Shown: piece by piece, positions 1-36,197 of the stretch
How the letters are laid out: each line of letters starts with the position of its first letter
Numbering within the stretch: position 1 is the stretch's first letter
Source: a virus
DNA length: 36,197 nucleotides
Reading direction: 5' to 3' (one strand)
IMG/VR virus record: IMGVR_UViG_3300043469_001328
Location: 1 to 36,197 of that record
The notes under the pieces: model-generated
What the model was told of the DNA's origin: nothing
What the model saw: only the letters and a program-made list of their open reading frames with translations
Databases searched by the model: none
Program-made: the position numbers and the translations under genes

Positions 1-8
1 CCAAACAT

Positions 9-1541
9 ATGAAAAAAATAGAACAAAAAATTAAAGAGTTAGAAACAGTAATCCTTGGAAATCACGTATTAAAGGAACAAAGATTGTTAATAACAGAAAT
101 GAAGAAAATTGGAATAGAAAAACTTCCTTATTCTTACTCAGCCTTGAAACAATTCATCGACCCCGAAACGATGGAATTTCACTACAACAAACATTACAAG
201 GGATACGTGGATAAATTGAATGATGCTCTTTCAAAGAAAAAATACGGGGATTTAGAGTTAATTCAAATAATTAAAACAATTGATAGATTTGACAAGACAA
301 TTCGAAATAATGCCGGAGGTGCCTTCAACCACGCGTTGTTTTGGAATATGTTATCACCAAAACCAATAAAACTTAAAGGTGAACTTTATAACAAGATTAT
401 TAAACAATATGGTAGTTTTCCAACATTCAAAAAAGAATTTGAAAAAATTGCTAAAGAACGTTTTGGTTCAGGATGGGTATGGTTAATAATTACCTCAAAA
501 AATACTTTAAAAATAATGTCTACCCCTAATCAAGATAACCCATTAATGAATGTTATTGAAGGTGGTGGGTTTCCAATCTTAGGATTAGATTTATGGGAAC
601 ACGCGTATTATCTTAAGTATAGAAACAAACGAGATGAATATATTGCAAATTTTTGGAAAGTTGTAAATTGGGATTTTGTTTCTAAATTATATGACATGAA
701 AGTTGAAACAAAACTTCTTGAGACAAATAAAATGAAAGAGATACTAAGTGAAGGAAAATCAGAAATGTGTTCATCATCTGAAAATGAATTTTATAGAACT
801 TTATTCAATACTAATCAAGATGTTAAATGGATTTACATGAATGGTATAAATAAAATAATGAGAGATGTATTTTCTGAAAATTTTGTAGAAAATCCGGGTA
901 ATAACCAGATGTCAGGTGTTTATGAGTTAGAAGGACCGGGTCGGTCAGTAATCAATAAATTAAACACAAATTACACATCATTCTGTATTTTATTAAATGA
1001 TGTAAATCAAGTTATTAAAAAATTAACAAAAAAACCACCAATTGATTTTAGAAATAAGAACACAGAAGAACAAAAGAAAGAGGCTTCAAGATTTATTTCG
1101 GCAATTAATCATTATAAATTTCAAATATTTAATCGAGAAAGTTCAACATTTCAAAACCTATTAAGAGTTTTAATTGAAAAGAACGCCGCAGGTTCAAAAC
1201 GTGAAGAAATAACTGCGTCAATATTAAGAAGATATTTTGGTAAAGATGTTAAAATTGAAATCGTTGGAGAACTTGGAAGTAAAAAAGATGCTATTAGTGG
1301 TGTTGATTTAGAGATAACCAAAGATGGTGTAACCAAAACCGCACAAGTTAAACCTTTCCGAGAAAAAAAGATAACAGATGATGGTATCTTACTTGAAGGA
1401 ACCGCAAGTGTTAAGATTTATAAAACCGATTTAATGATTTTTCAAAAAGGGAAAAATGTTTTAGTTTTTGATAAAAAACCAATAATAGTTAATGGTAATT
1501 TCCTTTTTCCATTAGACTCATTATTATATGATATACAATAA
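9..1541 (+). CDS. Mn-type superoxide dismutase fused to a PD-(D/E)XK-like C-terminal domain
   Basis: Residues about 37-230 form a complete Fe/Mn superoxide dismutase, which converts superoxide to peroxide and oxygen. All four metal ligands are visible: H58 (FHYNKHYKGYV), H108 (NAGGAFNHALFW), D194 and H198 (DLWEHAYY). NNAGGAFNH and STPNQDNPLM carry the Gly/Gln pattern of Mn enzymes rather than the SodB pattern. About 280 further residues follow, which is not normal for a family of about 200 residues. This tail is unrelated to the dismutase and holds GVDLEI (D433, E435) followed by TAQVKP (Q446, K448) after a helix containing E399/E400. That is the layout of a PD-(D/E)XK nuclease core, though this part is inference. 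The start is at the window edge and the frame is open upstream, so the true start could lie further left. The next gene is a probable virion protein. Confidence 0.9.
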   Translation: MKKIEQKIKELETVILGNHVLKEQRLLITEMKKIGIEKLPYSYSALKQFIDPETMEFHYNKHYKGYVDKLNDALSKKKYGDLELIQIIKTIDRFDKTIRNNAGGAFNHALFWNMLSPKPIKLKGELYNKIIKQYGSFPTFKKEFEKIAKERFGSGWVWLIITSKNTLKIMSTPNQDNPLMNVIEGGGFPILGLDLWEHAYYLKYRNKRDEYIANFWKVVNWDFVSKLYDMKVETKLLETNKMKEILSEGKSEMCSSSENEFYRTLFNTNQDVKWIYMNGINKIMRDVFSENFVENPGNNQMSGVYELEGPGRSVINKLNTNYTSFCILLNDVNQVIKKLTKKPPIDFRNKNTEEQKKEASRFISAINHYKFQIFNRESSTFQNLLRVLIEKNAAGSKREEITASILRRYFGKDVKIEIVGELGSKKDAISGVDLEITKDGVTKTAQVKPFREKKITDDGILLEGTASVKIYKTDLMIFQKGKNVLVFDKKPIIVNGNFLFPLDSLLYDIQ

Positions 1542-1553
1542 CGTTTAACAATA

Positions 1554-1560
1554 TATTTAT
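1554..1560 (+). promoter_or_regulatory. RTATTTAT element before the neck-like gene
   Basis: TATTTAT, preceded by A, lies exactly 4 bases before the ATG at 1565 (TATTTAT-AGTT-ATG). The same element with 4-base spacing occurs before the genes starting at 6261 and 21508 on the - strand. A promoter role (late-promoter-like -10 box) is inferred from recurrence only. Confidence 0.4.
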
Positions 1561-1564
1561 AGTT

Positions 1565-2692
1565 ATGGCAGTTATACCGGAACCAGAAAGAAGTAAAATT
1601 TATACGAGAGTCAAACATCAATTAGGGGCGCCACTTAGAAGTGTGGAACTTGAAGATGAAATGATGGACTCGTTAATGGAATTATCTATAGGTGACTATG
1701 AAGAATATGTTCTTCAATGGTTAATAGATAGTCAATGGGTTAATTTAGTTAACCTAAACATGAATGAGAAATCAGTTGCGAAAGCGTTGATTACTCGAAC
1801 AATGGATTTTGAACAACAATTTAGTTATTCATATTCAAAAATTGTAGGTCTTCAAACAGAAGGTCCATGGGTTTTGAAAAAAGATTATTTCATCTTAAGT
1901 GCAAATACTCAAACATACGAAATCCCTGCAGGTCGTGAGGTTAATGAATTATTATGGTTTAGTGATAGACCATGGAATGCATTTGGATTAGGGGCTTCTG
2001 CCGGTGGGTTTGGTGCTGGTTTGGGTCTTGGTGCTAGTGAAGCAGGATTCGCTCAAATGGGAAATCAAGGTTCTTACTTTATGATGTCAGGTTTTGATTA
2101 TCTAATAAGAATGCAAGAGGCAAATGTCTTGAGTAGAATTTTAGGTGGTTCACTTACATATAGAATCACCGGATTACCTGATGGTAAGAAAAATATCCAT
2201 TTATACAATACACCGGGAGGAAGATTTAATTGGAATAACATTAACGGTTATGTGGGTAAAGCAGTGTGGTATTGGTATTATGATGTATCACCTGATAATA
2301 GAGCGGATTGTTTAAAAAATAATCCTGACGTTATTAAATTACCTTCGGATGTTCCAATGGATAATTTATCTTGGGAAGATTTAAACATACCGGGTCAACA
2401 ATGGGTTAGAAGATGGTTCACAGCATATTGTAAAGAAACGTTGGCAAGAGTTAGAGGAAAATATAGTGGTAATCTTAAAACTCCGGATAGTGAATTAACT
2501 ATGGATTATCAATCATTATCAACTGAGGCTAAAGACGAGAAATCTAAATTACTCGAAGAACTTACAGGAGCGGAAGGATGGTTAACAAGATTAAGACCAG
2601 AAAAAGTGATGGAACGAGAGGCGTTAATTGCAGAAAACTTAAACAAACAAATGAAATTTAGAGCAATGCCTCGACAAATATACGTAATATAA
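1565..2692 (+). CDS. probable virion structural protein, possibly T4 gp13-like neck protein
   Basis: A 375-residue soluble protein with no signal peptide or membrane segment. The N-terminal third is helical and acidic. It is followed by a beta-rich part containing GPWVLKKDYFILS and a GREVNELLWFSD stretch, a Gly/Ala-rich insertion at residues about 138-160, and an aromatic VWYWYYD segment near residue 240. The C-terminal quarter is helical and charged. The pattern resembles neck/head-completion proteins of T4-like phages from environmental sequences; this is a recollection of family style, not a search result. It is somewhat longer than T4 gp13 (309 residues). ATG at 1565 is the first start after the upstream stop. 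The next gene begins one base after its stop, so the two are probably cotranscribed up to the terminator at 3035-3058. Confidence 0.6.
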   Translation: MAVIPEPERSKIYTRVKHQLGAPLRSVELEDEMMDSLMELSIGDYEEYVLQWLIDSQWVNLVNLNMNEKSVAKALITRTMDFEQQFSYSYSKIVGLQTEGPWVLKKDYFILSANTQTYEIPAGREVNELLWFSDRPWNAFGLGASAGGFGAGLGLGASEAGFAQMGNQGSYFMMSGFDYLIRMQEANVLSRILGGSLTYRITGLPDGKKNIHLYNTPGGRFNWNNINGYVGKAVWYWYYDVSPDNRADCLKNNPDVIKLPSDVPMDNLSWEDLNIPGQQWVRRWFTAYCKETLARVRGKYSGNLKTPDSELTMDYQSLSTEAKDEKSKLLEELTGAEGWLTRLRPEKVMEREALIAENLNKQMKFRAMPRQIYVI

Positions 2693-2693
2693 T

Positions 2694-3029
2694 ATGGCAA
2701 TAATTAAATCAATACCGTCAAGAAAAATAATAAATGGACTTACCATAGATTCTTCAGAAATTTCTGTAGTATCTGAATTAGATTACAGAACTAATGGAGA
2801 AAGTTGTATTATTGTTAGAGGAGTATCACAATCTGTAATTACATTAGATTCAAGAACAACTGACCACGTTGTTATTAAATCAATGACTAAAGTCACGATT
2901 AAACCTGACACTGGAAAAATAGATGAAGATTACGATGAATTAGTTGCCGACCAATACGCTTGTATTGAATTCAGATTTGTTGGTGGTAATTGGTATATTC
3001 TATCATCCGATGGTTTAAAACAATCATAA
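2694..3029 (+). CDS. small phage structural protein, hypothetical
   Basis: A 111-residue beta-rich protein. The C-terminal half contains VTIKPDTGKIDEDYDEL and ends with WYILSSDGLKQS. This Pro-Asp-x-G-x-I-D...W-x-I-x-S-S-D-G arrangement recurs in short phage virion proteins and at the ends of tail or fibre proteins, where it forms a small beta structure; the assignment comes from pattern memory. ATG at 2694 follows the previous stop by one base (TAATATGG), and a strong bidirectional terminator follows its own stop. It is likely made together with the upstream neck-like protein. The exact virion position is unknown. Confidence 0.65.
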   Translation: MAIIKSIPSRKIINGLTIDSSEISVVSELDYRTNGESCIIVRGVSQSVITLDSRTTDHVVIKSMTKVTIKPDTGKIDEDYDELVADQYACIEFRFVGGNWYILSSDGLKQS

Positions 3030-3034
3030 AAAAC

Positions 3035-3058
3035 AAAAGTGGTCCTAAGACCACTTTT
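3035..3058. terminator. bidirectional intrinsic terminator between convergent genes
   Basis: A perfect 10-bp stem, AAAAGTGGTC (3035-3044) and GACCACTTTT (3049-3058), with a CTAA loop and T-tracts on both strands. It sits exactly between the stop of the + strand gene at 3029 and the stop of the - strand polymerase gene at 3060, so it can serve both directions. Confidence 0.92.
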
Positions 3059-3059
3059 T

Positions 3060-5786
3060 TTATGCCATTACTCCTAATTTTTCTTCCCAACCTTCTTCGG
3101 CTAAGTCATACATATAATCAGGAGATAAACCTCTTTTTTCCCAATATTTTAATTCTTGTTCAGTAACATCAAGAACATCTTCTTGTAATCTATCTTGAGA
3201 CCCTTCATCCAATGGATGTCCGTTTATCAACTCACATTGTGATTTGGTAAATATCCCTCTCTTTTCAGGTTCATTCACTAATAGATTATTTCTGACCTCA
3301 TCTTGAAATACTACCATAAGTGGTTGTAATTTTTTATTAAAAGTTGTTACCGCTCTTGCAACATTATAATCACCTTTTAAGTCCGGGTTATCATCTAATA
3401 TGTTTTTATCTAACATATAACAATTTAATTGTAATCCATCACCTTTTTTCTGTACATCACCGTGAGACGCTCTTAACCCATTATTAACATACATAATCAC
3501 ATCACCCAAATTAACTTTTAAGTTTTCTTGTAATGCCAATTCCATATGTGCCATTCGAGACATACTATTACCGGCTTTAGTTTTAGTTGATAATCGTTTC
3601 TTATAATCATCTAATGATAATTTAACTCTAGCTCTCTGAGCAATTTTACTTAAAGATATTTCTTTATCGTAAATCTTTTGTAGGTATTCGTAATAATATT
3701 CAACAAATCCTTGACCATCACCCTGAAGTAATAATTTAATCCCTTTGTCTAAAAACTCCTCAATGTACAGTGGTAGTTTTTTAGATTTAATTGAGTTACC
3801 GGTAAGTTTTATTTTACCTTTAGAATCCATAACCGCATAATTCTTACGAGCTAAGTTAATAGTTGAGGGCCAAACACCATCAGTATCAAGTGCCATCTCA
3901 CCTCTCATAAAAACATCATTATACTCCGCAACATCCGCCTCAGGTCCATAATATTCTTTACCCTCTTTAACCTTCCAATTCAATCCACGACCAACATAAA
4001 CTCTATTATTCGCTTCGTCCGGTGTGGAGAAGTTAACACCATCCGTATCCATTACTAATGGGGTATACCCTTTTGACATAAAGAATTTAATCATTTGACG
4101 AAGATATTGTCTTCCAGTACAAGTAATTTGTTCCCCCATATACATATCACCCCAAGCATATACTTGTGGTGCCGATAATGCACCAAACATCGAGTTAATG
4201 AAAATCTTAATCGGTAATTGTTTATTACCATATGATTCTGATTTTGCTCTGTCTGTTTCGTAAAACTCCTCAGCCAATTGTTTGTATTTGATACGAGTAT
4301 TACGAAAGTAAGTTAACATACCTTTCATTGCTCCTGTTACATCACAATCAGGAAATACATCGTGTACCAACTGAATTGAGGGGTATAGGGAACTAAAATC
4401 GAGTTTTAGGACATTCTTACTATAACCAACTTTTAATAGTCTTGAAAGACCTCCTACGAAGTCAGTCTTAGATTCTTTTGCAGGTATTGCAATTCCATGT
4501 TTATAAGACCAAGCTAACATTAACATTTTCCATAATGTTGCGGTACCCATAGTTGAAACCCTTTCATATGTTGTTGGAATCATTGCCGCCAACAAGAATG
4601 AACCTTGGTTGAACTCTTGGTCAACCTTAAGGGTTTCATCTAAGTCATCGTCAAGATACCTCTCAACTAATTTATCTCCTGTAGTTTTTTCATAAGTGTC
4701 AGTTCTTCTCCCACAAATTTCATCAATTTTAGAATCAACACCAACTTTCTTGTAGTTACCGTTAGTTTTGTTTAACCAAAAATCTTCTTTGTTTGCATAA
4801 AATGGACCAATATCCAAGTGGTCAATATAAACACGACTTGGAGATTCCGCATTAATATACTTGGTAATGTATTTCAAACCAGCCGCTTTAATACTTGAGT
4901 TGATTGCTTGAGCTCTACGAACCGCATGAATAATGTCAATTACATTATACCCCCAAATAGAAGTTTGAGTATAAGTCTCAACCTCATTTGCCAATTTTAA
5001 CATACCATCTTTACGAGTATATGAATGATTAGGGTTTAATGATTTACAAACTTTCTTTAAATCAATCCCTAATATCTTACTTCTCTCAAATATCCAATGC
5101 CAGTCGAAGTTTGCTGAATTATACCCACCAATAATAGATGGTTTAAGTTCGTTGATTACTTTGAAGAATTCAATGATTGCACCTTTTTCTTCATTCTCAT
5201 CAGTACATTCGATTACTCTATGGTAACCTTTATTGGTTTTAATTCCAATCATGAAGATACGACCGTCCTTAGGTTCAAGTGCGGTCGTCTCCAAGTCATA
5301 TACCATTCGAGTAACCTCGTTATAGTTTTCAAACCCTTTAAATAATCTCTTTTCTTTGGATACAAGGTATTGTTCCACCGGAGATAGAAGTGTTATCTTA
5401 TCCTTAGCTTTGTCACCCCATGGGTCACATCCACCATCCCTAAAGAATTGGATAAGTTCTCGGTACCCTTTCATAGACTTAACCATAAAGGTCAAACCTT
5501 TTTCAAGACGTTCGTTCCCATGAGTTTCCAATTTTTCAATTAGAATTCCATACTTGGTCATCGCCTCTTTCTGAGCGGCTTTCGAGTCGTTATAAAATTT
5601 TAGATTTTTTAAATCACCTACCCAAGCGAACGGGGTAAAAGTGTCTTTACGGATTTCTTTCCCTTTTCCGGGAATCTCCTTAATTTTGTAGATACAGTTG
5701 TCTCGGTAATCATACTCGATGGCAACTATAAATTCTTCCGGGTCATTCCCATGTAGGAATTCCTCAATTTCTTCACTGTTAATCAT
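3060..5786 (-). CDS. 43: family B DNA polymerase with 3'-5' proofreading (T4 gp43-like)
   Basis: Replicative DNA polymerase of 908 residues, close to T4 gp43 (898). Exonuclease motifs: Exo I MVYDLETTAL (D164, E166), Exo II GGYNSANFDWHW (N223, D228) and Exo III YLDDDLDETL (Y377, D381). Polymerase motif A is LDFSSLYPSI (D463), motif B is KQLPIKIFINSMFG (N531) and motif C is VMDTDGVNF (D580, D582). All catalytic residues are present and the gene is uninterrupted. The C-terminus is acidic and could bind a sliding clamp, though no firm clamp peptide was identified. ATG at 5786 is used, without a Shine-Dalgarno sequence. The 97-base leader carries an RTATTTAT element and a 9-codon mini-ORF. Its stop abuts the terminator at 3035-3058. 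Confidence 0.98.
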   Translation of the reverse strand: MINSEEIEEFLHGNDPEEFIVAIEYDYRDNCIYKIKEIPGKGKEIRKDTFTPFAWVGDLKNLKFYNDSKAAQKEAMTKYGILIEKLETHGNERLEKGLTFMVKSMKGYRELIQFFRDGGCDPWGDKAKDKITLLSPVEQYLVSKEKRLFKGFENYNEVTRMVYDLETTALEPKDGRIFMIGIKTNKGYHRVIECTDENEEKGAIIEFFKVINELKPSIIGGYNSANFDWHWIFERSKILGIDLKKVCKSLNPNHSYTRKDGMLKLANEVETYTQTSIWGYNVIDIIHAVRRAQAINSSIKAAGLKYITKYINAESPSRVYIDHLDIGPFYANKEDFWLNKTNGNYKKVGVDSKIDEICGRRTDTYEKTTGDKLVERYLDDDLDETLKVDQEFNQGSFLLAAMIPTTYERVSTMGTATLWKMLMLAWSYKHGIAIPAKESKTDFVGGLSRLLKVGYSKNVLKLDFSSLYPSIQLVHDVFPDCDVTGAMKGMLTYFRNTRIKYKQLAEEFYETDRAKSESYGNKQLPIKIFINSMFGALSAPQVYAWGDMYMGEQITCTGRQYLRQMIKFFMSKGYTPLVMDTDGVNFSTPDEANNRVYVGRGLNWKVKEGKEYYGPEADVAEYNDVFMRGEMALDTDGVWPSTINLARKNYAVMDSKGKIKLTGNSIKSKKLPLYIEEFLDKGIKLLLQGDGQGFVEYYYEYLQKIYDKEISLSKIAQRARVKLSLDDYKKRLSTKTKAGNSMSRMAHMELALQENLKVNLGDVIMYVNNGLRASHGDVQKKGDGLQLNCYMLDKNILDDNPDLKGDYNVARAVTTFNKKLQPLMVVFQDEVRNNLLVNEPEKRGIFTKSQCELINGHPLDEGSQDRLQEDVLDVTEQELKYWEKRGLSPDYMYDLAEEGWEEKLGVMA

Positions 5787-5816
5787 ATGTTTTATTTAGG
5801 AGTGGTTTATTGGCAA

Positions 5817-5846
5817 TCACTTAGTTGTGAAGTTTACCTTACTCAT
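5817..5846 (-). other. 9-codon mini-ORF in the polymerase leader
   Basis: ATG at 5846 opens MSKVNFTTK and stops with TGA at 5817-5819, 30 bases before the polymerase ATG. It lies 5 bases downstream of an RTATTTAT element, the same layout as true gene starts in this window. It could be a leader peptide acting on polymerase translation, or the remnant of an earlier start. A chance ORF of this size is quite possible. Confidence 0.3.
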
Positions 5847-5851
5847 CGTAA

Positions 5852-5858
5852 ATAAATA
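5852..5858 (-). promoter_or_regulatory. RTATTTAT element in the polymerase leader
   Basis: On the - strand the sequence reads TTATATTTATTTACGATG, with TATTTAT 5 bases before the mini-ORF ATG and 65 bases before the polymerase ATG. It belongs to the recurrent element seen before several unit heads in the window. Confidence 0.35.
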
Positions 5859-5883
5859 TAATTAAATTAAATCAAGAATCAAA

Positions 5884-6261
5884 TTAACAACAAGCAGTTT
5901 CTGAAATAAAACTTGGTTGGACATTAATATAAAGTTCTTCTCTAATTGGAAGAATTAAATTACCTTCGTCATTCTTAATTAAGAATTGACCCTCATATCT
6001 ACCCGGAGTGTTGGTATCTCTTGAGGTAAATTTAAAATAGATATAATATTCAGGGTCGGCACCGTCAGGTAAGATTAAATTAACAATTTGAGCGGGAGCG
6101 GATACTATTTTAGGAATACCCGTCTCCACGTCAATCATTGTAAAAAATATTGTAGATACCTCTAAATCTTGCATAAGTTGTTGGTATCCGGCTCTACCGT
6201 CTTTAACAACTTGCATTTTCAATACAGGTAATGTTGCGTTTTGTTTGATATAAAATTCCAT
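5884..6261 (-). CDS. small beta-rich phage protein, possibly BppU_N-like baseplate or tail accessory
   Basis: A 125-residue protein with alternating hydrophobic strands throughout. Notable segments are FYIKQNATLPVLKMQVV, YYIYFKFTSRDTNTPGRY and LILPIREELYINVQP. The order 'strand, polar loop, G-x-Y-x-G-x-F-x-I, then L-I-P-I-R-E-E-L-Y' resembles the Ig-like N-terminal domain of phage upper-baseplate proteins; this is a low-certainty family guess. It ends with two cysteines. The gene has its own RTATTTAT element 4 bases before the ATG, although the glycosyltransferase upstream ends only 16 bases away. This suggests it is expressed separately from the glycan cluster, as a virion gene would be. Confidence 0.6.
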   Translation of the reverse strand: MEFYIKQNATLPVLKMQVVKDGRAGYQQLMQDLEVSTIFFTMIDVETGIPKIVSAPAQIVNLILPDGADPEYYIYFKFTSRDTNTPGRYEGQFLIKNDEGNLILPIREELYINVQPSFISETACC

Positions 6262-6265
6262 AACA

Positions 6266-6272
6266 ATAAATA
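6266..6272 (-). promoter_or_regulatory. RTATTTAT element before the 125-residue protein
   Basis: The - strand reads GATATATTTATTGTTATG: TATTTAT sits exactly 4 bases from the start codon at 6261, as at 1554-1560 and 21513-21519. It partly fills a 16-base gap after a glycosyltransferase stop. Confidence 0.4.
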
Positions 6273-6277
6273 TATCG

Positions 6278-7951
6278 TTATGACTCTTTACGTAACTCTC
6301 CTCCGTAATGTTCGAATCTATCGTGTTCAGTTGGTGTTAAAAGTAATAAACCTGATGATAATTCTCCTTTTTTGGCCAATTGATACATATGACTCATCCA
6401 TGTTTGTTCAAATGGGTGTGCCCATGTTGTGTCCAAAAACATTTTTTTATTTCCCGGTCTACTAACAATTTGAGGCCAGTTACAATAATAAACTTCACCC
6501 GAGCCATATGGTAAACCTTTGTGAGATAAAATTGATGAGAATTTAGTTTTTGGAGCATTAGGGTCTAATCCAAGATGAGGTAATGTTGGTTTTTCAGGCC
6601 AAAATTCTTCTCTAACTGATTGAGGTACGTTATACCAAGACCATTGAGTTCCGTTATCCCCATAAAACTCTGAATAATTAAGTTTTAAGAAGTCAAAATT
6701 TTCTTTCTGAATAATCTCTAATGACTTGGTGTATAAATTTGGAACATATCTATTAAAACCATTTCGGCAAACAGAACCTTCATTAGGGAAGAAAAACATA
6801 TCATCTTCAAAAAATAAATAATAATCTAAATCGGTTGTTTCAAAATGTTCGGCAATCCATTGTCTACCACCACAAATCCCAAGATTTTCTTTTTTTATGT
6901 GTTCAAACCCATGTTCTTCACATAGTTTCAAGTATTCCTCAGTCGTTGATAAATCAGTAGAATTATCCAACAAATACTTTTTAGTTTTTATTAAATAATC
7001 ATTATCATATGATTCAAATGATTTGATTAAAGTTCTAAATTGATTTGGACTATTAAATGTTAACACATAAAGACCAACTTTATTTGTATCTAAATTATTT
7101 ACCACACTAACTTTAGATTCATTTTTCGGAATTAATGTATCGTTTTTTAAATCCTCAAAAAATTTACCAACCAATCCATTAGAATCTATCTCAAAATAAT
7201 TAATCAAGTCTGAATGTTTATATGACATTATACTAAAGATTGATTCTTCAGTTCCCATATAACCTTCTCCAAGAGTTGATTTTAATAACCCATAATAAAT
7301 CGAATTAATATCCGCAATACTGTCTTTAGGTCCACCAAAAAATCCTCCTCGGGAAACTTTAGTAACTTTAGAACCTGCAATAGAATTTAACTTATCATAA
7401 TTAAATCCATGTATTTCTGTTTCCGCATCATAAGGAAAACTAATAAACGAAAATTTTGATATGTATTTCGATAACTTATCAAGAACATTATCGTGAGTAA
7501 AATACCCCGGATGAACAGTGTTTGTTAAACCACCGTCAATCCAAAACATATATTTAGAATCAAACTTATCAAATATTTTGGCGTCGTGTAAAAGAAACAC
7601 TTTTGACATAACCAATGGATTATAGTTTTCTAATTTTGCTTGAGTTGATTGTTCTAACCAACCCACTTGATTATACCAATTAGGGTTATTTCGTATGCCT
7701 TGGATAAGTGGGTTAAATTCTGAGTTAGAGAACCACTCTAAAGGTCTTTCAATAAATTGGGTGTTTGATTCATTCCTTTTTGTAAAAACAAATTCTCGAA
7801 GACTTTCATCCCCGAAAATTATCATATTTTCTTGAACATCTAATAGTTGTTCAAATTTATCCAAATAATGTTGGTAAGACCTTGACCACCCTTCGGTCAA
7901 ATCACTACGACCAATATCCCAAATACCGGTAACTAATGTAATATTACTCAT
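6278..7951 (-). CDS. two-domain glycosyltransferase: HtrL/YibB-like plus GT2-like
   Basis: A 557-residue soluble protein with two GT-A-type halves. Residues 1-270 resemble the HtrL/YibB family: the FWIDGGLTNT motif (137-145) stands in for the usual DxD site, and RGGFFGGPKD (201-210) and GTEESIFS (233-240) follow. From about residue 291 a second domain opens with KVGLYVLTFNSPNQFRTLI, the classic GT2 start, with an acidic EDD motif at 382-384 (YLFFEDDMFFF). The presumed role is transfer of two sugars, or transfer plus acceptor recognition, in a surface or virion glycan. Donor and acceptor cannot be read from the sequence. It overlaps the upstream gene by 8 bases (ATGAGTAA), which implies translational coupling. 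It is the last gene of the glycan cluster in transcription order. Confidence 0.82.
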   Translation of the reverse strand: MSNITLVTGIWDIGRSDLTEGWSRSYQHYLDKFEQLLDVQENMIIFGDESLREFVFTKRNESNTQFIERPLEWFSNSEFNPLIQGIRNNPNWYNQVGWLEQSTQAKLENYNPLVMSKVFLLHDAKIFDKFDSKYMFWIDGGLTNTVHPGYFTHDNVLDKLSKYISKFSFISFPYDAETEIHGFNYDKLNSIAGSKVTKVSRGGFFGGPKDSIADINSIYYGLLKSTLGEGYMGTEESIFSIMSYKHSDLINYFEIDSNGLVGKFFEDLKNDTLIPKNESKVSVVNNLDTNKVGLYVLTFNSPNQFRTLIKSFESYDNDYLIKTKKYLLDNSTDLSTTEEYLKLCEEHGFEHIKKENLGICGGRQWIAEHFETTDLDYYLFFEDDMFFFPNEGSVCRNGFNRYVPNLYTKSLEIIQKENFDFLKLNYSEFYGDNGTQWSWYNVPQSVREEFWPEKPTLPHLGLDPNAPKTKFSSILSHKGLPYGSGEVYYCNWPQIVSRPGNKKMFLDTTWAHPFEQTWMSHMYQLAKKGELSSGLLLLTPTEHDRFEHYGGELRKES

Positions 7952-8819
7952 TTATATTATTTAATTCTGTTAACATTTTATAAAAACTTTTGTTTTTTTG
8001 AAAAAATTCTTCACTTCCTTCTTTAAAATTATCGTGGTGCCACCAAATATCGAAGTTTAAAGTCTTAAACCATTCTTTATGATTTTGGTACATTAATGAC
8101 ATATAATGTTCCTCATAAAACAATCTTTTTTGTTCCGGTAAAATCAATTTAACATAGTCATCAAATTGTTTAACTACCTTATCCCACAACTCTGTTTTAC
8201 CCCCAAAAAATCCGCCAATGACATGAACACTGTTGTCGTATGTTGTATAGTATTTAGGGTCCACAGTACCTTCCCAATAATTTCTTGAATTTTCTTTTGC
8301 CACCATTACAAACTTATTGTCGGAATATTCAATTAAATTATTTAAAAAATTATCATTAAATAATGATGATTCATAGTAAAATCTATGACCTTGTCCTGAC
8401 AAGTATTTATTTGGTATTAAGCCTGTATGAGATAAACCAGCATCGAACCAAAAATAATAATCATAACTTTTATCCTCATTCTTAAACCAAGAAAATTTAG
8501 AGTATTGAATTTCGTAACATCTATCAGATGTTTTAATACCTTCAACATCTTTAACACTATTAATCAACTCTTGATATTCATTTTGTGATAAATCAAATAA
8601 AACAAATTTTAATCTATCTTCAGAAATTTCATGATTTTTATAAAAAAACTCTTTTAAGTCTTCTAATTCTCTTTCAGAGGTGTAACAGATAAAATCTGCT
8701 TGGGTCATTTTTAATAAAGACAATAAACTAAAACGATAGTGGTCTTTTCTCCCTGGCCTTCCACCAAGCTCAGAACCGTAAAGGTCTGAATAAATACTTG
8801 TTATAATCTTAACTCTCAT
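7944..8819 (-). CDS. HtrL/YibB-like glycosyltransferase
   Basis: A 291-residue protein related in layout to the N-terminal half of its downstream neighbour. It has an opening beta strand (MRVKIITSIYSDLYG), a central YFWFDAGLSHTG motif equivalent to WIDGG, then VIGGFFGGKTELWD and YEEHYMSLMY. These are hallmarks of the HtrL/YibB family, found in bacterial LPS clusters and assigned a GT-A-like fold. The sugar donor is unknown. It overlaps the genes on both sides, by 11 bases upstream and 8 bases downstream, so it belongs to a tightly coupled operon. Tandem copies of this family suggest duplication within the cluster. Confidence 0.8.
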   Translation of the reverse strand: MRVKIITSIYSDLYGSELGGRPGRKDHYRFSLLSLLKMTQADFICYTSERELEDLKEFFYKNHEISEDRLKFVLFDLSQNEYQELINSVKDVEGIKTSDRCYEIQYSKFSWFKNEDKSYDYYFWFDAGLSHTGLIPNKYLSGQGHRFYYESSLFNDNFLNNLIEYSDNKFVMVAKENSRNYWEGTVDPKYYTTYDNSVHVIGGFFGGKTELWDKVVKQFDDYVKLILPEQKRLFYEEHYMSLMYQNHKEWFKTLNFDIWWHHDNFKEGSEEFFQKNKSFYKMLTELNNINE

Positions 8820-9537
8820 TGTTGTTTCTTAATTCTAAACATTTATCATAATCTAAATATTTTCCATCTAATTTGTCCGGAAAATAAACATTCCAATTAT
8901 ACGTCATAACATAATGATTTGAATCAAATGTTTTGTTAATATCCGAATAATCTCTTTTTTGAACAACTAACGGTAATTTAGCAGAGAAGGATTTCATATT
9001 TGGGTAAACCGCTCTATCTAAAAACTCATCAATTGGAACTTGTTTATGACTATTTTCAATAATCACATTGGTATCCCATTGAACAATATATTCACACGCC
9101 TTTCTTGTTAAAATAAACCCTGAAGTACCAAAAATACCTCTGTGTTTGTCCGGGTCCTTTGGTGGTAATATTGTTAAATCAACTAACTCTTCGGAAAACT
9201 TACTAAGTGGTCTGTGAATTGATGGTGCAAAATGGAAAAAACTCCAATCATTATTACTCAACTCTTCTTCTATTAAAGGGATTAATTTTTTTGCGTACGG
9301 CATAAAAAAGATATCGTCTTCAAATACCATGGCATAATCATAACCTCTTTCTAAAATAATTTTAGCAACTTCTTGGTGAGAATAGGCACATCCTTCATAA
9401 CTGTTTGTATCAACCGCATTGAATCTTTCAAACGTCCAACCCATATAGTCAAACTCTTTTGTAACCGCCTCTAATCTATCAGGTCGTCTTTCAAGATTAA
9501 TTACAAATTTAGGTATTTCATTAAAATTAATTTTCAT
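8809..9537 (-). CDS. glycosyltransferase family 25 (LPS-type)
   Basis: A 242-residue protein with the GT25 signature: KFVINLERRPDRLEAV at the N-terminus (10-25), RFNAVD, GCAYSHQEVAKII (49-61) and the acidic metal/donor site MVFEDDIFF (E73-D75). The family transfers galactose, glucose or related sugars onto LPS; eukaryotic relatives glycosylate hydroxylysine of collagen. The length matches bacterial members. It overlaps both neighbours by 11 bases (ATGAGAGTTAA downstream and ATGAAAATTAA upstream). Its acceptor is unknown; its place between other transferases points to assembly of one oligosaccharide. Confidence 0.9.
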   Translation of the reverse strand: MKINFNEIPKFVINLERRPDRLEAVTKEFDYMGWTFERFNAVDTNSYEGCAYSHQEVAKIILERGYDYAMVFEDDIFFMPYAKKLIPLIEEELSNNDWSFFHFAPSIHRPLSKFSEELVDLTILPPKDPDKHRGIFGTSGFILTRKACEYIVQWDTNVIIENSHKQVPIDEFLDRAVYPNMKSFSAKLPLVVQKRDYSDINKTFDSNHYVMTYNWNVYFPDKLDGKYLDYDKCLELRNNNES

Positions 9538-10294
9538 ATATCAAATTTGTTTTATTATCATATCCTCTTCTGTGCGCAAAAATTACTGAATTTAATTCGA
9601 TTGCCTTTTGAAGGTTTCTATTAACATCGGTCCAATACCCAAAAATATCAATATCTTGGGTTGGACAATTATATCTTGATGATAGGATTGATAATACACT
9701 TTGGTCGTGTCTATGATTATCTTCAAAACCATCAACACAACCTTCAATTTGAGAATAATCCCAACCTTCGGTGATAATATGACTGTATTTACCATCACTT
9801 TTAAACCCAACTAATCCTGACCAAAGTTGATTATCCATTAGTTCTTCTTCAGTTGCATTCATTACCTCAACACATCTCTTGTGTGTATAATTTTTATTTA
9901 AGTGAATGTCACCAACTAAAAAGATATCTTCAGATTCAATAACATTAAAAATTGGTTCCAAACTTCTTAAGGCACAAGCACCGGCATCTAACCATAAAAC
10001 ATTTTTAGATAAACTCATAGAATGAAACAAAGTATACATTTTTAAAAAATGACATTTTGTTTTTATTGACGATATCCCTTCATAGATTTGAAAATCTTTT
10101 ACGATATCAACAATCATTATTTTTTTTAACGATTTCAATCGATTAATTTCTGTTTGGTCTAAACCAAAATCATAAACCACAATCATATCAACTAACTCAA
10201 AACTATCTTTATGGATACTATTAATTAGAGTTAGTAATGATTCAAAATAAGGACTATTCGCCCCTGTTATAACAATATTATTATACATTTTCAT
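9527..10294 (-). CDS. putative GT-A glycosyltransferase with WLDAG motif
   Basis: A 255-residue protein. It opens with a Rossmann-like strand, continues through an IVVYDFGLD segment and has a VLWLDAGACALRSLEPI motif (D103). That matches the WIDGG/WFDAG sites of the two HtrL-like neighbours and the GT8-like 'LWLDAD' layout. Near the C-terminus HRHDQSVLSIL resembles the 'xxDQ' donor-binding segment of GT8-type enzymes. The class is therefore likely, while donor and acceptor are open. ATG at 10294 or the in-frame ATG at 10288 could be the start; the latter would overlap the upstream stop by exactly 8 bases, the spacing seen elsewhere in the cluster. Confidence 0.72.
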   Translation of the reverse strand: MKMYNNIVITGANSPYFESLLTLINSIHKDSFELVDMIVVYDFGLDQTEINRLKSLKKIMIVDIVKDFQIYEGISSIKTKCHFLKMYTLFHSMSLSKNVLWLDAGACALRSLEPIFNVIESEDIFLVGDIHLNKNYTHKRCVEVMNATEEELMDNQLWSGLVGFKSDGKYSHIITEGWDYSQIEGCVDGFEDNHRHDQSVLSILSSRYNCPTQDIDIFGYWTDVNRNLQKAIELNSVIFAHRRGYDNKTNLIYEN

Positions 10295-11096
10295 TTAAAT
10301 AAGTTTGGATTATTTTTTCAGGGAACATATACTCTTTTGCTAATTCAAAGTTTTTCCTAACTGATTCTATTTTAGACATATAGTATTCACTATTTAATTT
10401 TTCTAAAATAGACGGTAATTCTTCATCACCTTCAAAATATATGATACCATTTTCATCAAAATAATTAGAAGTGTCTCGTGACCCAACATATACAGGAATT
10501 GTTCCGGTTAAGAAACAATCCAAAATCTTTTCAGTAAAGTACCCACTCTCAACACAATTTTCAATCACAATTGAAAACATATAATCTTTTAACGCATCAA
10601 TTTTAAATTCAATTTCTTTTTCACAACCTGACCCATAAAAATCAACTCTACCATCATCTTTTAATCTGTCATAAACTCTAAACCTCATTCTATGGTATGC
10701 GTTCCAATTTTTCCAAGAAAAAAGAGAACTAACCACTTTAGATTTTTCATGGATATTAATATCCTCTTCTCTCATCCAAGTTCCACCATGTGGGATATAC
10801 ACAGCATTTTCTGCTTGTGGTATTACATTTTTATGATGAGTGAAAATATATTTAAAATTTTCTTTATTCTTGATGATGTTAACATAGTTTTCACCATTAA
10901 TAATTGAAGGTTCAATTAACCAAGCACAATTTATTTTTGTTTCATCTATTGGTTGAGTAAAACACATACGGTCTACATAAACACCAATATCATATGTATC
11001 AGGTTCTCGTTCCCATCCGGTTTTAGGGTCAATGTATCTGGACAAACCAGGTTGTCCAACTAAGTTTTCGTCAATTAGTTTTGTTGTTTTAGACAT
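10281..11096 (-). CDS. GT10-like fucosyltransferase
   Basis: A 271-residue protein with the C-terminal donor-binding motif of alpha-1,3/4-fucosyltransferases (family GT10). FSIVIENC (174-181) and GYFTEKILDCFLTG (185-198) are followed by TIPVYVGS (199-206). The N-terminal half contains YIFTHHKNVIP and YIPHGGTW, typical of bacterial GT10 acceptor domains. The family uses GDP-L-fucose. The enzymes that make that donor, GDP-mannose 4,6-dehydratase and GDP-fucose synthase, are encoded at 33871-35749 in the same window, which strengthens the call. Some GT10 enzymes may accept other GDP-sugars. It lies 13 bases after the DegT aminotransferase gene and overlaps the next gene. Confidence 0.88.
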   Translation of the reverse strand: MSKTTKLIDENLVGQPGLSRYIDPKTGWEREPDTYDIGVYVDRMCFTQPIDETKINCAWLIEPSIINGENYVNIIKNKENFKYIFTHHKNVIPQAENAVYIPHGGTWMREEDINIHEKSKVVSSLFSWKNWNAYHRMRFRVYDRLKDDGRVDFYGSGCEKEIEFKIDALKDYMFSIVIENCVESGYFTEKILDCFLTGTIPVYVGSRDTSNYFDENGIIYFEGDEELPSILEKLNSEYYMSKIESVRKNFELAKEYMFPEKIIQTYLNENV

Positions 11097-11109
11097 TTTA
11101 ATTTTATTA

Positions 11110-12219
11110 TTAATTTATTGTATTTTTATCTTTAAGGTAGTTTATAATTTTTCCGGCAATAAAATCAACCTGACTATCGGTTAATTGAGGATATGATGGT
11201 AATATAAGACACTGTTCACTTAACATAACAGAGTTTGTATCCTCGTTTGGAATATGGGAAATATAATCGTGTTTTTTAATTTCGTAAAACATAGGTCTTG
11301 TATCAATACCTACATGAAACAAATAGAGTTCTAAATCTTTTTTCTGATTTAAAGTAAATTCGTTAAATCTTAACCCAAACATCCATTCAGAGTGTTCCGT
11401 TTCCGAATCTATTTTTTGAAATGAAATTCCTTCCACACCTTCAAAAATGGATTTATAACGATTAAATATTTTATGTTTTCTTTCTTTAATCTCATCTAAC
11501 GATTCTAACTGACCATACAAAATTGCCGCTTGAATATTAGTCATTCTATAATTATAACCTAAAACATCGTGAATGAATTTTTCATTTGATTGTCCCTGAG
11601 ATTTAACTTTATTAATGTATTCAAATACATCATCGTCATTTGTTATAAATGCACCACCCTCACCTGAAGTTATAGTTTTATTACCGAAGAAAGATATCGA
11701 TGAGGCAAATGATTCGGTACCTGTATATTTATCCCCATATTTACCCAAAAACCCTTCACAATTATCTTCTAAAATAACGGTGTCAGGAAATTCAATTTTT
11801 AATTTAGGTACGTTTACAATATTACCAATATTATGAACCACTAATATTGCGGTGTTTTCGTCAACCAAAGATTTTAATTTAGATGTGTCAAAATTCCAAG
11901 TTTCCAAATCAGAATCAATCGGTATCAATTCATAATTTTTATCAAATAAAAAAGAATTCCACGCAGCTACATATACATTGTTTGGTACAATAATTTTATT
12001 AATGTGAGGGTACTTATATTTTAAGGCAATTGCCAATAAATGTGTTGCAGTTGTACCATTATTAGTCAATATTAATCGTTTACACCCAAGAATTTCTTTT
12101 AATTTGTTTTTCGCTAAATCTAAGTATTCACCTTGAGATGAAACCCATCCGGAGTCAATTGCTTTATGTGCGTATTTTAAATTTTTTTGATTAAAATACG
12201 GTTGATAAATTGGTATCAT
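11110..12219 (-). CDS. DegT/StrS-family PLP aminotransferase, probable GDP-perosamine synthase type
   Basis: A 369-residue sugar aminotransferase. Residues seen: MIPIYQPYF and SGWVSSQGEY at the N-terminus, NNGTTATH (53-60) for the phosphate site, EDNCEG (151-156) for the PLP pyridine, and SFFGNKTITSGEGGAF with the Schiff-base lysine K181. YNYRMTNIQAAI follows. These phrases match perosamine synthases (RfbE/Per), which aminate GDP-4-keto-6-deoxymannose using glutamate. That substrate is the product of the dehydratase encoded at 34754-35749. Other DegT enzymes act on UDP- or TDP-keto sugars, so the specificity is inference. It overlaps the upstream FkbM gene by 4 bases (ATGA). Confidence 0.92.
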   Translation of the reverse strand: MIPIYQPYFNQKNLKYAHKAIDSGWVSSQGEYLDLAKNKLKEILGCKRLILTNNGTTATHLLAIALKYKYPHINKIIVPNNVYVAAWNSFLFDKNYELIPIDSDLETWNFDTSKLKSLVDENTAILVVHNIGNIVNVPKLKIEFPDTVILEDNCEGFLGKYGDKYTGTESFASSISFFGNKTITSGEGGAFITNDDDVFEYINKVKSQGQSNEKFIHDVLGYNYRMTNIQAAILYGQLESLDEIKERKHKIFNRYKSIFEGVEGISFQKIDSETEHSEWMFGLRFNEFTLNQKKDLELYLFHVGIDTRPMFYEIKKHDYISHIPNEDTNSVMLSEQCLILPSYPQLTDSQVDFIAGKIINYLKDKNTIN

Positions 12220-12857
12220 ATTTTTATAAAGTAAGCGTTATTATCTTTAGTTAAATCAAATTTGTAATTTAATTCATCTAAAAATGATTTTATGTTGTCT
12301 AACCCAACATGAGGATATTCAACACACAAAATTTGAGGTAAAAATTTTGAGTTTTTCATCCCTTCTAAAACTTCTATTTCGTAACCTTCAACATCTAAGA
12401 CAAATAAATCGATAGTTTGGTCATGAAAGTTTTCATTCATTAATTTATCTATAATATTATCATATCTCGTTGAAATAACATTATACTCTTCAAAATGACA
12501 TCCTTCATGGTTTAATAAATCTTCGTGTGTCATTTTGTGTTTAAATGAACCATTACCAAACTTAGTCCCATGATATGGATGTACGGCGTGTTTGAATTTT
12601 AAAGTTGTTTCTTCACTACCTAAACCCAAATTAAAATTGTGTGATTTAGTTCTATTTGATTTTAACATCTCAAAAATTGGTGGAGATGCTTCAATATTGA
12701 TACAAGTCCACCCTAAATTTTCTTCAAAAAATAAAGTTGACGACTCCATTACACCATCAAATGCTCCACATTCAATACTAATCCCTTTTTCTTTATTTTG
12801 AAAATACCTCTCAAAAATAAACTTATCCTGTTCAGATTGTCCGTAAAATTTATACAT
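12216..12857 (-). CDS. FkbM-family methyltransferase
   Basis: A SAM-dependent O-methyltransferase of the FkbM class, often found capping or decorating glycans. Motif I is ISIECGAFDG and the acidic end of the ribose strand is CINIEAS. The family's DLFVLDVEGYEIEVLEGM segment follows. An ATG at 12941 would give 28 extra residues, but it would overlap the upstream gene by 92 bases. The ATG at 12857 opens MYKFYGQSEQDKF, the usual beginning of this domain, and overlaps the upstream stop by 8 bases (ATGTATAA), the same spacing as elsewhere in the cluster. I therefore prefer 12857. The methyl acceptor is unknown. Confidence 0.87.
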   Translation of the reverse strand: MYKFYGQSEQDKFIFERYFQNKEKGISIECGAFDGVMESSTLFFEENLGWTCINIEASPPIFEMLKSNRTKSHNFNLGLGSEETTLKFKHAVHPYHGTKFGNGSFKHKMTHEDLLNHEGCHFEEYNVISTRYDNIIDKLMNENFHDQTIDLFVLDVEGYEIEVLEGMKNSKFLPQILCVEYPHVGLDNIKSFLDELNYKFDLTKDNNAYFIKI

Positions 12858-13671
12858 TTTGTATTTCTCTGATATAGTCATCAAAATTGATGAAAATTTG
12901 TTTATTATGCTCTGTTTGAAATTGATAAAAAATGTCCTCATTTACTAACGACAATAATTTATCCGTAAATAATGACATACAGAAAAAACCTCCTCCGCCC
13001 ATCATTATTATTTTTTTTGAATTTAATATTAAAGTTAAATCATTAATTATATTTTCAAGGTTAATTCCTTCAGAGGAATAATCATCTTTAGTTAAATCAA
13101 TAATTTTATTTTTATCTATGTTTTTAATGTATTCATCATACAATGAATATACCATTTCATTACCAATAATTGAATACTCCCCGGTGTAGTTTACATTTTT
13201 TTCCCCAAGTAATATTATTTTTGAATCTATCGAATTTAAAGTATTAAAAAAAAATTCAGAATGTTGTTGAAAATTTGATAAATGGAAATTTCTTGATTTA
13301 GTAAATAATACAACATGATTTTTATATTCATCATTAATAGAATCATTAGAAAACTTTTTCTTAAAAATATTCTTTATTCTATCATCAGTTAACATTTTAT
13401 CGATGTAATCTCTATTAACTTCCCAAGTTTTTTCTGGATTAGTTTCACATTCTAAAACAACAAAATCACTCAAAATAAACTTAACATAGTCGATACAAAA
13501 TTTTTTATACGATTCACTTCCGTCCCTATACAAATTTAGATTAGTTTCATTAATCTTTATCTCTAAAACGTCTTCTTTGTTTAAACGTAATAACATTTCT
13601 CCGCAAAAGAATGTTAAATCCCCTATACCGATATTTTTTAATTCATATTTATGTGTTATTGATTTTTCCAT
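12850..13671 (-). CDS. glycan-cluster protein, possibly GT-B-like transferase
   Basis: About 273 residues, without a firm family match. An early KNIGIGDLTFFCGEML segment resembles the glycine-turn opening of GT-B/GT9-type enzymes (compare HLGMGDSV in the gene at 14439-15140). Alternating strands follow (HVVLFTKSR, KIILLGEKNV), then SKKIIMMGGGGFFCMSLF near the C-terminus, which looks like a nucleotide-sugar loop. These features suggest a two-Rossmann transferase, but lineage-specific divergence is high. The open frame begins with TTG at 13692; the ATG at 13671 (MEKSITHK) is the better start. It is extremely AT-rich, more so than its neighbours. Polysaccharide pyruvyl transferase is an alternative. 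Confidence 0.62.
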   Translation of the reverse strand: MEKSITHKYELKNIGIGDLTFFCGEMLLRLNKEDVLEIKINETNLNLYRDGSESYKKFCIDYVKFILSDFVVLECETNPEKTWEVNRDYIDKMLTDDRIKNIFKKKFSNDSINDEYKNHVVLFTKSRNFHLSNFQQHSEFFFNTLNSIDSKIILLGEKNVNYTGEYSIIGNEMVYSLYDEYIKNIDKNKIIDLTKDDYSSEGINLENIINDLTLILNSKKIIMMGGGGFFCMSLFTDKLLSLVNEDIFYQFQTEHNKQIFINFDDYIREIQNV

Positions 13672-13692
13672 TTTAATAAAAAAAAAAATCAA

Positions 13693-14001
13693 TTAATATG
13701 TTTTATGTGCTCTCTGTAAAAATTTACCGTTATCTAAATCCTCACCATTTAATTTTGCTTCAATTATTTCAATAATTTTTGAGTCAACCTCATTTATTAA
13801 TTGATTTCTTTGAACATTTAAGTCGCATGCCTTTTTTAATGTCTCCCAAAGTAAATTAGCCCCACTTTCGTCGTTAAAGTATTTTTCCTTATACTCTTCA
13901 AAAGTCATTCTTCTTATATCGTATAATAACTCCTGATTATCCCACATTTTCATGTCAACTGTTACTAATTTATCAATAACGTTTCCTAATGTATCTGCCA
14001 T
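13693..14001 (-). CDS. small helical glycan-cluster protein, function unknown
   Basis: A 102-residue, all-helical, charged protein beginning MADTLGNVIDKLVTVDMKMW and ending GKFLQRAHKTY. It has no transmembrane segment or signal peptide. The recurrent phrases (KMW-x-NQELLYDIRRM, KKACDLNVQRNQLI, NGEDLDNGKF) look strongly conserved. As I recall, similar small proteins accompany glycosyltransferases in bacterial and phage surface-sugar clusters, but I cannot name the family. The fold suggests a four-helix bundle that could bind a partner transferase; that is speculation. It lies 5 bases after the GNAT gene. Confidence 0.75.
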   Translation of the reverse strand: MADTLGNVIDKLVTVDMKMWDNQELLYDIRRMTFEEYKEKYFNDESGANLLWETLKKACDLNVQRNQLINEVDSKIIEIIEAKLNGEDLDNGKFLQRAHKTY

Positions 14002-14006
14002 AATTT

Positions 14007-14438
14007 TTATTTATTTAAGTTTTTATTTAATTTCATTATATGATAAGTAGGGTGAGTTTCAATAATATGAAATTCTTTTTTCATATAAACTGATATTGCA
14101 ACATGATTATCAATATCAACCGACAATAAGATATCCGAATTAGAATTTAGTATCAAATCATCCATAATCTTACTCCCTATTTTTTTTCCGGTTTCTGTAT
14201 CCCCAACCAAAATTCCTAACCATACAATATCGTCTTCAGTATCTAAATGACCATAACCAACACATTTATCACCATCATAGTATAGACAGGTATAAATGTG
14301 ATTTTTAACAACTTTGTAAGGTCTTTTTGAAAAATATCTAAACTTGTTAGTCCCAATAGGATTATTTTTAATGAAGTCATCTAAATCAATCAATGACGAA
14401 TAATCTTTGTGATTTATAATTTTTTTAATCAAATCCAT
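14007..14438 (-). CDS. GNAT-family N-acetyltransferase
   Basis: A 143-residue acetyltransferase of GNAT fold. The central beta-bulge segment DIVWLGILVGDTETGKKIGSK carries the acetyl-CoA pyrophosphate loop (T-G-K-K-I-G) and is followed by ILLSVDIDNHVAISVYMKKEF, the typical strand-helix that closes the site. It starts directly after the stop of the GT9-like gene with no gap. In a cluster with a perosamine-synthase-like DegT enzyme, acetylation of an amino sugar is the obvious candidate reaction, but GNAT specificity cannot be read from sequence, and known perosamine acetylases often belong to the left-handed beta-helix class instead. Confidence 0.85.
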   Translation of the reverse strand: MDLIKKIINHKDYSSLIDLDDFIKNNPIGTNKFRYFSKRPYKVVKNHIYTCLYYDGDKCVGYGHLDTEDDIVWLGILVGDTETGKKIGSKIMDDLILNSNSDILLSVDIDNHVAISVYMKKEFHIIETHPTYHIMKLNKNLNK

Positions 14439-15140
14439 TTATAAAGTTTTAATGTCGTGTTTATTAACGTATGGTGATATAAATTGTCTATCACAATACA
14501 TATGTGCAATAACGTTTTCATTATATTTTTTACACATCATCAAACTTAAAAAAGAACTACTAATAATATTAACCGATTTAGCGTTCTCAATAACCTTCAA
14601 TAAACTAAACATCCCGTACTGTGGTTCAGCCGTAATGATAGGATAATCAGGTTTTAATAATTCTCTATTGATTTTTATGTTTTCTTCATCCTTTTCATGA
14701 ACAAAATGATAATCATGAATTCCTTTACTAACAATTAATTCGTAGTAAACCTTTTCTTCTAATTCATAATCCCTTTCAATATAAAAATAATCTTGTTTAA
14801 TTTTTGGGTCCATCCCAACAATTAAATAAAAAGAATCGTCAAAATATTTTTCATAACGATATCCCATATTATCGCAAAAATGGGAAGAAATAATCTTATC
14901 AAAATTTTCATTTTTAATAAAATGTTCCATTTCACCATCGTTTAACACACTTTTGACTTTAATCCTTGGGTTATCTCTAAACATAAACACTACGTTATTA
15001 TGGTAGTGATGTTTAGCCGCAATATGAATTTCGGAATTTGGGTTATCTTCTGCAATTTTACGTATCATACCGTTATGAACTACAGAGTCACCCATACCTA
15101 AATGGTGTTTCACAAATATTTTTAAAGGTTCCCCACTCAT
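14439..15140 (-). CDS. GT9/heptosyltransferase-like glycosyltransferase
   Basis: A 233-residue protein opening with LKIFVKHHLGMGDSVVHNGM, the glycine-rich first loop of ADP-heptose:LPS transferases (GT9) and related GT-B enzymes, followed by IHIAAKHHYHNNVVFMF. The C-terminal half has PIITAEPQYGMFSLLKVIENA and SVNIISSSFLSLMMCKKY, resembling the GT-B donor loop where a surveillance-like SSFLS turn binds the nucleotide. It is shorter than typical heptosyltransferases (about 320-350), so one subdomain may be reduced. It lies 2 bases after the GT60-like gene and abuts the GNAT gene. Confidence 0.68.
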   Translation of the reverse strand: MSGEPLKIFVKHHLGMGDSVVHNGMIRKIAEDNPNSEIHIAAKHHYHNNVVFMFRDNPRIKVKSVLNDGEMEHFIKNENFDKIISSHFCDNMGYRYEKYFDDSFYLIVGMDPKIKQDYFYIERDYELEEKVYYELIVSKGIHDYHFVHEKDEENIKINRELLKPDYPIITAEPQYGMFSLLKVIENAKSVNIISSSFLSLMMCKKYNENVIAHMYCDRQFISPYVNKHDIKTL

Positions 15141-15142
15141 AA

Positions 15143-16408
15143 TTAACTAACGTGATTATGAGTTATTCTTCCGGTAATTCTATCACACCATCCTTTTGAT
15201 TCTGAATAAGGCCATACAACCCAATAATCAGGTAATGCGTCTGTTTGGAACTCTCTCCAAATCTTACAATAACCATCAGGGTCTCTTAACATTCCCGCAA
15301 TTTCTGCTTTGTCAGCATCTTTTCTAAATAAAGTTTCATCTTTATTATTGTGGAATGCAACCACCCAAAATTCATAATCTTTTTCAGGAACACTTGTATA
15401 TCCAACATCAATACAATGTTTGAATACCATACAAAAACTATTTTTCCATTCTTCTTCGGTTTCAAAGTTATAAGGGTTTGGTGGATATCCTTTGTCTAAT
15501 GTATGTTTATCAATTGCTCTTTTTTCAAATAAAAGACCTGAATATTTTTCATACTCTTTTAATGTTCTAACAGGTCCAAATCCGTAAGGTCCGTCATGAC
15601 CTTCTTGTTCCTCTCCATCCATACCAAATAATTTTCTATTTGTGTGATGAGAGTGTCTATTTTTTTCTCCCCATGTTTTATCATCATCCCATTGTTTTGT
15701 TCTACCCTTACGAGTATATTCGTGAAACACAACAGGAAGATGTGGATGAAATAAATCATAACCCCAAGTGTATGCTCGTGCTGCAATTGAAATTTCTTCA
15801 CCGTGGAAATAATATTCCGGATTATGTTGTACCTCAATTGAGAAAGCACCTAAAGTAAAACAAAAGTGTGCTGAGTAAAATCTTGCGGTCACAGGTTTTT
15901 TTAATTCTTTCCATCCCGGAATAGTTTCAGGTAAGAAGAAGACAGCTCCTTCAGGAATAAATCTATCAAAGACCATTCTCCATGGTTCATTAATTCTACT
16001 CTCCGGATAATTTTCGGGGTCAAAAGATGGGACGTAACCCGTAAGTAGAGGCTTTTCGTATCCATCCTTCTGTAACCCCTTAATCATTTTTATTAAGATA
16101 TCATCCCAATCTTTAACAAATCTCATATGAGAATCAATTTGAAGAGTATACGTTTCACCTTCATAAAGTTGTTGGGTTAGATTTCTTGCCCAACAAACAC
16201 CTTTAGACTCTTCGTAAGGAATATCAAGTATTCTAAATCTTTTGTCTTTTCTGTAATCTTCTAATTTATCAAAACCATCTTCTTCACTGAATTGTCTTGC
16301 AATTCCAAATGTGATATTTTTAGGCTTCTTGGCGTTTGCCAACATATCTTTGATTGTTGGTTCTAATTGTGGGTCTCTATAGGACGCGATTTGAACAAAT
16401 ATTTTCAT
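15143..16408 (-). CDS. GlcNAc-transferase, GT60-like (PF11397 type)
   Basis: A 421-residue protein. It has MKIFVQIASYRDPQL at the start, GVCWARNLTQQLYEGETYTL (70-89) and the D-x-H metal/donor site QIDSHMRFVKDWD (D92, H94). Further on, YYFHGEEISIAARAYTWGYD and PHLPVVFHEYTR complete the family pattern. Named members of this group (GT60) are polypeptide alpha-GlcNAc transferases: the Dictyostelium Skp1 hydroxyproline enzyme and the Trypanosoma cruzi enzyme acting on threonines of mucins. In this window it is the first gene after three Thr/Pro-rich proteins on the same strand, which makes those linkers plausible acceptors (inference). A terminator separates it from them, and a TATAAT lies 2 bases before its ATG. 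Confidence 0.9.
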   Translation of the reverse strand: MKIFVQIASYRDPQLEPTIKDMLANAKKPKNITFGIARQFSEEDGFDKLEDYRKDKRFRILDIPYEESKGVCWARNLTQQLYEGETYTLQIDSHMRFVKDWDDILIKMIKGLQKDGYEKPLLTGYVPSFDPENYPESRINEPWRMVFDRFIPEGAVFFLPETIPGWKELKKPVTARFYSAHFCFTLGAFSIEVQHNPEYYFHGEEISIAARAYTWGYDLFHPHLPVVFHEYTRKGRTKQWDDDKTWGEKNRHSHHTNRKLFGMDGEEQEGHDGPYGFGPVRTLKEYEKYSGLLFEKRAIDKHTLDKGYPPNPYNFETEEEWKNSFCMVFKHCIDVGYTSVPEKDYEFWVVAFHNNKDETLFRKDADKAEIAGMLRDPDGYCKIWREFQTDALPDYWVVWPYSESKGWCDRITGRITHNHVS

Positions 16409-16435
16409 GTATTATACGTTTTAGGTAAAAATAAA

Positions 16436-16461
16436 AAACCCTCGAGATAAGTCGAGGGTTT
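16436..16461 (-). terminator. intrinsic terminator after the Thr/Pro-rich gene block
   Basis: A 10-bp perfect stem, AAACCCTCGA (16436-16445) and TCGAGGGTTT (16452-16461), with a 6-base loop, GC-rich at its centre. On the - strand it is followed by a T-rich run (TTTTTTATTTTTA). It ends transcription from the structural genes before the glycan cluster starts at 16408. The + side is also T-rich, so it may work both ways. Confidence 0.88.
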
Positions 16462-16529
16462 ATTAAATTATATTTTATTTTTTTTATATTAGTTGTTGTT
16501 AACAAATAAATCGAAACTAAACACCATCA

Positions 16530-19001
16530 TTATGGTCTAGTTGGTGTTGGTGTTGGTGTTGGTGTTTCTCCACCAGCAGTTGGTGTTGGTGTTGGTGTTT
16601 CTCCACCAGCAGTTGGTGTTGGTGTTGGTGTTTCTCCTCCCGGTGTTGATGTTACTGTTGCGGTTACTGTTGGAGTAATACCTGTAACTTCAGGAGTATT
16701 ACTTGGTGTTACACTAGGTGTTGGTGTTGGTGTCACATTAAAAGTTGAACCTGTCGTTTCACCTGTAAAATCATATTGTGTCGACCCTGTCACATCAAAT
16801 GTAACTCCAGTGAATGAACTTACTTGTGTTAAATCATTATAATCGTAGTCTACAAATACTTGAGTATAACCACTTGTTTGTCCTGATAAAATTTCTACAG
16901 AACTATTAATTACTAATGGTGGTCCTGTAATAGTCCCTAATACATTAGTGAAATTAATAGTAATATCATCAGTTACTACTTGATTAGCAACTGCCTGATA
17001 TCCTGCACCTACTGAACCTTCAAAATAAAATCCCTCTAATTGAATTATAATAGGTGTTGCACAACCTAATGGGTTTACTGATGTAACTTCACCTACACCT
17101 CCGGTTACCTGATATGTTGCAGTTCCATTAGAATAATATCCATTAGAAGCTGTTGTTGATAACAATGTGTTAGTGTACAATATCTCACCAAGATTTGGTC
17201 CTATACCCGCAGCAATCGCTCCATAAAGAGTTATTGGTGAATTATCAAAATTATCACAAGCCGTTGCCGGAACAGTTGCATCATAACCTAATGTATAAGT
17301 GTAGTAACCAATTGTTTGAGTCGGTGTTTGAGTTAAGGTTGGTGTTTGTGTTTGAGTCTGAGTTAATGTTGGTGTATTAGTTGGGGTTTGAGTTTGAGTT
17401 TGAGTTACAGTTTGAGTTGGTGTTAATGTAACACAAATACTAAATCCTCCAACAATAGAACCGTCAGATGATAACTGAACTATATTTTGACTATTATTAT
17501 AATAACCTGTCATATCAATTGTAGTTGGACCTGCTAATACATTATAGAATATGGTATTTTCATCAAAATTAACTTTATCACCATAAATCGTAATTGTTGA
17601 ATTGTATTGACCACAAGCTTCGTCATATGTTGAACCCGGATAAACCGTAAATGCAAACCTAGTTTGAGTTGGTGTTGGTGTTGGGGTTGTTGATGCGGTG
17701 TTTGTCGGTGTTACTGACGCTGTATTTGTTGGTGTTGACGTATTTGTTGGTGTTGGGGTTGAAGTCTCCGTATTAGTTGGTGTTTGAGTTAAAGTTTGAG
17801 TCGGTGTTTGAGTAGTTGTTGGTGTGTTAGTTGGTGTTTGAGTTAAAGTTTGTGTTGGTGTTAAAGTGATACAATTTGAAAACCCTCCGCTTTCAACACC
17901 ATTATTTAATTGTACTACAATTTGTGAGTAGTTATAATAACCTGTTAATCCTGTTGTGTCCGGACCTACGATATTATTGTAAAATACTGTGTTATTATCA
18001 AATAATGAAGAGTCACCATAAATAACTACTGTTGAATTATATTGACCACACGCAGCATCATAAGTAGACCCCGGATAAACTGTAAATGGGAATCTATTCG
18101 CTGTTGGTGTATTAGTTGGTGTTGTAGTAGGTGTTGGAGTATTTGATGCAGTAACTGACGGTGTTGGACTTTGAGTCGTCGTATTTGTCGGTGTTTGCGT
18201 TAAAGTCGGTGTTGGCGTTAAGGTAATTACCCCAACACAACCATTCGGGTCAGATGAAGTAATTTCACCTAATCCACCTGTTATTAAGAACCATGAAATT
18301 CCATTAGAATAATAACCATTACTAGCTGGTGTAGATAACAATGTGTCATCATATAAAAACTCACCTACATTAGGACCTATACCACCAGAAACAGCACCAT
18401 AGTAATTTGATGGTGAATTTGAGTCATTACAAGATTCTTGGATTGTTGCCCCGTAACCTAACGAGTAACTATAATATGAGATAGTTTGTGTTGGTGATGC
18501 AGTATTTGTCGGTGTATTAGTTGGCGATGCTGTATTTGTAGGAGTTTGTGTTGGTGTCTCCGTATTTGTTGGTGTTGGAGTTGGAGTTGATGTCTCCGTA
18601 TTTGTAGGAGTTGGAGTACTAGTTGATGTCACCGTACTTGTTGGTGTTTGAGTAGGAGTTTCCGTATTAGTAGGAGTTGGAGTATTAGTTGAAGTATTTG
18701 TTGGTGTCTGAGTGTTTGTCGGAGTTTGAGTTTGAGTTGGAGTTTGCGTAGGGGTTGTTGACTGAGTAGGTGTTTGAGTTGGCGTAGCACTTACTGCAGG
18801 AAACACTCCTAAGTTAACTAAAACTACGGAACTTCTGAATGATGGAGCAATTGAATATGTATTATCAATCAACCAAATATTTTTTGTTTGATTTGGATTC
18901 AATTCAACCTGATATTCCCATAGAGAGTCATCACATCTTCTATAGTTAAAGTTCACTAAAGTAGAACCAGTGTTTGTTAAAGTATATTTACTACATGCCA
19001 T
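16530..19001 (-). CDS. Thr/Pro-rich modular virion protein with duplicated domains (A-B-B-A)
   Basis: An 823-residue protein built from small globular modules joined by Thr/Pro linkers. Residues 1-70 are an N-terminal cap ([10 protein letters not shown]..., Cys3) shared in outline with the gene at 21547. Linker 72-173 is almost only T, P, N, S, Q. Module A1 (174-260) and A2 (564-652) are copies, with [12 protein letters not shown] versus [13 protein letters not shown] and ASNGYYSNG in both. Module B1 (302-380) and B2 (448-526) are copies ([18 protein letters not shown]). A beta-domain follows at 653-756, and the end is three [11 protein letters not shown]-like repeats. There is no signal peptide, so it is probably a virion surface fibre or decoration rather than a secreted protein. 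The linkers resemble mucins and could be O-glycosylated (inference). Confidence 0.85.
16533..16640 (-). repeat. 33-bp tandem repeats encoding [11 protein letters not shown]
   Basis: Three consecutive units encode [22 protein letters not shown] and [14 protein letters not shown]. Two 33-bp copies are nearly identical at DNA level (GTTGGTGTT runs plus TCTCCACCAGCA), which makes the C-terminus prone to copy-number change by slippage. Confidence 0.9.
17046..17312 (-). repeat. module A2, copy of module A1
   Basis: Encodes residues 564-652 of the 823-residue protein. It shares [36 protein letters not shown] and GGVGEVTS with module A1 at 18222-18482, from which it is separated by two B modules. 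Confidence 0.88.
17424..17660 (-). repeat. module B2, copy of module B1
   Basis: Encodes residues 448-526. [20 protein letters not shown] and [12 protein letters not shown] match module B1 at 17862-18098 closely, indicating recent tandem duplication together with a Thr/Pro linker. Confidence 0.9.
17862..18098 (-). repeat. module B1
   Basis: Encodes residues 302-380 of the 823-residue protein: [35 protein letters not shown] and GGFSNCITL. Two cysteines are conserved with B2. A more distant relative appears as residues 121-205 of the protein at 19073-21508 (RYLFTNICHDESD...). Confidence 0.88.
18222..18482 (-). repeat. module A1
   Basis: Encodes residues 174-260, a beta-rich module with two cysteines, following the longest Thr/Pro linker. 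Paired with A2 at 17046-17312. Confidence 0.88.
18483..18788 (-). repeat. Thr/Pro low-complexity linker (longest of the set)
   Basis: Encodes residues 72-173, composed almost entirely of TPT, TNT, TQT and TET triplets. The DNA on the + strand is a degenerate run of GTTGGTGTT-like 9-mers. Other linkers of the same type lie at about 16533-16733, 17313-17423, 17661-17861, 18099-18221 and repeatedly within 19073-21508. Confidence 0.9.
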
Positions 19002-19018
19002 GTTATTTCTGTTTAACT

Positions 19019-19025
19019 ATAAATA
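19019..19025 (-). promoter_or_regulatory. RTATTTAT element before the 823-residue gene
   Basis: The - strand reads TATAGTATTTATAGTTAAACAG, with TATTTAT 17 bases before the ATG at 19001. It overlaps a 17-base palindrome (AATACTAT-A-ATAGTATT, 19022-19038). The palindrome may be an operator or part of the promoter. Confidence 0.4.
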
Positions 19026-19072
19026 CTATAATAGTATTGATTTTATGTTTTTATGCTAAAATTTATTTTTTA

Positions 19073-21508
19073 TTAATTACTGATGGTGACTTCTACAATA
19101 TCTGTGGATAGTAAAGCAACACCACCTAGTGTTAGTGATAGAGACGGATTTAGTAAAGTACCTGTTGAAATTTCTACATTATTAAGTTTTACAATATAAC
19201 TTACTGTACCACCATTTACATCAACAGCAGGATTAGTAGATGTTGTTCCATGAGTCCCATAAAGTGTAGTACCTATATTAACCGGGAAACCAGTAGAATA
19301 ACCACTACCACTTACAACACTAAGTAAACTAACAAAACCACTATCATCAGTAATATAGTCAAATTTTGCGGTTCCACTTGTTGTGTTATTAATTAATGTA
19401 ATATTAATACCTGGTGTATGTGTAGGTGTTATAGATGGTGTATTAGTTTGAGTTTGGGTATTTGTAACCGTAGGTGTTGGTGTATTAGTTGGTGTCTGTG
19501 TCTGAGTTGTTGTTGGTGTAGGAGTTATTGCGGAAATACAATCGGCACAACTAGAATAGTAAGTTATTGGATTACTTCCATCTGTAGGTGTTGTATTAGT
19601 TTTATTAACAATTGTATAACATTCAGTTGCGGTCGCTCCTGTGAACTCTAAATAGAATGTGTCACCAGGGAAAAGACCTGGACTCAACAAATTAGCGACA
19701 ATAACATTAGAACTACTACATCCTGAGATGGTGTAAGTAGTAATTGTACTTAAATCAGTTGGTGTTGGAGTCGGAGTTTTTGTGTTAGTTGGAGTTTGAG
19801 TTGGTGTCTGTGTATTAGTTGTTGTTGGTGTAGGAGTTGGTACAATTTCAAGAGTAAATTTATAAAAAGTTGAACCACTACCCCAAGTCCAATCATAACT
19901 TCCCGGAGTTAATCCTAAACTTGAAATGGTTTTTCCATTGTAAATTGTTGAACCAGTCATAAAACTACCTGAAGTATATGTAGAAGGAAGTAGTATAAAA
20001 CTATTACCCCCCACTCCAAAAGGACTTCCTGTCGAAGTATCCCCAAATATTTGTGGACCAGAACCAAAACTAACTGGACTTGTAAATGTAATACCTGAAA
20101 TTGGGTCGTATCTATTCAATTCTGATACATTAGAATCAGAACCAATTAAAATTTGACGACTACCAGGATACACATAACTATCGATGGCTTGAAGGTTTAC
20201 GAATTGAAATAAACCTGTATAATCAATAGCCCCTGAACCTGACATCACAACATTAGGTCCATCTTCAAACACTCTAACATAATAATTAGGTGCAGGAATT
20301 GTTGGTGTCGGAGTTGGTGTTCCCGTGTTAGTCGGAGTATTAGTTGGTGTTGTTGTTGGTGTCTGTGTCTGAGTTGTTGTCGGTGTAGGAGTTGGTACGT
20401 CACTAATTGTTACTACTACTATATCGGTTGATAATAAAGGTTCAAATCCTAATGTTAAATACACCCAATCCCCACTAGGTAAGGTTGCGGTATAAAATTG
20501 TTGGAAGCTACCGTTAAAGTCCACTCTAACAACAAAACTTAACCCATTAGAACCACCTATAACGGCCTTAGGACCATTCGAGGTTCCGGTTTGATAACCA
20601 TAAGTTGTACTACCTCCGGATACAGGTAATGAACCTATTTGGTTTTCTAAAATAATTGAACCTGAATCATCTGTAAGTCCAGAGATAGTCACACCATTTG
20701 TTGTATTATTAATTAATGTAATATTAATACCTGATGTTGTTGTTGGTGTTGGTGTGTTAGTCGGAGTTCCCGTGTTAGTCGGAGTTTGATTTGGTGTCCC
20801 CGTATTAGTTGGTGTTACGGTTGGAGTTGATGTGTTTGTCGGAGTTGGCGTTAGTGTTCCTGTATTTGTTGGTGTTGGGGTTGGAGTAACATTACATGGT
20901 CCAACAAGGGTTAGAGTTGCACCACTTGTACATCCCGGTCCACATTCAGTACTTGCAACATAACTAAAACCACTAATTGAATACCATCCTTCAGGGTTTC
21001 CTGTATTAGGACCTGAGGCATCTGACCATATTAATGTACTTGCACTAAACACAGGGTTATTAGTCCATACTGTTGCAGTTCCAAGACAATCACAAGCTCC
21101 TGTCACATCCGATTCATCATGACAAATATTAGTGAAAAGATATCTGGTTATTTCTGTAGGTGTTGGAGTTGGAGTTGGTGTACTAGTTGGTGTACTCGTA
21201 TTAGTTAGAGTATTTGTTGGCGTATTAGTTGGCGTACTCGTATTCGTCGGTGTACTAGTTGGTGTATTAGTTGGAGTTGAAGTACTAGTCACTGTTGGCG
21301 TAGGTGTCGGAGCTAAAACATCTAAACTATAAGTGTACCCATATGTTGGCACATAACAATTATATGTTCCATAAACATATTCTGAAATATAGTTAAATGG
21401 GAATACTTGAGACCCAAGACTTATTGTTCCACCTGATTGAGGTAGAAACGTTACATTAGTGGTTAAACCACTTAAATTATCACTAAAAATTCTTATTCCG
21501 ATTGCCAT
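19073..21508 (-). CDS. Thr/Pro-rich modular virion protein with PEP-CTERM-like and duplicated domains
   Basis: An 811-residue protein. Residues 1-66 form an N-terminal beta cap. A linker at 67-119 leads to a cysteine-bearing B-like module (121-205). After a linker comes module C1 (260-369, GINITLINNTTNG...LLSTDIVVVTISD). A 408-556 module has LGLTPGSYDWTWGSGS and a GSGAIDYTGL stretch, as in exported bacterial proteins with PEP-CTERM tails. A cysteine-rich module spans 586-660 (ISGCSSS, SSCADC), and module C2 (700-811), a copy of C1, ends the protein. There is no signal peptide or membrane anchor. It is most likely a tail or capsid fibre made with its two Thr/Pro-rich neighbours. The modules suggest ligand (glycan or surface) binding, but none has an assigned function here. 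Confidence 0.85.
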   Translation of the reverse strand: MAIGIRIFSDNLSGLTTNVTFLPQSGGTISLGSQVFPFNYISEYVYGTYNCYVPTYGYTYSLDVLAPTPTPTVTSTSTPTNTPTSTPTNTSTPTNTPTNTLTNTSTPTSTPTPTPTPTEITRYLFTNICHDESDVTGACDCLGTATVWTNNPVFSASTLIWSDASGPNTGNPEGWYSISGFSYVASTECGPGCTSGATLTLVGPCNVTPTPTPTNTGTLTPTPTNTSTPTVTPTNTGTPNQTPTNTGTPTNTPTPTTTSGINITLINNTTNGVTISGLTDDSGSIILENQIGSLPVSGGSTTYGYQTGTSNGPKAVIGGSNGLSFVVRVDFNGSFQQFYTATLPSGDWVYLTLGFEPLLSTDIVVVTISDVPTPTPTTTQTQTPTTTPTNTPTNTGTPTPTPTIPAPNYYVRVFEDGPNVVMSGSGAIDYTGLFQFVNLQAIDSYVYPGSRQILIGSDSNVSELNRYDPISGITFTSPVSFGSGPQIFGDTSTGSPFGVGGNSFILLPSTYTSGSFMTGSTIYNGKTISSLGLTPGSYDWTWGSGSTFYKFTLEIVPTPTPTTTNTQTPTQTPTNTKTPTPTPTDLSTITTYTISGCSSSNVIVANLLSPGLFPGDTFYLEFTGATATECYTIVNKTNTTPTDGSNPITYYSSCADCISAITPTPTTTQTQTPTNTPTPTVTNTQTQTNTPSITPTHTPGINITLINNTTSGTAKFDYITDDSGFVSLLSVVSGSGYSTGFPVNIGTTLYGTHGTTSTNPAVDVNGGTVSYIVKLNNVEISTGTLLNPSLSLTLGGVALLSTDIVEVTISN
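19076..19411 (-). repeat. module C2, copy of C1
   Basis: Encodes residues 700-811. Both copies begin GINITLINNTT and end LLSTDIV-V-VTIS; the middle parts have diverged. Being the terminal domain in this copy and internal in C1, it was probably moved by duplication together with a linker. Confidence 0.88.
19841..20287 (-). other. domain resembling exported PEP-CTERM-type bacterial proteins
   Basis: Encodes residues 408-556. VVMSGSGAIDYTGL, GGNSFILLPSTYTSGSFMTG and SLGLTPGSYDWTWGSGSTF follow the order of a domain I recognise from secreted bacterial proteins carrying a PEP-CTERM sorting tail. Here the sorting tail is missing and the domain is embedded between Thr/Pro linkers. The homology is from pattern memory. 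Confidence 0.6.
20402..20731 (-). repeat. module C1
   Basis: Encodes residues 260-369 (GINITLINNTTNGVTISG...STDIVVVTISD), paired with C2 at 19076-19411. It is flanked on both sides by Thr/Pro linkers. Confidence 0.88.
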
Positions 21509-21512
21509 ATTA

Positions 21513-21519
21513 ATAAATA
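21513..21519 (-). promoter_or_regulatory. RTATTTAT element before the 811-residue gene
   Basis: The - strand reads AAAGTATTTATTAATATGGCA, with TATTTAT exactly 4 bases before the ATG at 21508. Spacing is identical to the elements at 1554-1560 and 6266-6272. Confidence 0.4.
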
Positions 21520-21546
21520 CTTTACTTTTCTTATTTTATTTTTTTT

Positions 21547-22110
21547 TTAACAAACACCTTCATTTATAATTAATGTTCCGGATATTTGTATAAATTTTGC
21601 ACCATCCGATATTGTAAAATTAGTATTAACCGGAGGTATTGTTAATAATCTATTACCATAAACATTATCACCTATTTCTAATTGAGTGAAAGGTTTTGTC
21701 GAATATACCGTAACATTTGATGGAGTTGCAAATAAATCTACTGATTCACACACATTTTGATACCAACCTCCTGTCCATAAATTTTGTACATATATTGGTT
21801 GTGGTGTATTAGATGGTGTTGCAGTATTTGTTGGTGTTGGAGTCTGAGTAACCGGAGTTGGTGTTAAACTAACTGTAGGAGTTACCGATGGAGTTATTGA
21901 AGGTGTCGGTGTATTTGACGGACACAATCCAATATTATTTATTGTTAACGGAGCACCATAATCTTCTTGAGTTAAATCATCAGCACAAACAAAATCAGTT
22001 TGTAAAGGATTTACTTGTGAAACACTTACAATCCCTGTACAACCTGTCCATTTATAATACCCTTCTTGAATATTATTATAATTGGTTATTTGATATTGAT
22101 AACAACTCAT
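21547..22110 (-). CDS. short Thr/Pro-rich modular virion protein
   Basis: A 187-residue protein: an N-terminal cap (MSCYQYQITNYNNIQEGYYK, Cys3), a Thr/Pro/Ser linker at residues about 65-105, and a C-terminal beta module of about 80 residues (WTGGWYQNVCESVDLFATPS...ISGTLIINEGVC). The cap shares the M-x-C-x-x-Y-x-x-T-N pattern and later Cys with the cap of the 823-residue protein, suggesting that both dock on the same virion partner. It starts 2 bases after the stop of the LamG-like gene, so it is read from the same message. It looks like a minimal version of the two larger fibres: one cap, one linker, one module. Confidence 0.8.
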   Translation of the reverse strand: MSCYQYQITNYNNIQEGYYKWTGCTGIVSVSQVNPLQTDFVCADDLTQEDYGAPLTINNIGLCPSNTPTPSITPSVTPTVSLTPTPVTQTPTPTNTATPSNTPQPIYVQNLWTGGWYQNVCESVDLFATPSNVTVYSTKPFTQLEIGDNVYGNRLLTIPPVNTNFTISDGAKFIQISGTLIINEGVC

Positions 22111-22112
22111 TA

Positions 22113-24185
22113 TTATACAGGTGTTGGGGTTGGAGTTGGGTTTATTGATTCATAGTATAAATCATTACTTGGTATGGAAATATAAAATAAATCATTATCC
22201 GGAATAAAAATGTAAGATAAATTATTATCAGGAATAAAGCTATATGTTAAATCATTATCCGGTATAAACTCATATGTTAAATTACCCTCAGGTATTTCAA
22301 TATAATATAAATCATTTACAGGAATAACAATTCTACAATCCTTACAATCAGGATTTAATAAGTTGTATTTTAACTTTAATAAATTAAAGTTATGTTTTAT
22401 TTGAGATGCATTTAATGGTTCGGTGTACATTCTAAACGCACTTATATCACCAATCATACTACCCCCAAAATATTCTTCTAACTTAATATGAGTTGTAAGA
22501 CCTGAGTAAATTGTATTATCTAAATCGTGTGTTGTTAAACATTCAGGGTCTTGTTGATAAACGATATCATCAATTGTCGGAGGGCATCCACCCGAAAAAG
22601 TTAAGTTATCATGAAGACCTTGAGTTCCTCCACCTAACGAAATATTATAACCAACCCCAATTTGTTTTTCTTTTGGAGTATCTAATAGACGTGGAATAAT
22701 TTCTTCAAAGTTTTCAGCAACCATGAACAATTTACCATTCACATAGAACTTCATAGTTCCTAATCTATATTTTTCTTCGGCAGTCCAATTATCGTTGAAT
22801 GTTACAATTTCAGTTGTTGCAGGGTCGTATTTTTCCTCGTGAGTAATTGGTGGTTCGATTAAACTAATACTATTGTTCGCAGTTGTTGCAGTATAAATTT
22901 CTTTAACAATTAATCCAAGACCTCCTTTATTATTTAAATCACAGGCATCAAACCATTCATTTCTTTGAAACACCGCATCAATCTGAACCCAATGTTCAAC
23001 ATTTGAGTAAGTTGTTCCACTACAATCATCAAAGATTCCTCTTGTTGAACACCATTCGGTAACTGAAGTTCCTGTAACATAGGTTACTCCGGTTAAACAA
23101 GTTCCTGTTGTTTCACATCCTCCCGTGATTCGATATGTTTTTACACATAATTTTGGACTTCCTGTATCACCACTTAATCTTAAAGATAACGCATTTGAAA
23201 CTCCATCATATAATGGGTCAGTTTCAGGATATTGGGCACTTACCTCACAAGAACATGGGCAACCACAACTACAATTATATGATGTACCACCTGATTGTTG
23301 ATAAACTTTTAAACAATCATGAGGGTTACTACCTAATAAATTACAAGCACAAGTATCCATACAGGTTAAACCTGAAGTAACTCTTGTATAACCTGAATCT
23401 TGTTTTGGTGAACCATCAGGGTAGTGATAGAATTTGTTTTCCGCTCTCGCACCCATATAAAAGAATGTTCCTTTGTTATTTGGGTATCGAGAATTTAAAC
23501 CAACAGATGTATCACCGGTCCATCTATATCTTAACATAAATTCGGCACTCCAACCTAAATTAGGTCTTTCGGGAAAAATTTGGTAATCATAACCAGCAAC
23601 CTTGTAAAATCCTTGGAAGAATCCACCATCTAATCTTGCAACATATCCAATATCTCCACCGGCATTGTTGTACGATAAATCATACGAATATGAATTATCA
23701 TTCCATAATCTATTCTGTGATGTTGTGAACCCAGTAATTGGGTGCATTTTCATCCTTCTATCGTATTTGTATCTACTAAATTTGTCTGATTGTGTAGTAT
23801 AAAGTCCGGTATTAATTTGAATTGTTTCTCCGGACATATGTTTTACCAAACCATTGTCAATTCCCGTTAAACCAACATCACATAAGTCAGTTATTATAGG
23901 ACAAAAATTTGGGTCAGTATCAGTAGGGTTCCAATAATTTTCTGACACAATAGTGTCATAATCAAATGTACACGCACTTGTCGTACATAAAGTTGTTCCT
24001 GAACTATTAAAATTGAATTTAAACGGCATTCTATTACCATCCAATTCACCAATTAATAAAGGTGAAAAAACAACCTCTTGGTCGTAATCTTTTTCGTCTG
24101 AAGCAAGACAAATGTCCGTGATTTCATTCGCCGGTTTTAGACCCCATCGTCTAAAATTATACTGATTAATGTTTTGATATGCCAT
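22113..24185 (-). CDS. cysteine-rich LamG-like virion protein with C-terminal decapeptide repeats
   Basis: About 690 residues. The N-terminus (MAYQNINQYNFRRWGLKP) is typical of phage structural proteins. The middle has a LamG/concanavalin-like sandwich, seen from LGTMKFYVNGKLFMVAENF and GGSMIGDISAFRMYTEPLNA, preceded by a cluster of some ten cysteines in CACNLLG...CSCGCPCSC. The last 72 residues are six tandem 10-residue repeats of the form x-x-I-P-D-N-D-L-x-Y, then NPTPTPTPV. The open frame begins with TTG at 24191; the ATG at 24185 is the better start. It heads the - strand structural operon and lies downstream of the divergent promoter region. The probable role is a tail or capsid surface protein that binds carbohydrate; this is inference from the LamG fold. 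Confidence 0.85.
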   Translation of the reverse strand: MAYQNINQYNFRRWGLKPANEITDICLASDEKDYDQEVVFSPLLIGELDGNRMPFKFNFNSSGTTLCTTSACTFDYDTIVSENYWNPTDTDPNFCPIITDLCDVGLTGIDNGLVKHMSGETIQINTGLYTTQSDKFSRYKYDRRMKMHPITGFTTSQNRLWNDNSYSYDLSYNNAGGDIGYVARLDGGFFQGFYKVAGYDYQIFPERPNLGWSAEFMLRYRWTGDTSVGLNSRYPNNKGTFFYMGARAENKFYHYPDGSPKQDSGYTRVTSGLTCMDTCACNLLGSNPHDCLKVYQQSGGTSYNCSCGCPCSCEVSAQYPETDPLYDGVSNALSLRLSGDTGSPKLCVKTYRITGGCETTGTCLTGVTYVTGTSVTEWCSTRGIFDDCSGTTYSNVEHWVQIDAVFQRNEWFDACDLNNKGGLGLIVKEIYTATTANNSISLIEPPITHEEKYDPATTEIVTFNDNWTAEEKYRLGTMKFYVNGKLFMVAENFEEIIPRLLDTPKEKQIGVGYNISLGGGTQGLHDNLTFSGGCPPTIDDIVYQQDPECLTTHDLDNTIYSGLTTHIKLEEYFGGSMIGDISAFRMYTEPLNASQIKHNFNLLKLKYNLLNPDCKDCRIVIPVNDLYYIEIPEGNLTYEFIPDNDLTYSFIPDNNLSYIFIPDNDLFYISIPSNDLYYESINPTPTPTPV
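22152..22331 (-). repeat. six 30-bp tandem repeats encoding IPDNDLxYxF
   Basis: Six in-phase units encode IVIPVNDLYY, IEIPEGNLTY, EFIPDNDLTY, SFIPDNNLSY, IFIPDNDLFY and ISIPSNDLYY. Spacing is exactly 10 residues. The regular I-P-x-N-x-L-x-Y pattern suggests a short beta-roll or solenoid stalk. Confidence 0.92.
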
Positions 24186-24189
24186 ATAC

Positions 24190-24221
24190 AATTGATAAAT
24201 ACCTTGATTCGTAGTATTTAT
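24190..24221. promoter_or_regulatory. divergent promoter region with inverted GTATTTAT elements
   Basis: The 51-base gap between the divergent starts at 24185 (-) and 24237 (+) holds ATAAATAC (24195-24202) and GTATTTAT (24214-24221), an 8-bp inverted repeat with an 11-base spacer. Each arm reads GTATTTAT toward its own gene, 9 bases from the - strand ATG and 15 bases from the + strand ATG. Two outward-facing promoters of the same class are the simplest reading. Reading inward, each arm has the T4 late box (TATAAATA on the - strand, GATAAATA on the + strand). Confidence 0.5.
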
Positions 24222-24236
24222 AATTAAAAAGAATAG

Positions 24237-25049
24237 ATGATTAGCGTAGACACAGAATTTTATTCATCACCTTATTATTTTCTTATCAGAGATAAGGGGG
24301 ATAAATATTCCTTATATTTCTCTGTAGAGGAAACTTTAACTGAAGCTCGTAAAAAAGACGAGGTTATCCACTTTGATAAAAAGAAAGGAAAGAAAGTTAA
24401 AAATTATTTGGAAAAAACCGTAAAAGACAAAAAAAAGAAATCAACCAAAACACTTAAAACTGATTTGGAAGAATTGGTGAATTCAGACGGTGCTATGTCA
24501 AACTCAGCAATTCCAATTCTTGACCCAAAACTTCACCCAAAGAAAACGATGGACCAAACCATAGCTGCTGCGAGAATTACCAACGACCCTATTGCTCGTG
24601 GTTATAGAACATATTATGGGGAATCAGTTGAAGAAATCGAGGAAATTGATATGTCTGGTGCATTTGGATATGAAGAAACTGAAGATATGGACGGTAAAGA
24701 CACTTTTGAATATTTGGTAAAAGATATGGGAATGGAACCGGAAGATGCTGAAGAAAGAACAAAACAAAAAGGTCAAGACCCAACAGGTAAGAAAGATAAG
24801 AAATCACCTTATTATAAAGACCCAAATTTTATAACAAGAGCAACACTATCTGAAATACAAAAACAAAAAGCAATTAAAGTTGTTGAAGATTTATTAGTTA
24901 AGAAAAAATCATCAAACAATGCCGATGTAAATAAAAAAGAATTAGAGACTTCAAGAATGTTAAAAAGAAATTTAACGGTTTTGAAGAAACAAGCAGAAAA
25001 AGAAGGTATTTCAGTTTCTGAATTAATTAAAATGTTAAAGAGTGAATAA
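24237..25049 (+). CDS. hypothetical phage protein, lysine-rich and helical
   Basis: A 270-residue soluble protein. After a beta-rich start (MISVDTEFYSSPYYFLIRDK) a highly basic stretch follows at residues about 48-72 (KKKGKKVKNY, KDKKKKSTK). The middle has an acidic part (GESVEEIEEIDMSGAFGYEE) and the C-terminal 70 residues form helices (QKQKAIKVVEDLLVKKK, VSELIKMLKSE). I recognise no enzyme motif. The mixed basic and acidic composition resembles head-core or DNA-associated phage proteins, without firm support. It heads a five-gene + strand block and overlaps the next gene by 8 bases. Confidence 0.72.
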   Translation: MISVDTEFYSSPYYFLIRDKGDKYSLYFSVEETLTEARKKDEVIHFDKKKGKKVKNYLEKTVKDKKKKSTKTLKTDLEELVNSDGAMSNSAIPILDPKLHPKKTMDQTIAAARITNDPIARGYRTYYGESVEEIEEIDMSGAFGYEETEDMDGKDTFEYLVKDMGMEPEDAEERTKQKGQDPTGKKDKKSPYYKDPNFITRATLSEIQKQKAIKVVEDLLVKKKSSNNADVNKKELETSRMLKRNLTVLKKQAEKEGISVSELIKMLKSE

Positions 25050-25518
25050 AGACCTATACAATTCATCCAAAGGTGAAATAGAATTTCCTAAAGAGAAAAA
25101 GGAACATATGAAAAAATGTTTTCATATGGTTAAAGGTGCCGATGAAAATACGGAAGGTTTTAACAGAAATAAGGAATTACAAAATCAAAACTTTATTGAA
25201 TACAAACAATTAAAGAGAATTAAAAACTTCTTTGATAATTTTATTGGTAATCAAAATGAACCTTCATTTATTTTGAATGGTGGTGTCGTTATGAAAAATT
25301 GGGTTAATGATGAACTTCGTAAAATGAGAGAATTTGGTGACTTAACCAAACGAAACAAAAAAGATACGGGAATGCAAAATGCATATATCAAACCTCACGA
25401 GAAAAAAGATTTTACAAATGTAAGAAAATCTCAAGAACATTCAAAAACTGTTGAACGATATGATGAGGCGGTTACGAATACCTTGAAAAGAATAAATGAA
25501 ATAATGTTAAAATTATAA
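25042..25518 (+). CDS. conserved hypothetical phage protein (GTG start)
   Basis: A 158-residue charged protein. FPKEKKEHMKKCFHMVKGAD, NTEGFNRN, LKRIKNFFDNF and FILNGGVVMKNWVND form a pattern I recall as recurring in small proteins of environmental T4-like phages, with KKDTGMQNAYIKPHEK near the end. No function is known to me. The start is GTG at 25042, overlapping the previous stop by 8 bases (GTGAATAA). The first ATG at 25108 would cut off the GEIEFPKE segment, which looks conserved, and a stop at 25036 rules out anything further upstream. This makes it the only probable GTG start in the window. Confidence 0.75.
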   Translation: MNKDLYNSSKGEIEFPKEKKEHMKKCFHMVKGADENTEGFNRNKELQNQNFIEYKQLKRIKNFFDNFIGNQNEPSFILNGGVVMKNWVNDELRKMREFGDLTKRNKKDTGMQNAYIKPHEKKDFTNVRKSQEHSKTVERYDEAVTNTLKRINEIMLKL

Positions 25519-25520
25519 TT

Positions 25521-25820
25521 ATGGCTAACGAAATCACTGTCGACTTATCTCAAAATGTTGAGAACAACCTTACAGCTATTGCTGAAATGGAAAGAGCTAA
25601 ATTAATACCTAAAAATGATTACAACGCAGCAGGTAACGAATATTCCTCAGTGAATAGAGATGCGGTTGCCGATGGAGATTCAATGGGTAGAGGTACCGGG
25701 TCATTCCTTGATGTGTACAATGTTAATGCTGGAACATCAACAGACATTGTTGAAAGAAAAAATGAAATTAAAATAAATAAATTTAATTCTTCAAACACTT
25801 ACCCGAACTTTCAATTATAA
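25521..25820 (+). CDS. small conserved hypothetical phage protein
   Basis: A 99-residue protein: MANEITVDLSQNVENNLTAI, then DAVADGDSMGRGTGSFLDVYN, TSTDIVERKNEIKINKF and a short tail. The Gly-rich GDSMGRGTG turn and the ERKNxIKINKF segment look like virion or head-associated small proteins in related phages. The role is unknown. It starts 2 bases after the preceding stop and its TAA overlaps the next ATG by one base (TAATG), so it is cotranslated with the WYL-like gene. Confidence 0.72.
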   Translation: MANEITVDLSQNVENNLTAIAEMERAKLIPKNDYNAAGNEYSSVNRDAVADGDSMGRGTGSFLDVYNVNAGTSTDIVERKNEIKINKFNSSNTYPNFQL

Positions 25821-26479
25821 TGAAACTACAAAGCTCTCTTAAAAGTTTGATATTAGAAATTGCGTCAATTGAAAGTGTTATTGATGCAATCAAGAATAAA
25901 CGAGTAATGGGTACTAGTTACGATGGTGACGAACCAGGTGGTAAAGGTCAAAGACTAATAGAACCTGTTTGTGTCGGAGTCAGTAAAGCTGGTAACCGAG
26001 TTGTTCGTGCTTGGGAAAGAGAGGGAGCATCTCACACCGCAACAATTGGTTCACAACCATTACCCGGATGGAGACTTTTCAGATTAGATAAAACATTCAC
26101 TTTCCTACCAACATCAGAAGTTTTTGATGAAATGAGACCAGGGTTTAACCCTAATGGAGATAAAAGTATGGTTTCTGTTGAGATAGTTGCTAATTTTAAC
26201 ACACCACCAACACCTTCTATAATACCTCAACAATTTCAACAAACACCTGAAACTCCGGAAACACCACAGCCAAACAATGATGAGGTTATTGATAGAACAA
26301 TTGATTCATTAACAAACGAGTTTACACAGAAATACGGTGAAGGTGGATTTGATTTATCCAAATCAGCTGAAGCGTTCAAACGAATCTACGCGGCAATAGA
26401 ATCAGAAACCGGAAATAAATTAACAGACGCCGAAAAAGCATCATTAAGAACAACAATAACAAACAAATTACAAAAATAA
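25820..26479 (+). CDS. WYL-like domain protein
   Basis: A 219-residue protein whose first 115 residues resemble the WYL fold, a ligand- or nucleic-acid-sensing beta domain of bacterial regulators. ESVIDAIKNKRVMGTSYDGD, RLIEPVCVGVSKAGNRVVRAW and WRLFRLDKTFTFLPTSEVFD follow the order 'I-x-x-A-I-x-x-x-R-x-x-x-x-x-Y, R-x-I-E-P, R-x-F-R-L-D-R'. There is no helix-turn-helix in front. A Pro/Gln/Thr linker (PTPSIIPQQFQQTPETPETP) leads to a helical C-terminal domain (residues about 152-219). It could sense a cyclic nucleotide or DNA end as WYL proteins in defence systems do, but here it sits in a structural-type block. Family assignment is moderately sure; the role is open. Confidence 0.7.
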   Translation: MKLQSSLKSLILEIASIESVIDAIKNKRVMGTSYDGDEPGGKGQRLIEPVCVGVSKAGNRVVRAWEREGASHTATIGSQPLPGWRLFRLDKTFTFLPTSEVFDEMRPGFNPNGDKSMVSVEIVANFNTPPTPSIIPQQFQQTPETPETPQPNNDEVIDRTIDSLTNEFTQKYGEGGFDLSKSAEAFKRIYAAIESETGNKLTDAEKASLRTTITNKLQK

Positions 26480-26498
26480 TTTTAACCTTATAATGACA

Positions 26499-26520
26499 AA
26501 ATCATAAATTCGTTTATGAT
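26499..26520 (+). promoter_or_regulatory. 9-bp hairpin with TTCG loop upstream of the 207-residue gene
   Basis: AATCATAAA (26499-26507), loop TTCG (26508-26511), TTTATGATT (26512-26520): a perfect stem with a UUCG tetraloop, ending 20 bases before the ATG at 26541. No long U-run follows, so an mRNA-stabilising or processing hairpin is more likely than a terminator. Confidence 0.6.
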
Positions 26521-26540
26521 TATATTAAAATTCAAAACTT

Positions 26541-27164
26541 ATGAGTGATTTAATGCAAAAATTAGCAATGTCAAACGCTAAAGCCCTAATGAAAGAAACC
26601 GATAGTCCAAGAAGAATGGATTCATCATCACAATCAATGGTTCAACAATTCGACATGCCAAATGTAAAATATAACATACCACAAGAATTCTTACAAGAAA
26701 GCCCTCAACAATCGGCACAACCATATCTTTCCTCATTACCTGTAGAAAACACCAAACCTGTTGGTGTCCCTACGGTTGACGCAATTAAAAATTCAAAACT
26801 ACCGGATGAAATCAAAAAATTAATGATGGAACATCCAATTGCTCAACCAAACCAAGCGCCTACAATGACAATGTCTAATGAGTTAATTGAAAAATCAAGA
26901 AGATTAATGGGTCACAACGAAGGAAGTTACATTCCTGAATCCGCAAAACCAAAATCAGCACCTATTCAACAATCGGAACCAACTCAAAATACCGGAATTA
27001 ATTATAAATTAATCCAAAAAATGATTAATGAGGCAGTTACTAAATCATTAAAAGAAAATGGTTTGATTGCAGAAAGTACAGAGAAATCTAACGAAACATT
27101 TAGTTTTAAAGTTGGAAAACACGTATTTGAAGGTAGAGTAACAAAAATTAAAAAAATGTCTTAA
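26541..27164 (+). CDS. hypothetical phage protein, Gln/Pro-rich
   Basis: A 207-residue, mostly disordered protein rich in Met, Gln, Pro and Ser. Short helical pieces appear (MQKLAMSNAKALMKE, IKNSKLPDEIKKLMMEHP, LIQKMINEAVTKSLKENG) and the end folds as FSFKVGKHVFEGRVTKIKKM. That terminal beta-hairpin with basic tail looks like the conserved part. The IKNSKLPDEIKKLM piece resembles short linear binding motifs. Composition fits a scaffold or internal head protein; this is a guess. It is preceded by a UUCG hairpin and followed by a 55-base gap with another stem before the GT4 gene. Confidence 0.7.
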   Translation: MSDLMQKLAMSNAKALMKETDSPRRMDSSSQSMVQQFDMPNVKYNIPQEFLQESPQQSAQPYLSSLPVENTKPVGVPTVDAIKNSKLPDEIKKLMMEHPIAQPNQAPTMTMSNELIEKSRRLMGHNEGSYIPESAKPKSAPIQQSEPTQNTGINYKLIQKMINEAVTKSLKENGLIAESTEKSNETFSFKVGKHVFEGRVTKIKKMS

Positions 27165-27187
27165 CGACTTTCTTTCTACGACATAAA

Positions 27188-27213
27188 TTATTATATTTTA
27201 GTGAATATAATAA
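27188..27213 (+). promoter_or_regulatory. 10-bp stem-loop just before the GT4 gene
   Basis: TTATTATATT (27188-27197) pairs perfectly with AATATAATAA (27204-27213) around a TTAGTG loop, 6 bases before the ATG at 27220. ATAAATA, the inverse of the recurrent element, overlaps its 3' arm (27210-27216). It could hold back the start codon, mark a promoter or stabilise the downstream mRNA. Confidence 0.45.
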
Positions 27214-27219
27214 ATAACT

Positions 27220-28431
27220 ATGTCAAAAATAAAAGTATTAGTCGTACCATCCGACAGAAGCGGAGTTGGTAAATTTAGGTCAGTTGACCCTCACATTTTC
27301 TTACAAAATCTTTATGGAGATGATTTTCATATTGATATCATCTATGACCCGTCATATGACGATATGAACTTTTGGAAACAATATCAAATTGTTAGTTTCC
27401 ATAGAAGTATCGGTCCTGATTTTGAAAAGGCCCACGAATTAATCCAAAAATTAAATACTATGGGTATCATAACTGTTTGTGATATCGATGACTATTGGAT
27501 GCCGGGTAAAGAACATCCTATTCATGACATAATTATGTTTAATAAAATAAACGAAAAGATAACTGCAAACCTTAAAGTTGCAAAATATGTCACTACAACA
27601 ACCACATTATTTGCAGATGAAATTAGTAAATACAATAAAAATGTTTTTGTATTACCAAACGCTATAAATCCCAACGAACCTCAATTTAAAGAACCAACAT
27701 TAGAATCGGATAGATTAAGATTTGGATGGTTAGGAGGGTCATCTCACTTGCATGACATTCAAATATTAAACGAAGGGTTTAATAAATTAACGAGATATCA
27801 AGATAAAGTACAATACGTTCTTTGTGGTTTTGATACTAGAGGTACGGTAACTGAAATCAATTCACAAACCGGAGAACACGTAAAACGAAATATTAAACCT
27901 GAAGAAACGGTTTGGGCACAATATGAAAAAATCTTCACACAAGATTATAAAATAGTTTCAGACGAGTATAAAAAACACCTACTATTATACAATCAAGACA
28001 TATTCCCTAATGAGATGGCTGAGTCTTACTTAAGAGTTTGGACAAAACCGGTTACATCTTACGCTAAGAATTATTCAAAATTTGATGTATCTTTGGCACC
28101 AATTAAAAACCATATGTTTAATAGAATGAAATCTCAATTAAAAGTAATTGAGGCAGGATTCTACAAAAAAGCATTAATCGCATCTAATGTCGGACCTTAT
28201 TCTTTAGACTTAAAACATTGTTTGAAAAATGGTGAATTAGTTGATGGAAATGCGTTATTGGTTGATGAGGTTAGAAATCATTCTGATTGGGCAAAATACA
28301 TGGAAAAATTAATTAAGAACCCTAATATGGCAAAAGATATGGGGGAAAGATTGTATGAGACAGTTAAAGACAAATATGATTTAAATATCGTAACAAAAGA
28401 CAGAGCAGAATTTTATAAATCGATACTATGA
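27220..28431 (+). CDS. GT4-type glycosyltransferase
   Basis: A 403-residue GT-B enzyme. The N-terminal Rossmann half has KVLVVPSDRSGVGKFRSVDP and CDIDDYW. The C-terminal half opens with DRLRFGWLGGSSHLHDI (the usual phosphate-loop strand) and has FDVSLAPIKNHMFNRMKSQLKVIEAG, in which K and E of 'NRxKSxLKxIEAG' bind the nucleotide sugar. GALIASNVGP-like and ALLVDEVRNH segments follow as in family GT4. Donor and acceptor are unknown. It is the first gene of the right-hand + strand operon and overlaps the exonuclease gene by 4 bases (ATGA), an unusual coupling of glycan and nucleotide-metabolism genes. Confidence 0.9.
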   Translation: MSKIKVLVVPSDRSGVGKFRSVDPHIFLQNLYGDDFHIDIIYDPSYDDMNFWKQYQIVSFHRSIGPDFEKAHELIQKLNTMGIITVCDIDDYWMPGKEHPIHDIIMFNKINEKITANLKVAKYVTTTTTLFADEISKYNKNVFVLPNAINPNEPQFKEPTLESDRLRFGWLGGSSHLHDIQILNEGFNKLTRYQDKVQYVLCGFDTRGTVTEINSQTGEHVKRNIKPEETVWAQYEKIFTQDYKIVSDEYKKHLLLYNQDIFPNEMAESYLRVWTKPVTSYAKNYSKFDVSLAPIKNHMFNRMKSQLKVIEAGFYKKALIASNVGPYSLDLKHCLKNGELVDGNALLVDEVRNHSDWAKYMEKLIKNPNMAKDMGERLYETVKDKYDLNIVTKDRAEFYKSIL

Positions 28432-29129
28432 TAAACATACCATTAAACAAGATTTTATTTTTAGACATTGAAACTGTTGGTATTGAACCAACATGGGAAT
28501 CATTGTGTTTAAATAGACCGGAACTTTCATTTCAATTTGAAAAATATTTTGATTGGTTCCAAAAAAGATTTCCTGAAGATGCCGATGAAGGTCCGGGTAA
28601 AATGTTTGTCAACCGAGCAGCATTGGTTCCTGAATTTTTACGAATTGCTTGTGTTAGTGTTGCGTTTGTAGCCCCTGATGGTACTACAAAAATGGAATCA
28701 TATAGTAATGTGGACGAAAAAGAACTATTAAAAGATGTTCAGAAAATGCTTCATCGTACCGGTGAATTAGGATTCTTCCTATGTGGTCATAATGTTAAAG
28801 GGTTTGATATTCCTGTTCTTGCAAAAAGAATGATTATGAATGGATTACTACCACCAAAAATATTACCAGGTCATGACACTAAACCTTGGGAAATTAAAGC
28901 TCTTGACACCAAAGAAGTTTGGCAATATGGTGGTTATGGGTCAATCGCGTCATTAGAATTAATGTGTGTTTGTTTAGGAGTTGAGTCTTCTAAAAATATG
29001 GAAGTTACCGGTAATAAAGTTCACGAAGCGTTTTGGGATAAAAAAGATATCAAAGGAATTGTTGAATATTGTGAAAAAGACGTTGAGGTATTAATAGATG
29101 TAATTAAAAAATTAAAAGAATTAGTGTAA
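28428..29129 (+). CDS. DnaQ/PolB-like 3'-5' exonuclease (DEDDy)
   Basis: A 233-residue RNase-H-fold exonuclease. Exo I ILFLDIETVG (D13, E15), Exo II GHNVKGFDIP (N122, D127) and Exo III IVEYCEKDVEVL (Y214, D218) give the DEDDy catalytic set. GGYGSIASLELMC fits the predicted PolB-like exonuclease family. Since the DNA polymerase at 3060 has its own proofreading domain, this is a second exonuclease, perhaps for repair, recombination or host RNA/DNA degradation. It overlaps the GT4 gene by 4 bases and the dUTPase gene by one (TAATG). Confidence 0.9.
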   Translation: MINIPLNKILFLDIETVGIEPTWESLCLNRPELSFQFEKYFDWFQKRFPEDADEGPGKMFVNRAALVPEFLRIACVSVAFVAPDGTTKMESYSNVDEKELLKDVQKMLHRTGELGFFLCGHNVKGFDIPVLAKRMIMNGLLPPKILPGHDTKPWEIKALDTKEVWQYGGYGSIASLELMCVCLGVESSKNMEVTGNKVHEAFWDKKDIKGIVEYCEKDVEVLIDVIKKLKELV

Positions 29130-29758
29130 TGGATGGATTAGACGGATTGGGGTTTGACCCTGAGATATTAAATGATATTCAAAATCATTTTAAAAAAATA
29201 CAAGAAGAAGCTGGTGTTAGTATTGATGAAGATGATGAATATCAAAGAGAGTTAGAAGAATTGATTGGTATGACATATGAAGAAATGAATGAAGATGCCA
29301 TCAAAACCTTTAAAACAAAAACTTTAAAAGTTGAGTTAATAGATAATGACGCAAAATTCCCTGAATACGCTTACCCAAGTGATTCAGGATTTGATTTATT
29401 TTCAACAGAAGAAGTTATACTACAACCATTTGGGAGAGCATTAGTACCAACAGGTATTAAATTATCAATACCTGATGAATTTGAAATTCAAGTTAGACCT
29501 AAAAGTGGATTGGCAATCAATCAAGGATTAACAGTATTAAACACTCCGGGAACAGTTGATTCCGGATATAATGGTGAAATTAAAGTAATAATTTTCAATA
29601 CAAATAACATATCAGTATCAATCCCTAAAGGAACTAAAATTGCACAAGCAGTTTTATCTCCGGTAGTAAATGGAAAATATGTTAACTTAGTTCAAGTTAA
29701 TAAGGTTAACGATGGTGATAGAGGTGATAACGGATTTGGTAGTACAGGATTAAAATAA
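29129..29758 (+). CDS. dut: dUTPase with acidic N-terminal extension
   Basis: Trimeric deoxyuridine triphosphatase, which hydrolyses dUTP to dUMP and keeps uracil out of phage DNA. All five motifs are present in order: I YPSDSGFDL (82-90), II RPKSGLA (123-129), III GTVDSGYNGE with catalytic D144, IV PKGTKIAQAVLSP (166-178) and V RGDNGFGSTG (198-207). The usual length is about 140-150 residues. Here about 65 acidic helical residues precede it (GLDGLGFDPEILNDIQNHF, DEDDEYQRELEELIG), not seen in standard enzymes. They could be a clamp or partner docking tail. TAATG overlap with the exonuclease gene. Confidence 0.96.
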   Translation: MDGLDGLGFDPEILNDIQNHFKKIQEEAGVSIDEDDEYQRELEELIGMTYEEMNEDAIKTFKTKTLKVELIDNDAKFPEYAYPSDSGFDLFSTEEVILQPFGRALVPTGIKLSIPDEFEIQVRPKSGLAINQGLTVLNTPGTVDSGYNGEIKVIIFNTNNISVSIPKGTKIAQAVLSPVVNGKYVNLVQVNKVNDGDRGDNGFGSTGLK

Positions 29759-29759
29759 T

Positions 29760-31385
29760 ATGATAACAGTAGGATATTCGACAAGAACTCATAACCCAGA
29801 GTTCATTGAATACTTGAAGAAAAGTTCAGGTTTCAAAAAAATTGAGGTTATTGAAAAAATAAATAATGGTGAAAAATCTCTTTCAGAGGTTTACAATGAA
29901 ATACTATCCGAGTCAAAGACGGATATTGTTGTTTTATGTCACGACGACATTTATTTTGATACTAACGCATGGTATAGTAAATTAATTAAACATTTTGAAA
30001 AATCTGATTTCGGTATTATTGGAATGGCAGGAACTACTGAAATGCCTGAAAGCGGTATGTGGTGGGAAAACAGAAAAAAAATGGTAGGTATTGTTAACCA
30101 CGAACATGAAGGGAAAAAATGGGAATCAAAATACTCAGAGAGTATTGGTAATAACATTTTTGAAACTGTGATTGTTGACGGTCTTTTTATGGCAATTAAT
30201 AAGAAAAAAATTAAGAAAAACTTTAACGAAAATTTTAAAGGATTTCACTTCTATGATATACCATTTTGTTTTGATAACTATTTGGAAGGTGTTAAAGTAG
30301 GTGTTATAACAAACATCAGAATAACTCACAAATCTATTGGTCAAACTAATGAACAATGGGAAGAAAACAAAAAATTATTCGCAGAAACATATAAATCAAA
30401 TTTACCGGTTAAATTACCGTACAATGAACAAAGAAAGATAAAAGTATTATTATCTTGTTTATTCTTTAAAACATTTACGGGTTCAGAGCTTTATGTTTAT
30501 GAATTAGCTAAAAATTTAATAAAACAAAATTGTGATGTAACCGTAATGTCCCAAATTGGAGGACCGTTAACGGACATGGCAAAAAAACAAGGTATTAAAT
30601 GTGTTTCTTTTGAGGACGCTCCCGGATTTAAAATGGGTGACGGAAAATGGGGGCATAACACAGATAAAGGGTTTCAACCATCTCAACCAAATGTAATGTA
30701 CCGAGTGTCAGAAGTTAATTTTGATTTAATACATATGCAACACAAACCTGTCGCAGAAAGAATGATTCAATTCTATCCTGAGATTGATAAAATTTATTCA
30801 ATCCATTCAGAAGTGATTGAATTGGAAAACCCTATTGAACACGAATCAATTAAAAAATACATTGCAATTAGACCTGAAATTAAAGATTATTTAATTAATT
30901 TTTTCCAAATACCTGACGAGAAGATTGAAGTTATTTATAATCCTATCGATAATGAAAAATTCAAACCAAAATCAATTAAAGAAGAAAATAGTGTTCTTTT
31001 TGTTGGAACAATTGATTACCTACGAAAAGAAACAATCTTAGATTTAATGGAACGAACTAAGGAAGAAGGTAAAGAATTATGGCTAGTTGGGGAAGATAAA
31101 GGAAATTACCTACAACAAGTATTGTTTGAAACTCACGTAAAACATTTTCCACCAACATGGAATGTGGAAACATTTATTTCTAAATGTTCTGAAACGGCAG
31201 GCATTCAGTTAGGAAGAACAACTATTGAAGGTTGGTTATGTGGAAAACCTGGTTGGATTTATAAAGTTGATTCAGGAGGATTTATTTTAAATAAAGAAAA
31301 GTTTGAGGTACCGACAGATTTAGAAAAATATTATGCTTCAACTGTCTCAAAACAAATAAAAGAAGAATACATTAAAATATTGTAA
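29760..31385 (+). CDS. GT2-like/GT4-like fusion glycosyltransferase
   Basis: A 541-residue protein with two transferase domains. Residues 1-220 are a GT-A domain (MITVGYSTRTHNPEFIEYL, VLCHDDIYF with D62/D63, then GIIGMAGTTEMP and HDxxx-type EQWEENKKLF). From about 226 a GT-B domain starts with RKIKVLLSCLFFKTFTGSEL and contains IYSIHSEVIE, SVLFVGTIDYLRKE and GRTTIEGWLCGKP, the last resembling the GT4 donor helix. Two transfers may be done by one chain, giving a fixed disaccharide. No membrane segment, so the acceptor is soluble or protein-bound. It starts one base after the dUTPase stop. Confidence 0.88.
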   Translation: MITVGYSTRTHNPEFIEYLKKSSGFKKIEVIEKINNGEKSLSEVYNEILSESKTDIVVLCHDDIYFDTNAWYSKLIKHFEKSDFGIIGMAGTTEMPESGMWWENRKKMVGIVNHEHEGKKWESKYSESIGNNIFETVIVDGLFMAINKKKIKKNFNENFKGFHFYDIPFCFDNYLEGVKVGVITNIRITHKSIGQTNEQWEENKKLFAETYKSNLPVKLPYNEQRKIKVLLSCLFFKTFTGSELYVYELAKNLIKQNCDVTVMSQIGGPLTDMAKKQGIKCVSFEDAPGFKMGDGKWGHNTDKGFQPSQPNVMYRVSEVNFDLIHMQHKPVAERMIQFYPEIDKIYSIHSEVIELENPIEHESIKKYIAIRPEIKDYLINFFQIPDEKIEVIYNPIDNEKFKPKSIKEENSVLFVGTIDYLRKETILDLMERTKEEGKELWLVGEDKGNYLQQVLFETHVKHFPPTWNVETFISKCSETAGIQLGRTTIEGWLCGKPGWIYKVDSGGFILNKEKFEVPTDLEKYYASTVSKQIKEEYIKIL

Positions 31386-31386
31386 G

Positions 31387-32544
31387 ATGAGAATTGGAGT
31401 TATTGGTGCAAATACATTAGGAGTTGCTTTTTCATTACTTTGTGAAAATGCGGGATATGATGTAATAATTTATGATGAAAATGAAGATATCATTTTTAAC
31501 ATAAATCAAGAAATTTTTAACACAAAAGAACCATTGATTCAAAAAATGTTATTTGAGTCAGACAATTTTTCGGGTACTACAAATGTAATTGACTTAATAG
31601 AAAAATCTAATACTATCTTCACATTTGTTGATACTGTCCCAACCTTAGAAGGTGGGAATGACACTACAAAAGTTTTTGAAGTTGTTAATCATTTTTTTAC
31701 CGCATCTCAATTAGATAAACCAATTCATGATAAAAAATTTATAATTGGTACCACAATGAATCCCGGAGAAACTGAACAAATTCAAGAAAAGTTACATATG
31801 TTTAACATACAAGTTGCATATTGTCCGTCAATGTCATCAGAAGGTAATATAATTAACGGATACTACAATTCAGATATGGTTATTGTTGGGTCAGAATACC
31901 AAGAATTGTCAAACGAACTAATGAGGTTATTCTCTAAAATACAACCAAATGGACTTAATATTTATACTATGTCTTCAAAAGCGGCTGAAATCGCTAAACT
32001 ATCAATAAACACTTTCTCATCAATGAAAATAAGTTTTATTAATATGTTAGGGGATTTATTCGTTAAATCCGGTTTGGAAAATGAAAGTGGTCTTATTTTA
32101 AGTACAATAAGTAAAGATTCAAGAGTTGGAACAAAATCATTAAAATACGGATTTGGATATGGGGGTATTAATCTCCCGAGAGATACAAAAACGTTAACTG
32201 ATTATTTAACAAAATACGATATAGACACAACATTAATTACATCAATTAAAGAAAGTAATGAAAATCATTCCAAATTCTTAAAAGAACATTACATATCTCA
32301 AAACCCAAATAAAGACATTCCTTTTATTATTGAAGACATAGGGTTTAAGAAAGGTACGGACAATTTAGTTAATTCACAACCGTGGAATCTTTGTATTGAA
32401 TTACTCAATGAAGGATATCATATTGGGGTAATTGATAACCACCAACTCGGTAATCAATTCAATGAATTGTCTTTGTCTTATAATAACAGACTTAAATTTT
32501 ATAAATCAGGGACAAAACCTGAAGGATATCTAATCAAACTATAA
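31387..32544 (+). CDS. UDP-glucose/GDP-mannose dehydrogenase-like protein lacking catalytic Cys
   Basis: A 385-residue member of the family that oxidises UDP-glucose or GDP-mannose to uronic acid. The NAD loop is MRIGVIGANTLGVAF (G7, G12); helix EIAKLSINTF keeps the conserved K204 and N208; GTTMNPGETEQ and the C-terminal Rossmann part (IEDIGFKKGTDNL) follow. The catalytic segment, usually GFGGSCFPKD, reads GFGYGGINLPRD (255-266): the essential cysteine position is N262. Without the thiol the second oxidation step cannot run as known. The protein may bind NAD and nucleotide sugar, catalyse only one step, or have changed role. Gene order places it in a sugar operon, 1 base after the GT fusion. 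Confidence 0.88.
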   Translation: MRIGVIGANTLGVAFSLLCENAGYDVIIYDENEDIIFNINQEIFNTKEPLIQKMLFESDNFSGTTNVIDLIEKSNTIFTFVDTVPTLEGGNDTTKVFEVVNHFFTASQLDKPIHDKKFIIGTTMNPGETEQIQEKLHMFNIQVAYCPSMSSEGNIINGYYNSDMVIVGSEYQELSNELMRLFSKIQPNGLNIYTMSSKAAEIAKLSINTFSSMKISFINMLGDLFVKSGLENESGLILSTISKDSRVGTKSLKYGFGYGGINLPRDTKTLTDYLTKYDIDTTLITSIKESNENHSKFLKEHYISQNPNKDIPFIIEDIGFKKGTDNLVNSQPWNLCIELLNEGYHIGVIDNHQLGNQFNELSLSYNNRLKFYKSGTKPEGYLIKL

Positions 32545-33209
32545 TGAAATTATTAATTAAATTCCCAACAAGAAATCGTAAGAATAAATTTTTTACAGTA
32601 TTAAAACAATATCAAAGATTATGTGAAGATATTGAGAACACATTTTTTCTAATAACTTTAGATAATGATGATGATGAAATGAATTCACCTGAGGTTGCCG
32701 ATATTTTTACCACATTTAAGAATATAAAATATGTTTATGGAAATAGTGTTTCTAAAATTCATGCGGTAAATAGAGACATTGAAACTGTAGATGAATGGGA
32801 CATCGTATTATTGGCGTCTGATGATATGACCCCAAAAGTTAAAGGATATGATAATATTATTCGTAATAAAATGAAAGAACATTATCCCGACACTGATGGT
32901 GTTTTATGGTTTAATGATGGCCACCAAGGAAATAAATTAAACACTCTATGTATTTTAGGTAAAAAATATTACGAAAGATTTAACTATATCTACCACCCTG
33001 AATACAAATCAGTTTGGTCAGATAATGAGTTTATGCTAGTTGGTAATCTTTTACAAAAACAAACTTATTTTGATGAAGTTATCATTGAACATGAACATCC
33101 TGATTGGGGGTATGGCAAACGAGATACTATTCATCAAGTAAATTCAATAAATGAAAGCCATGATAGAAACTTATTTATGAGTAGAAAACAAAATAACTTT
33201 TATCTATGA
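32544..33209 (+). CDS. GT2-like glycosyltransferase
   Basis: A 221-residue GT-A-type protein. MKLLIKFPTRNRKNKFFTVL is the GT2 start, ITLDNDDDEM the donor strand, and IVLLASDDMTPK (with SDD) the metal site. The C-terminus has EHEHPDWGYGKRD and NESHDRNLFMSRK, which fit the acceptor side. It is short but complete for a single-domain enzyme. TAATG overlap with the dehydrogenase-like gene and ATGA overlap with the next gene show tight coupling. Confidence 0.82.
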   Translation: MKLLIKFPTRNRKNKFFTVLKQYQRLCEDIENTFFLITLDNDDDEMNSPEVADIFTTFKNIKYVYGNSVSKIHAVNRDIETVDEWDIVLLASDDMTPKVKGYDNIIRNKMKEHYPDTDGVLWFNDGHQGNKLNTLCILGKKYYERFNYIYHPEYKSVWSDNEFMLVGNLLQKQTYFDEVIIEHEHPDWGYGKRDTIHQVNSINESHDRNLFMSRKQNNFYL

Positions 33210-33859
33210 AAAAAGTAATTAGTTTTTCCCTTTGGGGTGATAACCCTAAGTATACTATAGGTGCCATAAGAAATGCGGAATTAACATCAATCATTTATCC
33301 CGGATGGATTTCAAGATTTTATTGTGGTGAGTCTGTTCCAACAGATATTATTAAAACGTTAATTTCTTTACCAAACACTGAAGTTGTTATGATGGGTGTT
33401 GATGGGGACTGGACAGGTATGTTTTGGAGATTTTATGCTTGTGAAGATTCAGAGATAATGTTATCAAGAGATACTGACTCAAGATTAAATTTAAGAGAAA
33501 AATTAGCGGTTGACGAATGGTTATCATCTGATAAAGATTTTCATATAATGAGAGACCATCCTTATCATAATACCGAAATTTTAGGTGGTATGTGGGGAGT
33601 AAGAAATGGATTATTAAAAAATATAAAAGAATTAATTAATGATTACACTAAAGGTGATTTTTGGCAGGTTGACCAAAATTTTTTAAGAGAAAAAATATAC
33701 CCTTCAGTAATTAATAATAGTTTTACACATGATTCTTATTTGAATTATAATACTAATTCAAAACCATTTCCATCCGAAAGAATAAACAGAGAATTTGTTG
33801 GTGACGTTTTTGACGAAAATGAAAATAGACACCCCGAATATTATTTAAACATTTATTAA
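33206..33859 (+). CDS. conserved glycan-cluster protein, GT-A-like
   Basis: A 217-residue protein with phrases recurring in bacterial surface-sugar clusters: VISFSLWGDNPKYTIGAIRN, IIYPGWISRFY, FWRFYACED, MLSRDTDSRLNLREKLAVDEW and HIMRDHPYHN, ILGGMWGVRNG. RDTDSR looks like a DxD-type metal site, so a GT-A transferase is likely although I cannot assign a CAZy family. Length and order agree with the known small hypothetical group. It ends 11 bases before the GDP-fucose synthase gene. Confidence 0.75.
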   Translation: MKKVISFSLWGDNPKYTIGAIRNAELTSIIYPGWISRFYCGESVPTDIIKTLISLPNTEVVMMGVDGDWTGMFWRFYACEDSEIMLSRDTDSRLNLREKLAVDEWLSSDKDFHIMRDHPYHNTEILGGMWGVRNGLLKNIKELINDYTKGDFWQVDQNFLREKIYPSVINNSFTHDSYLNYNTNSKPFPSERINREFVGDVFDENENRHPEYYLNIY

Positions 33860-33870
33860 AAAAAAACAAT

Positions 33871-34773
33871 ATGAAAAAATTATTAGTAACAGGTGGTCAC
33901 GGTTTAGTGGGGTCGTCAATAACCGCAGATTTTAAGACAGGTCGAGAATTTGATTTAACCAATTTTGATGAAACTCAAAAGATGTTTGATAAATATAAAC
34001 CAACGCAAGTAATTCATTGTGCTGGTAAAGTTGGAGGAGTTGGTGGTAATATGAACTACAAAGGAGAATATTTTTATGACAACATAATGATAAACACCAA
34101 TGTTATTGAATCTGCAAGAAGAAATGGAGTTGAGAAATTAGTATCTTTTTTATCAACTTGTGTATTTCCGGATAATGTAGAATACCCTTTAACTGAATCT
34201 AAAATTCATTTAGGAGAACCACATAATTCGAATTACCCTTATGCTTACGCTAAGAGAATGGCTGATATTCAAATTCGGGCGTACAGAGAACAATATGGTT
34301 TAAATTATGTTTCGGTTATTCCAACAAACATATATGGACCAAATGATAATTTTTCATTATCTCAAGGTCACGTAATGCCGATGTTAATACATAAACTTTA
34401 TTTGGCACAAAAAAATAATACCGATTTCACAGTATGGGGGTCAGGTAATCCTTTAAGAGAATTTATTTTTTCAAAAGACGTTGCAAAACTTTCCGAATGG
34501 GCGGTAGACCACTATAACGAATCTGAACCAATCATATTTACAACATCAAATGAGATTAGTATTAAGGATTTAGTTGATTTATTGGTAAAAGAATTTAACT
34601 TTAAGGGGAAGGTTACTTTTGATTCGTCAAAACCGGATGGTCAATTTAGAAAACCATCAGATAACGGTAAATTAAAATCGTATTTACCCGATTTTCAATT
34701 TACACCAATCGAAGAAGGTATAAAAGAAACCGTAAGTTGGTTTATAAAAAATTATGAAAATGTTAGAAAATAA
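33871..34773 (+). CDS. fcl: GDP-L-fucose synthase
   Basis: A 300-residue extended SDR enzyme that epimerises and reduces GDP-4-keto-6-deoxymannose to GDP-L-fucose with NADPH. The cofactor loop is LLVTGGHGLVGSS (G8, G11, G14). VIHCAGKVGGVGGN marks the GMER class. The catalytic set is S95 with C97 (SFLSTCVFP), Y124-x-x-x-K128 (PYAYAKRM) and H167 (QGHVMP), matching E. coli WcaG. The length is near the usual 310-320. Its stop lies 20 bases inside the following dehydratase gene, which supplies its substrate. Confidence 0.95.
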   Translation: MKKLLVTGGHGLVGSSITADFKTGREFDLTNFDETQKMFDKYKPTQVIHCAGKVGGVGGNMNYKGEYFYDNIMINTNVIESARRNGVEKLVSFLSTCVFPDNVEYPLTESKIHLGEPHNSNYPYAYAKRMADIQIRAYREQYGLNYVSVIPTNIYGPNDNFSLSQGHVMPMLIHKLYLAQKNNTDFTVWGSGNPLREFIFSKDVAKLSEWAVDHYNESEPIIFTTSNEISIKDLVDLLVKEFNFKGKVTFDSSKPDGQFRKPSDNGKLKSYLPDFQFTPIEEGIKETVSWFIKNYENVRK

Positions 34774-35749
34774 AATAGCCTTAATCACAGGAATTAACGG
34801 TCAAGATGGTTCTTATCTTGCAGAATTCTTACTACAAAAAGGGTATGAAGTTCATGGGACTTTGAAACGTAATTCCGTTGCGGAAAATCAAACATCAAGA
34901 TTAGACTCTATCTATGATAAAATTAAATTACACTACGCAGATTTAACTGATTTATCATCATTAATCAGTGTTATTCAAAAAGTAAATCCGGATGAGATTT
35001 ATAATTTGGCGGCGCAATCTCACGTTAGAATATCTTTTGACCAACCATTATACACGGCAAACGTTACAGGTGTTGGAACTTTAAATGTGTTAGAGGCAGT
35101 TAAGTTAATTAAACCAAACACTAAAATTTATCAGGCTTCTTCTTCTGAAATGTTTGGAAACTCTATTGACTCGGATGGATATCAACGAGAAACAACCCCA
35201 TTGAATCCTGTATCACCATATGGATGTGCAAAAGTTTTTAGTTATAATATTTGTCGTAACTATCGTAATTCATACGGAATGTTTATTTCTAACGGTATTT
35301 TATTTAATCACGAATCACCAAGAAGAGGAACTAATTTTGTCACAAACAAAGTTTGTAAAGAGGCGGTTAAAATTAAATTAGGATTATCAACAGAATTGAA
35401 GTTAGGTAATTTGGACGCAACAAGAGATTGGGGTCACGCTAAGGATTATGTTGAAGCAATGTGGTTAATATTACAACAGGAAACTTCAGACGACTTTGTT
35501 TGTTCAACAGGAATATCACATTCAGTTAAAGATTTATGTGAATACGTTTTTAATAAATTAGAGTTAGATTACAATGAATATGTAAAACTTGATGAGAAAT
35601 TTTTAAGACCCGAAGAATTACATAACCTTAAAGGAGACTCAACAAAACTAAAAGAGATTACAGGTTGGACACCCGAATACACTTTTGAAAGTATGTTGGA
35701 TGAAATGATTGAATATTGGTTAAACCACTATAAATTAAATAAAAAGTAA
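34754..35749 (+). CDS. gmd: GDP-mannose 4,6-dehydratase
   Basis: A 331-residue SDR enzyme that converts GDP-mannose to GDP-4-keto-6-deoxymannose, the branch point to GDP-fucose, GDP-rhamnose and GDP-perosamine. ALITGINGQDGSYLAEFLL (9-27) is the NADP loop and NLAAQSHV the family strand. YQASSSEMFG carries the catalytic Ser/Glu (E132), and YGCAK gives Y156 and K160. RDWGHAKDYVEAMW (about 225) completes the signature. It may start at ATG 34754 or 34760, overlapping fcl by 20 or 14 bases. A short leader of two bases separates its stop from phoH. Confidence 0.97.
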   Translation: MKMLENKIALITGINGQDGSYLAEFLLQKGYEVHGTLKRNSVAENQTSRLDSIYDKIKLHYADLTDLSSLISVIQKVNPDEIYNLAAQSHVRISFDQPLYTANVTGVGTLNVLEAVKLIKPNTKIYQASSSEMFGNSIDSDGYQRETTPLNPVSPYGCAKVFSYNICRNYRNSYGMFISNGILFNHESPRRGTNFVTNKVCKEAVKIKLGLSTELKLGNLDATRDWGHAKDYVEAMWLILQQETSDDFVCSTGISHSVKDLCEYVFNKLELDYNEYVKLDEKFLRPEELHNLKGDSTKLKEITGWTPEYTFESMLDEMIEYWLNHYKLNKK

Positions 35750-35751
35750 AA

Positions 35752-36197
35752 ATGCAAAAACCGACAAGAGGTACAAAACCAAAACCAACTTCAACACCAT
35801 TAAGTGATAAAGTGGATACAAGAACAAAAAAACAACTAATTTGTTCTTTGGTTAAAAAGAAAACTAAACAAAAGTTTCTATCGGAGAGTCAAAGAAAATA
35901 TTACGATATTCTCAATAATAATCAAATCACAATTTGTTCAGGACCTGCAGGGGTAGGTAAAAGTTACATAGCGATGAAAGCGGCAGTAGACTTATTATTA
36001 GACGAGAACAATGCGTATGAAAAAATAATCATTGTTAGACCAGCTGTTGAGGCAGAAGAAAAACTTGGAAGTTTACCCGGAGGTGTTGAAGAAAAATTAG
36101 ACCCTTACATTTTTCCGTCATATTATCTTTTAAATAAAATAATTGGGAAAGAAACAAGAGAAAAATTAAAAGAAATTGAGGCAATTGAAGTTTTTGC
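35752..36197 (+). CDS. phoH: PhoH-like ATPase, truncated by the window edge
   Basis: The ATG at 35752 opens a frame running past position 36197; 148 codons are visible with no stop. After a basic N-terminus (MQKPTRGTKPKPTST) comes FLSESQRKYYDIL, then the Walker A site ITICSGPAGVGKSYIAMKAA (G64-S71), the family phrase IIIVRPAVEAEEKLGSLPGG and EEKLDPYIFPSYYLLN. This order identifies PhoH, a P-loop ATPase or putative RNA helicase common in large phages. The C-terminal Walker B region is outside. The gene starts 2 bases after the dehydratase stop, at the end of the sugar operon. Confidence 0.93.
   Translation, partial: MQKPTRGTKPKPTSTPLSDKVDTRTKKQLICSLVKKKTKQKFLSESQRKYYDILNNNQITICSGPAGVGKSYIAMKAAVDLLLDENNAYEKIIIVRPAVEAEEKLGSLPGGVEEKLDPYIFPSYYLLNKIIGKETREKLKEIEAIEVF

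Follow-up and report, generated by a model that had tools for sequence, protein, structure and literature searches.

The window, i.e. the whole stretch of 36,197 nucleotides analysed here, carries on its minus strand a gene for a GT60-like glycosyltransferase (15143–16408) and, directly upstream of it in transcription and on the same strand, three genes for Thr/Pro-rich (TP-rich) proteins as putative acceptors: TP-rich modular protein 1 (16530–19001; 823 aa, 344 TP-dense residues), TP-rich modular protein 2 (19073–21508; 811 aa, 265 TP-dense residues) and TP-rich protein 3 (21547–22110; 187 aa, 42 TP-dense residues). Scoring of the 40 ORFs of at least 80 aa agreed with the initial annotation on this arrangement, as Thr/Pro-dense stretches were found only in these three, with zero in the other 37. 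Tandem arrays were found over the TP-rich genes 16530–22110, which show the long TP-dense tandem stretches of a mucin-like acceptor. In TP-rich protein 3, a single TP linker joins two globular parts, and these group it with TP-rich proteins encoded next to distant GT60 genes, e.g. in loci L105 and L110.

A further putative acceptor is the 692 aa protein encoded at 22113–24191 (minus strand), the N-terminal ~620–650 aa of which are conserved among relatives; its C-terminal TP tail comprises a few residues in the window and several hundred in other relatives, and its structure prediction gave no usable fold (pLDDT 26.5). Among the 40 close-relative loci with at least 9 kb of upstream sequence, tblastn found TP-rich protein 1 and the 692 aa protein in all 40, TP-rich protein 2 in 37 and TP-rich protein 3 in 33. 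Searches of the window TP proteins against PHROGs returned no known virion protein, the only matches being phrog_15511 and phrog_38031, both without annotated function.

The product of 15143–16408 matches PF11397 ‘Glycosyltransferase (GlcNAc)’, which we take to stand for CAZy family GT60, with an E-value of 2.1e-65 (221.9 bits, curated cut-off 21; best stretch at positions 94–350 of 352), as well as phrog_24687 ‘glycosyltransferase’ (E 3e-160), so that its assignment as GT60-like was borne out. Its AlphaFold2 model is confident (pLDDT 95.0, pTM 0.91) and has the GT-A fold of polypeptide GalNAc-transferases: the top Foldseek match in the PDB is GalNAc-T4 (E 5e-10), and the first 29 VIA-align entries are all polypeptide GalNAc-transferases (Z 19.1–22.4, 256–311 residues aligned at 3.3–5.8 Å), followed by an entry with Z 16.4. 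The aligned ranges stop between residues 300 and 414 of 421, and residues past 362 are covered by few of the matches listed. Residues D92, H94, E205 and H229 are invariant across 65 sequences; judged by sequence, D92 and H94 would fit DxH, the metal motif of GT27. Family match and predicted fold together support the earlier proposal of a mucin-type initiator.

The transferase cluster and its variable cassette

Downstream of the putative initiator, and likewise on the minus strand, lies a dense gene cluster. It comprises a two-part protein of the HtrL_YibB type (6278–7951; PF09612, E 2e-18), a 291 aa candidate transferase without Pfam match (7944–8819), a GT25 transferase (8809–9537; PF01755, E 5e-16), a weak GT8-like gene (9527–10294; PF01501, E 0.016, below the cut-off), a GT10 fucosyltransferase (10281–11096; PF00852, E 2e-10), a DegT/DnrJ aminotransferase (11110–12219; PF01041, E 2.7e-65), an FkbM methyltransferase (12216–12941; PF05050, E 2.5e-16), a GNAT acetyltransferase (14007–14438; PF00583, E 1e-5) and a 233 aa protein (14439–15140). 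The Pfam search gave no match over any cut-off for the genes at 7944, 12850, 13693 and 14439. Since seven cluster genes exceed the Pfam cut-offs (6278, 8809, 10281, 11110, 12216, 14007 and 15143), the initial count of at least eight transferase-like genes is true only if the GT8 match is included.

These genes differ widely in their conservation. The YibB-type gene is present in 73 of 74 close relatives, 11/11 of the XacN1 group, 44/65 loci of the set L480–L559 and 17/80 bacterial GT60 loci, and is scarce in the L100 group (2/57); its homologue in L172 carries an additional Glycos_transf_2 match. Together with the 7944 gene (62/74 close relatives, 5/11 of the XacN1 group), it forms a conserved core, to which the GT25 gene (50/74) belongs as a semi-conserved member. 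Six further genes form a variable cassette, i.e. GT10 (mostly variable) occurs in 9/74 close relatives, the GT8-like gene in 2/74, and DegT, FkbM, GNAT and the 14439 gene in 1/74 each.

The proposal of fucose in the glycan is upheld by the GT10 gene and by two donor-supply genes on the plus strand, encoding GDP-L-fucose synthase (33871–34773; NF047922, E 1e-71, 241.8 bits, under the equivalog cut-off of 500) and GDP-mannose 4,6-dehydratase (34754–35749; TIGR01472, E 3e-122, 408 bits versus a cut-off of 415; PF16363 over its cut-off). The suggested amino sugar would depend on the one DegT gene, which was found in 1/74 close relatives; the nearest NCBIfam model for that gene is the LegC family TIGR04181 (E 9e-61, below the cut-off).

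Recurrence of the gene pairing in viruses

The GT60-like gene occurs in several hundred viral contigs. Of the 191 viral GT60 loci that were usable, 85 have a TP-rich immediate neighbour versus 27.3 expected from the other genes of the same loci, so that the pairing goes beyond chance and, as had been set out as a test of the idea, recurs in relatives and in other lineages, although many GT60 loci (106/191) have no such neighbour. The excess persisted after clustering at 70 % (14/50 viral clusters versus 5.0 expected, P 2.5e-5) and in a later set fetched with another query (16/65 versus 8.1, P 0.0017). It was not significant in the later set alone at 60 % clustering (4/14 versus 2.2) or in 50 % clusters (viral 1/4, bacterial 1/19). 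Placed on a tree, the 106 GT60 loci scored, 23 of them with adjacency, showed at least 10 changes of this trait, and the TP-rich ORFs, which encode varied proteins, lie upstream, downstream or one gene away.

Exceptions occur in both directions. All nine representatives tested of the XacN1 group had no TP-rich immediate neighbour, and 8/16 loci of this group had no TP-rich ORF within 10 kb; the same applies to L097, whose GT60 enzyme shows 70 % identity and whose large neighbours are without TP stretches. Conversely, TP-rich ORFs were also found at a distance from GT60 in one and the same genome (four contigs with 30 TP-rich ORFs in all, the nearest being 706, 83, 51 and 10,224 bases away), and GT60 was present in 5/120 loci with the TP pattern.

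Links to particle proteins

Evidence for a virion context comes from other phages. The TP-rich gene adjoining GT60 in L498 and the one two genes away in L483 match the C-terminal domain of the crAss muzzle (E 1e-15 and 4e-18, respectively), and it is on these two scanned loci that the muzzle identity of the TP-rich partner rests; in deposited Flavobacterium and Cellulophaga phages, the muzzle protein is annotated as ‘structural protein’. A set of 68 muzzle loci was retrieved with the globular domain as sole query. GT60 occurred in 22 of the 28 loci that have a TP-rich linker, versus 3 of the 40 that have none (GT60-negative loci: 6 and 37, respectively); with correction for descent (4–5 independent pairs), this association was not significant, and long muzzle linkers had only about two origins. 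In the stretch covered, GT60 was also missing from five loci whose long muzzles have Pro/Thr linkers below the threshold (L572, L587, L599, L602 and L610). In L122, GT60 and a tape-measure protein share one gene run, and in L110, GT60 directly follows a gene matching PHROGs tail-fibre and collagen-like tail families.

Bacterial homologues

A view of the pairing as peculiar to phage proved too narrow, because bacteria carry it as well. The bacterial set showed TP adjacency in 5/35 versus 1.2 expected at one gene (P 0.003), with no significant excess within two genes. In T6SS clusters with GT60, VgrG ends in Ser/Thr-Pro repeats in 10/11 cases versus 0/27 unlinked VgrG, all of which were read through to their C termini, and the tails retain Ser/Thr whatever the repeat unit. 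GT60 homologues were also found in bacterial eCIS clusters. Four TP-rich neighbours (L172, L177, L195 and L216) have an RR-type, twin-arginine-like start, two of them sitting between two PF11397 genes.

A candidate O-glycosylation system for surface stalks

Taken together, 15143–16408 probably encodes a polypeptide O-HexNAc-transferase that starts a glycan on Thr-rich stalks belonging to injection particles, this glycan being extended by the core and variable cassette. The enzyme, of the PF11397/GT60 type and with a GT-A fold, would act in the cytoplasm as a metal-dependent polypeptide O-glycosyltransferase, which may use UDP-GlcNAc, the most likely donor, or another UDP-HexNAc to attach the first sugar to threonines in the Thr/Pro-rich linkers of the adjacent stalk proteins, ahead of particle assembly. 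Elongation by the YibB-type protein, the 7944 gene product and GT25 might then be followed by capping through the cassette that differs among close relatives, i.e. GT8, GT10, aminotransferase, FkbM and GNAT in the window, with GDP-fucose supplied by the phage's own genes. The predicted outcome is rigid, extended, glycan-covered stalks at the particle surface, with a cap differing from strain to strain.

Of the known systems, the metazoan and Toxoplasma GT27 polypeptide GalNAc-transferases, which start mucin-type O-glycans, have the closest solved folds (Z 19–22), but share only 10–17 % identity with the phage enzyme. GT27 proteins carry a C-terminal lectin domain. The mucins of Trypanosoma cruzi are, like the window proteins, rich in Thr and Pro. 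The GT60 enzyme TcOGNT1 makes GlcNAc-alpha-O-Thr in mucin-like surface proteins of this parasite, but is a eukaryotic Golgi enzyme (PMC9472816), whereas the phage gene is linked to genes for TP-rich proteins. Mycobacteriophage virion proteins are glycosylated and their glycans are said to shield, but the sites reported are at the C-terminal ends of the subunits of capsid and tail tube (Freeman et al. 2023, quoted in PMC12619734), and that passage mentions neither a GT60 enzyme nor TP stalks. Moraphages, aquatic jumbo phages of up to 307 kb with DNA polymerase B, have four core glycosyltransferase orthogroups, with neither virion acceptor nor GT60 initiator named in the parts of the paper covered (PMC12619734); relatives of the window's phage reach 321 kb. 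As the initial annotation had supposed, a literature search found no description of such a GT60/TP-stalk glycosylation system.

The presence of the pairing both in further phages and in injection machines of bacteria points to a widespread candidate sugar-coating of TP stalks. Whether GT60 represents mucin-type O-glycosylation as a general system, in bacteria as in phages, for Ser/Thr-Pro stalks (fibres, muzzles, VgrG, eCIS) and Tat-like exported proteins, repeatedly exchanged between phages and bacteria and with cassettes giving close relatives different coats, is in our judgement evenly balanced. If so, phages and bacteria would use on their surface stalks a kind of mucin-type initiation, by a polypeptide transferase, that is better known from eukaryotes; a gene present in so many viral contigs would gain a function, and the persistence of TP-rich linkers in phage stalk proteins would have a reason; VgrG spikes and crAss-like muzzles would be predicted as possible glycoproteins, and small enzymes for glycoprotein production in E. 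coli might become available.

It is improbable that the target of the cluster is instead phage DNA or the LPS or capsule on the surface of the host, as has been put forward for glycosyltransferase clusters in other jumbo phages, with TP adjacency reflecting a shared variable island. Iyer et al. interpret transferase clusters of the cyanophage type as a means of modifying surface polysaccharides to counter superinfection (PMC7824862), the role of the moraphage core transferases between DNA, host and virion is left open (PMC12619734), and the Pfam name of GT25 points to LPS biosynthesis; however, the predicted fold is nearest to polypeptide transferases, and the pairing recurs in different gene orders, beside different proteins, in T6SS and with exported-looking bacterial proteins. 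Nor does it seem likely that the enzyme acts on hydroxyproline of the same linkers after a prolyl hydroxylase, even though these are rich in Pro besides Thr. The GT60 enzyme Gnt1 of Dictyostelium and Toxoplasma (TgGnt1) also has a protein substrate, i.e. PhyA-made hydroxyproline of Skp1 (PMC6939170), and a 2OG-Fe(II) oxygenase-type gene adjoins GT60 in 10/80 bacterial loci (with a weaker match in L219), a further oxygenase-like match lying elsewhere on contig G002 (L275). Against this, Pfam found no such oxygenase in the window's cluster, which is without the Skp1-type combination (P4H plus GT60), tblastn found none in phage loci L002–L170, and the VgrG tails keep Ser/Thr across repeat units.

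We attach similarly little probability to TP linkers being bare spacers and GT60 modifying other fibre parts, such as globular domains or the collagen-like Gly-Thr repeats. By eye, the gene directly before GT60 in L110 and L105 has collagen-like Gly-Ser-Thr repeats, that of L110 also having the PHROGs matches given above, and L097 has its large TP-free neighbours, but Ser/Thr-Pro linkers are what phages, VgrG tails and Tat-like proteins have in common. Contractile systems do have effectors that are glycosyltransferases (Afp18), yet it is very unlikely that GT60 of T6SS and eCIS clusters is a delivered effector glycosylating target-cell proteins, which would make the bacterial cases uninformative on phage: the Ser/Thr-Pro tails of VgrG go together with GT60, and many bacterial GT60 ORFs, as called, are 400–480 aa long and thus near the phage enzyme, with some longer ones such as that of L216 (804 aa).

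The GT60-like enzyme and its gene block

The window is an IMG/VR virus record of 36,197 bases. In transcription order, its minus-strand block running from 24191 to 5884 comprises a gene for a 692-aa protein (22113–24191), three genes for Thr/Pro-rich (TP-rich) proteins (21547–22110, 19073–21508 and 16530–19001), the GT60-like gene (15143–16408) and twelve more genes. The three TP-rich proteins, already singled out in the initial annotation, are indeed the sole ORFs with TP-dense stretches among the 40 window ORFs of at least 80 aa. Seven cluster genes passed the Pfam cut-offs, and the GT8 match (9527) was weak. A family B DNA polymerase, recognized by profile match, lies just past the cluster, a head–tail adaptor-type gene is located at 1565 (E 2e-9), and the plus strand carries additional transferases, a nucleotide-sugar dehydrogenase-type gene, a GDP-fucose synthase and a GDP-mannose dehydratase. 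In addition, positions 9–1541 encode a 510-aa phage protein with an Fe/Mn superoxide dismutase domain at about residues 37–231 and a long C-terminal extension.

The product of 15143–16408 matched PF11397 with an E value of 2e-65 (Pfam). A sequence search for solved structures of the enzyme found none. AlphaFold2, run on a 65-sequence alignment from which two deposited phage sequences were excluded, gave a model with a pLDDT of 95.0 and a pTM of 0.91, for which the top Foldseek matches were GalNAc-T4 (E 5e-10) and then GalNAc-T2 (E 6e-10). VIA-align likewise placed 29 polypeptide GalNAc-transferase entries first (Z 19.1–22.4), followed by other GT-A enzymes (Z 16.4). Asp92, His94, Glu205 and His229 are invariant in the 65 sequences, which fits a metal-dependent GT-A centre, the DxH motif being the metal site of GT27. 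Published work assigns to GT60 both TcOGNT1, which makes GlcNAc-alpha-Thr on mucin-like proteins (PMC9472816), and Gnt1, which acts on Skp1 hydroxyproline (PMC6939170). The enzyme class is therefore well supported, i.e. by the family match, the predicted fold, the invariant residues and the GT60 papers; the donor sugar and the acceptor residue are inferred.

A conserved core joined to a strain-specific cassette

Close relatives were taken as the best 80 of 493 loci found in the viral scan (82–100 % identity, contigs reaching 321 kb). For 69 of the 80, a TP-rich ORF ends at most 150 bases upstream of the GT60 gene, while in eight others (L009–L011, L019, L032, L036, L050 and L056) the gap is 354–1,148 bases; L066 and L067 are truncated by the contig end, and L068 is unscorable, its GT60 ORF having been called with a too-early start.

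Downstream genes were counted in the 74 of these best 80 loci having at least 9 kb of downstream sequence. Most frequent, at 73/74 each, are the YibB-type gene (6278), the small 5884 gene and the polymerase, followed by the 7944 gene (62/74), GT25 (8809; 50/74), GT10 (10281; 9/74) and GT8 (2/74). DegT (11110), FkbM (12216), GNAT (14007) and three other genes were each found in 1/74, i.e. in the same single locus at 100 % identity. Based on these counts, the cluster is a conserved core joined to a cassette all but confined to the window's phage, which is what a glycan with a variable cap would lead one to expect.

The 692-aa gene retains around 620–650 residues in the relatives, mostly at 75–94 % identity, and the TP tail of its homologues (the window and L006–L083) varies in length between a few and several hundred residues. 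Its predicted structure is of low confidence (pLDDT 26.5).

Recurrence of the gene pairing in other phages

The initial annotation called for a search for co-occurrence of GT60-like and TP-rich genes in related genomes, and such co-occurrence is evident: a TP-rich ORF is the immediate neighbour of the GT60 gene in 85 of 191 usable viral loci versus 27.3 expected, the uncollapsed 191 still including other repeated contigs and near-identical phages. Expected counts were obtained by treating the other genes in each locus as the anchor. Before counting, L162 (the contig of L097), L164 (the contig of L086) and GT60 ORFs shorter than 300 aa (viral) or 280 aa (bacterial) were removed, and the minimum flank on each side was 3 kb in the 191-locus test or 4 kb in the 50 %-cluster, XacN1 and bacterial tests. 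Clustering lowers the numbers considerably, i.e. to 36/109 versus 14.6 expected at 90 %, 14/50 versus 5.0 at 70 % (P 2.5e-5) and 7/23 versus 2.7 at 60 % (P 0.005), with the 50 % clusters being too few for a verdict. The excess is larger when measured against the whole-contig background (30 TP ORFs among the 1,649 genes on four large contigs). The third viral set (L480–L559), retrieved with a different query and picked on GT60 similarity alone as the best 80 among the matches listed, gave by itself 16/65 versus 8.1 expected (P 0.0017), 7/28 versus 3.2 in 70 % clusters (P 0.015) and 4/14 versus 2.2 in 60 % clusters (P 0.13). Four of its loci (L519, L549, L556 and L558) carry a tandem pair of GT60 genes, and in L531 a second GT60 gene lies just upstream.

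A single conserved synteny block is insufficient as a full explanation, since the pairing recurs with other neighbours and in other orders. In many loci of the L100 group of viral GT60 genes (around 40 % identity), the TP-rich ORF is found downstream, one gene downstream or upstream, with tail genes around; in L122 the fifth gene past the enzyme encodes a tape-measure protein (E 7e-21), and in L110 the protein before the enzyme has tail-fibre and collagen-like tail matches, with a virion-structural match three genes after. Several groups of TP-rich neighbours can be told apart by their globular parts, and a quick tree of 114 representatives (106 scored) holds at least 10 changes of adjacency and at least 10 switches between phage and bacterium. 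Nor do TP-rich genes need GT60: only 5 of the 120 TP-pattern loci listed, many of them short, contain it, and further TP ORFs are located elsewhere in the same genomes.

Among deposited phages, three, i.e. XacN1, CM1 and RAS14, harbour GT60 relatives at E ≤1e-5. The XacN1-group enzymes (43–50 % identity) neighbour a carbamoyltransferase, annotated as such in XacN1, and a YibB-type gene (11/11). None of nine representatives of this group has a TP-rich immediate neighbour; within 10 kb, an opposite-strand TP-rich ORF was present in 8/16 and none in 8/16.

Muzzle proteins as structural partners

Computed support for the partner being structural is given by loci encoding the muzzle protein of crAss-like phages. 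In Pfam scans of two loci, the crAss muzzle C-terminal domain was matched by a TP-rich gene that immediately follows GT60 in L498 (E 1e-15) and lies two genes past it in L483 (E 4e-18). Deposited Flavobacterium and Cellulophaga phages carry homologues with a structural-protein annotation (among 20 of 87 records listed). Among 68 muzzle loci retrieved with the globular domain alone, GT60 was present in 22 of 28 whose muzzles have TP-rich linkers versus 3 of 40 without (Fisher P 1.4e-9, uncorrected for descent). Correction for descent leaves 4–5 independent pairs, around three of them in the expected direction, so that significance is unreachable; the long linker had about two origins (64 of the 68 loci, matches >200 aa).

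The three GT60-positive loci scored as lacking TP linkers (L598, L606 and L624) have 20-residue windows of 60–75 % Thr/Pro, too little to satisfy the coverage rule. Six loci have TP linkers and no GT60; by eye, L588, L593 and L600 carry transferase- or sugar-dehydratase-like genes directly upstream, and L578 has no gene of either kind in the listed stretch (four of the six inspected). Carbamoyltransferase-like and hydroxylase-like ORFs were also seen by eye upstream of the GT60-less long-linker muzzles of L572 and L587.

Bacterial GT60 loci

Bacterial loci were the best 80 of 198, and among these TssF occurs in 15 and the type VI secretion system (T6SS) spike protein VgrG in 11, with matches to TssF (E 7e-226), VgrG domains (E 2e-90) and IcmF. 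All 11 VgrG (L194, L197, L198, L201, L203–L206, L213, L214 and L222) have low-complexity C-terminal repeats, which in 10/11 are long Ser/Thr-Pro tandem repeats of differing units; the eleventh (L197) misses the metric with a repeat of Ala/Ser/Asp/Glu/Pro. Among 30 comparison VgrG loci, each the best match of a single genome from the family of G608, Ser/Thr-Pro tails were found in three, exactly those with PF11397 5–7 kb away, two of which were already in the first set (G608 is the genome of L213, with the same VgrG, and the G646 tail is that of L194). The other 27 have no such tail, including one in a GT60-bearing genome but away from GT60; seven of them, first seen truncated by the end of the locus, are likewise tail-free in their whole sequences. 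The VgrG of L213 holds the only (TP)6 arrays found in that 7.9 Mb genome. Three of six genomes scanned contain such arrays: in G608 all are at the GT60-adjoining VgrG, in G609 they are in two places, one being that VgrG, and in G610 in one place.

Clusters resembling extracellular contractile injection systems (eCIS), with matches to sheath, tube, gp25, baseplate-like or eCIS-core proteins, were found in L209, L211, L217, L220, L231 and L236. TP-rich stretches occur in the sheath-like ORF of L217 and a large ORF of L209 and L211; L220, L231 and L236 have no TP-rich ORF within the locus stretch covered. In L172, L177, L195 and L216, GT60 is paired with a TP-rich protein with a twin-arginine-like start (by eye), whose gene is flanked by two PF11397 genes in L177 and L216. 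A sulfotransferase-type gene (6352–8424) adjoins this pair in L172, a Saprospiraceae MAG, possibly for further decoration of the glycan.

By the general test, bacterial adjacency is modest, i.e. 5/35 versus 1.2 expected at one gene (P 0.003) and 5/35 versus 3.0 within two genes (P 0.13) in 70 % clusters, with ORFs called mechanically and some neighbours in GC-rich loci being false reading frames. PF11397 is rare in the sampled genomes of the phyla of G013 (11/395, strong in the centre genome alone) and G015 (1/198, the centre genome).

Proposed glycosylation pathway

Taken together, GT60-primed, core-elongated and strain-capped glycans on TP stalks are the probable explanation, tempered by half of the XacN1-group loci and by several long-linker muzzles, all of which weigh against it. 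Thr residues of the TP stalks would be primed with O-HexNAc in the cytoplasm, the conserved core would extend the glycan, strain-specific capping would add fucose and other groups, and the glycosylated stalks would be built into the particle. Computed support exists for the enzyme class, the gene partnership, the fucose supply and transfer genes, and the cassette variability; the sugar, the residue, the order of sugars, the place of the window's TP-rich proteins in the virion and the benefit are proposed.

Glycosylated virions are already on record for mycobacteriophages (cited in PMC12619734), as is GT60 initiation for protists (TcOGNT1 in PMC9472816 and Gnt1 in PMC6939170). The open-licence literature, screened mostly at the level of titles and abstracts, yielded no description joining GT60 initiation to phage virion glycosylation, nor of VgrG O-glycosylation in T6SS or glycosylation of contractile injection machines by such a system, and nothing was found in the open-licence literature on mucin-like phage proteins or O-linked glycans on phage virions. 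Within this scope, the union of virion or injection-machine glycosylation with GT60 initiation in phages and bacteria appears to be new.

Oxygenase-linked GT60 loci

A 2OG-Fe(II) oxygenase-type gene adjoins GT60 in ten of the 80 bacterial loci (L226, L227, L232, L233, L235, L237, L240, L241, L243 and L245) from Aquimarina, Spirosoma, Nocardioides and others, as judged by PF13640 in three tested loci and by similarity in the remainder, with a weaker match in L219. These pairs may represent a bacterial equivalent of the Skp1 PhyA/Gnt1 pathway. The Aquimarina and Spirosoma loci encode an additional small protein with a Gly/Pro-rich linker.

Follow-up and report, generated by a model that had tools for sequence, protein, structure and literature searches.

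The dehydrogenase gene and its cassette

The window, the whole 36,197-nucleotide stretch analyzed here, is a 36-kb IMG/VR virus fragment with genes for a DNA polymerase, a dUTPase and PhoH and numerous sugar genes. An ORF on its plus strand runs intact from ATG through stop and encodes a 385-residue homologue of the NDP-sugar dehydrogenases. The features of this gene and its neighbors are:

29760–31385 (+): glycosyltransferase fusion (PF13712 and PF13439), upstream, a conserved neighbor in both clades (Pfam, synteny)
31385–31387 (+): glycosyltransferase/dehydrogenase junction, where Cys-type relatives such as L020 have a NadE-like gene (locus comparison)
31387–32544 (+): NDP-sugar dehydrogenase homologue, 385 residues, Asn262 for the catalytic Cys (Pfam, PHROG, alignment, structure model)
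31405–31422 (+): Rossmann loop GANTLG, residues 7–12, with Asn9 at 31411–31413 (Gly in 40/40 Cys-type rows, Asn in 7/7 Asn rows)
31822–31842 (+): sugar-pocket loop CPSMSSE, residues 146–152, with Ser148 at 31828–31830 and the new Cys146 at 31822–31824 (alignment; PMC4794789)
31996–32010 (+): retained Lys204 and Asn208 (invariant in alignment A3)
32155–32184 (+): active-site loop GYGGINLPRD, residues 257–266, with Asn262 at 32170–32172 and the retained Asp266 at 32182–32184 (alignment)
32544–33859 (+): two downstream genes, of 221 residues (PHROG 14945 glycosyltransferase) and 217 residues (function unassigned), also downstream in the Cys-type locus L020 (PHROG, synteny)
33871–35749 (+): GDP-L-fucose synthase-like and GDP-mannose 4,6-dehydratase-like genes, downstream in the cassette (Pfam, profile matches)

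The gene for the 221-residue protein overlaps the dehydrogenase stop. An earlier note on this DNA had described the dehydrogenase gene as intact and embedded in a sugar operon, and both statements hold: the ORF is complete, none of 11 full-length relatives carries a stop or frameshift, dN/dS is ~0.11, and the gene lies in a sugar cassette, flanked by glycosyltransferase and GDP-sugar genes. The window also contains a second sugar cassette (6278–16408, minus strand), which encodes a DegT/DnrJ aminotransferase, GT10 and GT25 glycosyltransferases, an FkbM methyltransferase, a GNAT acetyltransferase and an HtrL/YibB-like protein. Whether this aminotransferase (11110–12219) might act on a C6 aldehyde was considered, but the idea found no support: the gene lies in a separate cassette on the opposite strand, and the usual substrates of the DegT/DnrJ family are keto sugars.

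Assignment of the ORF to its family is supported by Pfam matches above the curated thresholds (PF03721, 65.2 bits with a cut-off of 27; PF00984, 66.5 bits with a cut-off of 25.4), by a match to PHROG 9148, “UDP-glucose dehydrogenase” (E 7e-68), and by a structure model (pLDDT 91.1, pTM 0.89) that has the UGDH fold over the whole chain (Z 40.9 with 365 residues aligned to 1dli). By fold and descent, the window protein is thus a UDP-glucose/GDP-mannose dehydrogenase homologue and a member of the NDP-sugar dehydrogenase family. It lacks three residues that serve as criteria for the four-electron NDP-sugar dehydrogenases, and it falls below the curated cut-off of TIGR03026 (nucleotide sugar dehydrogenase; 172.4 bits against 189.8), which the Cys-type sister protein of L020 exceeds (195.0 bits). 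At 21–25% identity, it shares with the short bacterial UDP-glucose 6-dehydrogenases from S. pyogenes (1dli) and C. jejuni (Cj1441; 7kws) the whole fold, a length of ~390 residues, the FGYGG loop, Lys204, Asn208, the loop Asp and Lys321, but has Asn in place of the Cys nucleophile, Ser in place of the PE glutamate and Asn in place of the second Rossmann Gly.

Substitutions in the active site and ligand pockets

In the family mechanism, oxidation at C6 is initiated by a water molecule that an Asp activates; the Cys is engaged first in a thiohemiacetal and next in a thioester, from which hydrolysis releases the uronate (PMC3184952; PMC4794789). The active-site loop of the window protein reads GFGYGGINLPRD, and alignment to 7kws, which places the window loop FGYGGINLPRDTK on FGYGGYCLPKDTK, puts Asn262 (codon AAT) at the position of the nucleophilic Cys; in the model Asn262 opens the helix 262–275, as expected of that position. 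No displaced Cys was found within the active-site loop, the only new Cys being Cys146.

A scan of IMG/VR yielded 13 loci with 76–100% identity to the window protein, of which 12 span the active site. All 12, on separate contigs, have Asn at the nucleophile site, preceded by Ile or Leu, and the codon is AAT in the seven rows compared. Profile searching extended the set by a sister group (L020–L046, L053 and L068; 48–57% identity), by phage forms of greater divergence and by 80 bacterial ones; the Cys is kept in every homologue of these three kinds that was tabulated, including 40/40 Cys-type homologues of the comparison. When IMG/VR was searched for the loop codon pattern with a codon not beginning with T at this site, a pattern that overlooks non-Cys codons that do begin with T, 11 stretches were returned, all from the Asn clade, whereas the Cys version had no fewer than 120; among 295 genomes of one related bacterial class the non-Cys loop occurs in none and the Cys loop in 264. 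The 40/40, viral and bacterial counts show that the Asn is no chance occurrence. Since Asn is common to all 12 relatives covering the site, Asn262 is not a sequencing error, and these relatives together with dN/dS also rule out a local pseudogene. Alignment to the solved homologues and to phage and bacterial sequences therefore bears out the replacement of the catalytic Cys by Asn262 that the earlier note had described, with Asn conserved throughout the clade and Cys elsewhere; Lys204, Asn208 and Asp266, which it had listed as remaining, are all present.

Further changes accompany Asn262. The active-site Cys belongs to a set of 18 residues reported to be invariant across 229 family members (PMC4794789), of which the window protein keeps 14; lost are Gly9 (Asn9), Glu141 of the PE motif (Ser148; Ser or Thr within the Asn clade) and Cys260 (Asn262), and the invariant Ser117 is Thr122, at a site that varies in relatives too. 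The second Gly of GxGxxG is Gly in all 40 Cys-type rows and Asn in all seven Asn rows, with Gly7 and Gly12 retained; no useful example of another Rossmann protein with Asn in place of this Gly emerged from a search. The sugar-pocket loop reads CPSMSSE in the window protein versus NPEFIAQ in the sister clade, and its Cys146 is invariant within the Asn clade and is Asn at the same position in 38/40 Cys-type rows. The residues of the first oxidation step (Lys204, Asn208, Asp264 and Thr118 of the family) are kept as Lys204, Asn208, Asp266 and Thr123, all four invariant across the Asn clade. The window protein also keeps Asp30, Thr83, Glu201, Arg246 and Lys321.

Across the 40 Cys-type rows, 71 columns reach a conservation of 90% or more, and 17 of these differ in every one of the seven Asn rows (columns 9, 16, 85, 146, 148–151, 182, 212, 261, 262, 267, 274, 278, 320 and 329). 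With loop boundaries set post hoc, the sister-invariant columns are changed more often in the NAD and sugar pocket loops (32/67) than elsewhere (34/147; Fisher p 4e-4). The mapped family-invariant positions are changed in 3/17 cases versus 14/54 for the other conserved columns (p 0.75) and so show no preferential retention; survival of Lys204, Asn208 and Asp266 is for this reason no proof of catalysis by itself.

Tyr10 and Arg327, present in 98–99% of the family (PMC4794789), are already replaced by Arg and Glu, respectively, in the Cys-type sister group, implying that the ancestral dehydrogenase was unusual too. More broadly, the GGPC-type dehydrogenases of L020–L166 (PEFIA[QL]G … GGPC[FL]PRDN) have Arg or Lys for Tyr10, with Glu for Arg327 in the viral sister group, and may represent an additional group acting on a substrate of their own.

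Descent, selection and the NadE-like partner gene

A maximum-likelihood tree unites the Asn rows in a single clade (support 100/100) within the Cys-type viral group, which shows that the Asn-type gene arose from a viral enzyme of the Cys type. The stem of the clade is long, at 0.63 changes per column; along this branch the nucleophilic Cys was replaced by Asn262, the PE glutamate by Ser148 and the second Rossmann Gly by Asn9. The median identity of the dehydrogenases falls from 78% within the sister group to 52% between the Asn and sister groups. The four upstream syntenic genes show no such excess divergence (median identities between groups and within the sister group of 81/82, 75/71, 80/81 and 63/62%). 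Both ligand pockets were thus rewritten in one burst confined to the dehydrogenase gene, with its neighbors evolving at the normal rate. Within the Asn clade the median dN/dS is 0.113, compared with 0.096 in the sister group and 0.03–0.09 for neighboring genes; the gene has been under purifying selection since the Asn change and is not decaying. A burst followed by constraint fits a change of role and subsequent selection rather than decay.

The Cys-type phage dehydrogenases of PHROG 9148 are direct orthologues of the window protein (L020 group, 48–57% identity; cyanophages S-SSM7 and P-TIM68, 35–39%). They keep the Cys, PEF and GxGxxG and nearly all adjoin a NadE-like gene, whereas the window protein is without all four. 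By sequence, the NadE-like protein (PF02540; above the TIGR00552 cut-off) is a regular NAD synthetase family member. In both the sister group and the cyanophages its gene precedes the dehydrogenase gene, either immediately or at a short distance, and in L020 the two genes have overlapping stop and start codons. The NadE-like gene flanks 68/72 Cys-type viral loci and no Asn-clade locus (the upstream side of L018 being outside the data). PF02540 was absent from 10/10 Asn-clade records searched, including ones of 309, 178, 152 and 112 kb, all of which are fragments beyond which nadE could lie, and present in 12/15 other records. A second, active dehydrogenase was considered as a substitute in the Asn genomes; none was found in these 10 records, which as fragments could have one beyond their ends.

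L020 has the flanking genes of the window on both sides (the glycosyltransferase upstream and two genes downstream) in addition to NadE and the Cys, and so likely preserves the ancestral gene order. Loss of nadE can precede the Cys change and does not force it, since three loci without nadE are Cys-type: L062 and L065 lack the gene and retain the Cys, and L035 (941–982) bears an in-frame deletion scar, MDRIIDLKENEII, in which the opening codons of nadE run directly into its final ones. The scar lies between the glycosyltransferase gene and a normal Cys-type dehydrogenase gene. Because the Asn clade is a single lineage, its association with the absence of nadE represents one event and no statistical proof. 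Elsewhere in the clade, L010, L012, L014 and L015 (2675–7002) keep the Asn-type dehydrogenase amid other sugar genes, with GT92-like and GT2 genes upstream and PhoH directly downstream.

Among the viral loci examined (L001–L005 and L020–L086), nearly all have a NadE-like gene next to or near the Cys-type dehydrogenase, and from gene order the pair resembles a phage module, possibly for a uronamide. Pairing as a general bacterial trait was rejected, being seen in 6/80 bacterial loci only, one of them viral-looking. A Saprospiraceae-binned contig (L087, DKPS01000260.1) also has the pair; its dehydrogenase groups with phage sequences in the tree, and the contig is probably viral.

Possible present roles of the Asn-type protein

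We consider it likely that the window gene is a viral NDP-sugar 6-dehydrogenase orthologue with a changed role, acquired after loss of the Cys-dependent four-electron oxidation. Judged from sequence, the Asn-type protein probably no longer makes sugar acids and is kept by selection for another job; repurposing perhaps followed loss of a coupled uronate-using step. On balance, we favor a course in which the phage lineage turned a four-electron enzyme into a two-electron or non-catalytic protein after losing the coupled NadE-like uronate ligase. The ancestral dehydrogenase would have made an NDP-uronate, the carboxylate of which the NadE-like, ATP-dependent ligase would have amidated or otherwise used. 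With nadE lost, uronate would no longer have been needed and the dehydrogenase would have been free to change and be repurposed. The present protein would be expected to keep the UGDH fold and NDP-sugar binding; without the thiol, neither thiohemiacetal nor thioester could form, and conversion of an NDP-hexose to an NDP-uronate would not be expected; at the least, the second oxidation step would depart from that of the family. Its new role may be either that of an NAD(H) enzyme transferring two electrons reversibly at C6 by means of Lys204, Asn208 and Asp266, or that of a non-catalytic binding protein or scaffold.

These two roles appear about equally likely. A tentative case can be made for an enzyme that binds NAD(H) and an NDP-sugar and carries out the first step alone, a reversible oxidation of the C6 alcohol to the aldehyde, or runs this step as a reduction, or else oxidizes an aldehyde hydrate provided to it, as suggested by the retention of Asp30, Thr83, Thr123, Glu201, Lys204, Asn208, Asp266, Arg246 and Lys321. 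Human UGDH C276A, which cannot finish the reaction from UDP-Glc, still oxidizes added aldehyde (PMC3184952), so that the earlier statement that the thiol is required for the four-electron oxidation is correct for the complete reaction but not for the aldehyde step. Against such an enzyme stand the Asn at the second GxGxxG Gly with its altered surroundings, the fact that the retained catalytic residues are conserved no better than other conserved columns, and the lack of an obvious C6-aldehyde user among the neighboring genes. With Gly9 gone from the NAD loop and no preferential retention of the family-invariant residues, a non-catalytic role becomes about as likely. A protein that has given up catalysis and binds a nucleotide sugar, or that partners or scaffolds the cassette glycosyltransferases or a host enzyme, is a similarly tentative proposal. 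It would accommodate the joint loss of three catalytic or cofactor residues, the second Rossmann Gly included, the loss of the NadE-like partner gene and a dN/dS somewhat higher than that of the neighbors, although not readily the invariance of Lys204, Asn208, Asp266 and Thr123 in the clade. The nuclear factor n-pac (2uyy), which is among the structure matches and belongs to the same superfamily, is a dehydrogenase-fold protein with a non-enzymatic role.

Continued uronate formation, with Cys146 as a displaced nucleophile or by direct oxidation of the aldehyde hydrate, is improbable. Cys146 is invariant in the Asn clade, is Asn in most Cys-type rows and lies two residues from the former catalytic Glu, but in the solved structures of the family its counterpart is directed away from the nucleophile site; it faces the residue before Ser117 and positions the PE loop (PMC4794789), making a relocated nucleophile here unlikely. 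Moreover, the Chryseobacterium-binned L118 has a Cys146-type Cys in addition to the normal Cys, the NadE-like partner is lost, and loss of both the Cys and the PE Glu makes uronate formation unlikely. We regard it as very improbable that the gene is a decaying relic that lost its function with nadE: the missing partner, the long stem and a dN/dS above that of the neighbors would fit, but dN/dS is far under 1 and similar to that of the intact sister enzyme, stops and frameshifts are absent, and the gene is retained in two different gene contexts. Of the earlier proposal that a changed reaction is likelier than decay, the changed role is sustained by the intact frame, the conserved Asn and dN/dS, but not the specific suggestion of a single oxidation to an aldehyde, a non-catalytic role being about equally likely.

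Mutants of human UGDH (C276A/C276S and E161Q) and BceC (Y10K/Y10S) remove the same or neighboring second-step residues (PMC3184952; PDB titles), but these are single laboratory changes, whereas the Asn clade is a natural lineage in which several changes were fixed together. In a literature search of incomplete coverage, we found no report of a natural Cys-less UGDH or of an NDP-sugar dehydrogenase pseudoenzyme. Amidated glucuronic acid occurs in the C. jejuni capsule, where it is produced by other enzymes (PMC12409886); the dehydrogenase/NadE-like pair in phage sugar cassettes may be a phage route to amidated uronic acids. Automatic annotation would label the whole Asn clade UDP-glucose dehydrogenase, probably wrongly. 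The close Cys-type orthologues with identical gene order provide matched controls for the loss or change of two-step oxidase chemistry. If the Asn-type gene was repurposed in this way, which is somewhat more likely than not, it would offer an example of enzyme repurposing in nature that can be dated, and the first Cys-less branch of the family.
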